The position numbers were made by a program, and so were the translations under genes. This document shows, in pieces, positions 1 to 64,000 of a stretch of DNA of 64,000 nt. The notes below the pieces were generated by a model. That model ran no database searches and was not told the DNA's origin. It saw only the letters and a list, made by a program, of their open reading frames with translations. Location: positions 1,984,001 through 2,048,000 of the forward strand of contig NZ_CP014989.1 in the NCBI RefSeq assembly GCF_001685415.1, written 5' to 3'. This DNA is from Serinicoccus hydrothermalis (lineage in GTDB: Bacteria > Actinomycetota > Actinomycetes > Actinomycetales > Dermatophilaceae). How positions within the stretch are numbered: the stretch's first letter is position 1; each line of letters starts with the position of its first letter.

Positions 1-504
1 CCCGAAGCCGCCCATCCCCAGCAGCTGCGCCGCGGCGCGGGGCCGCGCGAGCAGGTCGGTGGGCCGGTCGAAGTTGCGGTCGATGAAGTGCGGCATCTCG
101 GCGAGGTAGAGCCGCCGCAGCCAGCCCACGAACTCGTCGAAGGCGGCGGCGTCCACGCTGCCGCACTCGCGGTGGATCTCCTCGCGCATCGCCGCGTGCC
201 CGTGGCGCACGTCGAGCGTGGAGCCGTCGGCGAAGAAGCCGCGGTATGCCGGGTCCAGCAGCTGCAGGTCGAGCCGCTGCGCGAGGCTGGACCCCGCGGC
301 CCGCAGCGGCCGGTCGATGAGGTCCGGCATCGTCAGCACGGTCGGCCCGGTGTCGAAGGTGAAGCCGTCCTGGGTCAGCCTGCCGGCGCGGCCGCCCGGG
401 ACCTGCTCGCGCTCGACGACGGTGACCCGGTGCCCGTCCCCGACGAGGTGGCAGGCCGCGGCGAGGCCGGCGAGGCCGGCGCCCACGACGACGACGTGGC
501 TCAT
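1..504 (-). CDS. crtI: Phytoene desaturase CrtI, N-terminal part (cut by window edge)
   Basis: Carotenoid biosynthesis: FAD-dependent desaturation of phytoene. The 168 visible N-terminal residues open with the dinucleotide-binding glycine motif VVGAGLAGLAAA, followed by VVEREQVPGGRAGR and then FDTGPTVLTMP, the order typical of CrtI-type desaturases; the rest lies beyond base 1. Its ATG (502-504) overlaps the stop of the upstream idi-crtE fusion as ATGA, so the two are translationally coupled and in one transcription unit. A phytoene synthase gene is expected nearby but is not in the window. A related CrtI-type oxidase or ketolase cannot be excluded from this fragment alone. Confidence 0.88.
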   Translation of the reverse strand, partial: MSHVVVVGAGLAGLAAACHLVGDGHRVTVVEREQVPGGRAGRLTQDGFTFDTGPTVLTMPDLIDRPLRAAGSSLAQRLDLQLLDPAYRGFFADGSTLDVRHGHAAMREEIHRECGSVDAAAFDEFVGWLRRLYLAEMPHFIDRNFDRPTDLLARPRAAAQLLGMGGFG

Positions 505-2153
505 GCGTCCCGCCAGGCGATCGCCCGCGCCTCGTCCCGGAGGCCGGCGATGCCCTCCTCGGTGAGCACCTCGGCCCGCAGCGCCGCCTCGGCGGCGTCG
601 ACCTCCTCGCGGATACGGCGCTCGAGGTCCTCCCGGACCCCGGCCGCCTCCAGCGCCTCCTGGAGCACGCCGACGTCCTCCGGGCGGGCCTGCGGCGTGC
701 CGACCCGGGCCATCGCGACGGCGGCCGGGCCGGTCAGCCGCTCGGCGCCGAGCACCCAGATGAGGGTGGTCTTGCCCTCGCGCAGGTCGTCGCCGCTGGG
801 CTTGCCGGTGCGCTCCGGCTCGCCCCAGACCCCGAGGATGTCGTCGCGCCAGGCGAAGGCGCGCCCGAGGTGGGCGCCGTAGCGGGCGAGCGCCTCGCGC
901 TGCTCGCCGTCGGCGATCGCGGCCAGCGAGCCCAGCTGCAGCGGCCGCTCGATCGTGTAGGCCCCCGACTTCAGGGCGGCCACCGCCTCGGCGTGCGCGA
1001 GGTCGCGCCGCCCGGCGGCCGAGCCGGTGAGGTCGCCCCGCTGGCCGGCGATGAGCTCGAGGTTGAGCTCGTACCAGTAGTCGCGCATCGTGCTCGGCAG
1101 CGGGTTGACCAGGCGGTCGGCGAGCGAGTGCGCCAGGTCACCCAGCAGGATCGCGATGTTCTCGCCGAAGCGCTCGGCGCGTCCCTGGCCGCCGCCCTCC
1201 CGGTGCCGGCGGGCCGCGACGACGTGCGCGGCGGGCGCACCCCGACGGGTGGACGACTGGTCCATGACGTCGTCGTGGATGAGCGCGAAGGCGTGCAACA
1301 TCTCCAGGGCCGCGGCGACGCGCACGAGGTCGTCGTGGCACTGCGAGCCGATCCGTCCCCCGGCGGCGACGAAGCCCCAGTGCCCCATGCGCGGTCGGAG
1401 CCGCTTGCCGCCGTTGGTCAGCACCGTCCGCAGCCAGCTGGGCAGGTCGCCCGGCTCGTCGGCGATGAGGTCGACCGGTCCGCTCGGGGCGAGGGTCGAC
1501 CACATCTGGTCGGTCCACGAGCACTCGGCCCCGATGAGCGACTCGACCCGGTCCAGCGTGGCCCGGGGCTCGGCACCACCCACCGCAGGCTCGGACGAGG
1601 GCTCCGGCCGCAGCGGGAGCCGCAGCCGCTCGGACTCCAGCAGCGTGACCTGCTCGACGGCCCAGGGGCTGTAGACACCCGGGACGGAGCGGACACCGGC
1701 GACGAGGTCGTCCCAGGGCACCCAGAGGTGCTCGGCCACCTCGGCCGGGTCGGGCGACAGCTCGCCGCTCACCCGACCGGCGAAGACGGGGCACACCTCG
1801 TTCTCGACGATCCCGCTCGCGTCGGTCGCGCGGTAGGCGAAGGTGGGCAGCGCCAGCTGCAGGTCGGTGACGTCGACGCCCAGCTCCTCCTGCAGCCGCC
1901 GGCGCACCGCGGCGCCGTCCGGCTCGTCCGGTCGGGGGTGGCCGCAGCAGGCGTTGGTCCACACGCCCGGCCAGGTCCGCTTGGACAGCGCCCGCCGGGT
2001 GAGCAGCACCCGACCCTGGTCGTCGAAGAGGTAGAGCGAGAAGGCGCGGTGCCGGGGCGTCGAGGTCGTGTGCACATCTGGCCGGGGGGCCGTGCCGACC
2101 GGGTGCCCGTCGTCGTCCACGAGCACGACCAGGTCCTGGACCACGTCGGTCAT
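501..2153 (-). CDS. idi-crtE: IPP isomerase / geranylgeranyl-diphosphate synthase fusion
   Basis: A 550-residue two-domain isoprenoid enzyme. Residues 1 to about 180 are a type I (Nudix) isopentenyl-diphosphate isomerase with the active-site segment TNACCGHP near residues 67-73 and IVENEVCPVF, which carries the catalytic Glu region of the family. From about residue 200 a polyprenyl synthase follows: GGKRLRPRM, first Asp-rich motif LIHDDVMDQSSTRRG, and second motif AWRDDILGVWG with TGKPSGDDLREGKTT. Together they would isomerise IPP to DMAPP and condense the units to GGPP for carotenoids. The ATG at 2153 has an AAGGGAG ribosome site about 6 nt upstream. The stop overlaps the crtI start. The two activities are usually separate proteins; no stop or frame break separates the domains here. 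Confidence 0.93.
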   Translation of the reverse strand: MTDVVQDLVVLVDDDGHPVGTAPRPDVHTTSTPRHRAFSLYLFDDQGRVLLTRRALSKRTWPGVWTNACCGHPRPDEPDGAAVRRRLQEELGVDVTDLQLALPTFAYRATDASGIVENEVCPVFAGRVSGELSPDPAEVAEHLWVPWDDLVAGVRSVPGVYSPWAVEQVTLLESERLRLPLRPEPSSEPAVGGAEPRATLDRVESLIGAECSWTDQMWSTLAPSGPVDLIADEPGDLPSWLRTVLTNGGKRLRPRMGHWGFVAAGGRIGSQCHDDLVRVAAALEMLHAFALIHDDVMDQSSTRRGAPAAHVVAARRHREGGGQGRAERFGENIAILLGDLAHSLADRLVNPLPSTMRDYWYELNLELIAGQRGDLTGSAAGRRDLAHAEAVAALKSGAYTIERPLQLGSLAAIADGEQREALARYGAHLGRAFAWRDDILGVWGEPERTGKPSGDDLREGKTTLIWVLGAERLTGPAAVAMARVGTPQARPEDVGVLQEALEAAGVREDLERRIREEVDAAEAALRAEVLTEEGIAGLRDEARAIAWRDA

Positions 2154-2310
2154 CTGAGCTCCCTTGCGGTCGGTGAATCCCAGAGGACAAGCGTAGGTCG
2201 CATGTCACCCGGGCGCGCGTCGCGGGTCCACAGCAGGCTCACAGGTCGAGCATGGGTGGGTGCTACGAGACGTCCCTAGCGTGGACGCCACCCACACCGA
2301 GGAGAGCGCC

Positions 2311-3306
2311 GTGACACCCAGGACCCAGCCACGCACCTACGAGGGGCGCGCCCTGCCGCGCCCCGACGACGACCTCGAGGACCAGGGCCTGGCCTTCGAC
2401 GTCGGCACGCTGCTCAGCCGCCGCCGCGCGCTGGGCCTGCTCGGGCTCGGTGCGGCCGGCACGCTGGCCGCCTGCGCCCCGGCCAGCAGCGGCTCGACCG
2501 CGGCCTCCTCGAGCACGACCTCGGCGGCGGCGACCACCGCGGACGACGCGGCCGCGACCAGCAGCGCCGACCTCACCGAGATCCCCGACGAGACCGCGGG
2601 CCCCTACCCCGGCGACGGCTCCAACGGCGCCGACGTGCTGGAGCAGAGCGGGGTGGTCCGCTCGGACCTGACCAGCAGCTTCGGTGACTCCGCCGGGGGC
2701 ACGGCCACGGGCATACCCATGACGCTGGAGCTGACCCTGCTCGACATCGCGGCCGGCGGTGGACCGATGACCGGTGCCGCGGTCTACGTCTGGCACTGCA
2801 CCGACAGCGGGCTCTACTCGATGTACTCCTCCGGCGTCGAGGACGAGAACTTCCTGCGCGGTGTCCAGGTCAGCGACGGCGACGGGCTGGTGCGCTTCAC
2901 GAGCATCGTGCCCGGCTGTTACGCCGGCCGGTGGCCGCACATCCACTTCGAGGTCTACCCGGACGAGGCGAGCATCACCGACTCGACCAACGCCGTCAGC
3001 ACCTCGCAGGTCGCGCTGCCGCAGGGCATGTCGGAGACGGTCTACGCCACCAGCGGTTACGAAGGGTCCAGCGCCAACCTCGGCCGGCTCACGCTCGCCA
3101 CCGACAACGTCTTCGGCGACGACGGCGCGGTGCACCAGCTCGCGACCGTCTCGGGCGACACGACCGCGGGGTATGTCGTGCGCCTCACCGTGCCCATCGA
3201 CACGACCACCGCGCCCCAGTCCGGCGGGGCCGGCGGCGGTGGGCAGGGCGGACCCGGCGGTCAGGGAGTCCCGGGCGGGCAGGGCGGGCCTCCCCCGGGA
3301 GGCTGA
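2311..3306 (+). CDS. Secreted intradiol ring-cleavage dioxygenase-like lipoprotein
   Basis: 331 residues from GTG 2311, chosen because GAGGAGAG sits just upstream; an ATG-type start further upstream has no such site. The N-terminus carries a twin-arginine-like SRRRALG, a hydrophobic stretch and a lipobox (LAAC), indicating Tat export and lipidation. A Ser/Thr/Ala-rich linker precedes ETAGPYPGDGSNGADV and the intradiol dioxygenase core: VYVWHCTDSGLYSMY (Tyr ligand) and CYAGRWPHIHFEVY (Tyr plus His-x-His ligands for Fe3+). All four non-haem iron ligands appear present. The tail is Gly/Gln/Pro-rich. Cytosolic family members open catechol or protocatechuate rings; the substrate of this exported branch is unknown. 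Convergent with the next gene, 3 bp apart. Confidence 0.85.
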   Translation: MTPRTQPRTYEGRALPRPDDDLEDQGLAFDVGTLLSRRRALGLLGLGAAGTLAACAPASSGSTAASSSTTSAAATTADDAAATSSADLTEIPDETAGPYPGDGSNGADVLEQSGVVRSDLTSSFGDSAGGTATGIPMTLELTLLDIAAGGGPMTGAAVYVWHCTDSGLYSMYSSGVEDENFLRGVQVSDGDGLVRFTSIVPGCYAGRWPHIHFEVYPDEASITDSTNAVSTSQVALPQGMSETVYATSGYEGSSANLGRLTLATDNVFGDDGAVHQLATVSGDTTAGYVVRLTVPIDTTTAPQSGGAGGGGQGGPGGQGVPGGQGGPPPGG

Positions 3307-3309
3307 GGG

Positions 3310-4671
3310 CTACGGGCAGGCGGTCACCACGTCGTAGACGTCGTCGGAGGTCTCGACCAGGGTGGTCACCGTGGCGTCCCCCTGGCCGAGGTAGTCGTTG
3401 CTGCCGACCGCGTAGAAGGGGTTGTAGGGGTCGACGCCGTAGCTCACGGCACGTCCCGCGCTCTCGTGCTCGGCGTTGGTGGCGCTGCCGCACCACGGGC
3501 CCTCCGGGTCGGTGGGCTCGGGGTCCGTGGGTTCCGGGTCGGACGGCTCCGGATCGGTCGGCTCCGGGTCCGTGGGCTCCGGGTCCGTGGGCTCGGGGTC
3601 GGTCGGTCCGGTCCCGGCCTCGACCCGGCGGTTGTGCTCGAAGAAGAAGTCGGTGAGGTAGGCCGGGTAGTCGATGCTGCTCGTCGAGATGTAGGCGCCG
3701 CCCGGCCCCTCGCCCGCCGGCCAGTTGTGCCCCAGCCCGGTGTTCTGGACCACGGAGACCCGGGGCCCGTCGCCGTCGGAGTAGATCGTCGCGCTCCCGG
3801 CCGTGCTGCTTCCCGGGACCCCTTCCAGGCTCTGCGTGGACACCGTCGAGGCGCCGTAGATGCCTGCCATGATCTGGCCGTTGAGCGTGTTGTAGCCCGG
3901 TGCCACCGTGGCGTCGTTGCTCCCGTAGACCACCGAGGTGAGCTGCGTGCCGAAGGCGTCGGCCCCCGACCCGGCGAAGCCGGTGCAGGTGTTCGTCCCG
4001 GCCGCCTTGCTCGTGGCGACGCTCGAGATCTGGCCGGAGGTGGTGCCGACCGTCGGCCCGGCGTTGATGCCGATGCCCGCGAAGACGTCGGGGGCCAGGC
4101 AGCCCATGACCATGGTCTCCCCACCGCCCGAGGACAGCCCGGACAGGTAGACCTGGTCCGGGTCCAGCCCGAGCGCCTCGCGGTCGGTGAGCTCGTCGAC
4201 CAGGCCGAGGAGGTTGTCGTCGTGCCGCGCCGGGTTGGTCCGCGAGTGGTTGCCGTCGTAGTAGTCCCAGCAGCCGAAGATCACCCCGCCGTTCGGGGCG
4301 TCGGGCAGCGCGACGACCATGCCGTAGTCGTCCGCGGTCTGCTGCCAGTTGGCGCCGGTGCGCAGCGTGGACGCCGTCTGCGCGCAGCCGTGCAGGCTGA
4401 CCATGAGCGCCCGGCCGGAGGAGAGCGCCGGCGCGCTCTGCGGCACGTAGAGCTGCACGGACATGCCGGCGATCGTCTCCGTCGACCACCCCTCGGCGTC
4501 CGACCCGCCGCCACCGCCGCCCCCGCCCTCGCAGCCGGGCAGGGTGTCGAAGGGCGGGTCGCAGGGCAGCGCCTCCGCCGCGGGCAGGGCGCTCACGACC
4601 GGGACCGCGAGGGCGAGGGACAGGACGCCGCCGAGGGCGAGCGCGGGCATACCGGAACGTGGTCTCCGCAT
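3310..4671 (-). CDS. Secreted PHB depolymerase / feruloyl-esterase-like alpha/beta hydrolase
   Basis: 453 residues. A cleavable signal peptide (about residues 1-34) is followed by a Gly-rich stretch and an esterase domain with the oxyanion region SLHGCAQTA and nucleophile elbow G-L-S-S-G (Ser170), typical of the short-chain PHA depolymerase / LpqC / feruloyl esterase group. A late His (GLGHNWPAGEG) can complete the triad. A TDPEP repeat linker (about seven copies, one as SDPEP) joins a small Cys-containing C-terminal domain that resembles the putative polymer-binding tails of extracellular depolymerases. GGAGG lies about 8 nt before the ATG. Likely degrades an extracellular polyester or plant ester; the substrate cannot be fixed from sequence. 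Confidence 0.85.
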   Translation of the reverse strand: MRRPRSGMPALALGGVLSLALAVPVVSALPAAEALPCDPPFDTLPGCEGGGGGGGGSDAEGWSTETIAGMSVQLYVPQSAPALSSGRALMVSLHGCAQTASTLRTGANWQQTADDYGMVVALPDAPNGGVIFGCWDYYDGNHSRTNPARHDDNLLGLVDELTDREALGLDPDQVYLSGLSSGGGETMVMGCLAPDVFAGIGINAGPTVGTTSGQISSVATSKAAGTNTCTGFAGSGADAFGTQLTSVVYGSNDATVAPGYNTLNGQIMAGIYGASTVSTQSLEGVPGSSTAGSATIYSDGDGPRVSVVQNTGLGHNWPAGEGPGGAYISTSSIDYPAYLTDFFFEHNRRVEAGTGPTDPEPTDPEPTDPEPTDPEPSDPEPTDPEPTDPEGPWCGSATNAEHESAGRAVSYGVDPYNPFYAVGSNDYLGQGDATVTTLVETSDDVYDVVTACP

Positions 4672-4790
4672 GAACGAACCTCCAGGTCGGGTCGACGACG
4701 GTGTCGACGCGGGTCTGCTCCGACCCGCCCGTCGACCTTAACCTGAAAGGTGATTCATGTCTCGGCGACGCCCGTGGCCGCCCCGGTGGT

Positions 4791-5906
4791 TCAGCGCTGC
4801 GGCAGCTCCCGCTTCTCCGCGCCGACGTACTCGCTCAGCGGGCGGATGAGGGCGTTGGCACCCTGCTGCTCCCGGATGTGCGCCGTCCACCCGGTGATCC
4901 GGGCCATGACGAACAGCGGCGTGAACATCGGGATGTCGAAGCCCATGAGGTGGTAGGTCGGACCGGCCGGGTAGTCGAGGTTGGGGTGGATGTTCTTGCG
5001 CTCGAGCATGGCGTCCTTGAGCCGGTCGTAGGTCGCCAGCAGGTCGGCGTGGTCGTCGCCCGCGAAGGTGCGCAGCGCGGCGTCCATCGTCGGCACCCGC
5101 GAGTCACCGGTCTTGTAGACCCGGTGGCCGAAGCCCATGATCTTGCGCTTCTCCGCCAGCGCGGTGTCCAGCCACGCCTCGGCGTTGTCGGCGTCGCCGA
5201 CCTCGCTGAGCATGTGCATGACCGCCTCGTTGGCGCCACCGTGCAGCGGGCCCTTGAGCGCCCCGATCGCCGCGGTGACGGCGCTGTAGACGTCGGAGAG
5301 GGTCGAGGTGACCACGCGGGCGGTGAAGGTCGAGGCGTTGAAGGAGTGCTCGGCATACAACGTCATCGACGTCTCGAAGGCCGTGACCGTGGCCTCGTCG
5401 GGGGCCTCCCCGAAGGTCATGGCCAGGAAGTTCTCCGAGTAGCCCAGCGCCGGGTCCGGCGCGATCGGCTCCTGGCCGCGGCGGCGGCGCTGCTCGATCG
5501 CGACGATCGTCGGGAGCTGGGCGAAGAGCGAGACGGAGACCGCGAGCGTGTCCTCCGGGTCGTCGGACTCCGAGCGCGGGTCGTTGGCCCCGAGCCAGCT
5601 CACGGCGGTGCGCACCGAGTCCATGGGGTGGCAGTCCTCGGGCAGCCCGCGCAGGACCTCGACCAGCTCGTCCGGGACGGCGCGCAGCCCGCGCTCGGTC
5701 TCGGTGAAGGTGGCGAGCTCGTCCTGCGTCGGCAGCTCACCGTGCCACAGCAGCCAGGCGACCTCCTCGAAGGAGCACTGCGCGGCGAGGTCCTGGACCG
5801 GGTAGCCGCGGTAGATGAGGGTGCTGGTCTCGGCGTCGACCTTGGAGACGGAGGTCTCGTCGACGACGACGCCGGCGAGCCCGCGGTGGATGGTGGTGTC
5901 GGACAT
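4791..5906 (-). CDS. prpC: 2-Methylcitrate synthase
   Basis: Condenses propionyl-CoA with oxaloacetate in the methylcitrate cycle. 371 residues, the length of the short bacterial citrate synthase family. Seen: LIYRGYPVQDLA near the N-terminus, LKGPLHGGANEAVM (catalytic His region), MGFGHRVYKTGDSRV (second His) and PAGPTYHLMGF. ATG at 5906 with GGAAGGG just upstream. It is the last gene of prpD-prpB-prpC, only 14 nt after prpB, which is why methylcitrate rather than ordinary citrate synthase is called. No clear terminator is visible in the 119 bp downstream. Confidence 0.95.
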   Translation of the reverse strand: MSDTTIHRGLAGVVVDETSVSKVDAETSTLIYRGYPVQDLAAQCSFEEVAWLLWHGELPTQDELATFTETERGLRAVPDELVEVLRGLPEDCHPMDSVRTAVSWLGANDPRSESDDPEDTLAVSVSLFAQLPTIVAIEQRRRRGQEPIAPDPALGYSENFLAMTFGEAPDEATVTAFETSMTLYAEHSFNASTFTARVVTSTLSDVYSAVTAAIGALKGPLHGGANEAVMHMLSEVGDADNAEAWLDTALAEKRKIMGFGHRVYKTGDSRVPTMDAALRTFAGDDHADLLATYDRLKDAMLERKNIHPNLDYPAGPTYHLMGFDIPMFTPLFVMARITGWTAHIREQQGANALIRPLSEYVGAEKRELPQR

Positions 5907-5920
5907 GGTGGATCCCTTCC

Positions 5921-6841
5921 TCAGTGGTCGCCGGGGACGGCGAAGTCGAAGATGTCGGCGTCGAAGCTGCTGTAGTCGGCATACCGCAGCACCTCGTAGA
6001 GACGGGCGCGGGTCTGCATCTGCGGGACGAGCTCGGCCTGCGTGCCCTCCTGCGCGATCGTGGCGAGCGAGGCCTCGATGGCGCCCATCGCCAGGCGCTG
6101 CAGGGTGACCGGGTAGATCACCATGGACACGCCGGCGTCCGCGAGCTGGGCGGTCGTGAACAGCTCGCTCTGCCCGAACTCGGTCATGTTGGCGAGGATG
6201 GGCACGTCGAGCGCCGTGGCGAAGGCCTCGAACTCGGAGAGGTCCTTGAGCGCCTCGGGGAAGATGACGTCCGCCCCCGCGTCGGCGTAGGCCTTCGCCC
6301 GCTCCAGCGCCGCGTCGAAGCCCTCGACGGCGCGGGCGTCGGTGCGGGCGCAGAGGACGAACTCGGGGTCGGTGCGCGCCACGACCGCGGCCCGCACCCG
6401 GCGCAGCATCTCCTCGGTGGAGACGACCTGCTTGCCGTCGAGGTGGCCGCAGCGCTTGGGGTTGACCTGGTCCTCCAGGTGGGCCCCGGCCAGCCCGGCG
6501 CGCTCCAGGCCGGTGACGGTCCGCGCGACGTTGCTCGGCTCGCCGAAACCGGTGTCCGCGTCGATGAACGCGGGGAGCGAGGTCATACCCGCGATCTCCT
6601 GGCCGCGCCCGATGACCTCGCTGGCCGTCGTCAGCCCGATGTCGGGCAGCCCGCGCTCGGCCGCGAGGACCGAGCCGGAGATGTAGACGCCCTCGAAGCC
6701 GGCCTGCTCGATGAGGGGCACGGACAGCGGCGTGAACGCACCGACATACCGCTGGATCCGCCCGGACGCGAGCCCGGCGCGGAACGCCTGACGGCGCCGG
6801 GTCGGCGCGAGGACGCCGTCGCTCGCCTCGGCCGCGCTCAC
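5921..6841 (-). CDS. prpB: 2-Methylisocitrate lyase
   Basis: Cleaves 2-methylisocitrate to pyruvate and succinate, the last step of the methylcitrate cycle. 306 residues of the isocitrate lyase/PEP mutase superfamily: [32 protein letters not shown] (metal-binding Asp), and [12 protein letters not shown], where KRCGH carries the active-site Cys. The GTG start (6839-6841) overlaps the prpD stop as GTGA, implying translational coupling in the prp operon. Confidence 0.95.
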
Positions 6842-8343
6842 CGGAAGATCCCCTGCGGGCCGACCTCGAGGGTGAGGGCGTCGGCGACGACGTTGAGCTC
6901 GTGCAGCCGTCCGGCCGGGAGGTCGGCCAGGCCGGAGACGACCTCGAGGAAGCGGTCCTGCTCGGCCGGGCTCGCGACGCCCTCGGCGAGGGTGCGGAAC
7001 TTGGTGACGTACTGCTCCCGCGCGAAGGGCCGGGCCCCGGCCGGGTGCGCGTCCGCGACCGCGAGCTCATCCGCGACCACCGTGCCGTCCTGGAGCGTGA
7101 TCTCGACCCGGCCGCCGAAGGCCGGCTCGGTCGCGTGGTAGGCCTCGGTCCAGCGTGGGTCCTCCACGGTGCTGATCTTGTGCCACAGCTCGACGGTCGA
7201 GGGGCGGCCCGCGCGCTCGGGGGTGTAGGAGTCGACGTGGTGCCAGTCGCCGTCCTCGAGCGCCACCGCGAAGATGTACATGATCGAGTGGTCCAGGGTC
7301 TCGCGGGAGGCCTTGGGGTCCATCTTCTGGGGGTCGTTGGCCCCGGTGCCGATGACGTAGTGCGTGTGGTGGCTGGTCTGGATGAGGACCGACTCGACCT
7401 GCGACAGGTCCGGCACCTGCTCGCGCAGCCGCACCGCGAGGTCGATGAGCGCCTGGCTCTGGTACTCGGCGGAGTACTCCTTGGTGTAGGTCCGCAGGAT
7501 CGCCCGCTTGGGCTCGCCCGGGCCGGGCAGCGGCACCTGGTAGTGCGCGTCCTTGCCGTCCAGCATCCAGGCGATGACGCCGTCCTCGCCCTCGTAGATC
7601 GGCGCCGGCGCACCCTCACCCCGCACCGCCCGGTCGAAGGCCTCGATCGCGGCCTTGCCGGCGTAGGCCGGGGCATACGCCTTCCAGCTGGAGATCTCGC
7701 CCTTGCGCGACTGCCGGGTCGCGGTCGTCGTGTGCAGCGCCTGGCCGATCGCCTGGTAGGTCACCTCGGTCGGCGCCCCGAGCAGGGTCCCGAGCCCGGC
7801 CGCGGCGGACGGGCCGAGGTGGGCAACGTGGTCGATCTTGTGCGCGTGCAAGCTGATCGCGCGGACCAGGTCGACCTGGATCTCGTATCCGGTCGCGAGC
7901 GCCCGCAGCAGGCTCGCACCGTCGGCGCCGACGTGCTGGGCGACCGCCAGGATCGGCGGGATGTTGTCACCGGGATGGGAGTACTCCGCGGCGAGGAAGG
8001 TGTCGTGGTAGTCCAGCTCGCGGACCGCGGTGCCGTTGGCCCAGGCCGCCCACTCCGGGGAGACCCGCGCCTCCGGGTCCCCGAAGATCGCCGCACCCTG
8101 CGCGCCGTCGGCAGGGGTGTGCCGGTGGGCGAGCGCCTGGTCGCGCGCCACGACCGCGGGGCGCCGGTTGACCGAGGCGAGCGCGACCGAGGCGTTGTCG
8201 ATGACCCGGTTGATCACCATGTCGGCGACCTCGGCCTCGACGGCGACCGGGTCGGCGGCGACCTCCGCGATCTTCCAGGCGAGCTGGTCCTCCCGGGCCA
8301 GCTCGTCGGCGCTGGGGTGGACGCGCACGTCGTGCGTGATCAT
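6838..8343 (-). CDS. prpD: 2-Methylcitrate dehydratase (MmgE/PrpD family)
   Basis: Dehydrates 2-methylcitrate to methylaconitate in propionate catabolism. 501 residues from ATG 8343 (MITHDV), chosen over in-frame upstream codons because GAGGAGA lies 6-7 nt before it. Family features: N-terminal [38 protein letters not shown] and [14 protein letters not shown], and the conserved C-terminal [10 protein letters not shown]. First gene of the prp operon; the 248 bp upstream, shared with the divergent antiporter gene, contains a 60-bp dispersed repeat. No PrpR-type regulator gene is adjacent. Confidence 0.94.
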
Positions 8344-8493
8344 CACTTCTCCTCGGTGAGCGGAACGGTCGTGCCGCGCACGCCGGGGGCCGGCGTGGGC
8401 TCGCACGGTCGGGGTGAGCTGGCCCCAGGCTAGCCATGCCGCGAAAGTGCCGTAGCGTCAAGCCCGGGGTGAGGGCTCTCCCCGGCCCCCTCT

Positions 8494-8553
8494 GCCCGAA
8501 TTCGACCTCTGGTTCCGTCGCCCTGGCGAGCAGACGAGTAGTCGAATTCGGGC
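8494..8553. repeat. 60-bp palindrome-ended dispersed repeat, copy A
   Basis: A 60-bp element whose ends are perfect inverted repeats: GCCCGAATTCGAC at 8494-8506 and GTCGAATTCGGGC at 8541-8553. The interior contains CCTCTGG, CGTCGCC and TGGCGAGCA in the same order and spacing as two copies at 35658-35790. It lies in the divergent promoter region between prpD and the antiporter gene. REP-like or protein-binding; no transposase is near. Confidence 0.8.
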
Positions 8554-8591
8554 GAGGGGGGCCGGATCGGGCGAGGGGGGAGAATGGGCCC

Positions 8592-10442
8592 GTGGACATC
8601 GCCCTCGTGCTGGTGCTGCTCGCCCTCGTCGTCATCGTCGGCGAGTCGATCTCCGAGCGCCTCGGCGCCCCGGCCCCGCTGCTGCTCACCGTCCTGGGCA
8701 TCGCCCTGTCCTTCGTGCCCGGCGTGCCGGAGATCCACCTGGAGCCGGAGATCGTGCTCATCGGGCTGCTGCCGCCGCTGCTGTGGACCGCGTCGCTGTC
8801 GACCTCCCTGGTGGACCTCAAGGCCAACATCCGGCCGATCATGCTGCTCTCGGTCGCCGCCGTGCTCGTCACCGCGCTCGCCGTCGCCGTCGTGGTCCGC
8901 GCCCTGCTGCCCGACATCGGTTGGCCGATGGCGCTGGCGATCGGCGCGGTCGTCGCGCCGCCCGACGCCGTGGCGGCGACCGCGGTGGGCCGGCGGATCG
9001 GCCTCCCGCGGCGGGTGGTCTCGGTCCTCGAGGGCGAGTCGCTGCTCAACGACGCCACCGCCCTCGTGGCCCTGCGCACCTCGATCTCCGCGCTGGCCGG
9101 CGGGGTCAGCGCGCCCGGCGTCGCCGGCGACTTCCTGCTCGCCGCCGGGGGCGGCGTGCTCGTGGGGCTCGTGGTCTACAAGGTCGTGGCGTGGGTGCGG
9201 AAGCGGCTGCGGGACCCGCTGCTGGACACGGCGGTCTCCTTCGTCACGCCCTTCGTCGCCTACCTGCTGGCCGAGACGATCTCCGCCTCCGGGGTGATCA
9301 GCGTGGTCGTCGCCGGCCTGCTGCTCAGCCACCGCTCCTCCACCCTGCAGACCGCTCAGGGGCGGATCGTGGAGACCACGACCTGGCGCACCATCTCCTT
9401 CCTGCTGGAGAACGTCGTCTTCCTGCTCATCGGGCTCCAGGCGCGCTGGATCGTCGAGGACCTGTCCGGCACCGACCTGTCGCTCGCGACCATCGTGGGG
9501 GTACCGCTGCTCGTGCTGCTCACGGTCGTCGTGGTGCGCATGGCGTGGGTGCACCTCACCCGGCCGCTGCTCGGGAGCCGGCTCGGCGACCGGCGCCGGC
9601 CGGCGGGTGCCGCCGAGACCACCCTCATCGGCTGGGCCGGTATGCGCGGCGTCGTCACCCTCGCGGCGGCGCTCGTCCTCCCCGAGGACGCGCCCTACCG
9701 CGACCTGCTGCTCCTCGTCGCCCTCACCGTGGTGGCGGGCACTCTGCTCGTCCAGGGGCTCACGCTCCCGGCCCTGACGCGCGCCCTCCGCGTGAGCCCG
9801 CCCGACCCGGCCGACGACGCCCTGGCCCGCGCCACCCTGCTGCAGCAGGCCGCGACCGCAGGGCTGGAACGGCTGGAGGAGCTCGAGACGCCGGACAACG
9901 CCGACGCCGCGCGGACGATCCGGCAACGGCTGGACCAGCGGACCTTCGCCGCCTGGGAGCAGCTGTCGACGACCGAGGGACGGCAGTCGCCGTCCGACGC
10001 CTACGCCGAGCTGCGCCGCGCGATGATCGTCACCGAGCGGGAGCGCATCCTGCACATCCGCGCCAAGGGCAAGGTCCCCTCGCCCGTGGTCCGGCAGGTG
10101 CTCGGCATGCTCGACCTCGAGGAGTCCATGATCGACTCCTCCGCGAGCGCCCGGGAGGACATCAGGGCCACCGGCAGCGACGCCCACCTGCAGTGCCCAG
10201 AGCTGCGGGCCTACCCCGTCGGACCGGCGCCGGAGGACCCCCGCTGCGAGATCTGCGAGCAGGAGGGCCGCGAGGTCGTCGCGCTGCGGCAGTGCCTCGA
10301 GTGCGGCAACGTGGCCTGCTGCGACAGCTCGACCGGGCAGCACGCCACCGCCCACTTCCACGAGACCGGGCACCCGGTCATCCGGTCGGCGGAGCCGGGC
10401 GAGAGCTGGCGCTGGTGCTACGTGCACCACCTCGCCACCTGA
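8592..10442 (+). CDS. CPA1-type Na+/H+ antiporter with C-terminal UBP zinc finger
   Basis: 616 residues from GTG 8592, preceded by a GGGGGGAG site. Residues 1 to about 400 are a 12-13-helix cation/proton antiporter with the family ion-binding region VVAPPDAVAATAVG (two Asp-type positions) and VLEGESLLNDATALV. A long cytoplasmic helical region follows. The last 85 residues form a UBP-type zinc finger: HLQCPELRAYP, CEICEQEG, ALRQCLECGNVACCDSS and QHATAHFHETGHPV, retaining the Cys/His ligands. UBP fingers bind ubiquitin C-termini in eukaryotes; here the ligand is unknown. The gene is 15 bp before a flavoprotein gene and probably co-transcribed, suggesting redox or metabolite control of transport. 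Confidence 0.87.
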   Translation: MDIALVLVLLALVVIVGESISERLGAPAPLLLTVLGIALSFVPGVPEIHLEPEIVLIGLLPPLLWTASLSTSLVDLKANIRPIMLLSVAAVLVTALAVAVVVRALLPDIGWPMALAIGAVVAPPDAVAATAVGRRIGLPRRVVSVLEGESLLNDATALVALRTSISALAGGVSAPGVAGDFLLAAGGGVLVGLVVYKVVAWVRKRLRDPLLDTAVSFVTPFVAYLLAETISASGVISVVVAGLLLSHRSSTLQTAQGRIVETTTWRTISFLLENVVFLLIGLQARWIVEDLSGTDLSLATIVGVPLLVLLTVVVVRMAWVHLTRPLLGSRLGDRRRPAGAAETTLIGWAGMRGVVTLAAALVLPEDAPYRDLLLLVALTVVAGTLLVQGLTLPALTRALRVSPPDPADDALARATLLQQAATAGLERLEELETPDNADAARTIRQRLDQRTFAAWEQLSTTEGRQSPSDAYAELRRAMIVTERERILHIRAKGKVPSPVVRQVLGMLDLEESMIDSSASAREDIRATGSDAHLQCPELRAYPVGPAPEDPRCEICEQEGREVVALRQCLECGNVACCDSSTGQHATAHFHETGHPVIRSAEPGESWRWCYVHHLAT

Positions 10443-10457
10443 CTAGGCTGGCGCGCG

Positions 10458-12125
10458 GTGACCCACACGCCGGCCGTCGTCGTGCTCTCCGGCACGCACC
10501 TGGACACCCTGCTGCCGCAGTTCGCGCGCTACAGCGGGGAGTATGCCGTCATCCCCACCAGCACCCCGCTCGCCGCGAAGCAGCTCATCTCCACCATGGT
10601 CGCCGACGGCATACCGATCGCGCTGCTCGTCGTCGACCACCCGATCGCGGGGGTGGAGACCGAGCACGTGCTCGCCGCGCTGCGCCAGCTGGTGCCGACC
10701 GCGCGCCGGATGGCCGTCTCGCACTGGGACCACTTCCGGCAGGGCGCCGCGGAGATGCGCACGCCCGTCGCCACCGGCGCCATCGACGCCTTCATGCTCA
10801 TGCCGCGCGGGAAGCGGGACGAGGAGTTCCACGTCGCCGTCGGCGAGCTGCTCAACGACTGGAACGCCACCGTCGCCACCCCGGAGGTGGAGACGATCCA
10901 GATCATCACCCCGGAGAAGGACGCGCTCACCCGCGAGCTGCTGGATTACCTCGGCCGGGTCGGCATGCCGACGGGGGTGCACACGCCGGACAGCGAGACC
11001 GGCGAGCGGGTGCTGGCGCGGCTGGGCGAGGACGAGCCGCGGTGGCCGGTCGTCGCCACCCACGACGGGCAGGTCGCGGCGGTCCGGTCGGTCCGTGACG
11101 TCGCCACCCGGCTCTACGGCCGCCCGGACGAGATCGAGCTCGACCAGGTCGCGGACGTCGCCGTCGTCGGTGCCGGCCCGGCGGGGCTGGCCGCCGCGGT
11201 CTACGCCTCGAGCGAGGGACTGCGCACGGTGGTGCTCGAGTCCGAGGCCATCGGGGGCCAGGCCGGGACGAGCTCGATGATCCGCAACTACCTCGGCTTC
11301 CCGCGCGGCATCTCGGGTATGCGCCTGGCCCAGCGGGCGCGCCTGCAGGCGATCCGCTTCGGCACGCAGTTCTACACGGGGTGGCCGGCCGTCGAGCTCG
11401 TCCCGGGGCGGGACGGCGAGCCGCACCGGGTGGTCACCGAGGGCGGCGACGTGCGGGCGCGCACCGTCGTCATCGCGACCGGCGTGGAGTACCGCCGCCT
11501 CGGCATCGAGCCGCTCGAGGAGCTGGTCGGCCGGGGCGTGCACTATGGGGCGGCGATGGCGGCCTCACGGGAGATGGACGGCCGGGACGTCGTCGTCGTG
11601 GGCGGGGGCAACTCTGCGGGGCAGGCCGCGGTGCACCTGGCCAGGTTCGCCCGGTCGGTGGCCGTCGTGGTGCGGCGCGACGACCTCTCCTCGACGATGT
11701 CGGCATACCTCATCAAGGAGCTGGACGCGAACCCCCGGATCACCGTCTACGGCCGGGCGCAGGTGGTCGACGGCGGGGGCGAGGACCGGCTGGAGTGGCT
11801 CGAGTTCGAGCACCGGGACAAGGAGCACCGCACGAGGCTGGAGGTGGGCGGGCTGTTCCTGCTCATCGGCGCCGACCCGCACTGCGACTGGCTGCCGGCG
11901 GAGCTGGCGCGGGACGAGCGGGGCTTCGTGCTCACCGGGCGGCAGGTGCCGCAGGAGCGGTGGGACGACGAGCTGCCGCCCGCGCCGCTGGCAACCAGCG
12001 TGCCGGGCGTCTTCGCCGCCGGGGACATCCGTGCCGGGAGCATGAAGCGCGTGGCCTCGGCGACCGGAGAGGGCGCGTCCGTGGTGTCCCTCGTGCACGG
12101 CTACCTCGACGACCGGCGCCGCTGA
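10458..12125 (+). CDS. FAD-dependent thioredoxin-reductase-like protein with REC-like and glutaredoxin-like domains, no redox CxxC
   Basis: 555 residues. About 1-130 resembles a receiver fold (LLVVDHPIAG supplies a candidate acceptor Asp). About 140-225 looks like a glutaredoxin/thioredoxin fold without cysteines (IQIITPEKDALT, WPVVATHDG). From 230 onward it is a TrxR-type flavoprotein: VAVVGAGPAGLAAAVYAS, GGQAGTSSMIRNYLGFP, second nucleotide motif VVVVGGGNSAGQAA, and PGVFAAGDIR. Where TrxR has the redox CxxC (GVSxCAxCDG), this protein reads GVHYGAAMAAS, so both cysteines are gone; hence not called trxB. The GTG start lies 15 bp after the antiporter-UBP gene. Probably a redox or NAD(P)H-sensing partner. 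Confidence 0.85.
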   Translation: MTHTPAVVVLSGTHLDTLLPQFARYSGEYAVIPTSTPLAAKQLISTMVADGIPIALLVVDHPIAGVETEHVLAALRQLVPTARRMAVSHWDHFRQGAAEMRTPVATGAIDAFMLMPRGKRDEEFHVAVGELLNDWNATVATPEVETIQIITPEKDALTRELLDYLGRVGMPTGVHTPDSETGERVLARLGEDEPRWPVVATHDGQVAAVRSVRDVATRLYGRPDEIELDQVADVAVVGAGPAGLAAAVYASSEGLRTVVLESEAIGGQAGTSSMIRNYLGFPRGISGMRLAQRARLQAIRFGTQFYTGWPAVELVPGRDGEPHRVVTEGGDVRARTVVIATGVEYRRLGIEPLEELVGRGVHYGAAMAASREMDGRDVVVVGGGNSAGQAAVHLARFARSVAVVVRRDDLSSTMSAYLIKELDANPRITVYGRAQVVDGGGEDRLEWLEFEHRDKEHRTRLEVGGLFLLIGADPHCDWLPAELARDERGFVLTGRQVPQERWDDELPPAPLATSVPGVFAAGDIRAGSMKRVASATGEGASVVSLVHGYLDDRRR

Positions 12126-12152
12126 AGGACCCGGCTGCGGGCAGGATTGTGC

Positions 12153-13073
12153 TCAGCCCAGGTCGTAGTCGACGACCACCGGGGCGTGGTCGCTGAGCCG
12201 CACCCCGCGGTGGTCCCGGTCCACCTCGGCGCGCACCGCGGAGCGGGCCAGCCGCGGGGTCGCGAGGTGGTGGTCGATCCGCCAGCCCGCGTCGCGGGCA
12301 TACGCCTGCCCCAGCCAGGACCACCAGGTGTAGGGACCCTCGGTGTCCGGGTGGAGCCGTCGCACGACGTCGACGAGGGTGCGCGGGCAGAGCTGGGCGT
12401 CGAACCAGGCGCGCTCCTGCGGCAGGAAGCCCTCGGACTGCTGGTTGCGCCGCCAGGCGGCGACGTCGAGCCGGGTGTGCGCCAGGTTGAGGTCGCCGGT
12501 GAGCAGGAACTCCCGGCCGCGGGCGCGCGCGGTCCGCCTGGCGCGGGAGAGCTGCCGGGCGAAGGCGTCGAGGAAGTGCATCTTGCGGGCATACTTCCTG
12601 CCGCCGTCCGGGGCCTCGCGCATCCGGTCCGGACGTTGCAGCTCCGCCGGGAGCCCGCCCTTGGGCAGGTACAGGCTGGCCACCGTCAGGGGAGCGTCGG
12701 CCAGGTCCACCTCGAGGTAGCGGCCCTCACGGGCATACCGGGAGAGGCCACGGGCGAGGGTGCCGGGGTCGTCGGGGGCGTCGAGGCGGGTATGCCCCTC
12801 CCCCGGCGCGCGCAGCAGCACGTCCGCCCCCCAGGTGCGCACCCCGGCGGGGCGCTCGCGGGTGAGGACAGCGACGCCGTTGCGCCCGGCGAGCGAGCCC
12901 GGGTCGTAGGCGAGGTGGTAGCCCCCGAAGGCGTCCTCGGGCAGGTCGTCGACGCGGCAGCGGACCTCCTGCAGCGTCACGACGTCGCAGCCCCTCTGCG
13001 CCGTCCAGTCGCCGAAGCCGCGACGCAACGCGGCCCGGATCCCGTTGATGTTGACCGAGGCGACGCGCAGCAC
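12153..13073 (-). CDS. xth: Exodeoxyribonuclease III / AP endonuclease
   Basis: Base-excision repair nuclease, 306 residues of the exonuclease III/EEP fold: RVASVNINGIRAALRRGF at the start, LQEVRC (metal Glu), LTGDLNLAHTRLDV, WWSWLGQAY, and the C-terminal DHH/SDHAPVVVDY catalytic His-Asp region. Start is GTG 13073. Immediately upstream, over its promoter, lies the first of two 22-bp tandem arrays (13089-13176). Convergent with the flavoprotein gene, 27 bp apart. Confidence 0.93.
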   Translation of the reverse strand: MLRVASVNINGIRAALRRGFGDWTAQRGCDVVTLQEVRCRVDDLPEDAFGGYHLAYDPGSLAGRNGVAVLTRERPAGVRTWGADVLLRAPGEGHTRLDAPDDPGTLARGLSRYAREGRYLEVDLADAPLTVASLYLPKGGLPAELQRPDRMREAPDGGRKYARKMHFLDAFARQLSRARRTARARGREFLLTGDLNLAHTRLDVAAWRRNQQSEGFLPQERAWFDAQLCPRTLVDVVRRLHPDTEGPYTWWSWLGQAYARDAGWRIDHHLATPRLARSAVRAEVDRDHRGVRLSDHAPVVVDYDLG

Positions 13074-13088
13074 CCCGCGATGCTACGG

Positions 13089-13176
13089 ACCGGCCGCACG
13101 GTCTGCGTCCACCGGCCGCACGGTATGCGCCCACCGGCCGCACGGTATGCGCCCACCGGCCGCACGGTTTGCGCGC
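13089..13176. repeat. Tandem array of four 22-bp units (left array)
   Basis: Four head-to-tail units of exactly 22 bp starting at 13089, 13111, 13133 and 13155. The shared core is CCGGCCGCACGGTNTGCG; units 2 and 3 are identical. A second array of four 22-bp units in inverted orientation lies at 13647-13734, on the other side of a small gene. There is no spacer sequence between units, so it is not a CRISPR. The period is close to two helical turns. Confidence 0.95.
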
Positions 13177-13203
13177 GCCGGGCGCGTGGCGCACCGTAGA
13201 CCC

Positions 13204-13641
13204 ATGAGCGAGCACCCCTACGAGGACGAGAGCGGCATCCGCGACTACAGCCCGGAGCAGGAGGCGGAGGCCGAGGTCAACCTGGACGAGCCGGACGCCA
13301 CCGCGGACGTCGCCTGGAGCCCGCCGGAGCGGCGGCCGGTGAGCTCGGAGTTCGCCGACGACGACGCTGCCGAGGAGACCATCGACCAGCGGATCTCCCA
13401 GGAGGTCCCGGAGGAGGGCACCTCCTACGGGCGCCCGGAGATCGGTGGCGAGGACACCGCCCAGGATCCGGAGACCGAGCTCCTCGGCGGTGACGACCCC
13501 GACGCGATCCCGGCCGACGAGGACGTGCTCGGGGCACCTGCCGAGGTCCCGACCACGCGCCCGGAGGACTCTGCGGGTGAACCGGCCGAGGAGGCCGCGC
13601 TGCAGGTGCGCGAGGGCGACTGGGACGACGAGCGTCCCTGA
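13204..13641 (+). CDS. Acidic hypothetical protein, DUF5709-like
   Basis: 145 residues, very rich in Asp, Glu and Pro, with no signal peptide or membrane segment. SPPERRPV followed by EETIDQRISQEVPEE and the ending EEAALQVREGDW resemble the actinobacterial DUF5709 family (typically a TLDQRLxQEEPD motif), of unknown function and probably largely disordered. Start ATG 13204 has no evident ribosome site. The gene is bracketed exactly by two inverted 22-bp repeat arrays, which is its most striking feature. Confidence 0.75.
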   Translation: MSEHPYEDESGIRDYSPEQEAEAEVNLDEPDATADVAWSPPERRPVSSEFADDDAAEETIDQRISQEVPEEGTSYGRPEIGGEDTAQDPETELLGGDDPDAIPADEDVLGAPAEVPTTRPEDSAGEPAEEAALQVREGDWDDERP

Positions 13642-13646
13642 GCCCC

Positions 13647-13734
13647 GCATATCGTGCGGCCGGTCGACGCATACCGCGCGGCCGGTCCCCGCAAACCGCG
13701 CGGCCGGTCGACGCAAATCGTGCGGCCGGTCCGT
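13647..13734. repeat. Tandem array of four 22-bp units (right array, inverted)
   Basis: Four contiguous 22-bp units starting at 13647, 13669, 13691 and 13713, with shared core CGYGCGGCCGGTC preceded by GCATA or GCAAA. Read on the minus strand these match the left array core (CCGGCCGCRCGGTATGC), so the arrays are inverted relative to each other. The array fills the 3'-3' gap between the DUF5709-like gene and the serine hydrolase gene. Confidence 0.95.
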
Positions 13735-13736
13735 CC

Positions 13737-15023
13737 TCAGCAGGTGGCGAGGAGCATCGGCACGAGCGCGTCGTTGATGTCGTAGAGCGCGTCCTGGTCC
13801 AGCGTCAGGTCGCGACCGGTCACCCCGAGCGCCACCTGGCGTGAGCCGTCGCGCGAGGCAAAGGTCAGGCTGAGGCTGCCGAAGGTCGCGCCGTCGTGAC
13901 CGTAGAGGTACTCGCCCGGCCGGCACGGGTCGGGCAGGGCGTACATGCCCAGCCCGTAGCCCATCGGGTTCTCCGAGGACGGGGTGATCATCTGCTCCAC
14001 GCTCGCCGACGAGACCAGGTCACCGCCCAGCAGCGACGTGGTGAGGTCGGAGAGGTCCTCGACCGTCGCGACCGCCGCCCCGCTGTGCGAGAAGACGTCG
14101 GGGTCGAAGCCCTCCAGCCCGACCCAGCCGAGCTCGTCGACGAACATCGCCTCGTGCAGCGCGGCACCCTGCAGCCCCGGCTCGTCCGGATAGCGGCTCT
14201 GCCCCATCCCCGCCGGGCGCCGGATCCGCTCGGTGACCAACGTCCCCACGTCGGTCCCGGTGGCCTCCTCCAGCAGCATGCCGAGGGCGACGTAGCCGGC
14301 GTTGGAGTAGCTGTAGGCCTCGCCCGGCTGGGTCGCCCACGGCACCGCGTTGACGGCGTCGATGTGCTCCTGGTCGGCGTAGTCGCGGCTGATCGCGCTC
14401 ACGAAGTCGTCCCAGTCCTCCGGGTCCTCGACGTAGGGCGTGATGAGCTCGTAGGTGCCCAGCGGCATACCCGAGGTGTGGCTGAGCAGGTGCCGGACGG
14501 TGACGTCCGGGTGGTCCGGGAACAGCCCGGGGATGACGTCGTCGACCGGGGTGTCGAGGGTCCAGGTCCCGGCCTCGACCTCCTGCATCACCAGGGTGGC
14601 GATCATCGTCTTGGTGTTGCTGGCGACCCGCAGCGGGCTGCGGTCGAGCGCCGGCGCGGCCCCGTCGAGGCCCCGTTCACCCGCGGACCCGGTCCAGCGC
14701 AGCGTCGGGGTCTCCACCCGTGCGGTGACCCCGATGGCGCCGTCGGCGACGAGGGTGTCGATGCCCGACTCGAGCGCGGGCCGCGGGCTCCACGGGACCC
14801 GCGCGGTGCCGGGGAGGTCACCGGTCGTCGAGCGCCGCATCTCGGCGGCCTGCGCCTGCGCCGTGGCGGCCGCCTCACGGACGTCCTGCCGCAGCTCCTC
14901 GTCACGCTCCGCCGCCGTGGCGAGCTCGTCGACGTCCGCACCCGGGGCGGGTGCGGCGGTGGCCGCGACGGGTATGCCCGCCAGCGCGACGGTGAGGGCG
15001 ATGGTCGTGGTGCGTCGGTGCAT
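13737..15023 (-). CDS. Secreted serine hydrolase, class C beta-lactamase / DD-peptidase family
   Basis: 428 residues from ATG 15023, chosen because GGAGGGG lies about 7 nt upstream and a signal peptide (TTTIALTVALAGIPVAATAA) follows directly. A helical Ala/Glu segment (about 30-65) leads into the catalytic domain: S-N-T-K near 135-138 (Ser nucleophile and Lys), YSYSNAGY (Tyr-x-Asn), and late HDGATFG (His-x-Gly in place of KTG). This fits D-Ala-D-Ala carboxypeptidase or esterase-like class C relatives rather than a true beta-lactamase; the natural substrate is not predictable. Confidence 0.88.
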   Translation of the reverse strand: MHRRTTTIALTVALAGIPVAATAAPAPGADVDELATAAERDEELRQDVREAAATAQAQAAEMRRSTTGDLPGTARVPWSPRPALESGIDTLVADGAIGVTARVETPTLRWTGSAGERGLDGAAPALDRSPLRVASNTKTMIATLVMQEVEAGTWTLDTPVDDVIPGLFPDHPDVTVRHLLSHTSGMPLGTYELITPYVEDPEDWDDFVSAISRDYADQEHIDAVNAVPWATQPGEAYSYSNAGYVALGMLLEEATGTDVGTLVTERIRRPAGMGQSRYPDEPGLQGAALHEAMFVDELGWVGLEGFDPDVFSHSGAAVATVEDLSDLTTSLLGGDLVSSASVEQMITPSSENPMGYGLGMYALPDPCRPGEYLYGHDGATFGSLSLTFASRDGSRQVALGVTGRDLTLDQDALYDINDALVPMLLATC

Positions 15024-15134
15024 GGTGGACCCCTCCAGGAATCGATGTGTCGAACCGATGCCTGCCACCCTGCCGTCATCCGACGCGGCGCGCCTCCACC
15101 CGGAGCAGGACATCGCTCCGCCGGGAGGATGAGA

Positions 15135-17492
15135 TCACGCCCCCGCGCCCACCCACTCGCGCAGGTGCTCCGCGGTGAGCGTGGCGCCGTGCGCGACCAT
15201 CTCGGCGGGGGTTCCTTCGAAGACGACCTCTCCCCCGTCGTGCCCGGCACCCGGCCCGATGTCGACGACGCGGTCGGCGTTCGCGACGACGGCGAGGTTG
15301 TGCTCGATGACGACGAGGCTGTGCCCCTGCTCGACCAGGGTGTGCAGCATGGTCACCAGCCGCTCGGTGTCCGCCAGGTGCAGCCCGGCGGTCGGCTCGT
15401 CCAGGACGATCGTCGTGCCCCGGCCGCCGAGCTGGGAGGCGAGCTTGAGCCGCTGCCGCTCCCCGCCGGAGAGCGTGGTGAGGGGCTGCCCGAGCCGTAG
15501 GTAGCCCAGCCCGACGTCGACCAGCCGCGCGAGGATGCCCTGCGCCTTCCCGGAGGTGAAGACCTCCGCCGCCTGCGCGACGGAGAGGTCGAAGACCTCG
15601 GCGATGTTCAGGCCGTGCAGGGTGTGCTCGAGCACGTCCTCCCGGAAGCGACGTCCCCCGCAGGTCTCGCACCGCGACGGCCCGCCGACGAGCATCCCCT
15701 GCTCGGGATAGATGACGCCCTGGCCGTTGCACGAGGGGCAGGCGCCCTCGGAGTTGGGGGAGAAGAGCGCGGCCTTGACGCCGTTCTCCTTCGCGAAGGC
15801 CGTCCGGATCGGGTCGAGCAGCCCGGAGTAGGTCGCCGGGTTGGAGCGGCGCGAGCCACGGATCGCGGACTGGTCGACCACCAGCACGTCCTCGCGCCCG
15901 CCCAGCGAGCCGTGCACCAGCGAGCTCTTGCCCGACCCCGCGACGCCGGTGACGGCGACGAGCACCCCGGTCGGGAGGTCCACGTCCACGTCCTTGAGGT
16001 TGTGCGTCGAGGCACCGCGGATCTGCAGCACCCCGGTGGGCTCACGAAGGTCCTCGCGCACCGGCATACGGTGGTCGAGGTAGTGGCCGGTCGTCGTGCC
16101 CGAGGCGCGCAGCCCCGCCACGTCGCCCTCATAGGTCACCGTGCCGCCGTCGTTGCCGGCGCCCGGGCCGATGTCGATGACGTGGTCGGCGGCCTCGATG
16201 ACCTCCGGCTTGTGCTCCACGACGAGGATCGTGTTGCCCTTGTCGCGCAGCGACTCCAGCAGCGCGATCATGCGGCGGACGTCGTGCGGGTGCAGGCCCA
16301 CCGTCGGCTCGTCGAAGACGTAGGTCACGTCGGTGAGGGCGCTGCCGAGCTGGCGGATCATCTTGACCCGCTGCGCCTCGCCGCCGGAGAGGGTTCCGGC
16401 CTCCCGGTCGAGCGAGAGGTAGCCCAGCCCGATCTCGGTGAACGAGTCGAGCATGGCCGCCAGGTTGCTCACCAGGGGCGCGACCGAGGTGTCCGGTATG
16501 CCGCGCACCCACTCGGCCAGGTCGCTCACCTGCATCGCGGTGCACTCGGAGATGGTCGTGCCCGCCACCGTCGCGGTGCGGGCGGCCTCGTTGAGCCGGG
16601 TGCCACCGCACTCCCGGCACGGGCCGGTCGTCGCGACCCGCTCCTTGAACTCGATCATGTGCTTCTGCCTCGGCTCCTTGTCGCCGAAGAGGGTGCGCCG
16701 GATGCGCACGACCAGGCCCTCGTAGGTGAGGTTGATGCCGGCGAACTTCACCTTGGTCGGCTCCTGGTGCATCAGCCAGTGCCACTCGCGCGCGGAGTAG
16801 TCGCCGAGCTTCTTGTCCATGTCCAGCTTGCCGTCGGCGGCGGCGCCCTCGTCGCCGTACATCTTCCAGCCCCAGGTGCCCACGCCGTACCCGGGCACGA
16901 GGATCGCCCCCTCGTTGAGCGAGAGGGACCGGTCGACGACGACGTCCTCGTCGATCGCCGCCTGGTGGCCCAGCCCCTCGCAGGCCGGGCACATGCCGCC
17001 GATGAACTCGAAGGTCGCGACCTCGCCGTGCGGCGCCTTGCCGTCCTTGTCCACGACCACCCGACCGCTGCCGCTGGCCGAGGCCTGGTTGAAGGAGAAG
17101 GCCGAGCTCGGCCCGACGTGCGGCTCGGAGAGCCGGCTGAAGAGGATCCGGAGCAGGGCATACGTGTCGGTGGCGGTGCCCACGGTGGAGCGCGCGTTGG
17201 CACCGAGCCGCTCCTGGTCGACGACGATGGCCGCGGACAGCCCGTCCAGCTCCTCGACCTCGGGTCGGCTCGTGACCGGCATGAACGACTGGAGGAAGGC
17301 GGAGTAGGTCTCGTTGATGAGCCGCTGGCTCTCGGCCGCGACCGTCCCGAAGACCAGGCTCGACTTGCCCGAGCCGGAGACCCCGGAGAAGACCGTCATC
17401 CGCCGCTTGGGGATGTCGACGTCGACGTCCCGGAGGTTGTTGACCCGGGCGCCGCGCACCCGGATGACGTCGTGGCTGTCGGCAGGGTGCAT
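15135..17492 (-). CDS. UvrA-like ABC ATPase (short, UvrA2/drug-resistance type)
   Basis: 785 residues from ATG 17492 (MHPADSHDV), against about 950 for canonical UvrA, so this is the short UvrA paralogue class linked to antibiotic tolerance rather than the NER subunit itself. Two ABC modules: GVSGSGKSSLVFGTV, LSGGEAQRVKMIRQL, FDEPTVGLHP; and GVAGSGKSSLVHGSL, LSGGERQRLKLASQL, LDEPTAGLHL. Zinc-type Cys pairs CPACEGLGH, CRECGGTR, CPSCNGQG and CETCGGRR are present. It stands alone, divergent from an EEP-family gene; the ribosome site before the start is weak. Confidence 0.88.
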   Translation of the reverse strand: MHPADSHDVIRVRGARVNNLRDVDVDIPKRRMTVFSGVSGSGKSSLVFGTVAAESQRLINETYSAFLQSFMPVTSRPEVEELDGLSAAIVVDQERLGANARSTVGTATDTYALLRILFSRLSEPHVGPSSAFSFNQASASGSGRVVVDKDGKAPHGEVATFEFIGGMCPACEGLGHQAAIDEDVVVDRSLSLNEGAILVPGYGVGTWGWKMYGDEGAAADGKLDMDKKLGDYSAREWHWLMHQEPTKVKFAGINLTYEGLVVRIRRTLFGDKEPRQKHMIEFKERVATTGPCRECGGTRLNEAARTATVAGTTISECTAMQVSDLAEWVRGIPDTSVAPLVSNLAAMLDSFTEIGLGYLSLDREAGTLSGGEAQRVKMIRQLGSALTDVTYVFDEPTVGLHPHDVRRMIALLESLRDKGNTILVVEHKPEVIEAADHVIDIGPGAGNDGGTVTYEGDVAGLRASGTTTGHYLDHRMPVREDLREPTGVLQIRGASTHNLKDVDVDLPTGVLVAVTGVAGSGKSSLVHGSLGGREDVLVVDQSAIRGSRRSNPATYSGLLDPIRTAFAKENGVKAALFSPNSEGACPSCNGQGVIYPEQGMLVGGPSRCETCGGRRFREDVLEHTLHGLNIAEVFDLSVAQAAEVFTSGKAQGILARLVDVGLGYLRLGQPLTTLSGGERQRLKLASQLGGRGTTIVLDEPTAGLHLADTERLVTMLHTLVEQGHSLVVIEHNLAVVANADRVVDIGPGAGHDGGEVVFEGTPAEMVAHGATLTAEHLREWVGAGA

Positions 17493-17582
17493 GGGCTGAT
17501 CGTGCCACGCCCGTATCCAGGCGGCCCCGACATCGCTCTGAGAGGGTAAGCGCAGGCATACCCGAGGAGGCAGGAGAGCCCG

Positions 17583-18608
17583 ATGAACGTCGACGAGCTG
17601 TCCGTCGCGACCTTCAACCTCTACAACCTCAACCTGCCGGGTGGCCCGATGTACCAGGACACCGACGGCTGGAGCAGCGAGGAGTATGCCGCCAAGGTCG
17701 CCTGGTCGGCGCGCATGCTGCGCGAGTTGGCGCCGGACGTGCTGGGCGTGCAGGAGCTGTGGCACGCCGACGCCCTCGCCGAGGTGGTCACCCAGGCGGG
17801 GATGGACGAGGACTACGAGCTGCTGGCCTCACCTGCCACCGGCGACCGGATCGTGTGCGCCGCCCTGGTCCGGCGTGACCTGCTCGTGCCTGGATCGGCG
17901 CGCTGGATCGAGGACTTCCCCGAGGACCTGCGCCTGACGTCCTCCGGCGAGGACCCGCAGACCCCGGAGATCGAGGTCGGCATCCGCGGCTTCTCCCGAC
18001 CGGTGCTGCGCTTCGAGATCGCCCCGCGGGAGGACGAGCCGGTGATCGCCGTCTACGTCTGCCACCTCAAGTCCAAGGCACCCACCCAGATCTGGCGGGA
18101 GGGGTGGTACAACGCCGAGCGCGAGCGCTACAAGCCGCACACCACGGCGATCGGGGCCGCGCTGTCGACGATCCGGCGGACCGCCGAGGCGGCCGCGCTC
18201 CGGGTCCTGCTCACCGCTGAGACCAAGGGCACGGTCACGCCGGCGATCGTGCTCGGCGACGTCAACGACGGCCAGCACTCCAACACCCTCAACATCCTCA
18301 CCGAGCAGCCCCGCTACCTCGTCGGTGAGTCACGCGGCGGCGGGGACATCGCGCTCTACACGGCGCAGACGCTGCAGCAGTACCGGGACACCCGGGACGT
18401 CTACTACACCCACGTCTACCAGGACCTGCGCGAGTCGCTGGACCACGTCCTCGTCTCCGAGCAGTTCTACGACCACTCCTACCGCCGGCGTTGGCTCTTC
18501 GACGGTCTCGTCATCGACAACGACCACCTCAACACCGAGGACCACCGGGCCGACGGGACCGCCGACCACGGCGTCGTCACGGTGCGTTTTCGGCACGATC
18601 CCGCCTGA
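17583..18608 (+). CDS. Endonuclease/exonuclease/phosphatase-family protein
   Basis: 341 residues, cytoplasmic. EEP-fold signatures: VATFNLYNLN at the start, VLGVQELWHADAL (metal Glu), AVYVCHLKSKAP, AIVLGDVNDGQHSNTL (Asp-x-Asn) and a C-terminal GTADHGVVTVRF (Asp-His). Substrate could be nucleic acid, phosphoinositide or another phosphodiester; the long middle insertion is unlike ExoIII. GAGGAGG and GGAGAG precede the ATG. Divergent from the UvrA-like gene with 90 bp between them. Confidence 0.82.
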   Translation: MNVDELSVATFNLYNLNLPGGPMYQDTDGWSSEEYAAKVAWSARMLRELAPDVLGVQELWHADALAEVVTQAGMDEDYELLASPATGDRIVCAALVRRDLLVPGSARWIEDFPEDLRLTSSGEDPQTPEIEVGIRGFSRPVLRFEIAPREDEPVIAVYVCHLKSKAPTQIWREGWYNAERERYKPHTTAIGAALSTIRRTAEAAALRVLLTAETKGTVTPAIVLGDVNDGQHSNTLNILTEQPRYLVGESRGGGDIALYTAQTLQQYRDTRDVYYTHVYQDLRESLDHVLVSEQFYDHSYRRRWLFDGLVIDNDHLNTEDHRADGTADHGVVTVRFRHDPA

Positions 18609-18642
18609 GAGGTATGCGTGCTCTTGCCTGGTGCTAAAGGAG

Positions 18643-18661
18643 TGAGGTTATCCTTACCTCA
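18643..18661 (+). promoter_or_regulatory. Putative DtxR/IdeR-type iron box
   Basis: TGAGGTTATCCTTACCTCA, a 19-bp dyad with perfect 6-bp arms. Comparison with the actinobacterial iron-box consensus (TTAGGTTAGSCTAACCTAA) gives 15 of 19 matches. It covers a good -10 hexamer (TATCCT, 18649-18654) six bases before the ATG of the next gene, so an Fe2+-loaded repressor bound here would block initiation of what looks like a leaderless transcript. Confidence 0.7.
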
Positions 18662-19458
18662 TGACGAGCACCCCGCCGGTCGTCGGCGCCCAGCCGGACC
18701 TCCGCGCCGCCTCGACCCGCTCGACCGCGGCCCGGCTCCTGGACGGCAGCGGCCGCGCCGGACTCGTGGCCTACCGCGAGCACGCCGGACGCTCGCACCA
18801 GGTCCTCGCGCACGGCCTCACCCCGGCCGACGTCCTCGCCGTGGCGCTGCCCGCCGGATGCCTGCCGCAGGGCGGCACCTGTCACGAGGTGCGCCTGCGG
18901 ATCGACCAGCACGGTGCCGACCCCCGGCTGCGGGTCTCGACCGCCAGCGTGCACGCCCTCGCGCACCTGCGCCTCGTGGAGAGCGATGAGCTGGCCGACC
19001 TCGTGTCCCTGGACCTGCTGCCCACCGAGGTCCGCTGGGCCGCCGAGGCGGGTGCCCGGGTGGCGCTGCTCGCGCTGGACCGAGTCCTCCTGCACGACCA
19101 GGGCGGCGTCACCGCAATCTCCTTCGACGAGCTGGTGGGCTCGACGCGTTTCCCACCGCGGGCAGAGGAGTGGCGCTGCCGCGAGGTGGTGCAGGCCATG
19201 GAGTCAGCCCCCCGGCTCGTCACCCAGGTCTGCGAGGGCGGCCGCGACGGCGTCGTCGGCCAGGGTCACCCCACGCCGGAGTCGGTGCGGCCCTTCACCG
19301 GGCAGACGGTGCTGGCCGACGTCGACGGCACCGGATGCACCTGGCTGCGCATCGAGACCGAGCGCACGCGCACGGTCTTCGTGCCCTTCGCCGAGCCGGT
19401 CGGCAGCCTCGAGGAGCTCGAGGCCGCCGTCGCCGACCTCGGTCAGCTCGCGGTGTAG
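18661..19458 (+). CDS. Iron-regulated HugZ/DUF2470-like protein (putative haem iron utilisation)
   Basis: 265 residues, cytoplasmic. The C-terminus (TVLADVDGTGCTWLRIETERTRTVFVPFAEPVGSLEEL, read as segments) resembles the DUF2470 end of HugZ-like haem-utilisation proteins, and the N-terminal ARLLDGSGRAGLV fits the FMN-binding split-barrel-like start of that group. The family assignment is tentative, but the iron box overlapping the start codon supports a role in iron or haem. The start follows a -10 hexamer by 6 nt, so the mRNA may be leaderless. Its last 16 bp overlap the 3' end of the convergent DUF1540 gene. Confidence 0.6.
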   Translation: MTSTPPVVGAQPDLRAASTRSTAARLLDGSGRAGLVAYREHAGRSHQVLAHGLTPADVLAVALPAGCLPQGGTCHEVRLRIDQHGADPRLRVSTASVHALAHLRLVESDELADLVSLDLLPTEVRWAAEAGARVALLALDRVLLHDQGGVTAISFDELVGSTRFPPRAEEWRCREVVQAMESAPRLVTQVCEGGRDGVVGQGHPTPESVRPFTGQTVLADVDGTGCTWLRIETERTRTVFVPFAEPVGSLEELEAAVADLGQLAV

Positions 19459-19724
19459 CTCAGGCAGTTGGCGGTGTCGCCGCCGACCGTGATGGCCTCG
19501 GCGGTGCACATGAGGTCCTTGTTGTGCGCGCACTCGAGGCGCTGGCAGGCACCCACGTGCCCCTCGGCGACGGGGAGCCCGCCGCGGACGTCCAGCTCGA
19601 CGAAGGTGCCGCACGACGCGCCGTTGGAGTCACCGGCGATGGTGACGGCCTCGGCGCTGCACCCGCCCTTGTTGTAGGCGCAGGTGGTGGCGGCACAGGA
19701 GGTGATGGCGGTCATCGTGGCCAT
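19443..19724 (-). CDS. DUF1540 protein with two Cys-rich repeats
   Basis: 93 residues made of two DUF1540-type units: CAATTCAYNKGGCSAEAVTI and CQRLECAHNKDLMCTAEAIT, each followed by a late Cys in a SCGTF or NCLSY context. Eight cysteines suggest metal binding; the function of the family is unknown. ATG 19724 is chosen because GGAAAGGA lies about 9 nt upstream; a longer in-frame N-terminus lacks family similarity. The 3' end overlaps the convergent iron-box gene by 16 bp. Confidence 0.85.
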   Translation of the reverse strand: MATMTAITSCAATTCAYNKGGCSAEAVTIAGDSNGASCGTFVELDVRGGLPVAEGHVGACQRLECAHNKDLMCTAEAITVGGDTANCLSYTAS

Positions 19725-19967
19725 GATCTTCGGTCCTTTCCTCATCGGTCGCGAAGGTGCTCCGACAGAAGAACGGTAGGCCTGTCCCGACACCCCCCAC
19801 AAGGACATCGTGCCTGATCAGAGTATGGGCAACGGTCCCTTCCCCGTAATCCGCACACCCGGCGCAGGTGCTGCTTCACGCATTCGGAACAGCCTTCCTG
19901 ACGCATTGCGCACCGTCGTCGGTGAGGGCCTGCTCAGCCGGTCGTGCCGAGCAGGCAAGATGGAGGC

Positions 19968-20693
19968 ATGAGCTACGACATCACCCTCTGCCCGCGTGAC
20001 TCCGGGCAGAGCTGGGCCGATGCCCTCGCCGCCGCGGACGCCGAGGACAACGACCGGGAGTCCGACGAGCAGGCCCTGGCCGAGGGGGTGGAGACCTTCC
20101 GCCGGATCGAGGCCCGGCTGCGCGAGGTGCTCACCGGCGAGCTGGAGACCTGGGTCGCGGAGGAGACCGGGGGCGACGTCTACGGCGAGCTCACCGCCGC
20201 GGAGACCGGCATCCAGGTCGAGCTCTTCGACCGCTCCGCCGCGGTGAGCGTCGGTGAGACGGGTGAGGGTATGCCCGAGGGCGCCGCCCCCGATCGTGCG
20301 GCCGTGCTGGAGCAGGCGCGGCGGGCCGTGGGGATCGTCGCCGCCGAGACCGGTTACCAGCCCTTCGACCACCGCACGGACGACGCCTTCGACGGCACCT
20401 TCCGTGAGGTCACGACCGGCGAGGAGCCCGCCGACCCCGAGGCCGCGGGCGGGGCCACCGGCACCCGACCCGGGCTCGCGGAGATGACCCGGCGGGACCC
20501 GGCCAGCCTGCGCCGGCGCGGTTGGGTCTACGTCGTGCTCGGGGCGGCCATCGTCCTCTTCGCCGGCAACCGGCTCGGCTCGGGCGAGAGCGGCGCCCTG
20601 ACCATCCTGCTCCTCGTCATCGGGATCCTCGACCTGCTCGGCGGGGTCTTCCTCCTCGCCGTCAGCCGCCGGGAGCGCTCAGACCAGGCCTGA
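19968..20693 (+). CDS. Hypothetical protein with two C-terminal membrane helices
   Basis: 241 residues from ATG 19968 (GGAG 4 nt before). An acidic soluble N-terminal region (MSYDITLCPRD..., many Asp/Glu) of about 180 residues is followed by two predicted transmembrane helices (VYVVLGAAIVLFAGNRL and ALTILLLVIGILDLLGGVFLLAV) and a short basic tail. I do not recognise a family. The 243 bp upstream are less GC-rich than the average and hold no visible gene. Its 3' end overlaps the convergent DUF2237 gene by 15 bp. Confidence 0.75.
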   Translation: MSYDITLCPRDSGQSWADALAAADAEDNDRESDEQALAEGVETFRRIEARLREVLTGELETWVAEETGGDVYGELTAAETGIQVELFDRSAAVSVGETGEGMPEGAAPDRAAVLEQARRAVGIVAAETGYQPFDHRTDDAFDGTFREVTTGEEPADPEAAGGATGTRPGLAEMTRRDPASLRRRGWVYVVLGAAIVLFAGNRLGSGESGALTILLLVIGILDLLGGVFLLAVSRRERSDQA

Positions 20694-21062
20694 GAGGTCG
20701 TCGGGGACGTCGACGGCATACCGCCGGAGCAGCTCCAGGGGCACCAGCTCCAGGACCTGCTCGTGCGTCGCCGCGAGCACCACCGGGGCCGCCCGGCCCT
20801 CCTCATGGGCCTGGAGCCAGCGCAGCGCCACCACGCACCAGCGGTCGCCCGGCGTGAGTCCCGGGAAGCCCCAGCTCGGCCGGGGCGTGAGCAGGTCGTT
20901 GCCGACGGAGTACTGGTGGGCGAGGAAATCCTCGGTCAGGACTGCACAGATCCCGTGCACGCCGGTGTCCTGGGGGGTCACCTCGCAGCACCCGGACCGG
21001 GTGAACCCGGTGACGGGGTCGGTGCCGCACTCGACCAGCTCGGTGCCGAGGACGTTGCGCAT
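20679..21062 (-). CDS. DUF2237 family protein
   Basis: 127 residues, cytoplasmic. NVLGTELVECGTDPVTGFTRSGCCEV, GVHGICAVLTEDFLAHQYSVGNDL and PGLTPGDRWCVVALRWLQA (given as segments) match the compact DUF2237 family seen in bacteria and fungi, of unknown function. ATG 21062 starts directly at the family N-terminus (MRNVLG). It sits between a convergent membrane-protein gene and an SGNH hydrolase gene read in the same direction 25 bp upstream. Confidence 0.85.
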   Translation of the reverse strand: MRNVLGTELVECGTDPVTGFTRSGCCEVTPQDTGVHGICAVLTEDFLAHQYSVGNDLLTPRPSWGFPGLTPGDRWCVVALRWLQAHEEGRAAPVVLAATHEQVLELVPLELLRRYAVDVPDDLSGLV

Positions 21063-21087
21063 GCCCCCAGCATTCCACGCCGGGAGC

Positions 21088-22122
21088 TCAGTCGTCGGTG
21101 ACCTTCGCGTCGAGCGCCTGGAGATCGACGAGCCCGGCCCGCACGACCTGCTCGTCGCTGCTGCGCAGCTTCGCCACCGCGCGCCGCACCTCACCGGGCC
21201 GCAGGCCCGCCTCCTTCGCCTGCCGCAGGTTGGCCTTGCTGTCCAGCCGCAGGTCGAGCACCGCGTCGGCCTGGGCCCGCAGGTCCGGCACCGGTGAGGC
21301 CTGCGTCGTCGCCGTCCTGCTCACCGGCATCGGCGAGCCGACGAGGGAGGGGGCGATCGCCGCGGCATACCCCTGGTTGCCGGCGCGGTTGGGGTGGAAG
21401 GACTCGTCGATGGGGAGGGAGAGGTTGTTGACCCAGGGCTGCCGGTCGCAGACGGCGTGCCCGGCGAAGTCGTCGCGCACCTCCACGAAGGTGAAGCCGG
21501 AGGCCGCGGACCGGTCCGCGATGAGCTGGTCGAGCTCGGCGGTGCCGTCGTTGAGCCGGGTCATCTCCGCCCGGGAGAAGAAGGTCAGCAGGCTGCAGTC
21601 GCGCCCGTTGAAGAGGTAGGGGTAGCCGGCGATCGCGACGGCGGCGTTGGGGGCGCGATCCGCGATCTCGCCGTAGACCTCGTCCAGGCGCCCCGGGAGC
21701 TCGGTGCGGAGCACGGCCAGGGAGTCGTCGATCTCCCCGTCGCAGTCGCTCAGCCAGCCCGGGAGCGCGCACGCGGTGATCACGTCGGCGAACCCGACGT
21801 CGTTGCCGCCGATGGTCATCGAGACGTGACCGGTCCCGGCGCCGAGCGTCCCGAGCTGGTCGGCGAGGACGTCAGCGGTCTGCGCGCCGGAGCAGGCCTG
21901 GTAGTCGAGGTCCAGGCCCTTCGCCCGAGCGATGAGCTCGGGGTAGCCGCGCGGGGAGCGGTAGCAGGAGTCGGTGCGCAAGTAGGTGCCGGTCCCGGCG
22001 GAGAAGCTGTCGCCCAGGGCGACGTAGCTGGTGCTGGAGGCGGAGGACGGGGCGATGGCGAGCGTGCCGCCGACAGCGAGGGCGGCGCCGGCGGCCAGGA
22101 GGGTGCGTGTCGTCGTTGACAT
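21088..22122 (-). CDS. Secreted SGNH/GDSL lipase-esterase
   Basis: 344 residues. Signal peptide (TRTLLAAGAALAVGGTLAIAPSSA) then the SGNH blocks: YVALGDSFSAGTG (Ser nucleophile), Gly in ACSGAQT, TIGGNDVGF (Asn) and DESFHPNRAGNQGYA (Asp-x-x-His). Six cysteines in the core suggest disulfides, as in the Streptomyces rimosus-type lipases. The last 60 residues are an unusual helical extension (VPDLRAQADAVLDL...). ATG 22122 is chosen; GTG 22128 two codons upstream is an equal alternative and neither has a strong ribosome site. Confidence 0.9.
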   Translation of the reverse strand: MSTTTRTLLAAGAALAVGGTLAIAPSSASSTSYVALGDSFSAGTGTYLRTDSCYRSPRGYPELIARAKGLDLDYQACSGAQTADVLADQLGTLGAGTGHVSMTIGGNDVGFADVITACALPGWLSDCDGEIDDSLAVLRTELPGRLDEVYGEIADRAPNAAVAIAGYPYLFNGRDCSLLTFFSRAEMTRLNDGTAELDQLIADRSAASGFTFVEVRDDFAGHAVCDRQPWVNNLSLPIDESFHPNRAGNQGYAAAIAPSLVGSPMPVSRTATTQASPVPDLRAQADAVLDLRLDSKANLRQAKEAGLRPGEVRRAVAKLRSSDEQVVRAGLVDLQALDAKVTDD

Positions 22123-22149
22123 GGCCACATCGTAGGGCGGTGGCGGTCC

Positions 22150-22716
22150 TCAGCGCAGGGGGACGAAGCGATACCACCCCGGCTCCTGGTCGCGACGGAC
22201 CTCCTCCCCTGCACGCTCGGCGACCATGAGGCGGCCGCGCCAGGGCAGCACCATCCGACCGGCGTCGGCCAGCTGGTCCTCCAGGGCCGCGGGCCACTGC
22301 TGCGCCATCGCCGAGACGAGGATCCGGTCGAAGGGCCCGTCCTCGGCGCGCCCCAGGACCCCCGGTGGCACGGCCAGGACGCTGGCGTGGTCGAGGCCGT
22401 CCCGCCGCAGGCGCGCCTCCGCGGCCTCCGCCAGCTCGGTCTCCAGCTCGACCCCGACGACCCGGCCCGCCGGACCCACCACGTGCGCGAGCAGGGCGGT
22501 GGTCCAGCCCGAGCCCGCCCCCACGTCGAGCACCCGGTGGCCGGGCCCGGCGTGCAGGGCGCGCAGCATGGTGGCGACGGTGCTGGGCTGGGAGCAGGTC
22601 GCGCCGTGACCGATCGAGATCGGCACGTCGTCGGCCGCCCGGCCCCGCGCGCCCTCCGGGAGGTAGTCGGCCCGCGGCGCCGCACGCATCGCTGCGGCGA
22701 CCGGGTCGGTCCTCAC
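22150..22716 (-). CDS. pcm: Protein-L-isoaspartate O-methyltransferase-like
   Basis: SAM-dependent repair methyltransferase acting on isoaspartyl residues. 188 residues: PRADYLPEGAR, HGATCSQPSTVATMLRAL (substrate side), then motif I VLDVGAGSGWTTALLA, VVGVELETEL, and ILVSAMAQQWP. The GTG start overlaps the stop of the upstream hypothetical gene as GTGA, so both are one operon. Somewhat shorter than E. coli Pcm (208). Confidence 0.85.
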   Translation of the reverse strand: MRTDPVAAAMRAAPRADYLPEGARGRAADDVPISIGHGATCSQPSTVATMLRALHAGPGHRVLDVGAGSGWTTALLAHVVGPAGRVVGVELETELAEAAEARLRRDGLDHASVLAVPPGVLGRAEDGPFDRILVSAMAQQWPAALEDQLADAGRMVLPWRGRLMVAERAGEEVRRDQEPGWYRFVPLR

Positions 22717-23069
22717 TCGATCCCGGCCCTGCGGTCCAGGTCCTGCAGCAGCTCGTGGGCGGCCAGCTCGACCTGCTTGTGCCGCCACTGCCCGGCACGG
22801 AAGACGCAGGCGATGAGCGCCGACCGGTGCACGCGGCGGAAGTCGCCGGCGACGAAGGCATACCTCCCCTTCGTCTCCTCGGTGGCCCCCTCGGTGAGCC
22901 CGATGTGCCACCCGGCGTAGTCCTCCCACGAGTGCCGCTCGAGGTAGGCGTTCTCCGCCTCGGCGTCCGGCTGGACCTCGCCCCACTCGCTGTCCAGGAC
23001 GTACTGCCGGGCCTCGATGAGTCCGCGCACGCGCGCCACGCCGGCTGCGTTGACGGTGTACCTCGCCAT
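22713..23069 (-). CDS. Conserved hypothetical actinobacterial protein
   Basis: 118 residues, cytoplasmic, no recognised domain. Start MARYTVNAAGVARVRGLIEA and the Trp/Tyr-rich centre HSWEDYAGWHIGLTEGA and KGRYAFVAGDFRRVHRSALI look like a conserved family present in many actinobacteria, of unknown function. Translationally coupled (GTGA) to the isoaspartate methyltransferase gene. Confidence 0.75.
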   Translation of the reverse strand: MARYTVNAAGVARVRGLIEARQYVLDSEWGEVQPDAEAENAYLERHSWEDYAGWHIGLTEGATEETKGRYAFVAGDFRRVHRSALIACVFRAGQWRHKQVELAAHELLQDLDRRAGIE

Positions 23070-23087
23070 GGCTGACAGCGTGCACCC

Positions 23088-23106
23088 CTCGCGCCCGCGG
23101 CGCGAG
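23088..23106 (-). terminator. GC-rich hairpin, probable terminator of the glycosyltransferase operon
   Basis: Perfect 8-bp stem CTCGCGCC / GGCGCGAG with a CGC loop, in the 114-bp gap after the 3' end of the lipoprotein gene (23184) on the minus strand. No T-run follows on that strand, as is common in high-GC actinobacteria. Confidence 0.45.
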
Positions 23107-23183
23107 CGGGAGGTCTCGGCGGCCCGGACCGATCGGGTCGTCTGCCTTTTTCTTGGTCAGGAACTAGAGAACGGTAGAAGCCG

Positions 23184-23807
23184 TCATCGAGTCGTCTGCA
23201 GACCCTCGAAGCGCACCCGGGCGTCCTCGGTGTAGAGGCCGACGGAGCCCTCGGTGTAGGGGCGCTCGGAGTCGGTGACCTCGACCAACGGCTCCCCGTC
23301 GACGGAGACGGCCATGACCCCGTCGGTCTGCGCGACCTCGACCCGGTAGTCCGGACCGATGGGGAACCGGGGCTCGGTGCCGCTGGCGAGGAAGCGCTGG
23401 TTGCCGCGGTAGGCCGGGTCCTGCTTGCTGACCTCCCAGCCGTTCGGCTTGAGCACGACGGCGTAGAAGTGCTCCGGGTCCTCGTAGTTCCACAGCACCC
23501 AGGCCACCTCCCACGGGTTGGGCTCCCCCTGGCGGAGCTGCTCCTCGGTCCGGGCCGTGATCGCGAGATCGGTCCCGGCCGGGTATGCCTGCGTCGTCAC
23601 CACGAGGCCGCCGTGCGTGACGTCGGCGGAGGCGGCGCTGCGCGGCTCGAGCACCACCGCCCCGTCGTCCGGCCGCACCGATCCGTGCCCGTCGAAGACC
23701 ACGCGCCAGCCCTCGTGCTCGCTGCCCTCGGCCCAGGTCTGTCCCGCGGCGCAGCCGGCGAGGAGGACGACGGAGGTCGCCGCGAGCAGTCCCCGACGCC
23801 TCGTCAC
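23184..23807 (-). CDS. Lipoprotein with LamG/DUF1080-like beta-sandwich
   Basis: 207 residues from GTG 23807, which overlaps the upstream glycosyltransferase stop as GTGA. RRR, a hydrophobic helix and lipobox LAGC (Cys about 19) mark a lipoprotein. The mature part has the look of a concanavalin-like/DUF1080 domain: WRVVFDGHGSVRPDDGAVVLEPR, WNYEDPEHFYAVVLKPNGWEVSK, RVEVAQTDGVMAVSVDGEPLVEV, GSVGLYTEDARVRFEGL. Such domains bind or cleave glycans, so it probably acts on or binds the polymer made by the coupled glycosyltransferase. Confidence 0.72.
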   Translation of the reverse strand: MTRRRGLLAATSVVLLAGCAAGQTWAEGSEHEGWRVVFDGHGSVRPDDGAVVLEPRSAASADVTHGGLVVTTQAYPAGTDLAITARTEEQLRQGEPNPWEVAWVLWNYEDPEHFYAVVLKPNGWEVSKQDPAYRGNQRFLASGTEPRFPIGPDYRVEVAQTDGVMAVSVDGEPLVEVTDSERPYTEGSVGLYTEDARVRFEGLQTTR

Positions 23808-25123
23808 CGGGCGGGCAGGCCGAGCGGCTCGGCCGGTGCGGGCTCCTCCTCGACCGTGCGCAGACGCTCGGTCTTGGCCCACCCGGTCCGACCGCGCAGG
23901 GTGCGCCCCACGGCCCGCCAGCCCGCGGCATACCAGAGCATGGAGTAGGCGACGTAGACGTGCGCCAGGGCGAAGGCCGTGAGGACGGGCAGGTCCGGCT
24001 CGCGCCGACGGTAGAGCAGGGTGAGCACGAGCGTCGGGCCGACGGCGAAGGCGTAGGACGTGACCCACCACCAGCTCGGCTCGAGCTCGCCGGTGTAGAC
24101 GTCGGTCACGAGGTCGAGGACCCAGGCGGTGAAGGCGACGCTGAAGAGCGAGGCCACCAGCAGCAGGAACGGGCTGGTCAGGTGGTAGTAGAGGTCGATG
24201 CGGGCCGAGCCCTTGAGCGAGTCCAGCACGCGCGGCACGAGGCCCCAGGCCTGCAGGTGGCCCTGGAACCACCGGGTCCGCTGCCGCACCCAGCGGCCCA
24301 GGTCGACCAGGCCCTGCTGGTGCACGGCGGCGTCGCTGGAGAAGTCGAGGCGCCAGCCCGCGGTCAGCAGCCGGACGCCGAGGTCCAGGTCCTCGGACAA
24401 CGAGCGGGTCCAGGGTGCGCTGCCCAGGCTCATGAGCGCCGACAGGCGGACGAACTGTCCGTTGCCGCCCAGCCCGACGCTGCCCAGGTGGCGCCGCCCC
24501 CGCTGGAAGACGTCGGTGTAGAGCACGAACTCCATGTCCTGCATGCGGGCCAGCAGGTCCGAGCGGCGGTTGTTGATCCGGACACCGATCTGCACCCCGC
24601 CCAGCACCGGGTCCACGAACTTGGGCAGGACCGCGTGCAGGCTCTGCTCCTCCAGCCGACCGTCGGCGTCGACGACGCAGACGATCGTGCCGTCGGGGTC
24701 GAAGTGGCGGCCCAGGCCGCCGGAGAGCAGGTGGGCGACGGCGGCGTTGAGCGCCTCCCCCTTGCCGAGACGCGCCTCCGGGGCGAAGCGCTGGAGGAGG
24801 TGCACGCGCGGGTCGTCGAAGGACCGGGCCACCGCGGCGGTGGCGTCCTGCGAGCCGTCGTCGACGACGAGCACGCTCATCCGGGGGTGCGGCAGCGCCA
24901 GCAGCCGCTCGATCCCGCCGCCCAGCACGAGCTCCTCGTCGAGGCACGGGACGAGGAAGACCACGTCGTAGCCCGGGTCCTGTGTCAGGTCGATCTGCGG
25001 CTCGACGGTGTGCTGCGGGGTCCGGCGCGACAGGACCAGCATCCGGACCAGGTAGGCCACGCTGAGGAGCACCAGCGCGACGGCCAGCGTCGCGACGGGG
25101 TCCACCTGCGACGAGGTCAGCAC
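23804..25123 (-). CDS. Membrane processive family 2 glycosyltransferase
   Basis: 439 residues. One N-terminal membrane helix (about 10-30), GT2 catalytic domain and three or four C-terminal helices (about 310-405). Motifs: VLVVDDGSQD (84-93), VVDADG (150-155), SEDLDLG (243-249) and QRTRW (281-285), i.e. D, DxD, ED and QxxRW as in cellulose, hyaluronan and poly-GlcNAc synthases. It should make and export a polysaccharide from a nucleotide sugar. Lies between a small membrane protein gene (7-bp overlap) and a lipoprotein gene (4-bp overlap), a compact three-gene operon. Confidence 0.88.
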   Translation of the reverse strand: MLTSSQVDPVATLAVALVLLSVAYLVRMLVLSRRTPQHTVEPQIDLTQDPGYDVVFLVPCLDEELVLGGGIERLLALPHPRMSVLVVDDGSQDATAAVARSFDDPRVHLLQRFAPEARLGKGEALNAAVAHLLSGGLGRHFDPDGTIVCVVDADGRLEEQSLHAVLPKFVDPVLGGVQIGVRINNRRSDLLARMQDMEFVLYTDVFQRGRRHLGSVGLGGNGQFVRLSALMSLGSAPWTRSLSEDLDLGVRLLTAGWRLDFSSDAAVHQQGLVDLGRWVRQRTRWFQGHLQAWGLVPRVLDSLKGSARIDLYYHLTSPFLLLVASLFSVAFTAWVLDLVTDVYTGELEPSWWWVTSYAFAVGPTLVLTLLYRRREPDLPVLTAFALAHVYVAYSMLWYAAGWRAVGRTLRGRTGWAKTERLRTVEEEPAPAEPLGLPAR

Positions 25124-25359
25124 GGCGAGGCCGCCTGCGAGAGCGTCGGCACGGAGCCGGTAACGGCGACCGGGGTCACCTCGGAGGTCCCGTCCCCGGG
25201 CTGCGCGGCGGGGGCGTGCCGGGGGCGCAGGACCAGGGCGACGGCGGAGGTCAGCAGGTACCCCAGGTAGAGCACGGCTGCGGTGAGCAGTGCGAGGTGG
25301 CCGGTGGTGTCCAGGACCACGTCGAACGCGGAGAGGGCAGGGCGCAGCAGATCAGGCAT
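25117..25359 (-). CDS. Small membrane protein of the glycosyltransferase operon
   Basis: 80 residues with a membrane segment (HLALLTAAVLYLGYLLTSAVALVL) and a polar Pro/Thr tail. ATG 25359 is favoured over GTG 25377 because GAAGGA lies 7 nt before it. First gene of the operon; overlaps the glycosyltransferase start by 7 bp. Possibly an accessory subunit like the small partners of other processive synthases; no family recognised. Confidence 0.65.
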   Translation of the reverse strand: MPDLLRPALSAFDVVLDTTGHLALLTAAVLYLGYLLTSAVALVLRPRHAPAAQPGDGTSEVTPVAVTGSVPTLSQAASPC

Positions 25360-25463
25360 CAGACAGTCCTTCGTCACGGTGAGGGGTCGATCCGCGTTCC
25401 TGGCTTCCCACCTGCGGAGATCCCGATGTGACTCCAGAGTAACAACGCGCCTTCGCGAAAGGA

Positions 25464-25479
25464 AGTTGAGAAGTCAACT
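25464..25479. promoter_or_regulatory. Inverted repeat in the promoter region of the glycosyltransferase operon
   Basis: AGTTGAGAAGTCAACT: perfect 6-bp arms (AGTTGA/TCAACT) around GAAG, in an unusually AT-rich intergenic stretch (25425-25550) shared by the glycosyltransferase operon and the divergent arsR-like gene. On the minus strand it contains TTGACT, usable as a -35 for the operon. Regulator unknown. Confidence 0.5.
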
Positions 25480-25516
25480 ATTTTCCCCTGTTAGATGTGT
25501 CCTTGGTCACACCGAA

Positions 25517-25544
25517 TTGACGTACAACCAATCAGTTGTATATT
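25517..25544 (+). promoter_or_regulatory. Promoter with embedded ArsR-type operator
   Basis: TTGACG (-35, 25517-25522) and TATATT (-10, 25539-25544) with a 16-bp spacer. The spacer is filled by the dyad TACAACCAATCAGTTGTA (25523-25540), typical of ArsR/SmtB operators. The ATG follows the -10 by 6 nt, so the transcript should be leaderless. This is a textbook autorepression arrangement. Confidence 0.75.
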
Positions 25545-25550
25545 GATCCC

Positions 25551-25877
25551 ATGGACCGAACCGGCGAGGACCGCGCTGACGCGATGTTCCACGCGCTCGC
25601 CGACCGGACGCGCCGCGACATCCTGCGGCGGGTGCTGGCCGGCGAGCACTCCGTGTCGGCCCTGGCGGAGAGCTACGACATGAGCTTCGCCGCCGTCCAG
25701 AAGCATGTCGCCGTGCTGGAGCGCGCCGGCCTGCTCACCAAGCGCCGCAGCGGCCGGCAGCAGCTGGCCAGCGGCGACGTGGAGGCCGTGCGCTCGGTCT
25801 CCTCCATGCTCGACGAGCTCGAGCACATCTGGCGCGGTCGGATCGACCGCATCGACACCTTCCTCGAGGAGCACTGA
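25551..25877 (+). CDS. ArsR-family transcriptional regulator
   Basis: 108 residues: winged helix with FHALADRTRRDILRRVLAGEHSVSALAESYDMSFAAVQKHVAVLERAGLL (read as consecutive segments) and the wing KRRSGRQQ. The ELAxxxxMSxxAVxKHLxVLExAGL pattern places it with ArsR members that control SRPBCC/AHSA1 genes; it has no Cys metal site. One base separates its stop from the downstream SRPBCC gene. The operator dyad within its own promoter indicates autoregulation of both genes. Confidence 0.9.
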   Translation: MDRTGEDRADAMFHALADRTRRDILRRVLAGEHSVSALAESYDMSFAAVQKHVAVLERAGLLTKRRSGRQQLASGDVEAVRSVSSMLDELEHIWRGRIDRIDTFLEEH

Positions 25878-25878
25878 C

Positions 25879-26367
25879 ATGGCCGTCATCGACGTCACCA
25901 CCGACACCGACGCCCGCACCATCACGATCATCGCGGAGTTCGCCGCTCCCGTGGAGCGGGTGTGGGAGCTGTATGCCGACCCCCGCCAGCTGGAGCAGGT
26001 CTTCGGCCCGCCCGGCTACCCGGCCACCTTCGTCGAGCACGAGCTGCGGCCGGGCAGCACGTCGCGGTACTACATGACCGGCCCCGAGGGGAACCGCTTC
26101 GGCGGCCTGTGGGAGATCCGCGAGGTCGAGGGGCCGCGCGGCTTCTCCTTCGACGACCGCTTCGCCGATGCGCAGACCTGGGAGGCTGCGGACGGGTTGC
26201 CGGTCTCGCGAAGCACCTACGGCTTCGAGGCGACGGAGGCGGGCACGCGCGCGACCTACGTCTCGGTCTACGACTCCGCCGAGGGGTTGCAGCAGGTCCT
26301 CGACATGGGGGTCGAGGAGGGCGCCACGGAGTCGATCAACCAGATCGACGGCTTCCTCGCCGCCTGA
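25879..26367 (+). CDS. SRPBCC/AHSA1-family protein
   Basis: 162 residues of the START-like hydrophobic-ligand fold: TITIIAEFAAPVERVWELYADPRQLEQVFGPPGYPATF at the start and the helix AEGLQQVLDMGVEEGATESINQIDGFL at the end (segments). Paired with an ArsR regulator, the common two-gene unit in actinobacteria. Ligand or function not known. Confidence 0.88.
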   Translation: MAVIDVTTDTDARTITIIAEFAAPVERVWELYADPRQLEQVFGPPGYPATFVEHELRPGSTSRYYMTGPEGNRFGGLWEIREVEGPRGFSFDDRFADAQTWEAADGLPVSRSTYGFEATEAGTRATYVSVYDSAEGLQQVLDMGVEEGATESINQIDGFLAA

Positions 26368-26389
26368 TCGCGGCGCTCAGCGGGTGCCC

Positions 26390-27115
26390 TCAGATGCGCT
26401 CGTCCGCCTCCACCGACTGCGCGAAGGCGGCCATCGAGGGGTACTCGGCCAGGTAGGTCCACGACCCCTCGGGCTCGGGCGTCGCCCCCCAGCCCGGGTG
26501 GGCGTGCCGCCGGTTGATCCACACCGAGTCCAGGTCGTGGGCCGCTGCGGGCACGTGGTCGTGGAAGAGGCTCTGCGCAACGTGCAGGTGCTCCTCGGTG
26601 GGGATGTCCAGATCCTCGAGGACCTTGCCCAGGGCGTGGAAGTGCGGGTCGGCCGGTTTGTATGCGCCGACGTCCTCCGCCGTGACGACCGCGGTGGTCC
26701 TGGCCCGGAGCTGGCGGTTGCTCGCCGCGAAGCCGGCACGGTGCACGTTGGACAGGATGATGAGGTCGAAGTGCTCGGCCAGGCTGGCCATCGCCGTCCG
26801 CGAGTCCGCGAAGGCCGGCCAGTCGGGCACCGAGCCGCCGAGCCGCTGCGCCCAGTCGTCGCTGACCGGACGTCCCAACGCGCGCCCGGTGCACCGGAAG
26901 GCCTCGGCGAGCACCTCCGGGTAGGGGTCGCGCGGCCGCTCGCGCATCACCCGGGCCTCGTGCACGGCATACGTGCGCAGCAGGCTCTCGTCGTCCAGCT
27001 CGAGACGCTGCTCGGCGGCCCAGGGGGCCAGGACCGTGGCGAGCCCGACCTCCCAGTCGATGAGGGTGCCGTAGACGTCGAAGCTGAGGGACCGGTAGTC
27101 CTGAAGCCGCATCAT
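26390..27115 (-). CDS. HAD-family hydrolase, haloacid dehalogenase type II-like
   Basis: 241 residues: nucleophile motif SLSFDVYGTLIDW (Asp13), LIILSNVHR (motif II) and GAYKPADPHFHAL (Lys motif III), with HVAQSLFHDHVPA; these match (S)-2-haloacid dehalogenase-type HAD proteins. Whether it removes halide or phosphate is open. Its start overlaps the upstream symporter stop (27112-27115), so it is the second gene of a symporter-dehalogenase operon likely controlled by the RpiR regulator beside it. Confidence 0.83.
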   Translation of the reverse strand: MMRLQDYRSLSFDVYGTLIDWEVGLATVLAPWAAEQRLELDDESLLRTYAVHEARVMRERPRDPYPEVLAEAFRCTGRALGRPVSDDWAQRLGGSVPDWPAFADSRTAMASLAEHFDLIILSNVHRAGFAASNRQLRARTTAVVTAEDVGAYKPADPHFHALGKVLEDLDIPTEEHLHVAQSLFHDHVPAAAHDLDSVWINRRHAHPGWGATPEPEGSWTYLAEYPSMAAFAQSVEADERI

Positions 27116-28536
27116 GCGGGCTCCCCCTTCCGCACGGGTTCACCCACCGGCCGGTCCCGGCCTCCCGGCGTGAGCAGGCTGACCACGACCAGCGTGACGA
27201 GCGTGGCCGGCAGCGAGACCAGCACCGAGTGCACGTCGCCCGGGCGGTCCAGCTGCTCCCAGGTGATCGTCAGCACGACCGCCACGGTCATGGAGGCCAG
27301 GGCACCCCACCTCGTGGCGCGCGACCAGTAGAAGATCGCGAGCACCGGCGGCGCGATCGCCACGCCGTAGACGGTGTAGGAGTAGAGCTGCAGCTCGAGC
27401 ACGGTCGGGAAAAAGCGTCCGAGCACGTAGGCGACGAGGGCGAGGCCCAGCACCGCGAGGCGGTGGACCCGCAGCCGCGACCGGTCGTTCAGCTGCACCC
27501 CCATCATCCGCTGCACCGCGTCGTAGACGACGTTGCCGGCGCCGGAGAGCAGGAAGGAGGAGCCCGTCGTGATGATGAAGGCCAGCGCCCCGCCCAGGAG
27601 CAGGCCACCCACGACGACGGGCAGGAAGCCCTCGCCGGCGAGCGACAGGATCGCGGTGTCCGGCTCGATGTCCGGCAGGAGCAGCACCGCGGCCGACCCC
27701 AGCAGCGCGACCGGCACCGTGACGAGGAAGCTGGAGAGGAAGAAGCCCACGGTGGACTCGCGCGCCTCCTCCTCGGACCGGGCGGCGCCGAGCCGCTGGT
27801 ACATGTTCTGGTCGGCCAGGATGAGCAGGAACAGCGGCAGGAAGTAGCCCAGCAGGGCCAGCGGGGGCAGCCCGCCGGACAGGGTCGTGTGGGTCGCCGG
27901 CAGGCCCTCCCAGTAGGCGCTCCAGCCGCCGATGTCCCTCCCGAGGATCAGCGGGAGCGCGATGAACAGGCTGGCCACGATGACGAGGGCCGAGATGAAG
28001 TCGCTCCACGCCACCGACTTCAGGCCGCCGCCGACCGCGAGGAAGGTGATGATGAAGGCGACGAGGATGGCCCCGCCCTCGGGTGACATGGGGGTGATGA
28101 CGCTGATGATGTAGCCGCCACCGGTGAACTGGTAGGCCGTGATGCCGGTGTAGGCGAGCACCGTGATGAGCGCGGCCAGGATGCGGACGGTGATGCCGTA
28201 GCGGCTCTCCAGCAGCTCGGGCACGGTATGCGCGCTCGCGCGCCGCACCCGCTTGGCCACGAAGTAGAGCACGACGATGCCGACCGGGGTGCCCGCCATG
28301 AAGAAGATCGAGGCCAACGGGCCGTAGCTGTAGGCGAAGCTCGCCCCGCCGATGATGGTGCCCGAGCCGACCCAGGTGGCGAGCAGCGTCCCGATCATCA
28401 CCGGCTTGGGCAGGCTCCGCCCGGCGAAGAGGAAGTCGTCCCCCGTCGCGGTCTGCCGCCGGCGGCTGAACCAGGCGCCGATGCCCACGAGGAGGGCGAG
28501 GTAGAGCACCAGGATCGTCACGTGGACGGGCTGCAT
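27112..28536 (-). CDS. Sodium:solute symporter (SSS family)
   Basis: 474 residues with about 13 membrane helices. SSS family signs: FLFAGRSLPKPVMIGTLLATWVGSGTIIGGASFAYSYG (segments) near the N-terminus, GGLKSVAWSDFISALV and LADQNMYQRLGAARS. Imports an unknown organic solute with Na+. Starts with ATG 28536 and is coupled to the HAD gene downstream. The neighbouring amidohydrolase and RpiR regulator suggest a catabolic substrate, perhaps an amide or dipeptide. Confidence 0.88.
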   Translation of the reverse strand: MQPVHVTILVLYLALLVGIGAWFSRRRQTATGDDFLFAGRSLPKPVMIGTLLATWVGSGTIIGGASFAYSYGPLASIFFMAGTPVGIVVLYFVAKRVRRASAHTVPELLESRYGITVRILAALITVLAYTGITAYQFTGGGYIISVITPMSPEGGAILVAFIITFLAVGGGLKSVAWSDFISALVIVASLFIALPLILGRDIGGWSAYWEGLPATHTTLSGGLPPLALLGYFLPLFLLILADQNMYQRLGAARSEEEARESTVGFFLSSFLVTVPVALLGSAAVLLLPDIEPDTAILSLAGEGFLPVVVGGLLLGGALAFIITTGSSFLLSGAGNVVYDAVQRMMGVQLNDRSRLRVHRLAVLGLALVAYVLGRFFPTVLELQLYSYTVYGVAIAPPVLAIFYWSRATRWGALASMTVAVVLTITWEQLDRPGDVHSVLVSLPATLVTLVVVSLLTPGGRDRPVGEPVRKGEPA

Positions 28537-28629
28537 CAGGGAGGCCTCCGGGCAGGGGTGTGGGGGCGTTTGGTGCGGTCGGTGCGGGCGGGGGCGTGAG
28601 CGTCAATCCAAGCGTGAGTCAGCCCACAT

Positions 28630-28645
28630 TGCAACACTCATTGCA
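28630..28645. promoter_or_regulatory. Putative RpiR operator
   Basis: TGCAACACTCATTGCA: perfect TGCAA / TTGCA arms with a 6-bp centre, 94 bp upstream of the symporter start and overlapping the last codons of the RpiR gene. A half-matching TGCAACATCTCGTGCG occurs at 29531 (in the gap before the divergent amidohydrolase gene), as expected if the same protein controls both sides. Confidence 0.55.
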
Positions 28646-29519
28646 CATCAGGTGGTAGCGCTTCCAGCTCGTCGGGGAAGACCCGGAAGGTGCGCCAGGT
28701 CTCCTCCGCCGCGTCGGCGGCGCGTGCGGCGGCAGGACGGTCCGCCTCGATGAGCGCCGCCACGAGCGCCTGCGCGATGACGACGGAGGGCACCAGCGAG
28801 GGGAACATGCTGGCACCCTCGCTCGGGACGAGGACGAACTCGTCCGCGAGCGCGGCGATCCCCAGCCGTGCGGAGTCGCCGATGACGACCAGCCGGATCC
28901 CCCGACCGGCCGCCATGCGCGCCACCTGCACCAGGTCCCGGGGGGTGCGCCACAGGTGGAGGACGACGAGCGCGTCCCCCGGCCGCAGGAGCGAGAAGGC
29001 GTTGAGCAGCACGGTCCCGCCACCCCGCTCCAGGCGGACGTCGTGACCGATGAGCTGCGCGCCGTGGGCCAGCACCAGCCCCGGAGCGGCGAAGCTGCCC
29101 GAGCCGACCACGAGGGTGACCCGGGCGTCCGTGAGGATCCGGGCCACGCGGGAGAGCTGGTCCTCGTCCAGCAGGCCGGCCAGGTCCTGGAGGTTGTGCA
29201 GGTCCTGCCGGACGGCCGCGACGCCGACCCCCTCGGCCCCGTCGTGCTCGGCCAGCACCTCGGTGGCGGACAGCCGTGAGAGGTAGCGCGAGCGGACCTC
29301 GGCCCGCAGCTGGGGCCATCCCGGGTAGCCGAGCTGCTGCGCCGCCCGGACCACGGTGGCGGCATTCACCCCGGCCAGCTCGCCCGCCTGCGCGGCGGAG
29401 GCGTAGGACAGTCGCCGGGCGTGCTGCTCGAGGGACCGCAGCACCTCCAGCACGCCGCGGCCCGGCTGGTGCCCGTCCAGCCGGGAGGCCACCCACGTGG
29501 GCAGCGGTGCGTCGCTCAT
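28638..29519 (-). CDS. MurR/RpiR-family transcriptional regulator
   Basis: 293 residues from ATG 29519 (MSDAPL; ATG 29537 is an alternative). N-terminal HTH_6 domain (SYASAAQAGELAGVNAATVVRAAQQLGYPGWPQLRAEV, in segments) and C-terminal SIS domain (VTLVVGSGSFAAPGLVLAHG, DALVVLHLWRTPRDLVQVARMA, LVVIGDSARLGIAALADEFVLV). SIS domains sense phosphosugars or related ligands. Located between the symporter-dehalogenase operon and a divergent amidohydrolase gene, so probably their local regulator. Confidence 0.88.
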   Translation of the reverse strand: MSDAPLPTWVASRLDGHQPGRGVLEVLRSLEQHARRLSYASAAQAGELAGVNAATVVRAAQQLGYPGWPQLRAEVRSRYLSRLSATEVLAEHDGAEGVGVAAVRQDLHNLQDLAGLLDEDQLSRVARILTDARVTLVVGSGSFAAPGLVLAHGAQLIGHDVRLERGGGTVLLNAFSLLRPGDALVVLHLWRTPRDLVQVARMAAGRGIRLVVIGDSARLGIAALADEFVLVPSEGASMFPSLVPSVVIAQALVAALIEADRPAAARAADAAEETWRTFRVFPDELEALPPDVQ

Positions 29520-29596
29520 CGGACCAGTCTGCAACATCTCGTGCGGCCGTGTGGGAAGGTGGGGCGACGGATCGCCGGGGCGAGGAGAGGGTGACG

Positions 29597-30823
29597 GTGG
29601 ACGACACGATCACGGTGCTGCGCGGTGGGACGGTCTGCGACGTCGAGACCGCCGAGGCGCGTCGGGCCGACATCGCCCTCGAGGACGGGTCGATCCGCGA
29701 GATCGGCCGGCAGCTGCGTGCCCCCGAGGGCGCCACCGAGATCGACGCCTCGGGGACCTTCGTCATCCCCGGGCTCATCGACGCCCACGTCCACGTGACC
29801 GCCGGCACCGCCGACCTCGCCGCGCAGGCGGAGTACTCGCCCTACTACGTCGCTGCCCAGACGCAGGGGATCCTGCACGGCATGCTGTCCCGCGGGTTCA
29901 CCTCCGTGCGGGACGTCGGCGGCGCGGACCACGGCATCGCGGCAGCGGTGGGCGAGGGCCTGTGGGCCGGGCCCCGGGTGTTCTTCGGGGGCAAGGCCCT
30001 GTCCCCCAGCAGCGGCCACGCAGACCTCCGCAGCGCGGGGCGCCAGGTGCTGGACAACCACGTCTGCTGCCCCAACATCGGCACGGTCGCCGACGGCGTG
30101 GACGCGGTGCGGCGTGCCTGCCGCGAGCAGCTGCGCACCGGCGCGGACCACCTCAAGCTCATGCTCTCCGGCGGGGTCGCCTCCCCGACCGACCGGGTCG
30201 ACTCGCTGCAGTTCTCGGCCGACGAGATCGAGGCGGCCGTGGAGGAGGCGGCCAACGCCAACCGCTACGTCACCGGCCACGCCTACACGGCCCGGGCGGT
30301 CAACCGCGGGCTGGAGCTCGGCCTGCGCAGCATCGAGCACGGCAACCTCATCGACGCCTCCAGCGTCGAGCTCTTCCTCGAGCACGACGCCTTCCTGGTG
30401 CCGACCCTGGTCACCTACGAGTACCTCCACTCCGAGGGCGCCGAGGCGGGCCTGCCGCCGGCCAGCCAGGCCAAGGTGGGCGACGTGCTGGAGGCGGGCC
30501 TCCATGCCCTGGACCTCGCGAGCCGCGGCGGGGTGAAGATCGCGCTGGGCACCGACCTCCTCGGCGCGATGCACCGGCACCAGAGCCAGGAGTTCCGGAT
30601 CCGCGCCCAGGTCCAGTCGGCACCCGACATCCTGCGGTCGGCGACGCTGGTCGGGGCCGAGCTCGTGGAGCAGACCGGGACGCTCGGCATACTCGCCGAG
30701 GGTGCGGCGGCCGACCTCGTGCTCCTGCGGGCGGACCCCCTGGAGGACGCGCACGTGCTCGCGACCCCCGAGCAGCACGTCCGGATGGTCGTGCAGCGCG
30801 GCCGGGTCGTGCACGAGGGGTGA
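29597..30823 (+). CDS. Metal-dependent amidohydrolase (imidazolonepropionase/Xaa-Pro dipeptidase-like)
   Basis: 408 residues from GTG 29597; a GTG two codons earlier (29591) is too close to the GAGGAGAGG site. PGLIDAHVHV (His64-x-His66), a Lys in HLKLMLSGGV that could be carboxylated, GHAYTARAV, IEHGN and LGTDL complete the binuclear amidohydrolase site. The C-terminal ADLVLLRADPLED is typical of the imidazolonepropionase-like / prolidase-like branch. Divergent from rpiR and likely part of the same regulon with the symporter; substrate unknown. Confidence 0.85.
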   Translation: MDDTITVLRGGTVCDVETAEARRADIALEDGSIREIGRQLRAPEGATEIDASGTFVIPGLIDAHVHVTAGTADLAAQAEYSPYYVAAQTQGILHGMLSRGFTSVRDVGGADHGIAAAVGEGLWAGPRVFFGGKALSPSSGHADLRSAGRQVLDNHVCCPNIGTVADGVDAVRRACREQLRTGADHLKLMLSGGVASPTDRVDSLQFSADEIEAAVEEAANANRYVTGHAYTARAVNRGLELGLRSIEHGNLIDASSVELFLEHDAFLVPTLVTYEYLHSEGAEAGLPPASQAKVGDVLEAGLHALDLASRGGVKIALGTDLLGAMHRHQSQEFRIRAQVQSAPDILRSATLVGAELVEQTGTLGILAEGAAADLVLLRADPLEDAHVLATPEQHVRMVVQRGRVVHEG

Positions 30824-30872
30824 CCCCGGCCGACCGGTGGACGGGCACCCCCGAGACGCGAGAGGCTGGGGC

Positions 30873-31172
30873 ATGGGCGACGTCCAGGTGACCAGGAACG
30901 ACGAGCAGACGCGCTACGAGGCGCGCGTCGACGGCGAGCTGGCCGGGTTCGCCGAGTACCAGCTGACCGACATCCTCGTCGTCTTCACGCATACCGAGGT
31001 CGAGGGGGCGCACGAGGGCCAGGGGGTCGGGAGCGCCCTGGCGAGGTATGCCCTCGACGACGTCCGCGAGCAGGGCACGCGACGGGTGCTCGCGATCTGC
31101 CCCTTCATCAAGGGCTGGATCGACCGGCACCCCGACTACGCGCCCCTGCTCTACGCGGGCACGCAGGGCTGA
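30873..31172 (+). CDS. GNAT-like acetyltransferase (YjdJ/NATD1 type)
   Basis: 99 residues: short GNAT domain YEARVDGELAGFAEYQL, HTEVEGAHEGQGVGSALARYALDDVREQG (acetyl-CoA loop with GQGVGSAL) and AICPFIKGWIDRHPDYAPLL, characteristic of the small NATD1/YjdJ proteins. Acceptor unknown. ATG 30873 is preferred because family members begin just upstream of this region. Confidence 0.88.
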   Translation: MGDVQVTRNDEQTRYEARVDGELAGFAEYQLTDILVVFTHTEVEGAHEGQGVGSALARYALDDVREQGTRRVLAICPFIKGWIDRHPDYAPLLYAGTQG

Positions 31173-31222
31173 GCCGCTGCTAACCTCCCGCAGGGGACCA
31201 CCACAGCACCACAGGAGGGGCG

Positions 31223-31537
31223 ATGGCCGGGGACGACGACGTCGTCATGGTGCACAACACCTACAAGGACGCGCTCGAGAGCGCGCGCTCCTCCAGCGTC
31301 GGACCGGCCGCCCGGCTCGAGGACGCGCTGTCCGCCGCCCGGCGGGCGATGGACGCCGGCGCGTGGCAGGGCCCGATGGGCGAGGACTTCTCCGGCGAGC
31401 TCGACACCTACCGCCGCAGGCTCAACGAGGCCGGTCCCGATGCCCTCGACGCCTTCGACGACGCCATCGCGAGGCAGCCCGAGCGGGTGCCCTCGACGGC
31501 GTGGCAGGTGCGCTGGCAGCGCATGAGCTGGCGGTAG
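31223..31537 (+). CDS. WXG100-like helical partner of the polymorphic toxin
   Basis: 104 residues, predicted mostly helical, with W-x-G in the middle (AWQGPMGEDFSGELDTYRRRL) and no signal peptide, resembling ESAT-6/WXG100 substrates. AGGAGG lies upstream of the ATG. It is 7 bp before the large toxin gene and in the same direction, as expected for a secretion or chaperone partner of a type VII-exported toxin. No type VII machinery is in this window. Confidence 0.7.
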   Translation: MAGDDDVVMVHNTYKDALESARSSSVGPAARLEDALSAARRAMDAGAWQGPMGEDFSGELDTYRRRLNEAGPDALDAFDDAIARQPERVPSTAWQVRWQRMSWR

Positions 31538-31544
31538 GCCCGGC

Positions 31545-33512
31545 ATGGCTCTCGTCAGCATCGACATCGGGGCGATGGAGGACCTCGTCTCCGACATCAC
31601 CTCCGCCCGGGACGACCTGCCCTCCGACGTCAGCACGGTCAGGGGTCGGCTGGAGCACGTCATGCTCGGCACGGACCCGGTGTCGCAGGTCGACTTCGGC
31701 TCCGCGGTCTGGACCTGGATGGACGACCGCATCCGCGACCTCAACCGCCGGCTGAGCCTCGCGCGCCTCATCGCTGGGAGCACGCCGGGGGTGCCCGGCG
31801 TCGGGGTCGTCGAGATCGACGAGAGCTACGTCAGCGACCTGTCGCAGGCGGAGGTCGACGCCCTGGCCGACGAGGTCGAGGTCCTCATGACGCGCGAGGA
31901 GTTCGCCGATCCGGAGGACATCGACCCCCGGCTGCTGGAGATCCTCGCCGACCACGCGCACGACCCCTACTTCGCCGCGGCCGTGGCCAACCGGGTGTCG
32001 CCCTCGACGCTGGACCAGTACCTCCTCGACATCAACTCCTACCGCGAGTACCGCGCGCTCACGGAGGAGGACAAGACCGACTTCGACGCCCGCTACGACA
32101 CCCTGCTCAACGGGCTGGGGATGACCTTCGGTCTCGCGTCCCAGGGTGAGGGCGAGCTCGAGGTCCCGGGGATGGCGGAGGCGTGGGCCGATCACATCGA
32201 GGAGGTCCCGCCGATGCTGGGCACCGCCCAGCGGCTCAGCCTCGTCATCTCACGCGGCACCTTCAGCACCGAGCTGCTGACGACCGTCCACGACCGGATG
32301 GTCGACCTCGAGGGGGACGACGGCGCGGGGTACTGGGCGACCCCCTCGTTCATCTTCGACCCGGACCCGAGCAAGAGCCCCGCCACCAACCTGCTCATGG
32401 ACCCGTTCGGCGCGCTCTACCAGGGCATGGGCAACAACCCGGAGGCTCTGCACCAGGTCTTCGCCGAGGGCGAGACCATCACCGTCGAGACCGACGACGG
32501 CCCGGTCGAGGTCAACGCGCGCCTGTGGGAGACGCTGCGCTACCGCGGGATGGACGAGTATGCGATCAGCCAGTTCATGACCGGGCTCCAGTCCGGTCTG
32601 ACCGCGCCGCCCGTCGAGGGCGGGGAGGCGTGGCAGCCCGGGCTGGTCGAGGACCTCGACGGCACCATCGGCGCGATCGAGCGCGAGATGCGCATCGCGG
32701 AGGAGAACAAGCCGCCGTGGTGGTCCGCGGCGGGGCACATCGTCCTCGACGTGCTGGGGATGGTCCCCCTCTTCGGTGAGCCGGCCGACGCGCTCAACGG
32801 CCTGTGGTACACCGCGGAGGGCAACTACGTCGACGCCGGGCTGTCCTTCGCCGGTGTCGTCCCGGTCGTGGGCTGGTTCGCCGTCGGGGGCAAGTGGGTC
32901 AAGCGTGCGCTGACCCTCGAGGAGCTCGCGACCGCCGAGAGGCTCGTCGACAGCGGGCTCGACGCCTCCCGGCTGCTGCCCGGCGGGCGCCTGGCCGACT
33001 CCGCGGACGATCTGGCGGACGCGGCGAACTTCACCACCGACGCCTTCCTCACCCCGGCCGAGCTGCGCCGTTTCAACGATCGTCCCTGGCTGCAGAACAT
33101 GGTGGCCGGCAACCGCTTCGACACCTACATGGCGCCGAACTACACCCACAACCAGATCTACCTCGACGCGCCCGGCGGCTCGGGCTACGTGCGGCTGGAC
33201 AGCTATGTCCCCGGTGAGGAGATCATCTCGCGCAAGCTCACCCAGCTCGGGGACGTGCAGCCGACCACGGCGTTCAGCTACATCGACGAGCTGGTCAACA
33301 AGTACCCCGTCAACGCGAATATCGCCGACGTCCCCAGCACCCATGCCTCGGGGCTCGCCGGCCAGACCCTGGACGGCCAGCTCGTGCTGCAGGTCCCGCC
33401 GCAGGCGGGTGGCACGATCCCGGAGGAGGTCGCGCAGCACGCCTTCGAGAACAACGTCCATATCATCGACATCAACGGGTTCGACTACACCGCGCACCTC
33501 TACAACCCCTGA
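31545..33512 (+). CDS. Polymorphic toxin with pre-toxin segment and C-terminal REase-like toxin domain
   Basis: 655 residues without classical signal peptide. N-terminal about 90 residues are helical and LXG/WXG-like (MALVSIDIGAMEDLVSDI). A long helical middle follows. At about 391-455 lies a hydrophobic Gly-rich pre-toxin segment (VLDVLGMVPLFGEPADALNG, YVDAGLSFAGVVPVVGW), a hallmark of polymorphic toxins. From about 510: FNDRPWLQNMVAGNRFD, GSGYVRLDSYVPGEEIISRKLTQLGDVQ, and LAGQTLDGQLVLQVPPQA resemble the restriction-endonuclease-like toxin ends of actinobacterial polymorphic toxins (D-x-Y-x-x-G-E-I-x-S-R-K core). Thus probably a DNase. Followed by two putative immunity genes. Confidence 0.8.
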   Translation: MALVSIDIGAMEDLVSDITSARDDLPSDVSTVRGRLEHVMLGTDPVSQVDFGSAVWTWMDDRIRDLNRRLSLARLIAGSTPGVPGVGVVEIDESYVSDLSQAEVDALADEVEVLMTREEFADPEDIDPRLLEILADHAHDPYFAAAVANRVSPSTLDQYLLDINSYREYRALTEEDKTDFDARYDTLLNGLGMTFGLASQGEGELEVPGMAEAWADHIEEVPPMLGTAQRLSLVISRGTFSTELLTTVHDRMVDLEGDDGAGYWATPSFIFDPDPSKSPATNLLMDPFGALYQGMGNNPEALHQVFAEGETITVETDDGPVEVNARLWETLRYRGMDEYAISQFMTGLQSGLTAPPVEGGEAWQPGLVEDLDGTIGAIEREMRIAEENKPPWWSAAGHIVLDVLGMVPLFGEPADALNGLWYTAEGNYVDAGLSFAGVVPVVGWFAVGGKWVKRALTLEELATAERLVDSGLDASRLLPGGRLADSADDLADAANFTTDAFLTPAELRRFNDRPWLQNMVAGNRFDTYMAPNYTHNQIYLDAPGGSGYVRLDSYVPGEEIISRKLTQLGDVQPTTAFSYIDELVNKYPVNANIADVPSTHASGLAGQTLDGQLVLQVPPQAGGTIPEEVAQHAFENNVHIIDINGFDYTAHLYNP

Positions 33513-33525
33513 ACGAGAGAGAGCG

Positions 33526-34044
33526 ATGACCTACCGCTACGGACGTGACTGGCACCCGGTCCTGCGCAAGCCGATCCAGGAGATCACCGAGAAGAAGGCA
33601 CGGCAGCGGTGGGCCTCCGGCCCGCAGTTCTCGGTGAGCCAGGTGGACGACGAGGGGAGCGTGCCGGCATACACCCTGGTCGTGATGCCCGAGGGCAGTT
33701 TCGTCCGGAGCGAGCGCTACGACGAGCACGGTTCGGTGGTGTCCGCCTACCACTTCGACCTCATCGAGGGCTCCGAGGACCAGCTCTTCCTGCACCAGGT
33801 CACCGAGTACGTCTACCCCGACAGGCAGACCGGCTATCTGGCGATGAACGCCGCGAAGGCCCACACCACCTTCAACTTCCGCCCCAACGGCTGGGCCCGC
33901 GCGCGCTTCGTCGTGGACGGACAGCCCGAGGCCCGCGTCGAGGAGTACACCGGGGTGGACGTCTCGGCTCACTGGGTCGAGCGTCCCGCGTTCGGTGACT
34001 GGGACCGGTTGGGCGCGGACCGCGCGCCGGAGCCGCCCGGCTGA
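33526..34044 (+). CDS. Putative immunity protein 1 (paralogue of the next gene)
   Basis: 172 residues, cytoplasmic, starting 13 bp after the toxin stop. Begins MTYRYGRDWHPVLRKPIQE and ends with EEYTGVDVSAHWVERPAFGDWDR; beta-rich, acidic, no known family recognised. The position after the toxin and a tandem paralogue are the basis for calling immunity. The first 25 residues are identical to those of the next protein, whereas the middle has diverged. Confidence 0.7.
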   Translation: MTYRYGRDWHPVLRKPIQEITEKKARQRWASGPQFSVSQVDDEGSVPAYTLVVMPEGSFVRSERYDEHGSVVSAYHFDLIEGSEDQLFLHQVTEYVYPDRQTGYLAMNAAKAHTTFNFRPNGWARARFVVDGQPEARVEEYTGVDVSAHWVERPAFGDWDRLGADRAPEPPG

Positions 34045-34054
34045 GAGGCACCTC

Positions 34055-35622
<1,568 letters not shown>

Positions 35623-35657
35623 CCATCCGGGCGCCGGGTTCGTCCAGCCGGCCCCTC

Positions 35658-35717
35658 GCCGGAATTCGACCTCTGGAAACGTCGCCATGGCGAGCAAACC
35701 AACAGTCGAATTCCGGC
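35658..35717. repeat. 60-bp palindrome-ended dispersed repeat, copy B
   Basis: Ends GCCGGAATTCGAC (35658-35670) and GTCGAATTCCGGC (35705-35717) are perfect inverted repeats; the interior has CCTCTGG, CGTCGCC, ATGGCGAGCAAAC. Same length and layout as the copy at 8494-8553, 27 kb away, and followed by copy C. Confidence 0.85.
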
Positions 35718-35730
35718 GGGGCGGGCTGGT

Positions 35731-35790
35731 GCCAAATTTCGACATCTCGTTTGTCCGCCATGGCGAGCAAACCCACAGTCGAATTCCGGC
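35731..35790. repeat. 60-bp palindrome-ended dispersed repeat, copy C (degenerate left end)
   Basis: Third copy, 73 bp downstream of copy B in direct orientation. The right end GTCGAATTCCGGC and interior CGCCATGGCGAGCAAAC are conserved; the left end (GCCAAATTTCGAC) has changed at four positions and CCTCTGG reads ATCTCGT. Confidence 0.8.
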
Positions 35791-35824
35791 GCGACGAAGC
35801 AGGTCTGGATCCGTTTGCACGAGA

Positions 35825-35853
35825 AAACCCCCGGACCGAGGGTCCGGGGGTTT
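35825..35853 (-). terminator. Strong, possibly bidirectional terminator downstream of tRNA-Leu
   Basis: Perfect 13-bp stem AAACCCCCGGACC / GGTCCGGGGGTTT with loop GAG. On the minus strand it follows the tRNA-Leu 3' end by 25 bp; with A/T stretches on both sides it could also stop transcription from the aldo/keto reductase side. Confidence 0.85.
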
Positions 35854-35878
35854 CGCGTCCTGCGATGAGGACGAGCGT

Positions 35879-35961
35879 GCGCGAGGGGGGAGTTGAACCC
35901 CCACGCCCTTGCGGGCACACGGACCTGAACCGTGCGCGTCTGCCTATTCCGCCACTCGCGC
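35879..35961 (-). tRNA. tRNA-Leu (anticodon CAG)
   Basis: 83-nt class II tRNA. Acceptor GCGCGAG pairs with CTCGCGC; D arm GTGGCGGAATAGGCAGAC; anticodon stem CACGG/CCGTG around loop TTCAGGT with CAG; variable arm TGCCCGCAAGGGCG; T arm GGGGGTTCAACTCCCCC. CCA is not encoded. Reads CUG, the dominant Leu codon here. Confidence 0.97.
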
Positions 35962-36123
35962 GAGTGCCCAGCAAGGCTAGCACTGCGCCCACCTGCGCCC
36001 CTAATCCGACGGAGGACCTCCGACGGCTCCCGGGCCCCGGGCCAGCCTCCAGGGTCCTCCCACCCGTGGCGGCTACCATCGAGGGCGCCAGCCATGAACC
36101 GTGCCACCAGTCAGGAGAGGGCC

Positions 36124-36978
36124 GTGGGTGTCTTCGACAAGCTCGAGCGAGGGCTCGAGCGCGCCGTGAAGCAACCCTTCGCCAAGGTCTTCAAGGCCGA
36201 GGTCCAGCCGGTCGAGATCGCCTCCGCCATGCGCGGCGCCATGGACGACCGCGCCGCGGTCCTCGGCCCGGGCCGCACGATGGTCCCCAACGTCTTCACC
36301 GTCGAGCTGGCCGAGAGCGACTACGAGCGGCTCTCCTCCTACTCCCACGCCCTCACCGACGAGCTCGTCGCCGCCGCGGAGGACCACGCCGACGCGCAGC
36401 GGTATGTAGCGCCCGGCCCGTTCGAGGTCCGGCTCGTCTCCGGCGAGGAGCTGGAGACCGGCATCTTCCGGGTGCGCCCGGCCGCCAAGGACGGCCGGCG
36501 CGGCTCCGGCGAGCGCGGCGCGGCCCGCGAGTTCGCCGAGGCCCAGCAGGCCCAGGACAGCCGCCGGGAGGAGCAGGCGCGCGAGCAGGCCGAGCGCCAG
36601 CGCTCCCAGCAGGACGAGCGTGCCGAGGCCTCCTACGAGGAGGCGGCGTACCGCCGCCCGACCCAGCCCGCGCGCTCCCGTCGCCGCACCGGACCCTCGC
36701 TGCAGATCGACGGGCGGCAGATCCCGCTGACCGCCGCCGTGACGACCCTCGGCCGGGACGAGGAGTGCACGATCGTCGTCGACGACCCGGGCGCCTCACG
36801 CAAGCACGCCGAGATCCGGATCGGCCACGACGGCCCGCACCAGCAGGTCATCCTGCGCGACCTCGGCTCGACCAACGGCACCTACCTCAACGGCGAGCAG
36901 GTCGGCAGCGAGCAGCTGCGCACCGGCGACCGCATCACCCTCGGACGCACCCACATCACGGTCCAGCTGGAGGGTTGA
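36124..36978 (+). CDS. fhaA: FhaA: DUF3662 and FHA domain protein
   Basis: 284 residues from GTG 36124 (AGGAGAGG upstream); ATG 36094 would add ten residues absent from the usual family start (GVFDKLERGLE). DUF3662 domain at about 1-120 (VKQPFAKVFKAEVQPVEIASAM, VPNVFTVELAESDYERL), a charged Gln/Arg/Glu linker, and a C-terminal FHA domain (TTLGRDEECTIVVDDPGASRKHAEI, LGSTNGTYLNGEQV). In mycobacteria FhaA binds phosphorylated PknB substrates and controls peptidoglycan synthesis. First gene of the fhaA-pknB operon. Confidence 0.93.
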   Translation: MGVFDKLERGLERAVKQPFAKVFKAEVQPVEIASAMRGAMDDRAAVLGPGRTMVPNVFTVELAESDYERLSSYSHALTDELVAAAEDHADAQRYVAPGPFEVRLVSGEELETGIFRVRPAAKDGRRGSGERGAAREFAEAQQAQDSRREEQAREQAERQRSQQDERAEASYEEAAYRRPTQPARSRRRTGPSLQIDGRQIPLTAAVTTLGRDEECTIVVDDPGASRKHAEIRIGHDGPHQQVILRDLGSTNGTYLNGEQVGSEQLRTGDRITLGRTHITVQLEG

Positions 36979-37445
36979 TGGGTGAGCTGACCCTCAACCT
37001 GCTCCGGCTGGGCGTGGTGGTGCTCCTGTGGGCGTTCGTCGTGGCCGTCGTCGGCGCCCTGCGCGGCGACCTCTACGGCACCCGCGTCCTCACCCGCAAC
37101 GCCGGGCCGACCCGCAAGCCGGAGTCCCGCTCGGAGCGCAAGCAGCGCCGCAACAACCCCACGCACCTCGTCGTCACCGAGGGACGCCTGCGCGGCACGT
37201 CAGTGCCGCTGCACGAGGCCGGCGTCCTCGTCGGCCGCAACCCCGAGTGCTCGCTGGTCCTCACCGACGACTACGCCTCGGGCCGGCACCTGCGGATCTA
37301 CCCCGGCTCCGACGCCTGGTACGCCGACGACCTCCGCTCCACCAACGGCACCGAGGTCAACGGGGCCCGGATCGGCACCGGGGCCAGGCTCGACCCGGGT
37401 GCCCAGATCCGGATCGGCCAGACCGTCCTCGAGCTGCGCCGCTGA
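36978..37445 (+). CDS. fhaB: FhaB: membrane-anchored FHA protein
   Basis: 155 residues with one N-terminal membrane helix (LNLLRLGVVVLLWAFVVAVVGAL) and a cytoplasmic FHA domain (GVLVGRNPECSLVLTDDYASGRHLRI, DLRSTNGTEVNGARI). The family partner recognises phospho-Thr on PknB or FtsZ-related proteins. Start ATG shares its A with the fhaA stop (TGATG). Confidence 0.93.
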   Translation: MGELTLNLLRLGVVVLLWAFVVAVVGALRGDLYGTRVLTRNAGPTRKPESRSERKQRRNNPTHLVVTEGRLRGTSVPLHEAGVLVGRNPECSLVLTDDYASGRHLRIYPGSDAWYADDLRSTNGTEVNGARIGTGARLDPGAQIRIGQTVLELRR

Positions 37446-37447
37446 CC

Positions 37448-38932
37448 ATGGCCCTCGCCCTGCGCTACGCCGCGCGCACCAACATCGGCCTCGGCAGCAA
37501 GGCCCGCAACGAGGACTCCGCGTATGCCGGGCCCGAGCTGCTCGTCCTCTGCGACGGGATGGGCGGGCACGCCGCGGGCGACGTCGCCTCCTCCCTCGTC
37601 GTCGGCGAGCTGGTGCACCTCGACGGCGAGTCGCACGGCGCGGACGACGCCCTGGACATCCTCGAGCAGGCGCTGGGCGAGGCCAACAACCGGCTGGCCG
37701 ACGTCATGGAGGTCTACCCCGACTCCGACGGCATGGGCACGACCTGCATCGCGATGCTCCGGGTCGACACCAAGCTGGCGGTCGCCAACATCGGCGACTC
37801 CCGGGCATACCTCCTGCGCGGCGGGCGGCTCACCCAGATCACCACCGACCACTCCTTCGTCCAGAAGCTGCTGGACGAGGGGCGGATCAGCCAGGAGGAG
37901 GCGCAGCACCACCCGCAGCGGTCCCTCGTCACCCGCGTCTTCACCGGCCGCCCCGAGGACCACCCGGACCTGTCCCTGCGCGAGCTGCGCGACGGGGACC
38001 GGGTGCTCATCTGCAGCGACGGGCTCACCGACTACGTCTCCACCGAGGTCGTCACCGAGATCCTCGCCGAGCCGGACCGCACCCCCGGCCAGGTCGCGGA
38101 CGCCCTGGTCCACACCGCGCTGCGCGCCTCGACCCGGGACAACGTCACCGTCGTCGTCGCCGACGCGGTCTCCCCCGGCGAGGGCACGAGCAAGCCCCAG
38201 GTCGTGGGCGCCGCCAGCGAGCGCCGCGGCAACCGCCCGCTCAGCCACCTCAGCCCCGCGGAGAAGGCCGCCGCCCTCACCCGGGAGGCCTCCGGGGTCT
38301 CCACCGTGGACGAGGCACCGCTGCTCGCGGAGGAGCAGAGCCGGCCGTGGGTCCGGGCGCTGCGCCTGGCCGGCATCACCGTCGCCGTGCTCGCGGTCCT
38401 CGTCGCCGGCGGCTGGGCGGGCTGGACCTGGAGCCAGCAGCAGTACTACGTGGGGGAGCAGGACGGCATGGTCACGATCTACCGCGGCATCTCCCAGGAC
38501 CTCGGGCCGATCAGCCTGTCCACCGCGGAGCAGCAGACCGACCTCCCGGTCGAGGAGCTGCCCTACTACTACCAGCGCCGGGTGCAGGGCACCCTGTCCG
38601 CGGACGGCCAGGACGGCGCGGAGCGGATCGTGGAGGACCTGCGGGCCCTCGTCGCGGCGCCCTGCGTGCCGACCGTGCTCCTGCCGGACGGCTCGACCAC
38701 GACCCAGATCCCGGACGACATGGAGACCGTGACGGCCGACAGCCTCGCCGAGGCGCAGCGGTCCGCGAGCGAGCAGGACCCGGGTCCGGCGCGCGCCCTG
38801 CTGCAGGACTCGCTCGAGCTGGGCGGCAGCACCCTGGGCGGCACGGACGCCACACGCCCCGGCACCGAACCCACCGGTGCCGAGGATGCCGCCCCGACCG
38901 CGACCGTCGTGTGGCCGGAGGGATGCCCGTGA
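37448..38932 (+). CDS. pstP: Membrane PP2C-type Ser/Thr phosphatase
   Basis: 494 residues. Cytoplasmic PP2C domain (1 to about 240): TNIGLGSKARNEDSAY, LLVLCDGMGGHAAGDVAS (metal Asp), ANIGDSRAYLLR, LICSDGLTDYV and STRDNVTVVVAD. One membrane helix at about 305-327, then an extracytoplasmic domain. Reverses PknB-type phosphorylation. Two bases after fhaB and overlapping rodA by 4 bp. Confidence 0.95.
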   Translation: MALALRYAARTNIGLGSKARNEDSAYAGPELLVLCDGMGGHAAGDVASSLVVGELVHLDGESHGADDALDILEQALGEANNRLADVMEVYPDSDGMGTTCIAMLRVDTKLAVANIGDSRAYLLRGGRLTQITTDHSFVQKLLDEGRISQEEAQHHPQRSLVTRVFTGRPEDHPDLSLRELRDGDRVLICSDGLTDYVSTEVVTEILAEPDRTPGQVADALVHTALRASTRDNVTVVVADAVSPGEGTSKPQVVGAASERRGNRPLSHLSPAEKAAALTREASGVSTVDEAPLLAEEQSRPWVRALRLAGITVAVLAVLVAGGWAGWTWSQQQYYVGEQDGMVTIYRGISQDLGPISLSTAEQQTDLPVEELPYYYQRRVQGTLSADGQDGAERIVEDLRALVAAPCVPTVLLPDGSTTTQIPDDMETVTADSLAEAQRSASEQDPGPARALLQDSLELGGSTLGGTDATRPGTEPTGAEDAAPTATVVWPEGCP

Positions 38933-40320
38933 GCACCACGACCCCCACCCCGTCGACCGTCACCAGCCTCAAGGTGCGCAGCGGACGCACCATCGAGCTC
39001 CTGCTGCTCGTGCTGGCCGTCGGCGTCGTCACCCTCTCCTACCTCACCGTCAACCTCACGGCGCAGGGCGCGCTCCCCACCGACGTCTGGTGGCACGTGG
39101 GCATCTTCGCGGCGCTCGCGCTCGGGCTGCACGTGGTCCTGCGCGCCCGGGCCCGGTATGCCGACCCCCTCCTCCTGCCGCTCGCGACGCTGCTCAACGG
39201 GCTGGGTCTGGTGATGATCCACAGGATCGACCTCGTCGAGACCGCCGGGGGCACCGACGGGGTGGCGAGCCGGCAGCTGCTGTGGACCGGGCTGGCGATG
39301 GCCATCGCGGCCGCCGTGCTCGTCCTGCTGCCCGACCACCGGGTGCTGCGGCGCTACACCTACATCGCGATGGCGCTCGGCTTCGTGCTGCTCCTCATGC
39401 CGATGCTCCCGGTCATCGGCGAGACGGTGAACGGCTCGCGCCTGTGGATCCGGATCGGGCCGTTCAGCTTCCAGCCGGGCGAGCTGGCCAAGATCGCCGT
39501 CGCCGTCTTCTTCGCCGGCTACCTCGTCTCCACCCGCGACGCCCTCTCGCTCGTCGGTCGCCGCGTCCTCGGGCTGCAGTTCCCCCGGGCCCGCGACCTC
39601 GGGCCGATCCTGGTCATCTGGATCCTCTCGGTCCTCATCCTCGTGCTGCAGCGCGACCTCGGCTCCTCGCTGCTCTTCTTCGGCCTCTTCGTCGCGATGC
39701 TCTACGTCGCGACCGAGCGCACGAGCTGGATCGTCATCGGGCTGTCGCTCTTCCTCGCCGGCTGCGTCCTCGCCTGGCGGCTCTTCGACCACGTGCAGGC
39801 GCGCGTCACGCTCTGGCTCGACCCCTTCGCCCCGGACCAGTCCGACCAGGTCGCCAAGGGGCTCATGGGCCTGGCCCACGGCGGCATCTTCGGGGCCGGG
39901 CTGGGCGGCGGCTTCCCCTACATCACCTACTACGCCAACAGCGACTACATCGTGGCCAGCTTCGGCGAGGAGCTCGGCATGATCGGGCTGTTCGCCCTGC
40001 TGCTGCTCTACGCCCTGCTCGTGGAGCGCGGCCTGCGCACCGCGATCGGCTCCCGGGACGGCTTCGGCAAGCTGCTGGCGGTCGGGCTCTCCTTCACGGT
40101 CGCGCTCCAGGTCTTCGTCATCGTCGGCGGCATCACCCGGGTCATCCCGCTCACCGGCCTCACCACGCCGTTCCTCTCGGCGGGCGGCTCCTCGCTGCTC
40201 GCCAACTGGATCATCGTCGCGCTGCTGCTGCGGATCAGCGACCACGCCCGCCGCCCCATCTCCGAGCGCCGCCAGGACCCGAGCATCGACGCCGCCGAGC
40301 GGGAGGGAGCAAGCGCATGA
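38929..40320 (+). CDS. rodA: SEDS-family peptidoglycan glycosyltransferase (RodA/FtsW)
   Basis: 463 residues, about ten to twelve membrane helices. SEDS signatures: SFQPGELAKIAVAVFFAGYL, LQRDLGSSLLFFGLF (Asp of the D-L-G-S/T motif), YVASFGEELGMIG read as IVASFGEELG, and PFLSAGGSSLLANW. Polymerises lipid II together with the PBP encoded next. GTG 38929 overlaps the pstP stop as GTGA and has GGAGGG 6 nt upstream, better than ATG 38923. Confidence 0.95.
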   Translation: MSTTTPTPSTVTSLKVRSGRTIELLLLVLAVGVVTLSYLTVNLTAQGALPTDVWWHVGIFAALALGLHVVLRARARYADPLLLPLATLLNGLGLVMIHRIDLVETAGGTDGVASRQLLWTGLAMAIAAAVLVLLPDHRVLRRYTYIAMALGFVLLLMPMLPVIGETVNGSRLWIRIGPFSFQPGELAKIAVAVFFAGYLVSTRDALSLVGRRVLGLQFPRARDLGPILVIWILSVLILVLQRDLGSSLLFFGLFVAMLYVATERTSWIVIGLSLFLAGCVLAWRLFDHVQARVTLWLDPFAPDQSDQVAKGLMGLAHGGIFGAGLGGGFPYITYYANSDYIVASFGEELGMIGLFALLLLYALLVERGLRTAIGSRDGFGKLLAVGLSFTVALQVFVIVGGITRVIPLTGLTTPFLSAGGSSLLANWIIVALLLRISDHARRPISERRQDPSIDAAEREGASA

Positions 40321-41774
40321 ACACCCCCATCCGACGGCTCGCCCTGGTCGTCTTCGCCATGTTCACCGCGCTGCTGGTGTCCACGACGTGGATCCAGTTC
40401 GTCCAGGCGGAGGACCTGCGCGAGACCCCGGGCAACCGCCGCACCCTCATCGACAACTACAGCCGGGACCGCGGCGCGATCCTCGTCGACGGCACCCCCA
40501 TCGCGAGCTCGCAGCCGACCGACGACGAGCTGGAGTGGCTGCGGCAGTACGACCAGGCGCAGCGGTATGCCCACGTCACCGGCTACTACTCCTTCACCTA
40601 CGGCGCGGGGCTGGGGCTGGAGCGGGCCGAGGACGCGGTCCTCGCCGGGACCGACGACAGCCTCTTCTACCAGCGGCTCGCCGACGTCGTCACCGGCACG
40701 CCGGTCTCCGGCGCGAGCCTCGAGCTGACCATCGATCCCGAGGTGCAGGCGGCCGCCACGGAGGCCCTGGGCGACCGGCGGGGTGCCGCGGTCGCGCTGA
40801 ACCCCCAGACCGGGGAGATCCTGGCCATGGTGAGCAAGCCCAGCTTCGACCCCAACGCCCTGTCCAGCCATCAGCTCGCGGCGGTGGACGAGGCCTACGC
40901 CGCGCTCACCGACGACCCCGCCGAGCCGCTGGTCAACCGCGCCATCGGTGGCGACCTCTACCCGCCCGGGTCGACCTTCAAGCTGGTCCTCGCCGCCGCG
41001 GCGCTGGAGTCCGGTGAGTACACCCCGGACACCGAGCTCGAGGGCGGGCTGACGTATACCCTCCCCGGCACCGAGACCGAGCTGCCCAACTTCGGCGGCG
41101 CGGCCTGCGACCCCGAGGGGCGCCCGACGCTGGCCGAGTCGGTGCAGGTCTCGTGCAACACCTCCTTCGCCTGGCTCGCCGGGGAGCTCGGCGCCGACGC
41201 GGTCCGCGAGCAGGCCGAGGCCTTCGGCTTCGGGCAGCCGCTGGAAGTGCCGATGAGCGTGACGCCCTCGATCTACCCCGACGAGCTGGACGACGCCCAG
41301 CTCGCGCTGACCGGCATCGGGCAGTTCGAGGTCCGGGAGACCCCGCTCCAGGTGGCGATGATCTCGGCCGCCATCGCCAACGGCGGGGTGACGATGACGC
41401 CCTACCTCGTCGAGGAGGTGCGCGGCTCCGACCTCGAGGTCATCGAGCGGGCCGAGCCCCGGACCCGCTCGCGCGCGGTGTCGCAGGAGTCCGCGGAGCA
41501 GCTCACCGAGATGATGACCTCGGTGGTGGAGCGCGGCTCGGGCCAGGCGGCGGCGCTGCCCGACGTGGAGGTGGCCGGCAAGACCGGCACCGCCGAGTTC
41601 GGCGAGAACGGTGCCGCGCACGCGTGGTTCACCGGCTTCGCGCCCGCCGACGACCCGCAGATCGCGGTCGCGGTCATCGTGGAGTCGGCGACGGACAACT
41701 GGGTGGGCGAGACCGGTGGCCAGGTCGCGGCGCCGGTGGCGCGCGCCATGCTGGAGGCGGGAGTGGAGCGATGA
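40317..41774 (+). CDS. pbpA: Class B penicillin-binding protein PbpA
   Basis: 485 residues: N-terminal membrane anchor (LALVVFAMFTALLVSTTWIQFV), dimerisation region, and transpeptidase domain with S-T-F-K near residue 219 (PPGSTFKL), S-C-N near 279 (VQVSCNTSF) and K-T-G-T near 422. Cross-links peptidoglycan; in actinobacteria it is a PknB substrate. Overlaps rodA (ATGA) and pknB (ATGA). Confidence 0.96.
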   Translation: MNTPIRRLALVVFAMFTALLVSTTWIQFVQAEDLRETPGNRRTLIDNYSRDRGAILVDGTPIASSQPTDDELEWLRQYDQAQRYAHVTGYYSFTYGAGLGLERAEDAVLAGTDDSLFYQRLADVVTGTPVSGASLELTIDPEVQAAATEALGDRRGAAVALNPQTGEILAMVSKPSFDPNALSSHQLAAVDEAYAALTDDPAEPLVNRAIGGDLYPPGSTFKLVLAAAALESGEYTPDTELEGGLTYTLPGTETELPNFGGAACDPEGRPTLAESVQVSCNTSFAWLAGELGADAVREQAEAFGFGQPLEVPMSVTPSIYPDELDDAQLALTGIGQFEVRETPLQVAMISAAIANGGVTMTPYLVEEVRGSDLEVIERAEPRTRSRAVSQESAEQLTEMMTSVVERGSGQAAALPDVEVAGKTGTAEFGENGAAHAWFTGFAPADDPQIAVAVIVESATDNWVGETGGQVAAPVARAMLEAGVER

Positions 41775-43843
41775 CCGACGACCCCACGCAGGCCACCCCG
41801 CCGCCCGAGAGGCAGCCCCGGGTGCTGGGCGGTCGCTACGAGCTCGGCGAGCTCATCGGCCGCGGCGGCATGGCCGACGTGCACGTGGGTCACGACCTGC
41901 GGCTGGGTCGCCCGGTCGCGATCAAGGTCCTGCGCACCGACCTCGCCCGCGACTCCTCCTTCCTCTCCCGCTTCCGCCGCGAGGCGCAGTCGGCGGCCGG
42001 GCTCTCGCACCCCTCGATCGTGGGCGTCTTCGACTCCGGCGAGGAGTCGGTCACCGAGTCCGGCGGGGCCACGGTGCAGGTGCCCTACATCGTCATGGAG
42101 CTCGTCGAGGGCCGCACGCTGCGCGAGCTGCTCAACGAGCACGGCACCCTCGAGCCCGACGAGGCGGCGCGGATCACCGGCCTCGTCCTCTCGGCGCTGG
42201 AGTATGCCCACGAGCGCGGCCTGGTGCACCGCGACATCAAGCCCGCCAACGTCATGGTGACCGCGGCCGGTGCGGTCAAGGTCATGGACTTCGGCATCGC
42301 CCGCGCCATCGCCGACACCGCGGCGACGATGACCCAGACGCAGGCCGTCATGGGCACGGCCCGCTACCTCTCGCCGGAGCAGGCCCAGGGGCTGGACGTC
42401 GACGGGCGCTCCGACCTCTACTCCGTCGGGTGCCTCCTCTACGAGCTCCTCGTCGGGCGCACACCCTTCCAGGGCGACCCGGTGTCGCTGGTCTACCAGC
42501 ACCTCGGTGAGGCACCCAAGGCCCCCTCGACCCACGGCTCCGGGCTGCCCGCGGCCCTGGACGCGATCGCGCTGCACGCCCTGGAGAAGAAGCCGGAGGA
42601 CCGCTACCAGGACGCGGGCGCCTTCCGCGCCGACCTCAACGCCGCCCGCGCCGACGAGCCGGTCTCCGCGGAGGCGCAGTCGACCTACGACCGCGTGCTC
42701 GGCCTGGGCGCCGCTGCCGGGGCAGGGGCCGCCGTGGCGTCCGCCCGGCCCTCCGCCGCCGCGACCCAGGCGGTCCCGGTGGGAGGCGGGCGCGAGCCGC
42801 AGGCATACCCGGGGGAGCCGACCGGGATCTTCGCCGCCGCCGGCGCGGACGACTCCTTCGAGCGCACCGACGAGATGCCGGTGCGCGAACGACGGCACCC
42901 CGGCGCCGCCCTGCTGCTGGGGGCGCTGGCGACCGTCGCGCTGGCCGGTGTCGCCTGGGTCCTCTTCCAGGTGATGGGGCCGAACGGTGACGACGGGCCG
43001 GAGATGCTCGTCGTGCCCAGCACCGTGGGCAGCACCGAGGCGCAGGCGCGGACCACGCTCACCGCGGCCGGCTTCACCGTCGCCGACGACGTCCGGCAGC
43101 GCAACAGCGACGAGGACCCCGGCGTCGTCGTCGAGCAGGACCCCCCGGGCGGTGAGCTGGAGCGCGGCGGCGAGGTGACGCTCACGGTCTCGGCCGGCCC
43201 GGAGGCGCAGACCATCCCGCGGCTGCAGGGGCTGGAGGAGCAGGCGGCCCGCGACCTGCTCGAGCGGGAGGGCTTCACCAACGTGCGCGGCGAGTCCGAG
43301 CAGTCCGACGACCCGGACTGGGAGGAGGGGCAGGTCGTCTCCAGCGACCCCGAGGAGGGAGAGGAGATCGACCCGGGCGACGAGATCGTCCTGACCATCT
43401 CCAGCGGTGACGTCGAGGTCCCCGACGTCGTGGGCCGGGACCAGAACGAGGCCGTGCTGCTCCTGGACGCGCAGACCCTGGAGTGGGAGATCGAGACGCG
43501 GCGCACCGCCGACGCGGATCCCGGCACCGTGCTCGAGCAGTCGGAGGAGCCCGGCGACACGGTCGCCCAGGGCAGCACCGTCGACCTCGTCGTGGCGGCC
43601 GAGCCGGTGCAGACCGAGACCGCGACCGAGGTCATCACCGAGACGATCACGCCGACCCCGACGTCCGAGCCCACGCAGGAGCCGACGGAGACCGACGAGC
43701 CCACCGAGAGCGACGAGCCGACGGAGACCGAGGAGCCCACCGAGAGCGAGGACCCGACGATCGGACCGGTCCCGACCGACCCCGAGCCGACCGACCCCGG
43801 TCCGCCGGAGGACCCGCCGGCCGACGGGGACGAGGGCGACTAG
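41771..43843 (+). CDS. pknB: Ser/Thr protein kinase PknB with PASTA domains
   Basis: 690 residues. Kinase domain about 20-285: GRGGMADVHVGHD, VAIKVL (Lys near 50), VHRDIKPANV, MDFGIARA and the activation loop TQTQAVMGTARYLSPEQA with two phosphorylatable Thr. Membrane helix about 376-398. Three PASTA repeats (about 413-478, 479-545, 546-613) bind muropeptide-like ligands outside. The C-terminus is an unusual Thr/Glu/Pro-rich tail of about 75 residues (TEPTESDEPTETEEPTE-like). Last gene of the operon, overlapping pbpA by 4 bp. Confidence 0.96.
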   Translation: MTDDPTQATPPPERQPRVLGGRYELGELIGRGGMADVHVGHDLRLGRPVAIKVLRTDLARDSSFLSRFRREAQSAAGLSHPSIVGVFDSGEESVTESGGATVQVPYIVMELVEGRTLRELLNEHGTLEPDEAARITGLVLSALEYAHERGLVHRDIKPANVMVTAAGAVKVMDFGIARAIADTAATMTQTQAVMGTARYLSPEQAQGLDVDGRSDLYSVGCLLYELLVGRTPFQGDPVSLVYQHLGEAPKAPSTHGSGLPAALDAIALHALEKKPEDRYQDAGAFRADLNAARADEPVSAEAQSTYDRVLGLGAAAGAGAAVASARPSAAATQAVPVGGGREPQAYPGEPTGIFAAAGADDSFERTDEMPVRERRHPGAALLLGALATVALAGVAWVLFQVMGPNGDDGPEMLVVPSTVGSTEAQARTTLTAAGFTVADDVRQRNSDEDPGVVVEQDPPGGELERGGEVTLTVSAGPEAQTIPRLQGLEEQAARDLLEREGFTNVRGESEQSDDPDWEEGQVVSSDPEEGEEIDPGDEIVLTISSGDVEVPDVVGRDQNEAVLLLDAQTLEWEIETRRTADADPGTVLEQSEEPGDTVAQGSTVDLVVAAEPVQTETATEVITETITPTPTSEPTQEPTETDEPTESDEPTETEEPTESEDPTIGPVPTDPEPTDPGPPEDPPADGDEGD

Positions 43844-43879
43844 CGCCGGCGACCCTCGGCGACCGCGCCGGGGTCTGCG

Positions 43880-44623
43880 TCAGGGCCGGACGACGCTCGC
43901 GTGCTGCGGGCGGACGGCGCCGGCATAGGCCGGGAGCTCGGTCTCGCCGAGGTCCTCGACGTCGTAGCCCAGGCCCACGGCCTGCGCCCAGTCCCGGTAG
44001 GTCGACACCACCGGGTCCGCCGCCAGCGAGGACCGCAGCGCCTCCGGGTCCCCGATGGCGGTGACGGTGTAGGGCGGGGAGTAGACCCGGCCCTGCAGGT
44101 AGAGGGTGTTGCCGACGCACTGGACCGCGCTCGTCGAGACGATGCGCTGGTCCTGCACCATGATCGCCTCCGCACCGCCGGCCCACAGGGCGTTGACGAC
44201 CCCTTGCAGGTCCTGCTGGTGCACGACGACGTCGTCGACCGAGTAGCCCTCGGGCAGCGTGTCGAGGCTGTAGCCCGCGTCGTCGAGGGTGACGCCCACC
44301 GCCGGCCCCTGCGCCGCCGCGGCGCCGACCCCGAGCGCCAGCTCGTCGGCACGGCGCGCGTCCAGCGACGCCACGCTCGAGGCCTGCTCGGCCCGCAGCT
44401 GCTCCACCTCGTCGGCCAGGTCGTCCGCCCGGCCGGTGAGGTCCTGCACCTGGGCGTCCCGCTCGGTGATGAGGTCGACGAGGTCGGCGGGCGCGCCACC
44501 CCCCTCCCGGGCCAGCGACGCGCTGGTGCCGAAGAGCATCCCGGCGGCCAGGCATACCGCCGTCACGCCGACGACCCGCCCACGGCGCGCCGTCGCGGTC
44601 CCCTCGCCCACGTCATCGGTCAT
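43880..44623 (-). CDS. DUF881 membrane-anchored protein
   Basis: 247 residues: one N-terminal helix (GRVVGVTAVCLAAGMLFGTSAS), a coiled coil (DLITERDAQVQDLTGRADDLADEVEQL in segments) and a C-terminal DUF881 domain (GVTLDDAGYS, VVHQQDLQGVVNALWAGGAEAIMVQDQRIVSTSAVQCVGNTL in segments). Always near crgA and the pknB operon in actinobacteria, probably a divisome or envelope factor. Convergent to pknB and divergent from crgA. Confidence 0.9.
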   Translation of the reverse strand: MTDDVGEGTATARRGRVVGVTAVCLAAGMLFGTSASLAREGGGAPADLVDLITERDAQVQDLTGRADDLADEVEQLRAEQASSVASLDARRADELALGVGAAAAQGPAVGVTLDDAGYSLDTLPEGYSVDDVVVHQQDLQGVVNALWAGGAEAIMVQDQRIVSTSAVQCVGNTLYLQGRVYSPPYTVTAIGDPEALRSSLAADPVVSTYRDWAQAVGLGYDVEDLGETELPAYAGAVRPQHASVVRP

Positions 44624-44680
44624 CACGACCCAGGGTATCGGGCGTATATCCTGACCACTCCCACCACGAAGGAGACGGAC

Positions 44681-44944
44681 GTGCCCGAGTCTCGCGGCCG
44701 AGAGGGTGCGCGCAAGCGCGCCGAACGCACCAGCCAGACCAGCCCCCAGACCCAGAGCCTGCCGGGCAACCCCTCGTGGTTCGTGCCGGTGATGTGCGCC
44801 CTCATGATCGTGGGCGTCCTGTGGGTGGCGATCTTCTACATCACCGGGGGCCAGTGGCCGGTCGGCTCGATCCGCTACTGGAACCTCGGGATCGGGATGG
44901 GCCTCATCATGATCGGCTTCGGCATGGCGACCCGCTGGCGCTAG
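44681..44944 (+). CDS. crgA: Cell division protein CrgA
   Basis: 87 residues: basic N-terminus PESRGREGARKRAER and two membrane helices (WFVPVMCALMIVGVLWVAIFY and YWNLGIGMGLIMIGFGMATRW) separated by a short loop, the CrgA topology. Recruits and stabilises divisome proteins in actinobacteria. GAAGGAG precedes the GTG by 6 nt. TATATC at 44645 could be its -10. Confidence 0.95.
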   Translation: MPESRGREGARKRAERTSQTSPQTQSLPGNPSWFVPVMCALMIVGVLWVAIFYITGGQWPVGSIRYWNLGIGMGLIMIGFGMATRWR

Positions 44945-44953
44945 TTGTCCACA
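44945..44953 (+). promoter_or_regulatory. Perfect DnaA box
   Basis: TTGTCCACA, the preferred DnaA box of high-GC actinobacteria, starting right after the crgA stop codon. A one-mismatch box on the other strand (TTATCCCCA, 44967-44975) lies 13 bp away. Confidence 0.5.
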
Positions 44954-44957
44954 GGTC

Positions 44958-44974
44958 ATCCCCAGCGTGGGGAT
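44958..44974. terminator. Hairpin between convergent crgA and rhomboid genes
   Basis: ATCCCCA / TGGGGAT, perfect 7-bp stem with GCG loop, in the 66-bp 3'-3' gap. It could terminate crgA; no T-run follows. Confidence 0.5.
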
Positions 44975-45010
44975 AACCACACCCGTGTGATTCGGGCTCC
45001 GGTATGCCGC

Positions 45011-45931
45011 TCAGGCCCAGCCGAAGGCGGCCGGCCCCATGACCTGCCACAGCCGGAGACCGGACAGCAGCAGGATGAGGACCAGGACCCCGGCGAGCGC
45101 GGGCCAGGCCAGCGCCCGCCGCCGCACCGCCTCCGGGGAGCGCCCGGTCGCGGAGGTGAGCACCAGCAGCCCGCCGACCGCGGCGCCGGTGATCGCGCCC
45201 CCGACGTGCGCCTGCCAGGCGATGCCACCGACGAAGAAGGGCAGCGCCAGGTTGATGCCGATCATGACGAGCAGGCTCGTCGGCACCGTGCCCTGCCGCA
45301 GGGCGAGCACGACGAAGAGGAAGAGCAGCCCGAAGATCGCGCCCGAGGCGCCGACCACGGGCACCCGCCACCCCGGGTCCGGGCTCGCGAGCAGGAGCAC
45401 CCCCGCCGACCCGCCCACGGCGCACAGCAGGTAGGTCGCCGCGAACTTCGCCCGGCCCAGCGCCTGCTCCAGCACCGGCCCGAAGGCGAAGAGGATGTAC
45501 ATGTTGAAGAGGATGTGGAGCAGGCTCTGCGGGGAGTGGACGAAGGCCGTGGTCAGCATCCGCCACGGCTCCACCCCGGCCCAGACGCCGACGAAGGCGA
45601 GCTCGCGGGTGACCAGGGGGTTGGCGAGCTGGCCGACATACACCAGGACGCACAGGCCGAGCAGGGTCCAGGTGACCACCGGCCGCCCGGACTGCGCCGG
45701 CGCGCCGAAGCGGGTGCGCGCCACGGGCTGGGTGCGCGACCCCTCCCGCACGCAGTCGACGCACTGCACGCCCACCGCGGCCGGCCGCTGGCAGTCCGGG
45801 CACGTCGGGCGCTCGCACCGCTGGCAGCGGATGTAGGAGGTGCGGTCCGGGTGACGCGGGCAGACCGGAGGCCCCCCGTGCTCGCTGCCGCGAGTGTCCT
45901 CCGGGGGCTGGGCTGCCGCGGGGCCGGTCAC
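45011..45931 (-). CDS. Rhomboid-family intramembrane serine protease with N-terminal zinc-binding motif
   Basis: 306 residues from GTG 45931 (GAGG 5 nt upstream). The first 55 residues hold a B-box-like Cys/His cluster: CPRHPDRTSYIRCQRCERPTCPDC and CVDC (segments). Six or seven membrane helices follow with catalytic GASGAIFG (Ser) and His in AWQAHVGG, plus the H-x-x-x-N helix (HILFNMYILF). Cleaves membrane proteins; substrates unknown. Standard neighbour of the cyclophilin gene in actinobacteria; 16 bp apart here. Confidence 0.92.
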   Translation of the reverse strand: MTGPAAAQPPEDTRGSEHGGPPVCPRHPDRTSYIRCQRCERPTCPDCQRPAAVGVQCVDCVREGSRTQPVARTRFGAPAQSGRPVVTWTLLGLCVLVYVGQLANPLVTRELAFVGVWAGVEPWRMLTTAFVHSPQSLLHILFNMYILFAFGPVLEQALGRAKFAATYLLCAVGGSAGVLLLASPDPGWRVPVVGASGAIFGLLFLFVVLALRQGTVPTSLLVMIGINLALPFFVGGIAWQAHVGGAITGAAVGGLLVLTSATGRSPEAVRRRALAWPALAGVLVLILLLSGLRLWQVMGPAAFGWA

Positions 45932-45947
45932 GGTGGCCTCGGGCCGG

Positions 45948-46466
45948 TCAGCCCTCGACGCTGACCCGCTCGATGACGACCGGCTCGACCGGCTTGTCGC
46001 CGGCCCCGGTCGGCACCGCGGCGATGGCGTCGACGACGTCGCGGGAGGACTGGTCGGCCACCTCGCCGAAGATCGTGTGCTTGCCCTGCAGCCAGGTGGT
46101 GGGCTCGACCGTGATGAAGAACTGCGAGCCGTTGGTGCCCTTGCCCATGCGCTTGCCGGCGTTGGCCATGGCGAGCATGTAGGGCTGGCTGAAGTTGTGG
46201 TCCGGGCTGATCTCGTCGTCGAAGGTGTAGCCGGGGCCACCGAAGCCCTCGCCGAGCGGGCAGCCGCCCTGGATCATGAAGCCCGGGATGATGCGGTGGA
46301 AGGCGAGCCCGTCGAAGAAGGGCTGCGGGTTGGTGCGCCCCGCGTCGTCGGAGTACTCCTTCTCGCCGGTCGCCAGGCCGGTGAAGTTGGCGACCGTCTT
46401 GGGTGCCGCGTGCTCGAACAGCTCGAGGGCGATGTCGCCGTGGTTGGTGTGCAGCGTGACGTTCAT
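45948..46466 (-). CDS. ppiA: Cyclophilin-type peptidyl-prolyl cis-trans isomerase
   Basis: 172 residues, cytoplasmic cyclophilin: FHRIIPGFMIQGG (catalytic Arg), MANAGKRMGKGTNGSQFFIT, and WLQGKHTIFGEV. Catalyses prolyl isomerisation during folding. GGAGGG lies directly before the ATG; transcribed together with the rhomboid gene. Confidence 0.95.
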   Translation of the reverse strand: MNVTLHTNHGDIALELFEHAAPKTVANFTGLATGEKEYSDDAGRTNPQPFFDGLAFHRIIPGFMIQGGCPLGEGFGGPGYTFDDEISPDHNFSQPYMLAMANAGKRMGKGTNGSQFFITVEPTTWLQGKHTIFGEVADQSSRDVVDAIAAVPTGAGDKPVEPVVIERVSVEG

Positions 46467-46589
46467 CCCTCCAGTTTCGCACGGTCGGTATGCCGCCCGC
46501 GTCGCTGCCCGCGCGGGCGGCGGGGTGAGTGGAGTTCGTCGGCAGGACAGTGCAGGATGGGACCAGACCCACAACAGGAGGGACAGCAC

Positions 46590-48035
46590 GTGTTCTTCAA
46601 GACCGATGCCGAGCGGGCCGCCGCGCAGGCCAGCCAAGCCCGGCAGGACGCCACCGCGGCCGGCTCCAGCGCCGCCTCGGGCGCCCGCAACCTCGGTGCG
46701 GCCGTCCTGGCCACGCTGGCCGAGGTGACCGCCCCCAAGGACGACACCTCGGGCCGCCGGCACGCCCAGAAGGCCCGGGCCAAGGCGCTCAAGGCCGCCA
46801 GCAAGGACCGTGCCGCGGCGAGCAGGTCCGCGGGCGCCGCCCGCGACGCGGCGAGCAAGGCCCGCAAGCACGGCGGCAAGGCCCTGGACAAGCAGAGCGA
46901 GAAGGCCGGCGGCCGCGCTGCTGCGCTGAGCGGCATGGCCACGGAGCGCGCCTCCAAGCTCGCCGGCGAGGCCCGCAGCCAGGGGTCGCAGGCCGCCAAG
47001 ACCCTGCGCAAGCAGTCGGAGTCCTGGCGCGAGCAGGGCGGCCACGCCGCCGACTCCCTGCGCAAGCAGTCGGAGTCGTGGCGCGAGCACGGTGCCGAGG
47101 CGCTGCGTGAGCACGGGGGTCACGCGGCCGAGTCCCTGCGCGACCACGGCTCCGAGCTTCTGCAGCGGGCGCGCGACACCGGCCCGCTGGGCGAGGCGGC
47201 CGCCGCCCGCGCCGGAGCCGGTGCGGCCGCGCTGGCCGGCCTCGCCGCGACCACCCGCGACCGTGCGATGGCCGGCGTCGACCACGGGATCGACGCCGCC
47301 GTGCCGCGGGCGCAGGAGGGCGTCGCCGGGCTGGCCCCGACCATCGACCACGTGCGCGACCTCATCAACGATGAGCTGCTCCCCAAGATCCAGGACATGC
47401 TGGGTGAGGTCCAGTCCGGCAAGGACCGGCTGTTCGCCCAGGAGGACGGCGTCGTGGCCAAGGTCACCGGAACCCCCAAGCCGCGCCGCCGCAAGGGCGG
47501 CAAGCTCATCGCGCTCGGCATCCTCGCGGCGGTCGGCGCCGGCGTCGCCTGGTGGCTCTCGCAGCAGCAGAACCCGGCCGCGGACCCGTGGGCCGGCAAG
47601 GACGGCCAGCGGGACCCGTGGGCCGGCAGCAGCACCCCGTCCGCGTCCACCTCCTCGGCGACCGCCGCGCCCGCGACGACCACCGGTGCGGCGGCGGCCA
47701 CGGCTGGGTCCACCACCACCGAGAGGGAGACGACCACGAGCAACGACGCTCAGGACGACAGCACGGACAGCACCCAGGGCGAGCAGACCGGCTCGACGGA
47801 GGCCTCGGACGTCGAGGCGCCGTCCCTGGCCGACGACGGTTCGCCCCGCATGCTCGACACCGAGCAGATCGACGAGCTCGGCACCGACACGCCGAGCTCC
47901 GTGGAGGACCAGGGCGAGGGCGAGTCCCCGACCCAGGAGATCCAGGCCGCCCAGTCCCGCGGTTCGGAGGCCCTTCCGCACGCCTCCGACGACGCCGACG
48001 AGGACGGCGGCGACGAGGAGCCGACCCGGGCCTGA
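46590..48035 (+). CDS. Ala/Arg-rich amphipathic-helix protein with one membrane segment
   Basis: 481 residues from GTG 46590 (AGGAGGG upstream). The first 250 residues are Ala/Lys/Arg/Gln-rich amphipathic helix, apolipoprotein- or LEA-like, with an 18-residue repeat (LRKQSESWRE at two positions 54 bp apart in DNA). A membrane helix (LIALGILAAVGAGVAWWL) at about 310-330 follows a basic stretch, then a Thr/Ser/Ala- and Asp/Glu-rich outside tail. I recognise no domain. A strong terminator hairpin follows the stop. Confidence 0.75.
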   Translation: MFFKTDAERAAAQASQARQDATAAGSSAASGARNLGAAVLATLAEVTAPKDDTSGRRHAQKARAKALKAASKDRAAASRSAGAARDAASKARKHGGKALDKQSEKAGGRAAALSGMATERASKLAGEARSQGSQAAKTLRKQSESWREQGGHAADSLRKQSESWREHGAEALREHGGHAAESLRDHGSELLQRARDTGPLGEAAAARAGAGAAALAGLAATTRDRAMAGVDHGIDAAVPRAQEGVAGLAPTIDHVRDLINDELLPKIQDMLGEVQSGKDRLFAQEDGVVAKVTGTPKPRRRKGGKLIALGILAAVGAGVAWWLSQQQNPAADPWAGKDGQRDPWAGSSTPSASTSSATAAPATTTGAAAATAGSTTTERETTTSNDAQDDSTDSTQGEQTGSTEASDVEAPSLADDGSPRMLDTEQIDELGTDTPSSVEDQGEGESPTQEIQAAQSRGSEALPHASDDADEDGGDEEPTRA

Positions 48036-48054
48036 TCCCACCCGCACCAGCGCA

Positions 48055-48085
48055 CGAGGCGCCCACCGGCACGGTGGGCGCCTCG
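48055..48085 (+). terminator. Rho-independent-type hairpin
   Basis: CGAGGCGCCCACC / GGTGGGCGCCTCG, perfect 13-bp stem with loop GGCAC, 20 bp after the stop of the preceding gene. Confidence 0.8.
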
Positions 48086-48205
48086 CGCGTTGTCTGGCGA
48101 CCGCACGTTGTGCAGACACGCCGCCGTCCTCCCTGGTCAGGCCACCAGCCCGCCCTAGTCTGAGGACGGCGACGGTCGCACCGCGCCGGTGGCCGAGAGG
48201 AAGGT

Positions 48206-50458
48206 GTGCGTCAGGTGTCCGTGCCCGCCTCCTCCCCGCGCCCCGACGCCGACCTCGACCCCGGTGACAGCCCGCAGCCGGCGACCCACCCCTCGCCACG
48301 CGCGCTCCTGGATCCCGGGACACCTCCCTCCCGCGTCTCACTGCCCCCGGCACCGCCCACCTCGACGGACGACACCCTCCGCACCCCCGGCGCTCGACAT
48401 CGACCGCGCCGCGGCGGCCGCGGGCCCCGCGGGGTCGACCCCAGGCCGGGTCAGATCCCCGGCCTGGACGGGCTGCGGGCCCTGGCCATCCTCGCGGTCC
48501 TGGCCTTCCACTTCGTCCCGGCCGCCCTCCCCGGCGGCTTCCTCGGGGTCGACGTCTTCTTCGTCGTCAGCGGCTTCCTCATCACGACGCTCCTGCTGCG
48601 CGAGATCGACTCCCGCGGGCGGGTCGACCTGCTGAACTTCTGGCGCCGGCGGGCGCGCCGGCTGGTGCCCCCGCTCCTCGCGGTCGTCGTCGTCAGCGTC
48701 GTGGCCGCCCGCCTCGTCGGTGGTGACCTGCTGGTCGGGATCGGGCGTCAGACCGTGGGTGCCCTGACCTTCACGAGCAACTGGCTGGAGATCGCGGCCG
48801 GCTCGAGCTACTTCCACAGCACCAGCCCCATCCTCTTCGTCAACTTCTGGAGCCTGGCGGTCGAGGAGCAGTTCTATCTGCTGTGGCCGCTCACCCTCGT
48901 CGTGGTGCTCGCCTTCGCCCCGGGGACCCGCGCCCGGGTCGCCACCGTGGCCGGGGTCGGGCTGGCCTCGACGCTGCTCATGGCCGTCCTGTTCACCTCC
49001 GGCGAGGACGCCACCCGCGTCTACTACGGCACCGACACCCACCTCGTCGGTCTCATGGGCGGCGCCGCCCTGGCCCTCGCCTGGGCCGACCCCACCCACC
49101 GCGCCGGGCTGCGCAGCCCGATCTGGCGACGGGTACGCGGTCCCGCCGTCCTGGCGGCGCTGCTCACCCTGGCCGCCCTCACGCGCTGGGGCAGCGAAGG
49201 ATCCGCCCTGACCTTCCGGGGCGGGATCGCCCTCGCCTCGGTCGCCACCGTCGTGCTCATCGCCGGCCTGCTCGAGGCGCCCTCCCCGTGGCGGCGTGCC
49301 ATGTCGCTGCCGCCGCTGGTCTGGCTGGGTCGCCGCTCCTACGGCATCTACCTGTGGCACTGGCCGGTGCTCGTCATCGCCGGTGCCCTCGTGCCGTATG
49401 CCGCCGGCACGGCACGCGGCGCCGCCGTGCTGCTCAGCGCGCTGGCCGTCACCCTCGTGCTCGCCGAGGTCTCGTGGCGGGCGCTCGAGACCCCGGTGCG
49501 CCGTCGCGGCATCCGCGCCAGCCTCGGGGACGTCGGCCGGTGGTTCACCTCCGGCTGGCACCGCAGCAGGCTGCCACGCATCGTCGCCGGGGGACTCACG
49601 CTCCTGCTCGTCGGCACGGTCGTGGCACTGGCCACCGCACCGGAGAAGTCCGCGACGCAGCGTCAGATCGAGGAGTCCCAGGCCCGCATCGACTCCGGCA
49701 GCGCCGGCTCCCCGCCCGCGCAGACCACCTCCGTCGGCCGGGACGCCACCGGTCTCGGCGTCGCGCTCGGTGGCGCTCCCGCCGAGGACGAGACGGAGCA
49801 GCGGGCGAGCGAGGACGCCGAGGAGGGCACCGGCGACAGCACCGACAGCAGCAGCGACGACGACGCCGCGCAGGACGCGGAGGACGAGGCGGAGCAGCAG
49901 GCGGCACCCTCCCCCGGCGAGGTGCAGGTCAACGGGTCCACCTTCCGCCCGGACGAGGAGGGTCTGCTCGTGCCCCCCGGCGACGAGCTCACCGCGATCG
50001 GCGACTCCCTCGTCGTCACCAGCGCCGACGGCCTGACCTACCGCTTCCCGGGCACCTCCTACCTCGCCGAGTCCAACCGGCAGTGGTCCGGGGCGACCGA
50101 CCTCGTGGCCGCCGCCGTCGAGGCCGGCGAGGTCCGCGACAACGTCGTGCTCCACCTCGGCACCAACGCGGGCGTCGACGAGAAGGCGCTGCGCTCGGTG
50201 CTCGACACCTTCGGCCCGGACCGCAACGTCGTGGTCATGGACCTCTACGTCCAGGCGTCCTTCACCGAGAAGTCCAACGAGACGATCCGGTCGGTCGTCG
50301 CCGACTACCCCCACGCCGTCGTGGGGACGTGGAACGAGACGATCAGCCAGCAGCCGCAGGTGCTGCAGAGCGACCAGGTGCACCCCGACATCGACGGTAT
50401 GCACGTCTACGCCGAGGTCGTCGCGCGCGCCTTCGACGAGCTGGCCCGCCGGGGCTGA
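48206..50458 (+). CDS. OafA/YrhL-type membrane acyltransferase with SGNH-like extracytoplasmic domain
   Basis: 750 residues. A disordered Pro-rich N-terminus (about 80 residues) precedes an acyltransferase 3 domain with about ten helices: IPGLDGLRALAILAVLAFHF (catalytic His region), GGFLGVDVFFVVSGFLIT, RRARRLVPP and FWSLAVEEQFYLLWP. After an acidic linker the periplasmic C-terminus contains LTAIGDSLVVTSADGL, VVLHLGTNAGV and SDQVHPDIDGMHVYAEV, i.e. SGNH blocks with Ser and His. It likely O-acetylates a cell-surface glycan. GTG 48206 is chosen; GTG 48215 is better spaced from AGGAAGG. Confidence 0.9.
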   Translation: MRQVSVPASSPRPDADLDPGDSPQPATHPSPRALLDPGTPPSRVSLPPAPPTSTDDTLRTPGARHRPRRGGRGPRGVDPRPGQIPGLDGLRALAILAVLAFHFVPAALPGGFLGVDVFFVVSGFLITTLLLREIDSRGRVDLLNFWRRRARRLVPPLLAVVVVSVVAARLVGGDLLVGIGRQTVGALTFTSNWLEIAAGSSYFHSTSPILFVNFWSLAVEEQFYLLWPLTLVVVLAFAPGTRARVATVAGVGLASTLLMAVLFTSGEDATRVYYGTDTHLVGLMGGAALALAWADPTHRAGLRSPIWRRVRGPAVLAALLTLAALTRWGSEGSALTFRGGIALASVATVVLIAGLLEAPSPWRRAMSLPPLVWLGRRSYGIYLWHWPVLVIAGALVPYAAGTARGAAVLLSALAVTLVLAEVSWRALETPVRRRGIRASLGDVGRWFTSGWHRSRLPRIVAGGLTLLLVGTVVALATAPEKSATQRQIEESQARIDSGSAGSPPAQTTSVGRDATGLGVALGGAPAEDETEQRASEDAEEGTGDSTDSSSDDDAAQDAEDEAEQQAAPSPGEVQVNGSTFRPDEEGLLVPPGDELTAIGDSLVVTSADGLTYRFPGTSYLAESNRQWSGATDLVAAAVEAGEVRDNVVLHLGTNAGVDEKALRSVLDTFGPDRNVVVMDLYVQASFTEKSNETIRSVVADYPHAVVGTWNETISQQPQVLQSDQVHPDIDGMHVYAEVVARAFDELARRG

Positions 50459-50510
50459 CCTCCCGACGTCACGTTCCCGCGGACCGCCGGGATGTGGCAG
50501 GCTCGGACCC

Positions 50511-51728
50511 GTGAACATCGTCCTCGTCGAGCCGCACTTCCCCAAGAACCAGCGGGAGTTCGCCCGGGCGCTGGCGGAGGCCGGGGCCAACGTCATCGGT
50601 ATAGGTGAGACCCCCCTGGACTACCTGGACGACCAGCTGAAGTCCTGGATGGTGCACTACGAGCAGGTGGGCTCGGTCACCGACCGCCACGCGATGACCG
50701 AGACGGTGCGCCGGGTCCAGGGCATGGTGTGGGTGGACCGGCTGGAGTCGACCATCGAGTCCCACCAGCTCGTCGCCGCGCACGTCCGGGAGGATCTGGG
50801 CATACCGGGCACCTCGGTGCGCACCACCTGGCTGTGCCGCGACAAGCCGTCGATGAAGGAGGCGCTGCGCGAAGCCGGTGTCCCCACCGCCGCCTCGACC
50901 GGCGCGGACGACGCCGACCAGGTGCGCGACTTCGCCGCCCGCGTGGGCTATCCGATCATCCTCAAGCCTCGCGACGCCGCCGGCGCGGCGGACACGGTGC
51001 GGGTGGACGACGACACCGAGCTCGCCGCGGCGCTGGACCGGATGGGTCGCTACTCCTCCATCGCGGTCGAGGAGTTCATCGAGGGGCACGAGGGGTTCTA
51101 CGACACCGTCTCCATCGACGGAAGGATCGCCGTCGACTTCGCCTCGCACTACTTCCCGGGCGTGCTCGAGGCGATGCGGACCCGCTGGATCTCGCCGCAG
51201 TTCGTGGCCACGAACCGGATCGACGGGGGTGGTCTCTACGCCGAGATCCGGGAGATGGGGCACCGGGTCAACGAGGCGCTCGGCATCGGCACCTCCGCCA
51301 CGCACATGGAGTGGTTCCACGGGCCCAAGGGGCTGAAGTTCTCCGAGATCGGCTGCCGCCCGCCCGGGGTCGGCTGCTGGGACCTCTACTGCGCGGCCAA
51401 CGACATGGACGTGTATGCCGCCTGGGCCCAGTCGATCGTGCACGGCGAGGTGCGTGAGCACGCGAGCCGCAGCCACAGCGCGGGCATCGTGTCGCTGCGC
51501 CCGGACCGGGACGGCGTCATCACCGGCTACAGCGGGCTGGAGGACATCGAGAACCGCTACGGCCGGTGGATCATCGACGCGCACGTCCCGGTCGCCGGCA
51601 CCGGGACCCAGCCGGTCGAGGCCGGCTTCATGGCCAACGCGTGGATCCGGATGCGGCACCCGGACTTCGACGTGCTGCGGGGGATGCTCGACGACGTGGG
51701 GAGCACGGTGCACGTCCATGCCGGCTGA
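50511..51728 (+). CDS. ATP-grasp ligase-like protein
   Basis: 405 residues, soluble. Pre-ATP-grasp N-terminus (MNIVLVEPHFPKNQREFARALAEAG), then ATP-grasp motifs: DKPSMKEALREAGVPTA, ARVGYPIILKPRDAAGAAD (ATP Lys), VEEFIEGHEGF, and SEIGCRPPGVG with metal-binding Glu and downstream Asn. It forms an acyl-phosphate and joins it to an amine or thiol; the substrate is unknown. First of three overlapping genes (11-bp overlap with the next), a neighbourhood like those described for peptide- or metabolite-modifying amidoligases. Confidence 0.85.
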   Translation: MNIVLVEPHFPKNQREFARALAEAGANVIGIGETPLDYLDDQLKSWMVHYEQVGSVTDRHAMTETVRRVQGMVWVDRLESTIESHQLVAAHVREDLGIPGTSVRTTWLCRDKPSMKEALREAGVPTAASTGADDADQVRDFAARVGYPIILKPRDAAGAADTVRVDDDTELAAALDRMGRYSSIAVEEFIEGHEGFYDTVSIDGRIAVDFASHYFPGVLEAMRTRWISPQFVATNRIDGGGLYAEIREMGHRVNEALGIGTSATHMEWFHGPKGLKFSEIGCRPPGVGCWDLYCAANDMDVYAAWAQSIVHGEVREHASRSHSAGIVSLRPDRDGVITGYSGLEDIENRYGRWIIDAHVPVAGTGTQPVEAGFMANAWIRMRHPDFDVLRGMLDDVGSTVHVHAG

Positions 51729-52794
51729 GGCCGACCTGCACGCCGCCGACCCCGGTCAGCCCTCCGGGCCCCGCATCACCCTGCTCGGCCCGCAGCGCCA
51801 CCCGCAGCTGGACCAGGTCGCGTCCTCGCTCGGGCTGGAGGGCGCACGCGTCGCGACCATCACCGCGGGCTGGCGGGACCGGGAGCACGACGACTCCCTG
51901 CTCGTGGAGCAGCTCGGCGGCAGCTGCGTCAACCTCGGCCTGTGGCAGCGCATGCAGCAGATCTGGGCGGAGGACCCCGAGCTGGAGCAGGCCGACCGGG
52001 CCCGACGGGCGGTGCTCACCGAGCTGCAGGAGCTCTACGTCATCGGCCTGCAGCACGCCGTGGAGGCGCTCACCCGGATCCGCGGCCACGAGCCCCGCGA
52101 CCCGCGGATCCACCGGATGGCCGTCGAGGACGTGCTCGGGGTCATGCGCGACCTGGACGAGCGGCACGTCCGCCGGGTCGCCGAGCTGCACCAGGAGTTC
52201 TACGCCCGGCACCTGCCCGAGCAGCGCGACGCGGTCGTGCACGGTCGCGCCGAGGTGGGCCGGCTGGTCGAGGGGTGCGACGCCGTGGTCATCACCGGCG
52301 GCCACGTGGGGGTGCTGCTCGGCACGCTGCACATGTTCAACCTCGCCCCGGTCCTGGCCGAGCCGGTCGCCGATCCCGACGACCCCAGCGGGCTCCATGC
52401 CCGCGTCCGCCGCCCGGTCATCGCCTGGGGTGCCGGGGCCATGGCCCTCACCGAGCGGGTGATGCTGTTCTACGACGACGCGGTCATCGCGCCCGGCGTC
52501 GCGGAGATGCTCATGGACGGCCTGGGCCTGACCCGTGGGCTGGTGGCCCTGCCCTCGGCGTCCGACCGGCTGGCGGTCGGCGACCCGCCGCGGATGCAGA
52601 CCCTGGTCAGCCGGTGCCACCCCCGGCTCCCGCTGCCGCTGGACCCCGGCGACCGGGTCGACCTCACCCCCGCGGGTCGGGTCCCGGAGGCCGCGCGGGT
52701 CTTCGGTCCGCAGGGCAGCGCGGTCCGGTACCGGGCCGCCGGCGCCGGCGAGGCGTCCCCGGCCGACCCTCGTCCGGGTGAGGAGCGCTCGTGA
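51718..52794 (+). CDS. Peptidase S51 / glutamine-amidotransferase-like protein
   Basis: 358 residues. ITLLGPQRHPQLDQVASSLG and ATITAGWRDREHDD, then a helical insertion of about 110 residues, and EGCDAVVITGGHVGVLLGTLHMFN with PVIAWGAGAMALTERVMLFYDD suggest the class I amidotransferase-like fold of peptidase E/cyanophycinase. At the usual nucleophile position G-x-S-A-G-A this protein reads W-G-A-G-A, so Ser is missing. The assignment is moderate. Overlaps the ATP-grasp gene by 11 bp and the esterase gene by 4 bp. Confidence 0.6.
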   Translation: MPAEADLHAADPGQPSGPRITLLGPQRHPQLDQVASSLGLEGARVATITAGWRDREHDDSLLVEQLGGSCVNLGLWQRMQQIWAEDPELEQADRARRAVLTELQELYVIGLQHAVEALTRIRGHEPRDPRIHRMAVEDVLGVMRDLDERHVRRVAELHQEFYARHLPEQRDAVVHGRAEVGRLVEGCDAVVITGGHVGVLLGTLHMFNLAPVLAEPVADPDDPSGLHARVRRPVIAWGAGAMALTERVMLFYDDAVIAPGVAEMLMDGLGLTRGLVALPSASDRLAVGDPPRMQTLVSRCHPRLPLPLDPGDRVDLTPAGRVPEAARVFGPQGSAVRYRAAGAGEASPADPRPGEERS

Positions 52795-53981
52795 GCCAGC
52801 CCCAGACATACCCGCCTCCGCCGCGCCACAAGGGCAAGCTGGCGATCAACGCGCTGCGCTCACGCAGGCTGGACGAGGCGGTCATCACCCGTTTCCTGGA
52901 CGAGCACGAGGTGCCGGTCGTCGAGGGCCCCAAGTGCACCTTCCTCTACCGCGGCGAGGCCGACGCGGTCGCCGTCCGCCACCGCATCGTCAACCAGCCG
53001 CAGCACGTGCCGATGAAGCGCCTGGACGTGCCCGAGGGCGTGACGCCGCTGTGGTACGTCACGATCGAGCTGCCCGCCGCCTCGCGGGTGGAGTACCAGA
53101 TCGAGGTGCGGGTCGGCGAGGCCGTCGAGACCGTCAACGACCCGCTCAACCCGCACGTGGCGCACAGCCCCGTGGGCTCCTCCAGCGTCTGCCAGGCGGC
53201 GGGCTACGAGACGCCGCCCTGGGTCCTGCCCCAGCCGGACGCCCGCCCGGGAGAGCTGGTCGAGCTGCCGCTGCGGAGCCAGGCCCTGCGCCGCGAGACC
53301 CACAACCGGGTCTACCTCCCGGCGCGGTTCCGACGCAGCAGCCACTACCCGCTGCTCGTGGTCCACGACGGGGACGACTACCTCGACTACGCGGCGATGC
53401 GCACGGTGCTCGACAACCTCATCCACGACCTCGACATGGCCGAGACGATCGTCGTCTTCTCCAACCCCGGCGACCGGCTGCAGGAGTACCCGAACTCGGC
53501 GGCGCACGCGCGGCACCTCACCACCGAGCTGCTCCCGGCGGTCGAGGAGAAGCTGCCCGTCGTCCGGCGTGCCGACGCCCGCTGCCTCATGGGGGCCAGC
53601 TTCGGCGCGGTCGCCTCGCTGTCCGCGGCCGCCCGCGACCCCGGCGTGTGGGACAACCTCTTCCTGCAGTCCGGGTCCTTCGTCTTCACCGACATCGGGT
53701 CCGACCACGGCGGCGGGCCGGCCTTCGACCCGGTCGTGAAGTTCATGAACCGCTACCGTGAGGACCCTCAGCGGGTCGCCGAGCGGATGTTCATCACCTG
53801 CGGCGTCTACGAGCCGCTCATCGTGCCCAACCGTTCGATGGTGCCGGTCTTCGAGTCCACCGGGGCGCGGGTGCAGTACGTCGAGTCCCGGGACGGCCAC
53901 TCCTGGGAGAACTGGCGGGACCGGCTCCGGGACGGCCTGTCGTGGATCTTCCCGGGCCCGCAGAAGCTCGTCTACGAATAA
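52791..53981 (+). CDS. Enterochelin-esterase-like alpha/beta hydrolase
   Basis: 396 residues. An N-terminal beta-sandwich module (LEVP-like RLDVPEGVTPLWYVTIELP) like that of Fes/esterase D proteins precedes the hydrolase: NRVYLPARFRR, PLLVVHDGDDYLDY, nucleophile elbow MGASFGAVASLSAA and late His in SRDGHSWENWRD. No signal peptide, so it acts in the cytoplasm, probably on the product of the ATP-grasp ligase. GTG start overlaps the preceding stop as GTGA. Confidence 0.82.
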   Translation: MSQPQTYPPPPRHKGKLAINALRSRRLDEAVITRFLDEHEVPVVEGPKCTFLYRGEADAVAVRHRIVNQPQHVPMKRLDVPEGVTPLWYVTIELPAASRVEYQIEVRVGEAVETVNDPLNPHVAHSPVGSSSVCQAAGYETPPWVLPQPDARPGELVELPLRSQALRRETHNRVYLPARFRRSSHYPLLVVHDGDDYLDYAAMRTVLDNLIHDLDMAETIVVFSNPGDRLQEYPNSAAHARHLTTELLPAVEEKLPVVRRADARCLMGASFGAVASLSAAARDPGVWDNLFLQSGSFVFTDIGSDHGGGPAFDPVVKFMNRYREDPQRVAERMFITCGVYEPLIVPNRSMVPVFESTGARVQYVESRDGHSWENWRDRLRDGLSWIFPGPQKLVYE

Positions 53982-54015
53982 TCGGATATATCGACAGAAA
54001 GCTTGAGGTCCCGCC

Positions 54016-54573
54016 ATGGGCCAGCTCACCTACCTCCTCGTGGACGGGGAGAACATCGACGCCACGCTGGGCAACTCCATCCTCGGACGACGCCCGCAGC
54101 CCGAGGAGCGGCCACGGTGGGACCGGCTGCTCACCTTCACCCAGGAGACCTGGGGGCAGGACGCCCGGGGCCTGTTCTTCCTCAACGCCAGCAGCGGCCT
54201 GCCGATGTCCTTCGTGCAGGCCCTGCGCGCGCTCGGCTACACGCCGGTCCCGCTCTCCGGCACGGCCGAGGAGAAGGTCGTGGACATCGCCATCCAGCGC
54301 ACCCTGGAGGCGCTGCACGAGCGGCCGGACGACGTCATGCTCGTCAGCCACGACGGTGACTTCCTCGAGGCGGTGACGCCGCTGCTGGACGGCGAGCGCC
54401 GGGTGGGGCTCATCGCCTTCGAGGAGTTCCGCAACTCGGGCTTCCACCAGCTCGTGCAGCAGGGCATGGAGTTCTTCGACCTCGAGCACGACACCCGCGC
54501 CTTCAACACCACGCTGCCCCGGCTGCGGATCATCCCGATCGACGAGTTCGACCCGGCGGCGTTCCTGCAGTAA
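54016..54573 (+). CDS. NYN (PIN-like) domain protein
   Basis: 185 residues: YLLVDGENIDATLG (first catalytic Asp), KVVDIAIQRTLEAL (second) and VMLVSHDGDFLEAVTPLL (Asp pair), the LabA/NYN nuclease pattern; likely an RNase. It lies 34 bp after the esterase gene; an AT-rich spot with TATATC at 53987 may be its own -10, so membership of the ATP-grasp operon is uncertain. Confidence 0.82.
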   Translation: MGQLTYLLVDGENIDATLGNSILGRRPQPEERPRWDRLLTFTQETWGQDARGLFFLNASSGLPMSFVQALRALGYTPVPLSGTAEEKVVDIAIQRTLEALHERPDDVMLVSHDGDFLEAVTPLLDGERRVGLIAFEEFRNSGFHQLVQQGMEFFDLEHDTRAFNTTLPRLRIIPIDEFDPAAFLQ

Positions 54574-54585
54574 CGGCATCGGTGC

Positions 54586-54654
54586 AGATCACAAGGTATG
54601 GGTTTGGCAAAGAGTAGTGATCTTCTGGGGTTCCTGAGGTTACGGTGACACCGT
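54586..54654 (+). promoter_or_regulatory. Two inverted repeats upstream of the amidase gene
   Basis: AGATCAC (54586-54592) and GTGATCT (54617-54623) form a separated inverted repeat with a 24-bp centre; ACGGTGACACCGT (54642-54654) is a perfect 13-bp dyad 54 bp before the start codon. The region is AT-richer than its surroundings, consistent with a regulated promoter; the regulator is not identified. Confidence 0.45.
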
Positions 54655-54707
54655 CCCCCTGAATGTCACGCCGCGGCCGGGCGTCCCTCCGGTCAAGGAG
54701 TTCCGCC

Positions 54708-56690
54708 ATGCCCTCGCTCCGTCGTCTCCTGCTGTCCACCCTCACCGCGGCAGCCATCGTGGTGCCCGCCGGACCCCTGGCCGTCGCCGCCCAGGACGAG
54801 ACGGTCGACGGGGCGGAGCACCGCTCGGTCGCCCTCGAGCCGGTGGCCACGGCGACCTCGGCCGAGTCCGCGGACGTGCTGCGCGGCACGGTGGCGCTCG
54901 ACCCCCGCGAGGTCAGCGTCGTCGGGCTGCGCTGGTCCGGCGACGCGGACTCCGGCGCGCGCATGCGGCTGCACGACGGGCAGGCGTGGGGCGAGTGGAC
55001 GCCGCTGGAGAAGGGGGTGGCCACCGGGCCGGACATGCAGGGCTCCGGGGAGTGGGGGACCGAGGCCGCGGTCGTCCTCGAGGCGGACCGGGTCCAGGTC
55101 GAGCTGTCGCAGGAGGCGCAGCAGGCGACGGTGGAGACCTGGACCAGCAAGGTCACGGCGGCCGACGTCGCCCAGGTCGAGTCGATGCCCACGACCGACG
55201 CCAGCAACGAGGGCGTCATCATCGGGCGGCGCGCCGACTGGGCCGGTGACATGGAGCTCATACCCAGCTCCGGGCCGGTCCTGTCCCGCCCGAAGCTGGG
55301 CGTGACGATCCACCACACGGCCACGAGCGCCTACTACGAGCCGCAGGACGTGCCGGCCATGCTGCGCTCCATCTACAACTACCACGCGCGCACGCTGGAC
55401 TGGCGCGACATCGGCTACAACGCCCTGGTCGACCGATACGGCCGCGCCTGGGAGGGCCGCTCCGGTGGGCTCGAGAACAACGTGCAGGGAGCCCACTCCT
55501 ACGGCATGAACGCCGACTGGTTCGGCCTCAGCAGCCTGGGCAACCACGAGATCAGCCCGGTCCCGCAGGCCGAGCTCGGCGCCCTCGCGGTGACCACCGC
55601 CTGGGCCCTGGACCAGCACGGGGCCGACGTGAACGGCACCGTCACCTACACCAACGAGTACCTCGACTGGACCCGCCGGCTCCCGGTGCTGCACGGCCAC
55701 CGGGACGTCTACGCCACGAGCTGCCCCGGCTGGCGGCTCTACCAGCTCTTCGGCACGCTGCGCTCCCAGGTCGCCGCCCAGCAGCAGCAGGACCGCTCGG
55801 CGGTCCAGCGGATCGGCGGGGCCGACCGCTACGCCGTGGCGGCCGGGCTGGCGAAGGAGGCCGCGGTGCACGGCGCGCGGACGGCATACCTCACCCAGGG
55901 CGCGGAGATCGCCGACGCGCTGGGCGTCGGCCCGGTCGCGAGCCGCACCGGCTCCGCGGTGCTGCTCACCCGGACCCAGGGGGTCCCCGGCCCGACCCTG
56001 GACGCGCTGGAGGACCTGGGCACCGAGGAGGTGGTCGTCGTCGGCGGGGAGACGGCGGTCTCGCCCGGCGTGGAGCGCTCGCTGCGGCAGCAGGGGTATG
56101 CCGTCCGCCGGGTCGCCGGGGCCAACCGCTACGACACCGCGGTCCAGCTCAGCCGCGAGCAGCGGTGGACCGGCGGGACCGTCTACCTGGCCAGCGGGAG
56201 CAACCTCGCCGACGCCCTGGGCGGCGGCGCCGCGGCCGCGCACACCGACGCGCCGATGCTGCTGACCCACCCCGGGCACCTGACGACGGTGACCGCCGCC
56301 CGGCTGGCCGAGATGCAGCCCGCACGGGTCGTCGTGCTCGGCGGGACCGGCGCGGTGGAGAACTCCGTCGTGCGGCAGGCCGAGGAGCTGCTGCCATGGG
56401 CCAGCGTGGAGCGGATCGGCGGCACCAACCGCTACACCACGAGCGCCCTCGTCGCGCAGGACGCCTTCCCCGAGGCCTCCAGCGCCGTCGTGGCCTCCGG
56501 CTCGGCCCCGGTCGACGCGGTCGCCGGCACCCAGCTCGCGGCCGACCGCGAGGCGCCCCTGCTGCTCACCCGCAAGACCTGCCGCACCAGCGCGGTCGAC
56601 GAGGCCTACTCCTCCCTCGGCATCGGGCTCTCCCGGCTCGCCGGCGGGACCGGCGTGCTCGGCTGGGACGCCGGCGCCCGTCGCTGCTGA
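54708..56690 (+). CDS. Secreted N-acetylmuramoyl-L-alanine amidase with cell-wall-binding repeats 2
   Basis: 660 residues from ATG 54708 (AAGGAG 8 nt upstream). Signal peptide (LLLSTLTAAAIVVPAGPLAVAA), a beta-rich N-domain, then a PGRP/amidase_2 domain at about 200-350 with zinc ligands in VTIHHTATSAYY and LHGHRDVYATSCPG, plus IGYNALVDRYGRAWEGR. The C-terminus has three cell-wall-binding 2 repeats, each opening RIGGADRYAVA, RVAGANRYDTA, RIGGTNRYTTS and containing VVVVGG or VVLGG. Cleaves the amide between MurNAc and L-Ala while bound to the wall. Confidence 0.94.
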   Translation: MPSLRRLLLSTLTAAAIVVPAGPLAVAAQDETVDGAEHRSVALEPVATATSAESADVLRGTVALDPREVSVVGLRWSGDADSGARMRLHDGQAWGEWTPLEKGVATGPDMQGSGEWGTEAAVVLEADRVQVELSQEAQQATVETWTSKVTAADVAQVESMPTTDASNEGVIIGRRADWAGDMELIPSSGPVLSRPKLGVTIHHTATSAYYEPQDVPAMLRSIYNYHARTLDWRDIGYNALVDRYGRAWEGRSGGLENNVQGAHSYGMNADWFGLSSLGNHEISPVPQAELGALAVTTAWALDQHGADVNGTVTYTNEYLDWTRRLPVLHGHRDVYATSCPGWRLYQLFGTLRSQVAAQQQQDRSAVQRIGGADRYAVAAGLAKEAAVHGARTAYLTQGAEIADALGVGPVASRTGSAVLLTRTQGVPGPTLDALEDLGTEEVVVVGGETAVSPGVERSLRQQGYAVRRVAGANRYDTAVQLSREQRWTGGTVYLASGSNLADALGGGAAAAHTDAPMLLTHPGHLTTVTAARLAEMQPARVVVLGGTGAVENSVVRQAEELLPWASVERIGGTNRYTTSALVAQDAFPEASSAVVASGSAPVDAVAGTQLAADREAPLLLTRKTCRTSAVDEAYSSLGIGLSRLAGGTGVLGWDAGARRC

Positions 56691-56724
56691 CCACCGAGGT
56701 CCGCTCCGGCGGCCTCCGGCCCCG

Positions 56725-57318
56725 TCAGCGCTGCTGCGAGACCAGGACCGCGCTCGTCCCGGGCTCCAGCGCCTCGAAGAGGTGCTCCACGTCGCCGGGG
56801 TAGCGCAGGTAGTCCCCGGGTGAGAGGTCCTCGGGATCGTCCCGGGTGCCGGCCCGGGCCCGTCCGGTGATGACGACGACGTGCTCGACCGTGCCGGTCG
56901 CGTGCGCCACCGAGACCTTGACCGCGCCCGGCTCGGCGTCGATGCGGTAGAGGTCGCGGCGCACGTGCGGCGGGCTGTGCGAGAGGACCAGCGCGGTGTA
57001 GTCCGCCAGGTCCGAGCGGGTGGGGTCGCCGGCACCGGCGCGCACCAGGGCGCGCTCCGGCTGGGGCGGGTCGATGAGCGCCGAGAAGGGCACCCCCAGG
57101 ACCGTGGCCAGCGACCAGACCGTCTCCACGCCCGGGTTGCCCCGTCCTGACTCGAGCTGGGAGAGGGTCGACTTGGACAGGCCCGCCCGCCGCGCCAGCT
57201 CGGAGAGGCTGAGCCCCGCGCGCTCCCGCTCGGCGCGCACGGCGGCGGCCAGCCGGGTGATCGCGGCACCACGTTCTTCATCGTGGCCGAATTGTTCGGT
57301 TTGACGAACGCTGCTCAT
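56725..57318 (-). CDS. XRE-cupin transcriptional regulator
   Basis: 197 residues: HTH_3 (LSLSELARRAGLSKSTLSQLESGRGNPGVETVWSLA in segments) and a C-terminal cupin (VEHVVVITGRARAGTRDDPEDLSPGDYLRYPGDVEHLFEAL in segments) for small-ligand sensing. Divergent from azlC with 18 bp between start codons, so it very likely regulates the exporter. ATG 57318 is chosen; ATG 57327 and GTG starts further inside are possible because the operator-like dyad overlaps codons 4-9. Confidence 0.88.
   Translation of the reverse strand: MSSVRQTEQFGHDEERGAAITRLAAAVRAERERAGLSLSELARRAGLSKSTLSQLESGRGNPGVETVWSLATVLGVPFSALIDPPQPERALVRAGAGDPTRSDLADYTALVLSHSPPHVRRDLYRIDAEPGAVKVSVAHATGTVEHVVVITGRARAGTRDDPEDLSPGDYLRYPGDVEHLFEALEPGTSAVLVSQQR
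57294..57309. promoter_or_regulatory. Putative operator of the XRE-cupin/azlCD pair
   Basis: GTTCGGTTTGACGAAC: perfect GTTCG/CGAAC arms with a 6-bp centre, inside the first codons of the regulator gene as annotated and 27 bp before azlC. Suggests autoregulation, and possibly a later true start for the regulator. Confidence 0.5.
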
Positions 57319-57336
57319 GCTCTGCATCCTAGCCGT

Positions 57337-58044
57337 ATGAGCCTGGCCGCCACCGTGCGCAACAGCCCCGCCACCCGGGCCGGCCTGTCGATCGCGGTCG
57401 CCACGGGTGCCTACGGCATCTCCTTCGGTGCGCTCGGCACGGCGAGCGGGCTCGGCGTCCTCGAGGTCTGCGCCCTGAGCCTGCTCACCTTCTCCGGCGG
57501 GTCGCAGTTCGCCTTCGTTGGCGTCGTCGCCGGTGGCGGGTCGCCCGCCTCGGCCGCCGGGGCGTCCACGTTGCTCGGCCTGCGCAACGGGGTCTACGCG
57601 ATGCAGATGAACGCCCTGCTCCGGCCCCGGGGCTGGTGGAAGCTCGCCGCGGCGCAGGTGACCATCGACGAGTCCACCGCCACGGCGCTGGCCCAGGAGG
57701 ACGCCGAGGAGCAGCGGCGCGGCTTCTGGGTCGCGGGCGTGGGCATCTTCCTGCTATGGAACCTCATGACCCTCGTCGGCGCGCTGGCCGGCGAGGCGCT
57801 GGGCGACCCCCAGCGCTGGGGCCTGGACGGGGCGGCGGTGGCCGCCTTCCTCGGGCTGCTCTGGCCCCGTCTCCGCTCGCGCGAGCCCTGGGCGATCGCC
57901 GCGGTGTGCGCGGTGGTGACGGTGCTGTGCATACCCCTGGTCCCCCCGGGCGTGCCGATCCTCGTGGCCGCCGCGGTCGCCGCCGGCATCGGCTGGTGGC
58001 GGCTGCGCCGTGACCGCGAGCTCGCGACGGAGCAGCCGGCATGA
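57337..58044 (+). CDS. azlC: Branched-chain amino acid exporter large subunit AzlC
   Basis: 235 residues, six or more helices; AGLSIAVATGAYGISFGALG, LTFSGGSQFAFVGVVAGGGS and LGLRNGVYAMQMN are AzlC/YgaZ family features. Exports branched-chain amino acids or analogues with AzlD. Overlaps azlD as ATGA. Confidence 0.92.
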   Translation: MSLAATVRNSPATRAGLSIAVATGAYGISFGALGTASGLGVLEVCALSLLTFSGGSQFAFVGVVAGGGSPASAAGASTLLGLRNGVYAMQMNALLRPRGWWKLAAAQVTIDESTATALAQEDAEEQRRGFWVAGVGIFLLWNLMTLVGALAGEALGDPQRWGLDGAAVAAFLGLLWPRLRSREPWAIAAVCAVVTVLCIPLVPPGVPILVAAAVAAGIGWWRLRRDRELATEQPA

Positions 58045-58352
58045 CCCTGTGGCTGTGGATCCTCGGCGCGTGCGCGCTCGCCTACCTGACCAAGCTCAGC
58101 GGCTACCTCGTGCCCCAGCGGGTGCTCGCGTCCCCAGCGCTCATGCGGATCTCCGCCTGCATGACGGTCGGGCTCCTCGCGTCGCTCGTCATGATGAACA
58201 CCGTCGCCGACGGGCAGCGGGTCGTCCTCGACTCCCGGCTGCTCGCGCTGGCCGCCGCGGTCGTGGCGCTGCGCCTGCGCGCGCCCTTCCTCGTGGTCGT
58301 GGTCGCCGGGGCGGTCGCCGCCGCCCTGGGCCGGCTGGCCGGCCTGCCCTGA
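58041..58352 (+). CDS. azlD: Branched-chain amino acid exporter small subunit AzlD
   Basis: 103 residues, four helices; LWLWILGACALAYLTKLSGYLVP and MTVGLLASLVMMN match the AzlD/YgaH family. Required with AzlC for export. Coupled to azlC by a 4-bp overlap. Confidence 0.93.
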   Translation: MTLWLWILGACALAYLTKLSGYLVPQRVLASPALMRISACMTVGLLASLVMMNTVADGQRVVLDSRLLALAAAVVALRLRAPFLVVVVAGAVAAALGRLAGLP

Positions 58353-58356
58353 GACA

Positions 58357-58423
58357 CCTGGGCAAGGGTATGCACGGCGGAGGCCGTCGAGAAGCACGCC
58401 TACGGTGCACAACCTTGCCCAGG
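58357..58423. terminator. Long imperfect inverted repeat after azlD
   Basis: CCTGGGCAAGG (58357-58367) pairs with CCTTGCCCAGG (58413-58423), followed inward by TGCAC/GTGCA (58371-58375, 58405-58409) with a short internal loop. The hairpin is 67 nt and sits in the 97-bp gap between azlD and the hydrolase gene; terminator or REP-like element. Confidence 0.6.
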
Positions 58424-58449
58424 GTCCTGCCGGGCGCGAGAATCGCCAG

Positions 58450-59406
58450 GTGACCACGAGGAAAGTCCGCCGCGTGGCCTGGCTCCACGCGGTGCTCGGC
58501 CTCGTCGCGGTGGTGGTGGCCGCCTGGATCTGGCTGACCCGGGCGGGCGTGCTGCTGGCCGGCCACCCGGCCTACCTCGTCTCCGTCACCGTCGTCGGCC
58601 TCGCCGGGCTGGCCCTGCTGGTCCTGGCGGTGCGCGGAGCGCGCGGCCGGGCAGGTCGGGCGCGGGCGCCCGGATGGCTCCGCGTGCTCGGCCGTGTCGC
58701 CCTCGCCCTGGTGACGGTCCTCGTGGTCGGCGCCCTGGCGTGGTTGCGACCCTTCCCCGCGAGCCCGGAGGCGACCGGCCTGATGTCCGGGGACGCGGGC
58801 GTGGACGTGACCGACTCGGCCGGTCGGATCACGCTCACACCGACCGGGGCGGCGCCGGACGACGGGCTGATCTTCCAGCCGGGCGCGCGGGTCGACCCAC
58901 GGGCATACCTGCCGCTGCTCACGGAGGTCGCCGCGCAGGGCCACCTCGTGGTCGTCGTCAAGCAGCCCTTCGACATCGGCTTCACCGCGCTCGGGGCGCC
59001 GGAGGGCATCATCGAGGACCACCCGGACGTGTCGCGGTGGAGCCTCGGCGGGCACAGCCTCGGTGGCGTCGTGGCCTCGGCGTATGCCCAGGACTACCCG
59101 GCCGAGGTCGACGGCCTGGTCCTGTGGGCGTCCTATCCCCTGGGTGACCTCAGCGACCGCGACGACCTGGCCGCGAGCACGATCTTCGGCAGCAACGACG
59201 GGCTGGCCACGCCCGCGGACATCGAGGCGAGCCGCCCGGACCTGCCGCCGGGCACCGAGGTGGTCGAGATCCCCGGTGGCGTGCACGCCTTCTTCGGTGA
59301 CTACGGCGAGCAGCCCGGGGACGGGACGCCGGGAGTCACCCGCGAGGCGGCCCAGGACCAGATCGTCGAGGCCAGCCTGGCGCTGCTGGCGGCCGCCGGG
59401 TCCTGA
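58450..59406 (+). CDS. Membrane-anchored alpha/beta hydrolase
   Basis: 318 residues from GTG 58450. Three N-terminal membrane helices (to about residue 100) followed by an alpha/beta-hydrolase_5-like domain: GLIFQPGARVDPRAYLPLL, VVVVKQPFDIGF, nucleophile elbow LGGHSLGGVVAS, VLWASYP, and late IPGGVHAFFGDYG (His). Catalytic domain probably outside. Substrate unknown. Confidence 0.85.
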   Translation: MTTRKVRRVAWLHAVLGLVAVVVAAWIWLTRAGVLLAGHPAYLVSVTVVGLAGLALLVLAVRGARGRAGRARAPGWLRVLGRVALALVTVLVVGALAWLRPFPASPEATGLMSGDAGVDVTDSAGRITLTPTGAAPDDGLIFQPGARVDPRAYLPLLTEVAAQGHLVVVVKQPFDIGFTALGAPEGIIEDHPDVSRWSLGGHSLGGVVASAYAQDYPAEVDGLVLWASYPLGDLSDRDDLAASTIFGSNDGLATPADIEASRPDLPPGTEVVEIPGGVHAFFGDYGEQPGDGTPGVTREAAQDQIVEASLALLAAAGS

Positions 59407-59577
59407 AAGGCCGCAACTGGCGGGCTGACCTGCCCCGTCGTGGCCCGGCGCCTGGATAGGGTGGAAGGGAACCGCCCGACGTCGTGACGGCTGACGGGAC
59501 GGTCGCCCCGGGGGATCCGCGTCCGTGACGGGCCGGCAGCCCTCCCGCTGGACCACACGTCATACCTGAGGAGTCCC

Positions 59578-61122
59578 ATGGATCTCGCCGGTCCCGTCCT
59601 GATCGTCGCGTTCGTCGTCATCGTCCTGGTCGTCCTGGGGATGGTCGCCTTCGTCTACGCCAAGGTGCGGTTCAAGATCGCCACCCCCGACGAGGCGCTC
59701 ATCATCACCGGACGCAAGAGCGGCACCCCCGTCATCAACCCCGAGACCGGCGACGAGACCACCGACCTGTCCGGCCAGCGGGTCGTCATCGGTGGCGGCA
59801 CCTTCGTCAAGCCGATCTTCGAGCAGGTGGCGCGGCTGTCCCTCGCCTCCCAGAGCTTCCCGGTCACGGCCGAGGACGCCACCACCAAGAGCGGTGTCGG
59901 CGTCACCCTGCGCAGCATCGCCGTCGTCAAGGTCGGGGGGACCGAGCGGATGGTGCGCGCCGCGGCGCAGCGCTTCGCCGGGCGCAGCCAGGAGCAGGTC
60001 ATCGAGCAGCAGACCAGCGAGGTGCTCGTCGGTGTGCTGCGCACGATCGCGGGCACGCTGACGGTCGAGTCGATCCTCTACGAGCGCCAGGACTTCTCCA
60101 AGGAGGTCAAGGACATCGCCGTGCCGATGCTGGCCGAGCGCGGCCTCATCCTGGAGAACTTCGAGATCCAGACCGTCGAGGACTCCGGCGACTACATCCG
60201 CAACCTGGGCCGTCCCCGCGCCGCCGCAGTGGCCCGCGACGCCGAGATCGCCGAGGCGCAGGCCCGGCAGGAGAGCACCGAGCGCTCCAACGAGTCCGCC
60301 GTGCAGATCGCGGAGTCCAACAAGGCGCTCGCGCTGCGCAACGCGCAGATCGCCCGCGAGACCGCTACGGCCGAGGCCGAGGCGGGGGCGGCGCAGGAGC
60401 GCGCCGAGGCCGAGGCGCAGCAGTCGGTGCTCGTCGAGCAGGAGCAGGTGGCCCAGCGCCGGGCGGCGCTGCGCGAGCAGGAGCTGCAGACCGAGGTCCG
60501 CAAGCCGGCCGAGGCGCGCAAGTACGAGGCCGCCCAGGAGGCGGACGCCCGCAAGTATGCCGCGGAGCAGGAGGCCGAGGCCGCCAAGACCACCGCGATC
60601 CGCAAGGCGGAGGCCGAGGCCCAGCGCACGACGGCCCAGGCCGACGCCGAGGCCGCGGCCCTCCGGGCGCGCGCCGAGGCCGCGCTGGTGGAGCAGCAGC
60701 GGGGCGCCGAGGGTGCGCTGGCGAAGGCCCGCGCCGAGGCCGACGGGGTGCAGGCGCGCGGCGAGGCCGAGGCGGCGGCCGAGCGGGCCAAGGGTGAGGC
60801 GCGGGGTGCCGCGATCAAGGCGGAGGCCGACGCCTACCAGACCTTCCCCGAGTCGGCACGACTGCAGATGGTGCTCGACGCGCTGCCCAAGATGGCGCAG
60901 CCCTACGCCGACGCCCTCGGCAGCATCGACGACATCACCGTCATCGACCGCGACGGGGCTTCCCGGCTCTCCGGCCAGGTCTCGACCGGGGTGCAGGAGC
61001 TGGCCAAGCAGCTGAAGTCGCAGACCGGCATCGACCTGCTCCACATGCTGCGGTCCGAGCGGTCCGCTGACGACGGGCCGGCCGGCACGGCCGTGACCGC
61101 GGACAGCGCCGTCGACGGCTGA
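59578..61122 (+). CDS. Flotillin-like SPFH membrane scaffold protein
   Basis: 514 residues: N-terminal membrane hairpin/helix (VLIVAFVVIVLVVLGMVAFVYA), SPFH/band-7 domain (about 30-220: PDEALIITGRKSG, LRTIAGTLTVESILYERQDF, GLILENFEIQTVED), and a long Ala/Glu/Arg coiled coil of flotillin type (about 230-420) with EAEAE repeats. Organises membrane microdomains. No NfeD gene is next to it. Confidence 0.92.
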   Translation: MDLAGPVLIVAFVVIVLVVLGMVAFVYAKVRFKIATPDEALIITGRKSGTPVINPETGDETTDLSGQRVVIGGGTFVKPIFEQVARLSLASQSFPVTAEDATTKSGVGVTLRSIAVVKVGGTERMVRAAAQRFAGRSQEQVIEQQTSEVLVGVLRTIAGTLTVESILYERQDFSKEVKDIAVPMLAERGLILENFEIQTVEDSGDYIRNLGRPRAAAVARDAEIAEAQARQESTERSNESAVQIAESNKALALRNAQIARETATAEAEAGAAQERAEAEAQQSVLVEQEQVAQRRAALREQELQTEVRKPAEARKYEAAQEADARKYAAEQEAEAAKTTAIRKAEAEAQRTTAQADAEAAALRARAEAALVEQQRGAEGALAKARAEADGVQARGEAEAAAERAKGEARGAAIKAEADAYQTFPESARLQMVLDALPKMAQPYADALGSIDDITVIDRDGASRLSGQVSTGVQELAKQLKSQTGIDLLHMLRSERSADDGPAGTAVTADSAVDG

Positions 61123-61143
61123 CCACGACGGTCCGGCGGGGTG

Positions 61144-61950
61144 TCAGCGCAGGTGGCTGGCGCCGTTGAGGTCCAGCACCGCCCCGGAGGCCCACTCCGC
61201 CCGCGGGTCGGCCAGGGCGAGCACGGCATCGGCGACCTCGTGGGGCTGGGCGACCCGGCCGAACGGGCTCTGCGCCTTCGTGGCGGCCCCTCGGTCCCCG
61301 GCCAGCGCATACCCGGCCATCTCGGTCTCGATGAAGCCCGGTGCCACCGAGGTCACCGCGATGCCGTGCCGACCCAGCCGCTGCGCCATGGACTGGCCGA
61401 AGGAGTGCAGGCCGGCCTTGCTCGCACCGTAGGCCGGGATGTCCGGTTCGCCCCGGTAGGCGCCGCGGCTGCCGACGTTGACGATGCGGCCGACGGGGAC
61501 GCCGTCCGCGGGTGAGACGTCGATCATGTGGCGGGCCACCTGCCAGGTCAGGTGGGCCGGGCCGAGCAGGTTGGTCTCCAGGGTGCGCCGCCAGATCTCC
61601 ACCCATTCGGGGTATGACGTCTCCTCGAGCGGGTGGTCACCGCGCCGGCTCCCGCCCTCCGACGGGGCGGCGAGCATCGCCGCGTTGTTCACCAGGACGT
61701 CGACCCGGCCCAGGGCGTCGACCGACTCGTCTGCCAACCGCTCGACGGCGTCCGGGTCGGCGAGGTCGGCCTGCACGACGGTGTGCCCGTCACCGGGGAG
61801 GGAGCGGCATACCTCGTGGGCGGCCGCCTCGCTGCCGAGGTAGTGGACGACGACCCGGTCGCCCCGCGCCGCGAAGGCCCGGGCCACTGCGGCCCCCACG
61901 CCCCGGGAGGAGCCGGTGACCAGGACGCCGCGGGAGGGGTGGGAGCTCAT
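61144..61950 (-). CDS. Short-chain dehydrogenase/reductase
   Basis: 268 residues, Rossmann fold: VLVTGSSRGVGAAVARAF (TGxxxGxG), VDVLVNNAAML (NNAG-like), Tyr-x-x-x-Lys in IPAYGASKAGLHSF, and PGFIETEMAGYAL. Cofactor choice is probably NADP(H) from the Ser-Arg after the Gly motif. Resembles FabG-like reductases; an insertion (SEGGSRRGDHPLEE) is unusual. Substrate unknown. Convergent with flotillin. Confidence 0.9.
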   Translation of the reverse strand: MSSHPSRGVLVTGSSRGVGAAVARAFAARGDRVVVHYLGSEAAAHEVCRSLPGDGHTVVQADLADPDAVERLADESVDALGRVDVLVNNAAMLAAPSEGGSRRGDHPLEETSYPEWVEIWRRTLETNLLGPAHLTWQVARHMIDVSPADGVPVGRIVNVGSRGAYRGEPDIPAYGASKAGLHSFGQSMAQRLGRHGIAVTSVAPGFIETEMAGYALAGDRGAATKAQSPFGRVAQPHEVADAVLALADPRAEWASGAVLDLNGASHLR

Positions 61951-61998
61951 GCGGTCATCCTGTCAGAGGCCCTTCCCGCCCGGCGGGAAAGGCCCGGA

Positions 61999-62241
61999 TC
62001 AGCCTGGCTGGCCGACCGTCGTGGGACGGACGCTGAGGAGATCGCCGACCTGGCAGCCCAGCACCTCGCAGATCGCGGTGAGGGTGGAGAAGCGGATGGC
62101 CTTGGCGCGGTCGTTCTTCAGCACCGAGATGTTGACCGGGGTCACCCCCACCGCCTCGGCGAGCGCGGACACCGTCATCCCCCGCGCGGCGAGCAGCTCG
62201 TCCAGGTGGCAGGACACCCGGTGCCCGTCCTCGGCCGGCAT
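61999..62241 (-). CDS. Small XRE-family regulator (YozG-like)
   Basis: 80 residues: Cro/CI-type HTH LDELLAARGMTVSALAEAVGVTPVNISVLKNDRAKAIRFSTLTAICEVLGCQVGDLL (read in segments). Such 70-80 residue regulators are regularly encoded downstream of DUF2975 genes. Its ATG shares a base with the DUF2975 stop (TGATG), so the two form one operon read from 62846. Confidence 0.92.
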   Translation of the reverse strand: MPAEDGHRVSCHLDELLAARGMTVSALAEAVGVTPVNISVLKNDRAKAIRFSTLTAICEVLGCQVGDLLSVRPTTVGQPG

Positions 62242-62846
62242 CAGACCAGACCGTCGACGTCAGCGCGCAGCTTCGTGCCGTTGGCGAAGGCCTGGGCGAT
62301 CGCTGCGAGCAGCAACCCCCCGACCATCCATCCGAACGAGAACTCGAAAGCGAAGGCGCGCACATCTCTGGCCATGAGGATCTTCGCAGTGGCGACCGCT
62401 GTGACGAAGTCGGCCACGATCGGCACCACCACCAGCAGCAGAGCCATCACTCTCAACCGCCACACATTGATCCGGGTGAAGGGCTCTCCACGGCCCATGT
62501 CCCGCAGCAGACGCGTCACCAGGACGGCACCCCAGACCATCGCGGCCAGGGACAGCACCTGAGGGGCCATCAGCAGGGCGAAGTGGCCCGCCGACACGCC
62601 GTCGACCAGCACCTGTGCATCCGGCATCCCCACCACACGCCCCGTGCCTGCGGCACCCGCGTCGACCTCGAGCGGGACGCCCACGAGGGTGACCTGCCGG
62701 CGCAGCATCCAGTCCAGGCTGATGAAGAGCCCGTATGCCGCCGACACACCGACGGCCAGCCAGAGCACCGCCGTCGTCGCGATCTTGTCGGCGCGGTCGA
62801 AACGAGCCCAGTCCTTGCGGTCACGTCGGTCCTCGGATGCACGCAT
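62241..62846 (-). CDS. DUF2975 membrane protein
   Basis: 201 residues from ATG 62846 (GGGAGGA upstream). Four predicted helices: ATTAVLWLAVGVSAAYGLFISL, HFALLMAPQVLSLAAMVWGAVLVT, VMALLLVVVPIVADFVTAV and GWMVGGLLLAAIAQAF, with the family RGEPFTRINVWRLR segment. Function unknown; coupled to the XRE regulator. Confidence 0.88.
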   Translation of the reverse strand: MRASEDRRDRKDWARFDRADKIATTAVLWLAVGVSAAYGLFISLDWMLRRQVTLVGVPLEVDAGAAGTGRVVGMPDAQVLVDGVSAGHFALLMAPQVLSLAAMVWGAVLVTRLLRDMGRGEPFTRINVWRLRVMALLLVVVPIVADFVTAVATAKILMARDVRAFAFEFSFGWMVGGLLLAAIAQAFANGTKLRADVDGLV

Positions 62847-62881
62847 GGTGTCCTCCCTCACTCCGATGCCCGGGATGGGCT

Positions 62882-62912
62882 TATCGTTCTTCGATGCTAT
62901 CGAGAAACGATA
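62882..62912 (-). promoter_or_regulatory. Operator-like dyad upstream of the DUF2975-XRE operon
   Basis: Nested dyad: TATCGTT (62882-62888) and AACGATA (62906-62912) with inner CGATGCTATCG between them, giving four TATCG/CGATA-type half sites in 31 bp. AT-rich and 36 bp before the DUF2975 start, so probably the operator of the operon, bound by its own XRE protein. Confidence 0.6.
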
Positions 62913-62933
62913 TGTCATGCAAGCGGGTATGCG

Positions 62934-62967
62934 AGAGGCCCTCCCCGGATCTCCGGGAAGGGCCTCT
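62934..62967 (-). terminator. Terminator downstream of tRNA-Ala
   Basis: AGAGGCCCTCCCCGG / CCGGGAAGGGCCTCT: 15-pair stem with one C.A mismatch and ATCT loop, 12 bp after the tRNA-Ala 3' end on the minus strand. Confidence 0.85.
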
Positions 62968-62979
62968 GTCGTCACTCGG

Positions 62980-63052
62980 TGGAGGCGACCGGACTCGAAC
63001 CGACAACCCTCTGCTTGCAAAGCAGATGCGCTACCAATTGCGCCACGCCCCC
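62980..63052 (-). tRNA. tRNA-Ala (anticodon TGC)
   Basis: 73 nt: acceptor GGGGGCG with CGCCTCC (one G.T), D arm GCGCAATTGGTAGCGC, anticodon stem TCTGC/GCAGA around TTTGCAA (TGC), T arm GTCGGTTCGAGTCCGGT. Discriminator A; CCA not encoded. Confidence 0.97.
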
Positions 63053-63107
63053 GAGGGGTATGCAGTTGTGCGCCCGTCACCGGGCGCGGGACGGACCGGG
63101 TCCGGGG

Positions 63108-63239
63108 TTACTGACCCGGCTGGTTGGGGACGTCGTCCGTGGCCTCGGCCCACAGGTCGCGCTCGGCCTGCTGGTCCTGCATCCGCTTGAGGGCGACCAG
63201 GCCGGCCGCGGCGGCGGCCACCATGAGCAGTCGCTTCAT
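63108..63239 (-). CDS. DLW-39 family miniprotein
   Basis: 43 residues: MKRLLMVAAAAAGLVALKR (single hydrophobic helix) followed by ERDLWAEATDDVPNQPG, with the defining D-L-W motif of the actinobacterial DLW-39 family (function unknown). AGGAG lies 11 nt before the ATG. Located between tRNA-Ile and tRNA-Ala, its usual place near gyrA. Confidence 0.9.
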   Translation of the reverse strand: MKRLLMVAAAAAGLVALKRMQDQQAERDLWAEATDDVPNQPGQ

Positions 63240-63285
63240 GTCTGCATCAACTCCTGCCTCCGGGTCGGCTGCTGCCGACGGGTGG

Positions 63286-63359
63286 TGGGCCTAACTGGAC
63301 TTGAACCAGTGACCTCTGTCTTATCAGGACAGCGCTCTAACCGACTGAGCTATAGGCCC
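63286..63359 (-). tRNA. tRNA-Ile (anticodon GAT)
   Basis: 74 nt: acceptor GGGCCTA with TAGGCCC, D arm GCTCAGTCGGTTAGAGC, anticodon stem CTGTC/GACAG around CTGATAA (GAT), T arm CTGGTTCAAGTCCAG. Discriminator A; CCA not encoded. Confidence 0.97.
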
Positions 63360-63451
63360 GGGCACGTGCGTGCACGCGAGGATCGAGGTTACCTCACGCC
63401 CGAGAGCGCCACCAAAACCGCGCCGGGAGCGGACCAGGGGTGTCACGGACC

Positions 63452-63481
63452 TTGCACGATTTGTAGCAGACCTACTACATT
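63452..63481 (+). promoter_or_regulatory. Promoter with operator dyad for the ABC ATPase gene
   Basis: TTGCAC (63452-63457) and TACATT (63476-63481), 18-bp spacer, with the ATG only 6 nt after the -10, so probably leaderless. The spacer contains GTAGCAGACCTAC (63463-63475), a GTAG-N5-CTAC dyad of the kind bound by GntR/TetR-type repressors. Confidence 0.6.
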
Positions 63482-63487
63482 CCGTGC

Positions 63488-64000
63488 ATGGAGAACGAAC
63501 CCGTGATCGAGTGCCGTGCGCTCGTCATGGCCTACGGCGACCACGTCGTGCTGGACGGCGTGGACCTCACCGTCACCCGCGGCCAGGTGGTGGCCCTGCT
63601 CGGTCCGAACGGCGCCGGCAAGACGACGACCGTCGAGATCCTCGAGGGATTCCGCCACCCCTCGCGCGGACAGGTACGCGTGCTGGGGGCGGACCCCGCG
63701 TCGGCACCGGAGTCGTGGCGCTCACGGGTGGGGGTCGTGCTGCAGAGCTGGCGCGACCACGGCACCTGGAAGGTCCGTGACCTGGTCGACGTCATCGGCG
63801 CCTACTACGCCCCTTACGGCACTGCGCGGACTCCCCGCCCCTGGCCCTCCGAGGACCTCCTCGCCCGGGTGGGTCTGGCCGACCACGCCGGCAGGCGTAT
63901 CGACAAGCTCTCCGGAGGGCAGCGTCGCCGGCTGGACGTCGCCATCGGACTGGTGGGCCGCCCCGAGCTGCTCTTTCTCGACGAGCCGAGCACCGGCCTC
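63488..64000 (+). CDS. ABC transporter ATP-binding protein, N-terminal part (cut by window edge)
   Basis: 171 residues up to the window end, frame open. Walker A LLGPNGAGKTTTVE, Q-loop VGVVLQSWRD, signature LSGGQRRRLDVAIGL and Walker B LLFLDEPSTGL. Matches the daunorubicin/ABC-2-type exporter ATPases; a permease gene should follow outside the window. The dyad in its promoter suggests a dedicated repressor. Confidence 0.92.
   Translation, partial: MENEPVIECRALVMAYGDHVVLDGVDLTVTRGQVVALLGPNGAGKTTTVEILEGFRHPSRGQVRVLGADPASAPESWRSRVGVVLQSWRDHGTWKVRDLVDVIGAYYAPYGTARTPRPWPSEDLLARVGLADHAGRRIDKLSGGQRRRLDVAIGLVGRPELLFLDEPSTGL

Follow-up and report, generated by a model that had tools for sequence, protein, structure and literature searches.

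What is the hexamer GTATGC (complement GCATAC) doing at such numbers in this part of the Serinicoccus hydrothermalis chromosome? In the window, by which we mean the whole 64-kb stretch of DNA analyzed, we counted 66 copies (34 on the forward strand and 32 on the reverse), against a mean of 8.0 and a maximum of 18 in dinucleotide shuffles, none of which reached 66 in 100 draws. The original prediction had counted about 65 on both strands and expected about 16 from base composition (15.8 by our computation); both figures stand, and the effect is greater than first reported. As many as 66 of the 87 TATG tetramers of the window lie inside GTATGC. The observed/expected ratios under Markov models of orders 0 to 4 were 4.2, 8.2, 6.2, 3.6, and 1.07. 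The order-4 model had been put forward as the refuting check, and it returned values near 1 both in the window and in a genome sample (920 versus 862), but it is blind to this word because it conditions on sub-words that mostly belong to the full unit, GGTATGCC.

This unit, longer than the hexamer, is present 31 times in the window versus 0.92 in shuffles (Table 1). The 3.6-Mb genome contains 2180 copies (1065 + 1115) versus 11 (4 + 7) of the reversed control, a density of about one per 1.65 kb on both strands. The information in the flanks of 919 hexamers was 0.38 bits just before the core and 0.84 just after it, and never exceeded 0.15 farther out; no extended conserved repeat of the REP or MITE type surrounds the word. 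At the eight places cited earlier the hexamer was always present, offset by 0 to 12 bases, but the quoted letters GGC-ATA-CC were found at only two of four.

Table 1. Copies of GGTATGCC and of its GTATGC core in the window, with the sites cited in the original prediction
Feature	Position	Strand	Remark
GGTATGCC	243..250	+	
GGTATGCC	2710..2717	-	
GGTATGCC	4646..4653	-	
GGTATGCC	5978..5985	-	
GGTATGCC	10608..10615	-	cited as GGC-ATA-CC, letters found
GGTATGCC	11702..11709	-	
GGTATGCC	12732..12739	-	
GGTATGCC	12789..12796	+	
GGTATGCC	14464..14471	-	
GGTATGCC	14971..14978	+	
GGTATGCC	16495..16502	+	
GGTATGCC	17555..17562	-	
GGTATGCC	20268..20275	+	
GGTATGCC	20715..20722	-	
GGTATGCC	21364..21371	-	
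GGTATGCC	22857..22864	-	
GGTATGCC	23582..23589	+	
GGTATGCC	23927..23934	-	
GGTATGCC	31045..31052	+	
GGTATGCC	37804..37811	-	
GGTATGCC	39155..39162	+	
GGTATGCC	40564..40571	+	
GGTATGCC	42802..42809	-	
GGTATGCC	44551..44558	-	
GGTATGCC	45001..45008	+	
GGTATGCC	46487..46494	+	
GGTATGCC	50799..50806	-	cited as GGC-ATA-CC at 50812, letters found
GGTATGCC	55883..55890	-	
GGTATGCC	56095..56102	+	
GGTATGCC	58902..58909	-	
GGTATGCC	61806..61813	-	
GTATGC core only	5353..5358	-	
GTATGC core only	7673..7678	-	
GTATGC core only	9640..9645	+	
GTATGC core only	10541..10546	+	cited as TAT-GCC
GTATGC core only	11317..11322	+	
GTATGC core only	12298..12303	-	
GTATGC core only	12589..12594	-	
GTATGC core	13123..13128	+	within 22-bp tandem repeat
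GTATGC core	13145..13150	+	within 22-bp tandem repeat
GTATGC core only	13669..13674	-	
GTATGC core only	16064..16069	-	
GTATGC core only	17158..17163	-	
GTATGC core only	17684..17689	+	cited at 17690
GTATGC core only	18612..18617	+	
GTATGC core only	25971..25976	+	
GTATGC core only	26660..26665	+	
GTATGC core only	26967..26972	-	
GTATGC core only	28226..28231	+	
GTATGC core only	30687..30692	-	cited as GGC-ATA-CC at 30690, hexamer alone
GTATGC core only	30989..30994	-	
GTATGC core only	32558..32563	+	
GTATGC core only	33667..33672	-	
GTATGC core only	37522..37527	+	
GTATGC core only	42202..42207	+	cited at 42203
GTATGC core only	49396..49401	+	
GTATGC core only	50397..50402	+	
GTATGC core only	51413..51418	+	cited at 51415
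GTATGC core only	57929..57934	-	cited as GGC-ATA-CC at 57930, hexamer alone
GTATGC core only	58368..58373	+	
GTATGC core only	59082..59087	+	
GTATGC core only	60555..60560	+	
GTATGC core only	61307..61312	-	
GTATGC core only	62733..62738	+	
GTATGC core only	62927..62932	+	
GTATGC core only	63058..63063	+	

The word dictates rare codons, as had been proposed: in an 884-kb genome sample, 92 of 118 ATA and 350 of 514 TAT codons fall within the hexamer. For Tyr-Ala pairs with GCC in the same sample, the TAT:TAC ratio is 340:57 when the preceding base is G and 19:232 when it is C. Coding sequences hold 449 copies of GGTATGCC versus 19.8 under a synonymous codon shuffle (22.7-fold), and copies occupy every one of the six frames as well as intergenic DNA. 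Together with the lack of a specific C-to-T conversion that could account for the number (see below), these results support selection acting on a DNA word and not on codon choice.

Among the 148 Dermatophilaceae genomes sampled, GGTATGCC ranges from 6 to 2180 copies per genome, whereas the maximum is 136 across 228 genomes drawn from 18 further families of the order; within this order-wide sample the word is abundant in Dermatophilaceae alone. Some genera poor in GGTATGCC bear a different word at similar density. In the neighboring genera g33 and g34, every one of the 17 genomes sampled has 797 to 1939 copies of CGAAGGGGG, versus 11 to 80 in the other 131, and CGGATGCCG, which apparently had two origins, reaches 968 to 2347 in the six sampled genomes of g17, g27, and g40 versus 48 to 448 in the other 142. 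Two g40 genomes carry two words at once, both in number. The distribution of the words over the tree is clustered, with 12 changes versus a shuffled mean of 18.2 (none of 200 shuffles was as low). Less surely, CGTACGCC is a further dialect; its enrichment is strong in G117 (10.6-fold) and G065 (5.7-fold), but support outside g36 is weak, and in G053, G054, G102, and Luteipulveratus (2.1- to 4.3-fold) the case for a dialect is weak because other Actinobacteria, too, are enriched for CGTACG words. Lineage-specific dialects are found within one family, though CGGATGCC may still owe its origin to C-to-T change.

Our preferred explanation, to which we give a probability of roughly 0.5, is that GGTATGCC is a DNA-uptake-type word maintained by biased transformation. 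Cells would import and recombine DNA bearing their own word more readily, probably through a ComEA/ComEC channel served by a Flp/Tad pilus; this bias would spread the word through the genome, and an altered reader protein would give an altered dialect. As in uptake sequences, over-representation is genome-wide on both strands, and neither codon usage nor replication polarity explains the word. Of the three candidates in the original prediction (a modification target, an uptake signal, and a nucleoid or segregation site), the uptake signal fits best, given the dialects, the restriction to one family, and the uptake genes, while a segregation site dependent on polarity is not supported.

The uptake genes are widespread in the family: ComEC was matched in 147 of 148 genomes, the secretion-ATPase family that includes TadA in all 148 (147 above cut-off), and the TadE-like pilin family in all 148 (143 above cut-off). 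The genome of the window encodes ComEC, a ComEA-like SLBB+HHH protein, and a tad locus; the first two score 190.0 and 94.6 against NCBIfam cut-offs of 190.05 and 152, but exceed the Pfam cut-offs for Competence, SLBB, and HHH_3. The 35 genomes that we classed as word-less have this machinery just as universally; hence, possession of uptake genes is no predictor of the word, and the near-universal presence of ComEC, the secretion ATPase, and the TadE-like pilin was rejected as one. A type IVa pilus was also rejected as the uptake device (PilM_2 in just 4 of 148 genomes), and a ComEC suspected to be broken in the word-poor G009 merely ran into a contig end. ComEC scored higher against the family model in word-less than in word-bearing genomes (160.3 versus 156.0; P = 0.004 by genome, 0.1 by genus), and its distance to word-bearing genomes was 0.59 in word-less genomes versus 0.48 (P = 0.07); the two measures point in opposite directions. 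Transformation of Micrococcus luteus is described as requiring ComEC and both tad clusters (PMC4322843). We found no literature on natural transformation or competence in Dermatophilaceae or Ornithinimicrobium.

Among Gram-negative bacteria, two families are known to have uptake words that come in dialects. The DUS of Neisseriaceae is described as having eight dialects, distributed by clade, and one genome with two (PMC3630211), and our word resembles it in being short, restricted to a family, and present in very many copies, in having clade-wise dialects that share letters, sometimes two per genome, and in the uptake genes of its carriers. Copy numbers are 797 to 2347 here, compared with 2257 to 5918 for four Neisseriaceae words in the same source. 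Unlike in Neisseriaceae, the carriers are Gram-positive Actinobacteria with Tad genes and rarely PilM_2, a marker of type IVa-like pili, and no candidate for a ComP-type receptor was found, either by presence/absence in the 148 genomes or by residue convergence. The two CGGATGCC lineages had no column in common in the tad-linked helicase, TadA, TadB, TadC, TadE, or Flp, and one column in each of two other tad-locus proteins, values falling inside the control-pair range (two further proteins were not computable); convergent residues of note that would explain two CGGATGCC origins were not seen.

The USS of Pasteurellaceae, as described in PMC2346458, likewise has hundreds to thousands of copies and a favored orientation in reading frames (in our case, the sense orientation accounts for 408 of the 681 coding GTATGCC), but it is biased to gene ends, whereas our word is poorest in the first and last tenths of genes. 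Intergenic copies per kilobase number 1.44 in convergent, 1.55 in codirectional, and 1.95 in divergent spacers. A role as terminator or promoter element was unsupported, convergent spacers not being enriched and gene ends being poorest, yet hexamer pairs less than 60 bp apart are inverted in 34 cases and direct in 11. Among uptake words, inverted pairs acting as terminators are common but not obligatory. The HK97-type portal, used as a prophage marker, was found in none of 30 word-rich genomes.

A doubtful, though not negligible, alternative is a word similar to cyanobacterial HIP1, tied to a putative sequence-specific DNA-modifying enzyme or other DNA-binding protein, which would mark self DNA or tune repair and change with the enzyme. 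HIP1, too, is an octamer spread through whole genomes that varies among lineages and is lost in some, the highly over-represented cyanobacterial words are described as accompanying a matching putative methyltransferase (PMC4390886), and dialects differing by one or two letters fit an altered target-recognition domain. However, the HIP words described there are palindromic, while GGTATGCC and its reverse complement differ.

The gene for a MrfA/HRQ1-type DECH helicase (TIGR03817) adjoins the tad locus, and this protein is a candidate word reader or processing step, as a lead only. Chi and KOPS are over-represented words of octamer size, and Chi words are lineage-specific. It is unlikely that GGTATGCC is a Chi-like site regulating a recombination or repair helicase, possibly this one, on chromosomal or incoming DNA. 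Unlike these polar words, GGTATGCC shows no replication-strand skew (largest two-arc skew 49/805, equaled by 84% of null draws), and we rejected replication polarity. In rate comparisons, where a three-taxon design was the only tree correction and some tree places lie on long branches, the helicase changed faster than other locus genes in the word-less G092 (111:35 versus 122:139, P = 7e-9), G080 (P = 5e-5), and G066 (P = 0.002) and in the CGAAGGGGG-bearing G062 (P = 3e-4 and 8e-4), and no full-length helicase was found in either of the two genomes of the word-less g15 or in G078 of g3. Against this, the excess was not significant in the word-less G104 (P = 0.09) and G040 (P = 0.63) or in four CGGATGCC comparisons (P = 0.07 to 0.55), was uneven in the CGAAGGGGG-bearing G134 (P = 0.015 and 0.45), and appeared also in the word-bearing G041 (P = 8e-5), G045 (P = 0.014), and G000 (P = 0.019); the helicase/ComEC distance ratio barely differed over 25 genomes (0.83 versus 0.80, P = 0.052). 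No single domain was the seat of change, the extra changes being distributed across all domains. It is conceivable, but rather improbable, that Dermatophilaceae tell self from foreign DNA by a system of the uptake-sequence kind, beyond the Gram-negative families known for it, in which Flp-pilus/ComEC uptake favors a genus-specific word read by this helicase; lineages that lost the word would have let the helicase drift or vanish, and some that changed the word would have remodeled it.

A binding site for a chromosome-organizing (nucleoid or segregation) protein would suit the genome-wide spread, with a mean of 1.07 hexamers per kilobase over 41 stretches, but strand polarity is absent, which leaves a segregation-type site that needs it unsupported; the spread is uneven (0.3 to 2.0 per kilobase, variance/mean 2.5) with no evident ori/ter pattern across those stretches, and sites turn over, 27 of 53 being common to G019, where 40.6% of composition-matched words persist. 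We consider such a function quite improbable. Sites are gained and lost while density stays. Three stretches were inspected: the rich one contained less conserved genes, and the poor ones contained either conserved core genes or insertion elements plus respiratory genes. The two insertion elements seen lacked the word, but about 3 kb is too little sequence to weigh.

A mutational or codon-usage artifact, such as deamination of methylated CpG turning GTACGCC into GTATGCC, is hardly credible: GTACGCC is depleted (0.32 of expectation), but the GTACG context as a whole is equally so (0.25; GTACGT, 0.27), which indicates a general avoidance of GTAC, and coding GTATGCC (685) and GTACGCC (86) compare with 307 expected jointly, the TAT/TAC choice flips with the preceding base, and CGAAGGGGG is no C-to-T product of CpG. 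On the GTATGCC/GTACGCC counts we rejected deamination as the source of GGTATGCC. One-off variants at positions 2 to 6 are at or below background, as expected if mutation is countered by some force favoring the exact word, and not as expected of a mutational source. For the CGGATGCC dialect the case against a C-to-T origin is weaker, the counts of GGATGCCG and GGACGCCG being 33 + 16 versus 35 expected jointly in G056, 25 + 4 versus 12.7 in G118, and 11 + 8 versus 13.7 in G101.

If GGTATGCC is indeed an uptake word, it would be an independent instance among Gram-positive Actinobacteria, and the three words counted genome-wide in 148 sampled genomes, together with their switches, their losses, and the mixed genomes, would make the old question of why such words evolve, by drive or by adaptation, testable in a new clade. 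The 148-genome set is also a large comparative resource for finding the reader protein. An uptake function predicts natural competence across a large family and which DNA its word-bearing strains would accept.

The hexamer GTATGC/GCATAC was found 66 times in the window (64 kb, G+C 72.6%), 34 times on the plus strand and 32 on the minus strand, against a mean of 8.0 and a maximum of 18 in 100 dinucleotide shuffles, which confirms the original prediction of over-representation on both strands. Markov ratios at orders 0, 1, 2, 3 and 4 were 4.2, 8.2, 6.2, 3.6 and 1.07. A value near 1 at order 4, as obtained here, had been proposed as refuting the claim; however, this is the highest possible order for a hexamer, conditioning on GTATG and TATGC, and the model is unable to test over-representation because both pentamers are themselves mostly the GTATGC word (66 of the 87 TATG in the window lie inside it). 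The best unit is longer than the hexamer: in an 864-kb genome sample (41 stretches), G precedes it in 71% of cases and C follows in 87.5%, with little information further out, and at order 3 no octamer ranks above GGTATGCC (560 observed, 31.8 expected). Genome-wide (one contig, 3,597,394 bases), we counted 1065 + 1115 copies, whereas the reversed control had 4 + 7. The 864-kb sample also holds another repeated word, CAAACCGTG/AAACCGTGC, with 19-20 copies where about one is expected.

We read GGTATGCC as a DNA-uptake-type word, with a probability of about one half. It may instead be linked to DNA modification, be Chi-like, or be a nucleoid-protein word; its strands in the sample are balanced (273:287), and however the sampled chromosome was divided into two arcs, replication skew did not exceed chance. 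Compared with another sampled genome, G019, 27 of 53 sites were shared (65 orthologues, 67 kb, with 53 and 46 sites, respectively), and since this is little above the 40.6% of composition-matched words kept, sites turn over while density persists. One-letter variants reach 0 to 1.7 of expectation at positions 2-6, 1.6-4.7 at the last two positions (7 and 8), apart from a T at position 8 (0 versus 7), and 9-18 at position 1, a profile that looks like mutation balanced against a force for the exact word. A mutational origin is unlikely. GTACGCC is depleted, but all GTACG are depleted likewise, and therefore no specific C-to-T source is needed. GTAC itself is strongly avoided in this genome, as if it were a restriction target (GTACG words at 0.25 of codon-shuffle expectation, 884-kb sample). 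Codon bias is excluded as the source, with 449 coding copies against 19.8 expected when synonymous codons were shuffled keeping proteins and codon usage. With genes called by a simple custom script, the word was found in all six frames, with 447 copies lying within genes, 92 outside them and 21 at gene edges (non-coding share, 11%). Hence the earlier view that a DNA word, not codon usage, dictates rare codons held up: 92 of 118 ATA and 350 of 514 TAT codons lie within the hexamer. For Tyr-Ala (TAY-GCC), the TAT:TAC ratio is 340:57 after G and 19:232 after C.

Copies of GGTATGCC range from 38 to 2180 within the genus (31 genomes) and from 6 to 2180 within the family (148 sampled genomes), while in 228 genomes from 18 other families of the order the maximum is 136, and most counts are between one and five times that of the control. 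By these counts, 105 of the 148 genomes are word-bearing, 35 word-less and 8 unclear, with genera g16, g31, g33, g34, g17, g27 and g40 assigned word-bearing by hand, G078 barely above the class threshold in an otherwise word-less genus (g3), and a word-less class that rests on the counted words and may hide others. A search with TadA of the window's genome found, among named relatives, an Ornithinimicrobium assembly (65% identity), Flexivirga, Luteipulveratus, Leekyejoonella, Mobilicoccus, Intrasporangium, Terrabacter and Terracoccus, on which we base the family assignment, Dermatophilaceae; (C/G)GTATGCC is present in stretches of about 20 kb from Flexivirga, Terrabacter, Terracoccus and Intrasporangium. 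The word-poor genome G009 (38 copies) carries four on one 20-kb stretch (L258, contig C79), which may reflect either mixing in the draft assembly or a block gained by transfer.

Sampling 40-60 kb from each of 17 genomes poor in GGTATGCC revealed another leading word in nine and none convincing in eight. Genome-wide counts were made for two of these dialects. All sampled genomes of g33 (3) and g34 (14) carry 797-1939 copies of CGAAGGGGG, against 11-80 in the other 131; for CGGATGCCG, the range is 968-2347 in g17 (2), g27 (1) and g40 (3), against 48-448 in the remaining 142. Two g40 genomes are mixed, with 523 and 508 GGTATGCC alongside 1011 and 968 CGGATGCCG, and the third has 125 alongside 2347. 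CGTATGCC(G) is preferred in G045 (g16) and G114 (g31). CGTACGCC is convincing in g36 (10.6 and 5.7 times the codon shuffle in G117 and G065) and weak elsewhere, because CGTACG words also exceed expectation in other Actinobacteria (18 loci, L152 among them), above all CGTACGGC (82 versus 21 by codon shuffle). GGTATGCCG, CGTATGCCG, CGTACGCCG and CGGATGCCG are one to three letters apart, CGAAGGGGG being further off. The case against a C-to-T origin is weaker for CGGATGCCG (from CGGACGCCG) than for GGTATGCC. In a quick-search tree built from TadA and the helicase next to it (48 rows), GGTATGCC is deep and widespread, CGAAGGGGG has a single origin (support 98), CGGATGCC apparently has two, losses are scattered, and words change 12 times versus a shuffled mean of 18.2.

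Features observed beside the main word in the window and in other sampled loci
Locus	Position	Observation
Window	13100-13165	Two GTATGC copies inside a 22-bp direct repeat (ACCGGCCGCACGGTATGCGCCC)
L123	7461-7664	Flp-pilin position of tad locus; protein matches Pfam DUF4244 (PF14029)
L111 (G105)		tad locus with flp, TadE, TadE-like pilin and helicase; no adjacent tadA, tadB or tadC by our gene calls
L103, L104 (G054)		Long C runs; CCCCCCCC 24 versus 1.4 expected in 40 kb

As regards DNA uptake, the window's genome encodes ComEC and a ComEA-like protein, together with a tad locus that comprises flp, TadE, TadE-like and TadA genes and is accompanied by a DECH helicase, and transformation of Micrococcus luteus requires ComEC and both tad clusters (PMC4322843). 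ComEC was matched in 147 of 148 genomes (the sole miss is a 760-contig draft), the secretion-ATPase family including TadA in 148 (147 above cut-off) and the TadE-like pilin in 148 (143 above cut-off). Word-less genomes have this machinery just as regularly, and it therefore fails to account for the distribution of the word. From its match at the pilin position, DUF4244 may be this Flp-pilin family. The HK97-type phage portal family PF04860 had no match in any of 30 word-rich genomes.

The tad-linked MrfA/HRQ1-type helicase (TIGR03817, with MZB and HRQ1 winged-helix domains), present in the stretch at 43 of 49 loci, is a candidate only for the reader of the word. Its family score by genus, not tree-corrected, averages 1055 in word-less genera (n=12) versus 1105 in the others (n=31; p=3e-4), whereas the TadE-like pilin (p 0.55) and ComEC (p 0.1) do not differ by genus; by genome, ComEC scores higher in word-less genomes (p 0.004). 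Neither word-less g15 genome yielded a full-length helicase, nor did G078; the gene has an in-frame stop in G032 and also in word-bearing G045, and the other misses are drafts (G036, G059, G061) or split in two pieces (G150). The 18 word-less rows have a root-to-tip length of 1.83, compared with 1.54 for the 42 others. In three-taxon tests, the helicase had changed more quickly than the neighbouring genes in three word-less genomes (G092, G080, G066) and in G062, which bears CGAAGGGGG, but also in word-bearing G041, G045 and G000; it was uneven in G134, and the excess was not significant in G104, G040 or the CGGATGCC lineages. Its excess over ComEC across 25 genomes is marginal (p=0.052); in G105 and g10, ComEC is fast too. 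No pattern links helicase residues to dialect. In a Micrococcus screen for comEA-comEC regulation, two mutants were altered, among many changes, in Mlut_18140, an annotated helicase (PMC8467076) numbered adjacent to the tad-2 cluster (PMC8467076; PMC4322843); Mlut_18140 would belong to the same family as the tad-linked helicase.

We searched the open-licence full-text literature for the words themselves, for uptake sequences and iterated words in Actinobacteria and for competence in Dermatophilaceae; among the papers listed, none describes the word or its dialects. The uptake sequences of Neisseriaceae form eight dialects tracking phylogeny, two of them borne by Simonsiella muelleri (PMC3630211). 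The words described here, at a thousand to two thousand copies per genome, match that pattern: they are likewise restricted to one family, within the order sampled, with letter-sharing clade-wise dialects, mixed genomes and no polarity. In the Dermatophilaceae, the genome-wide word is real and strong and has dialects; it may serve in DNA uptake.
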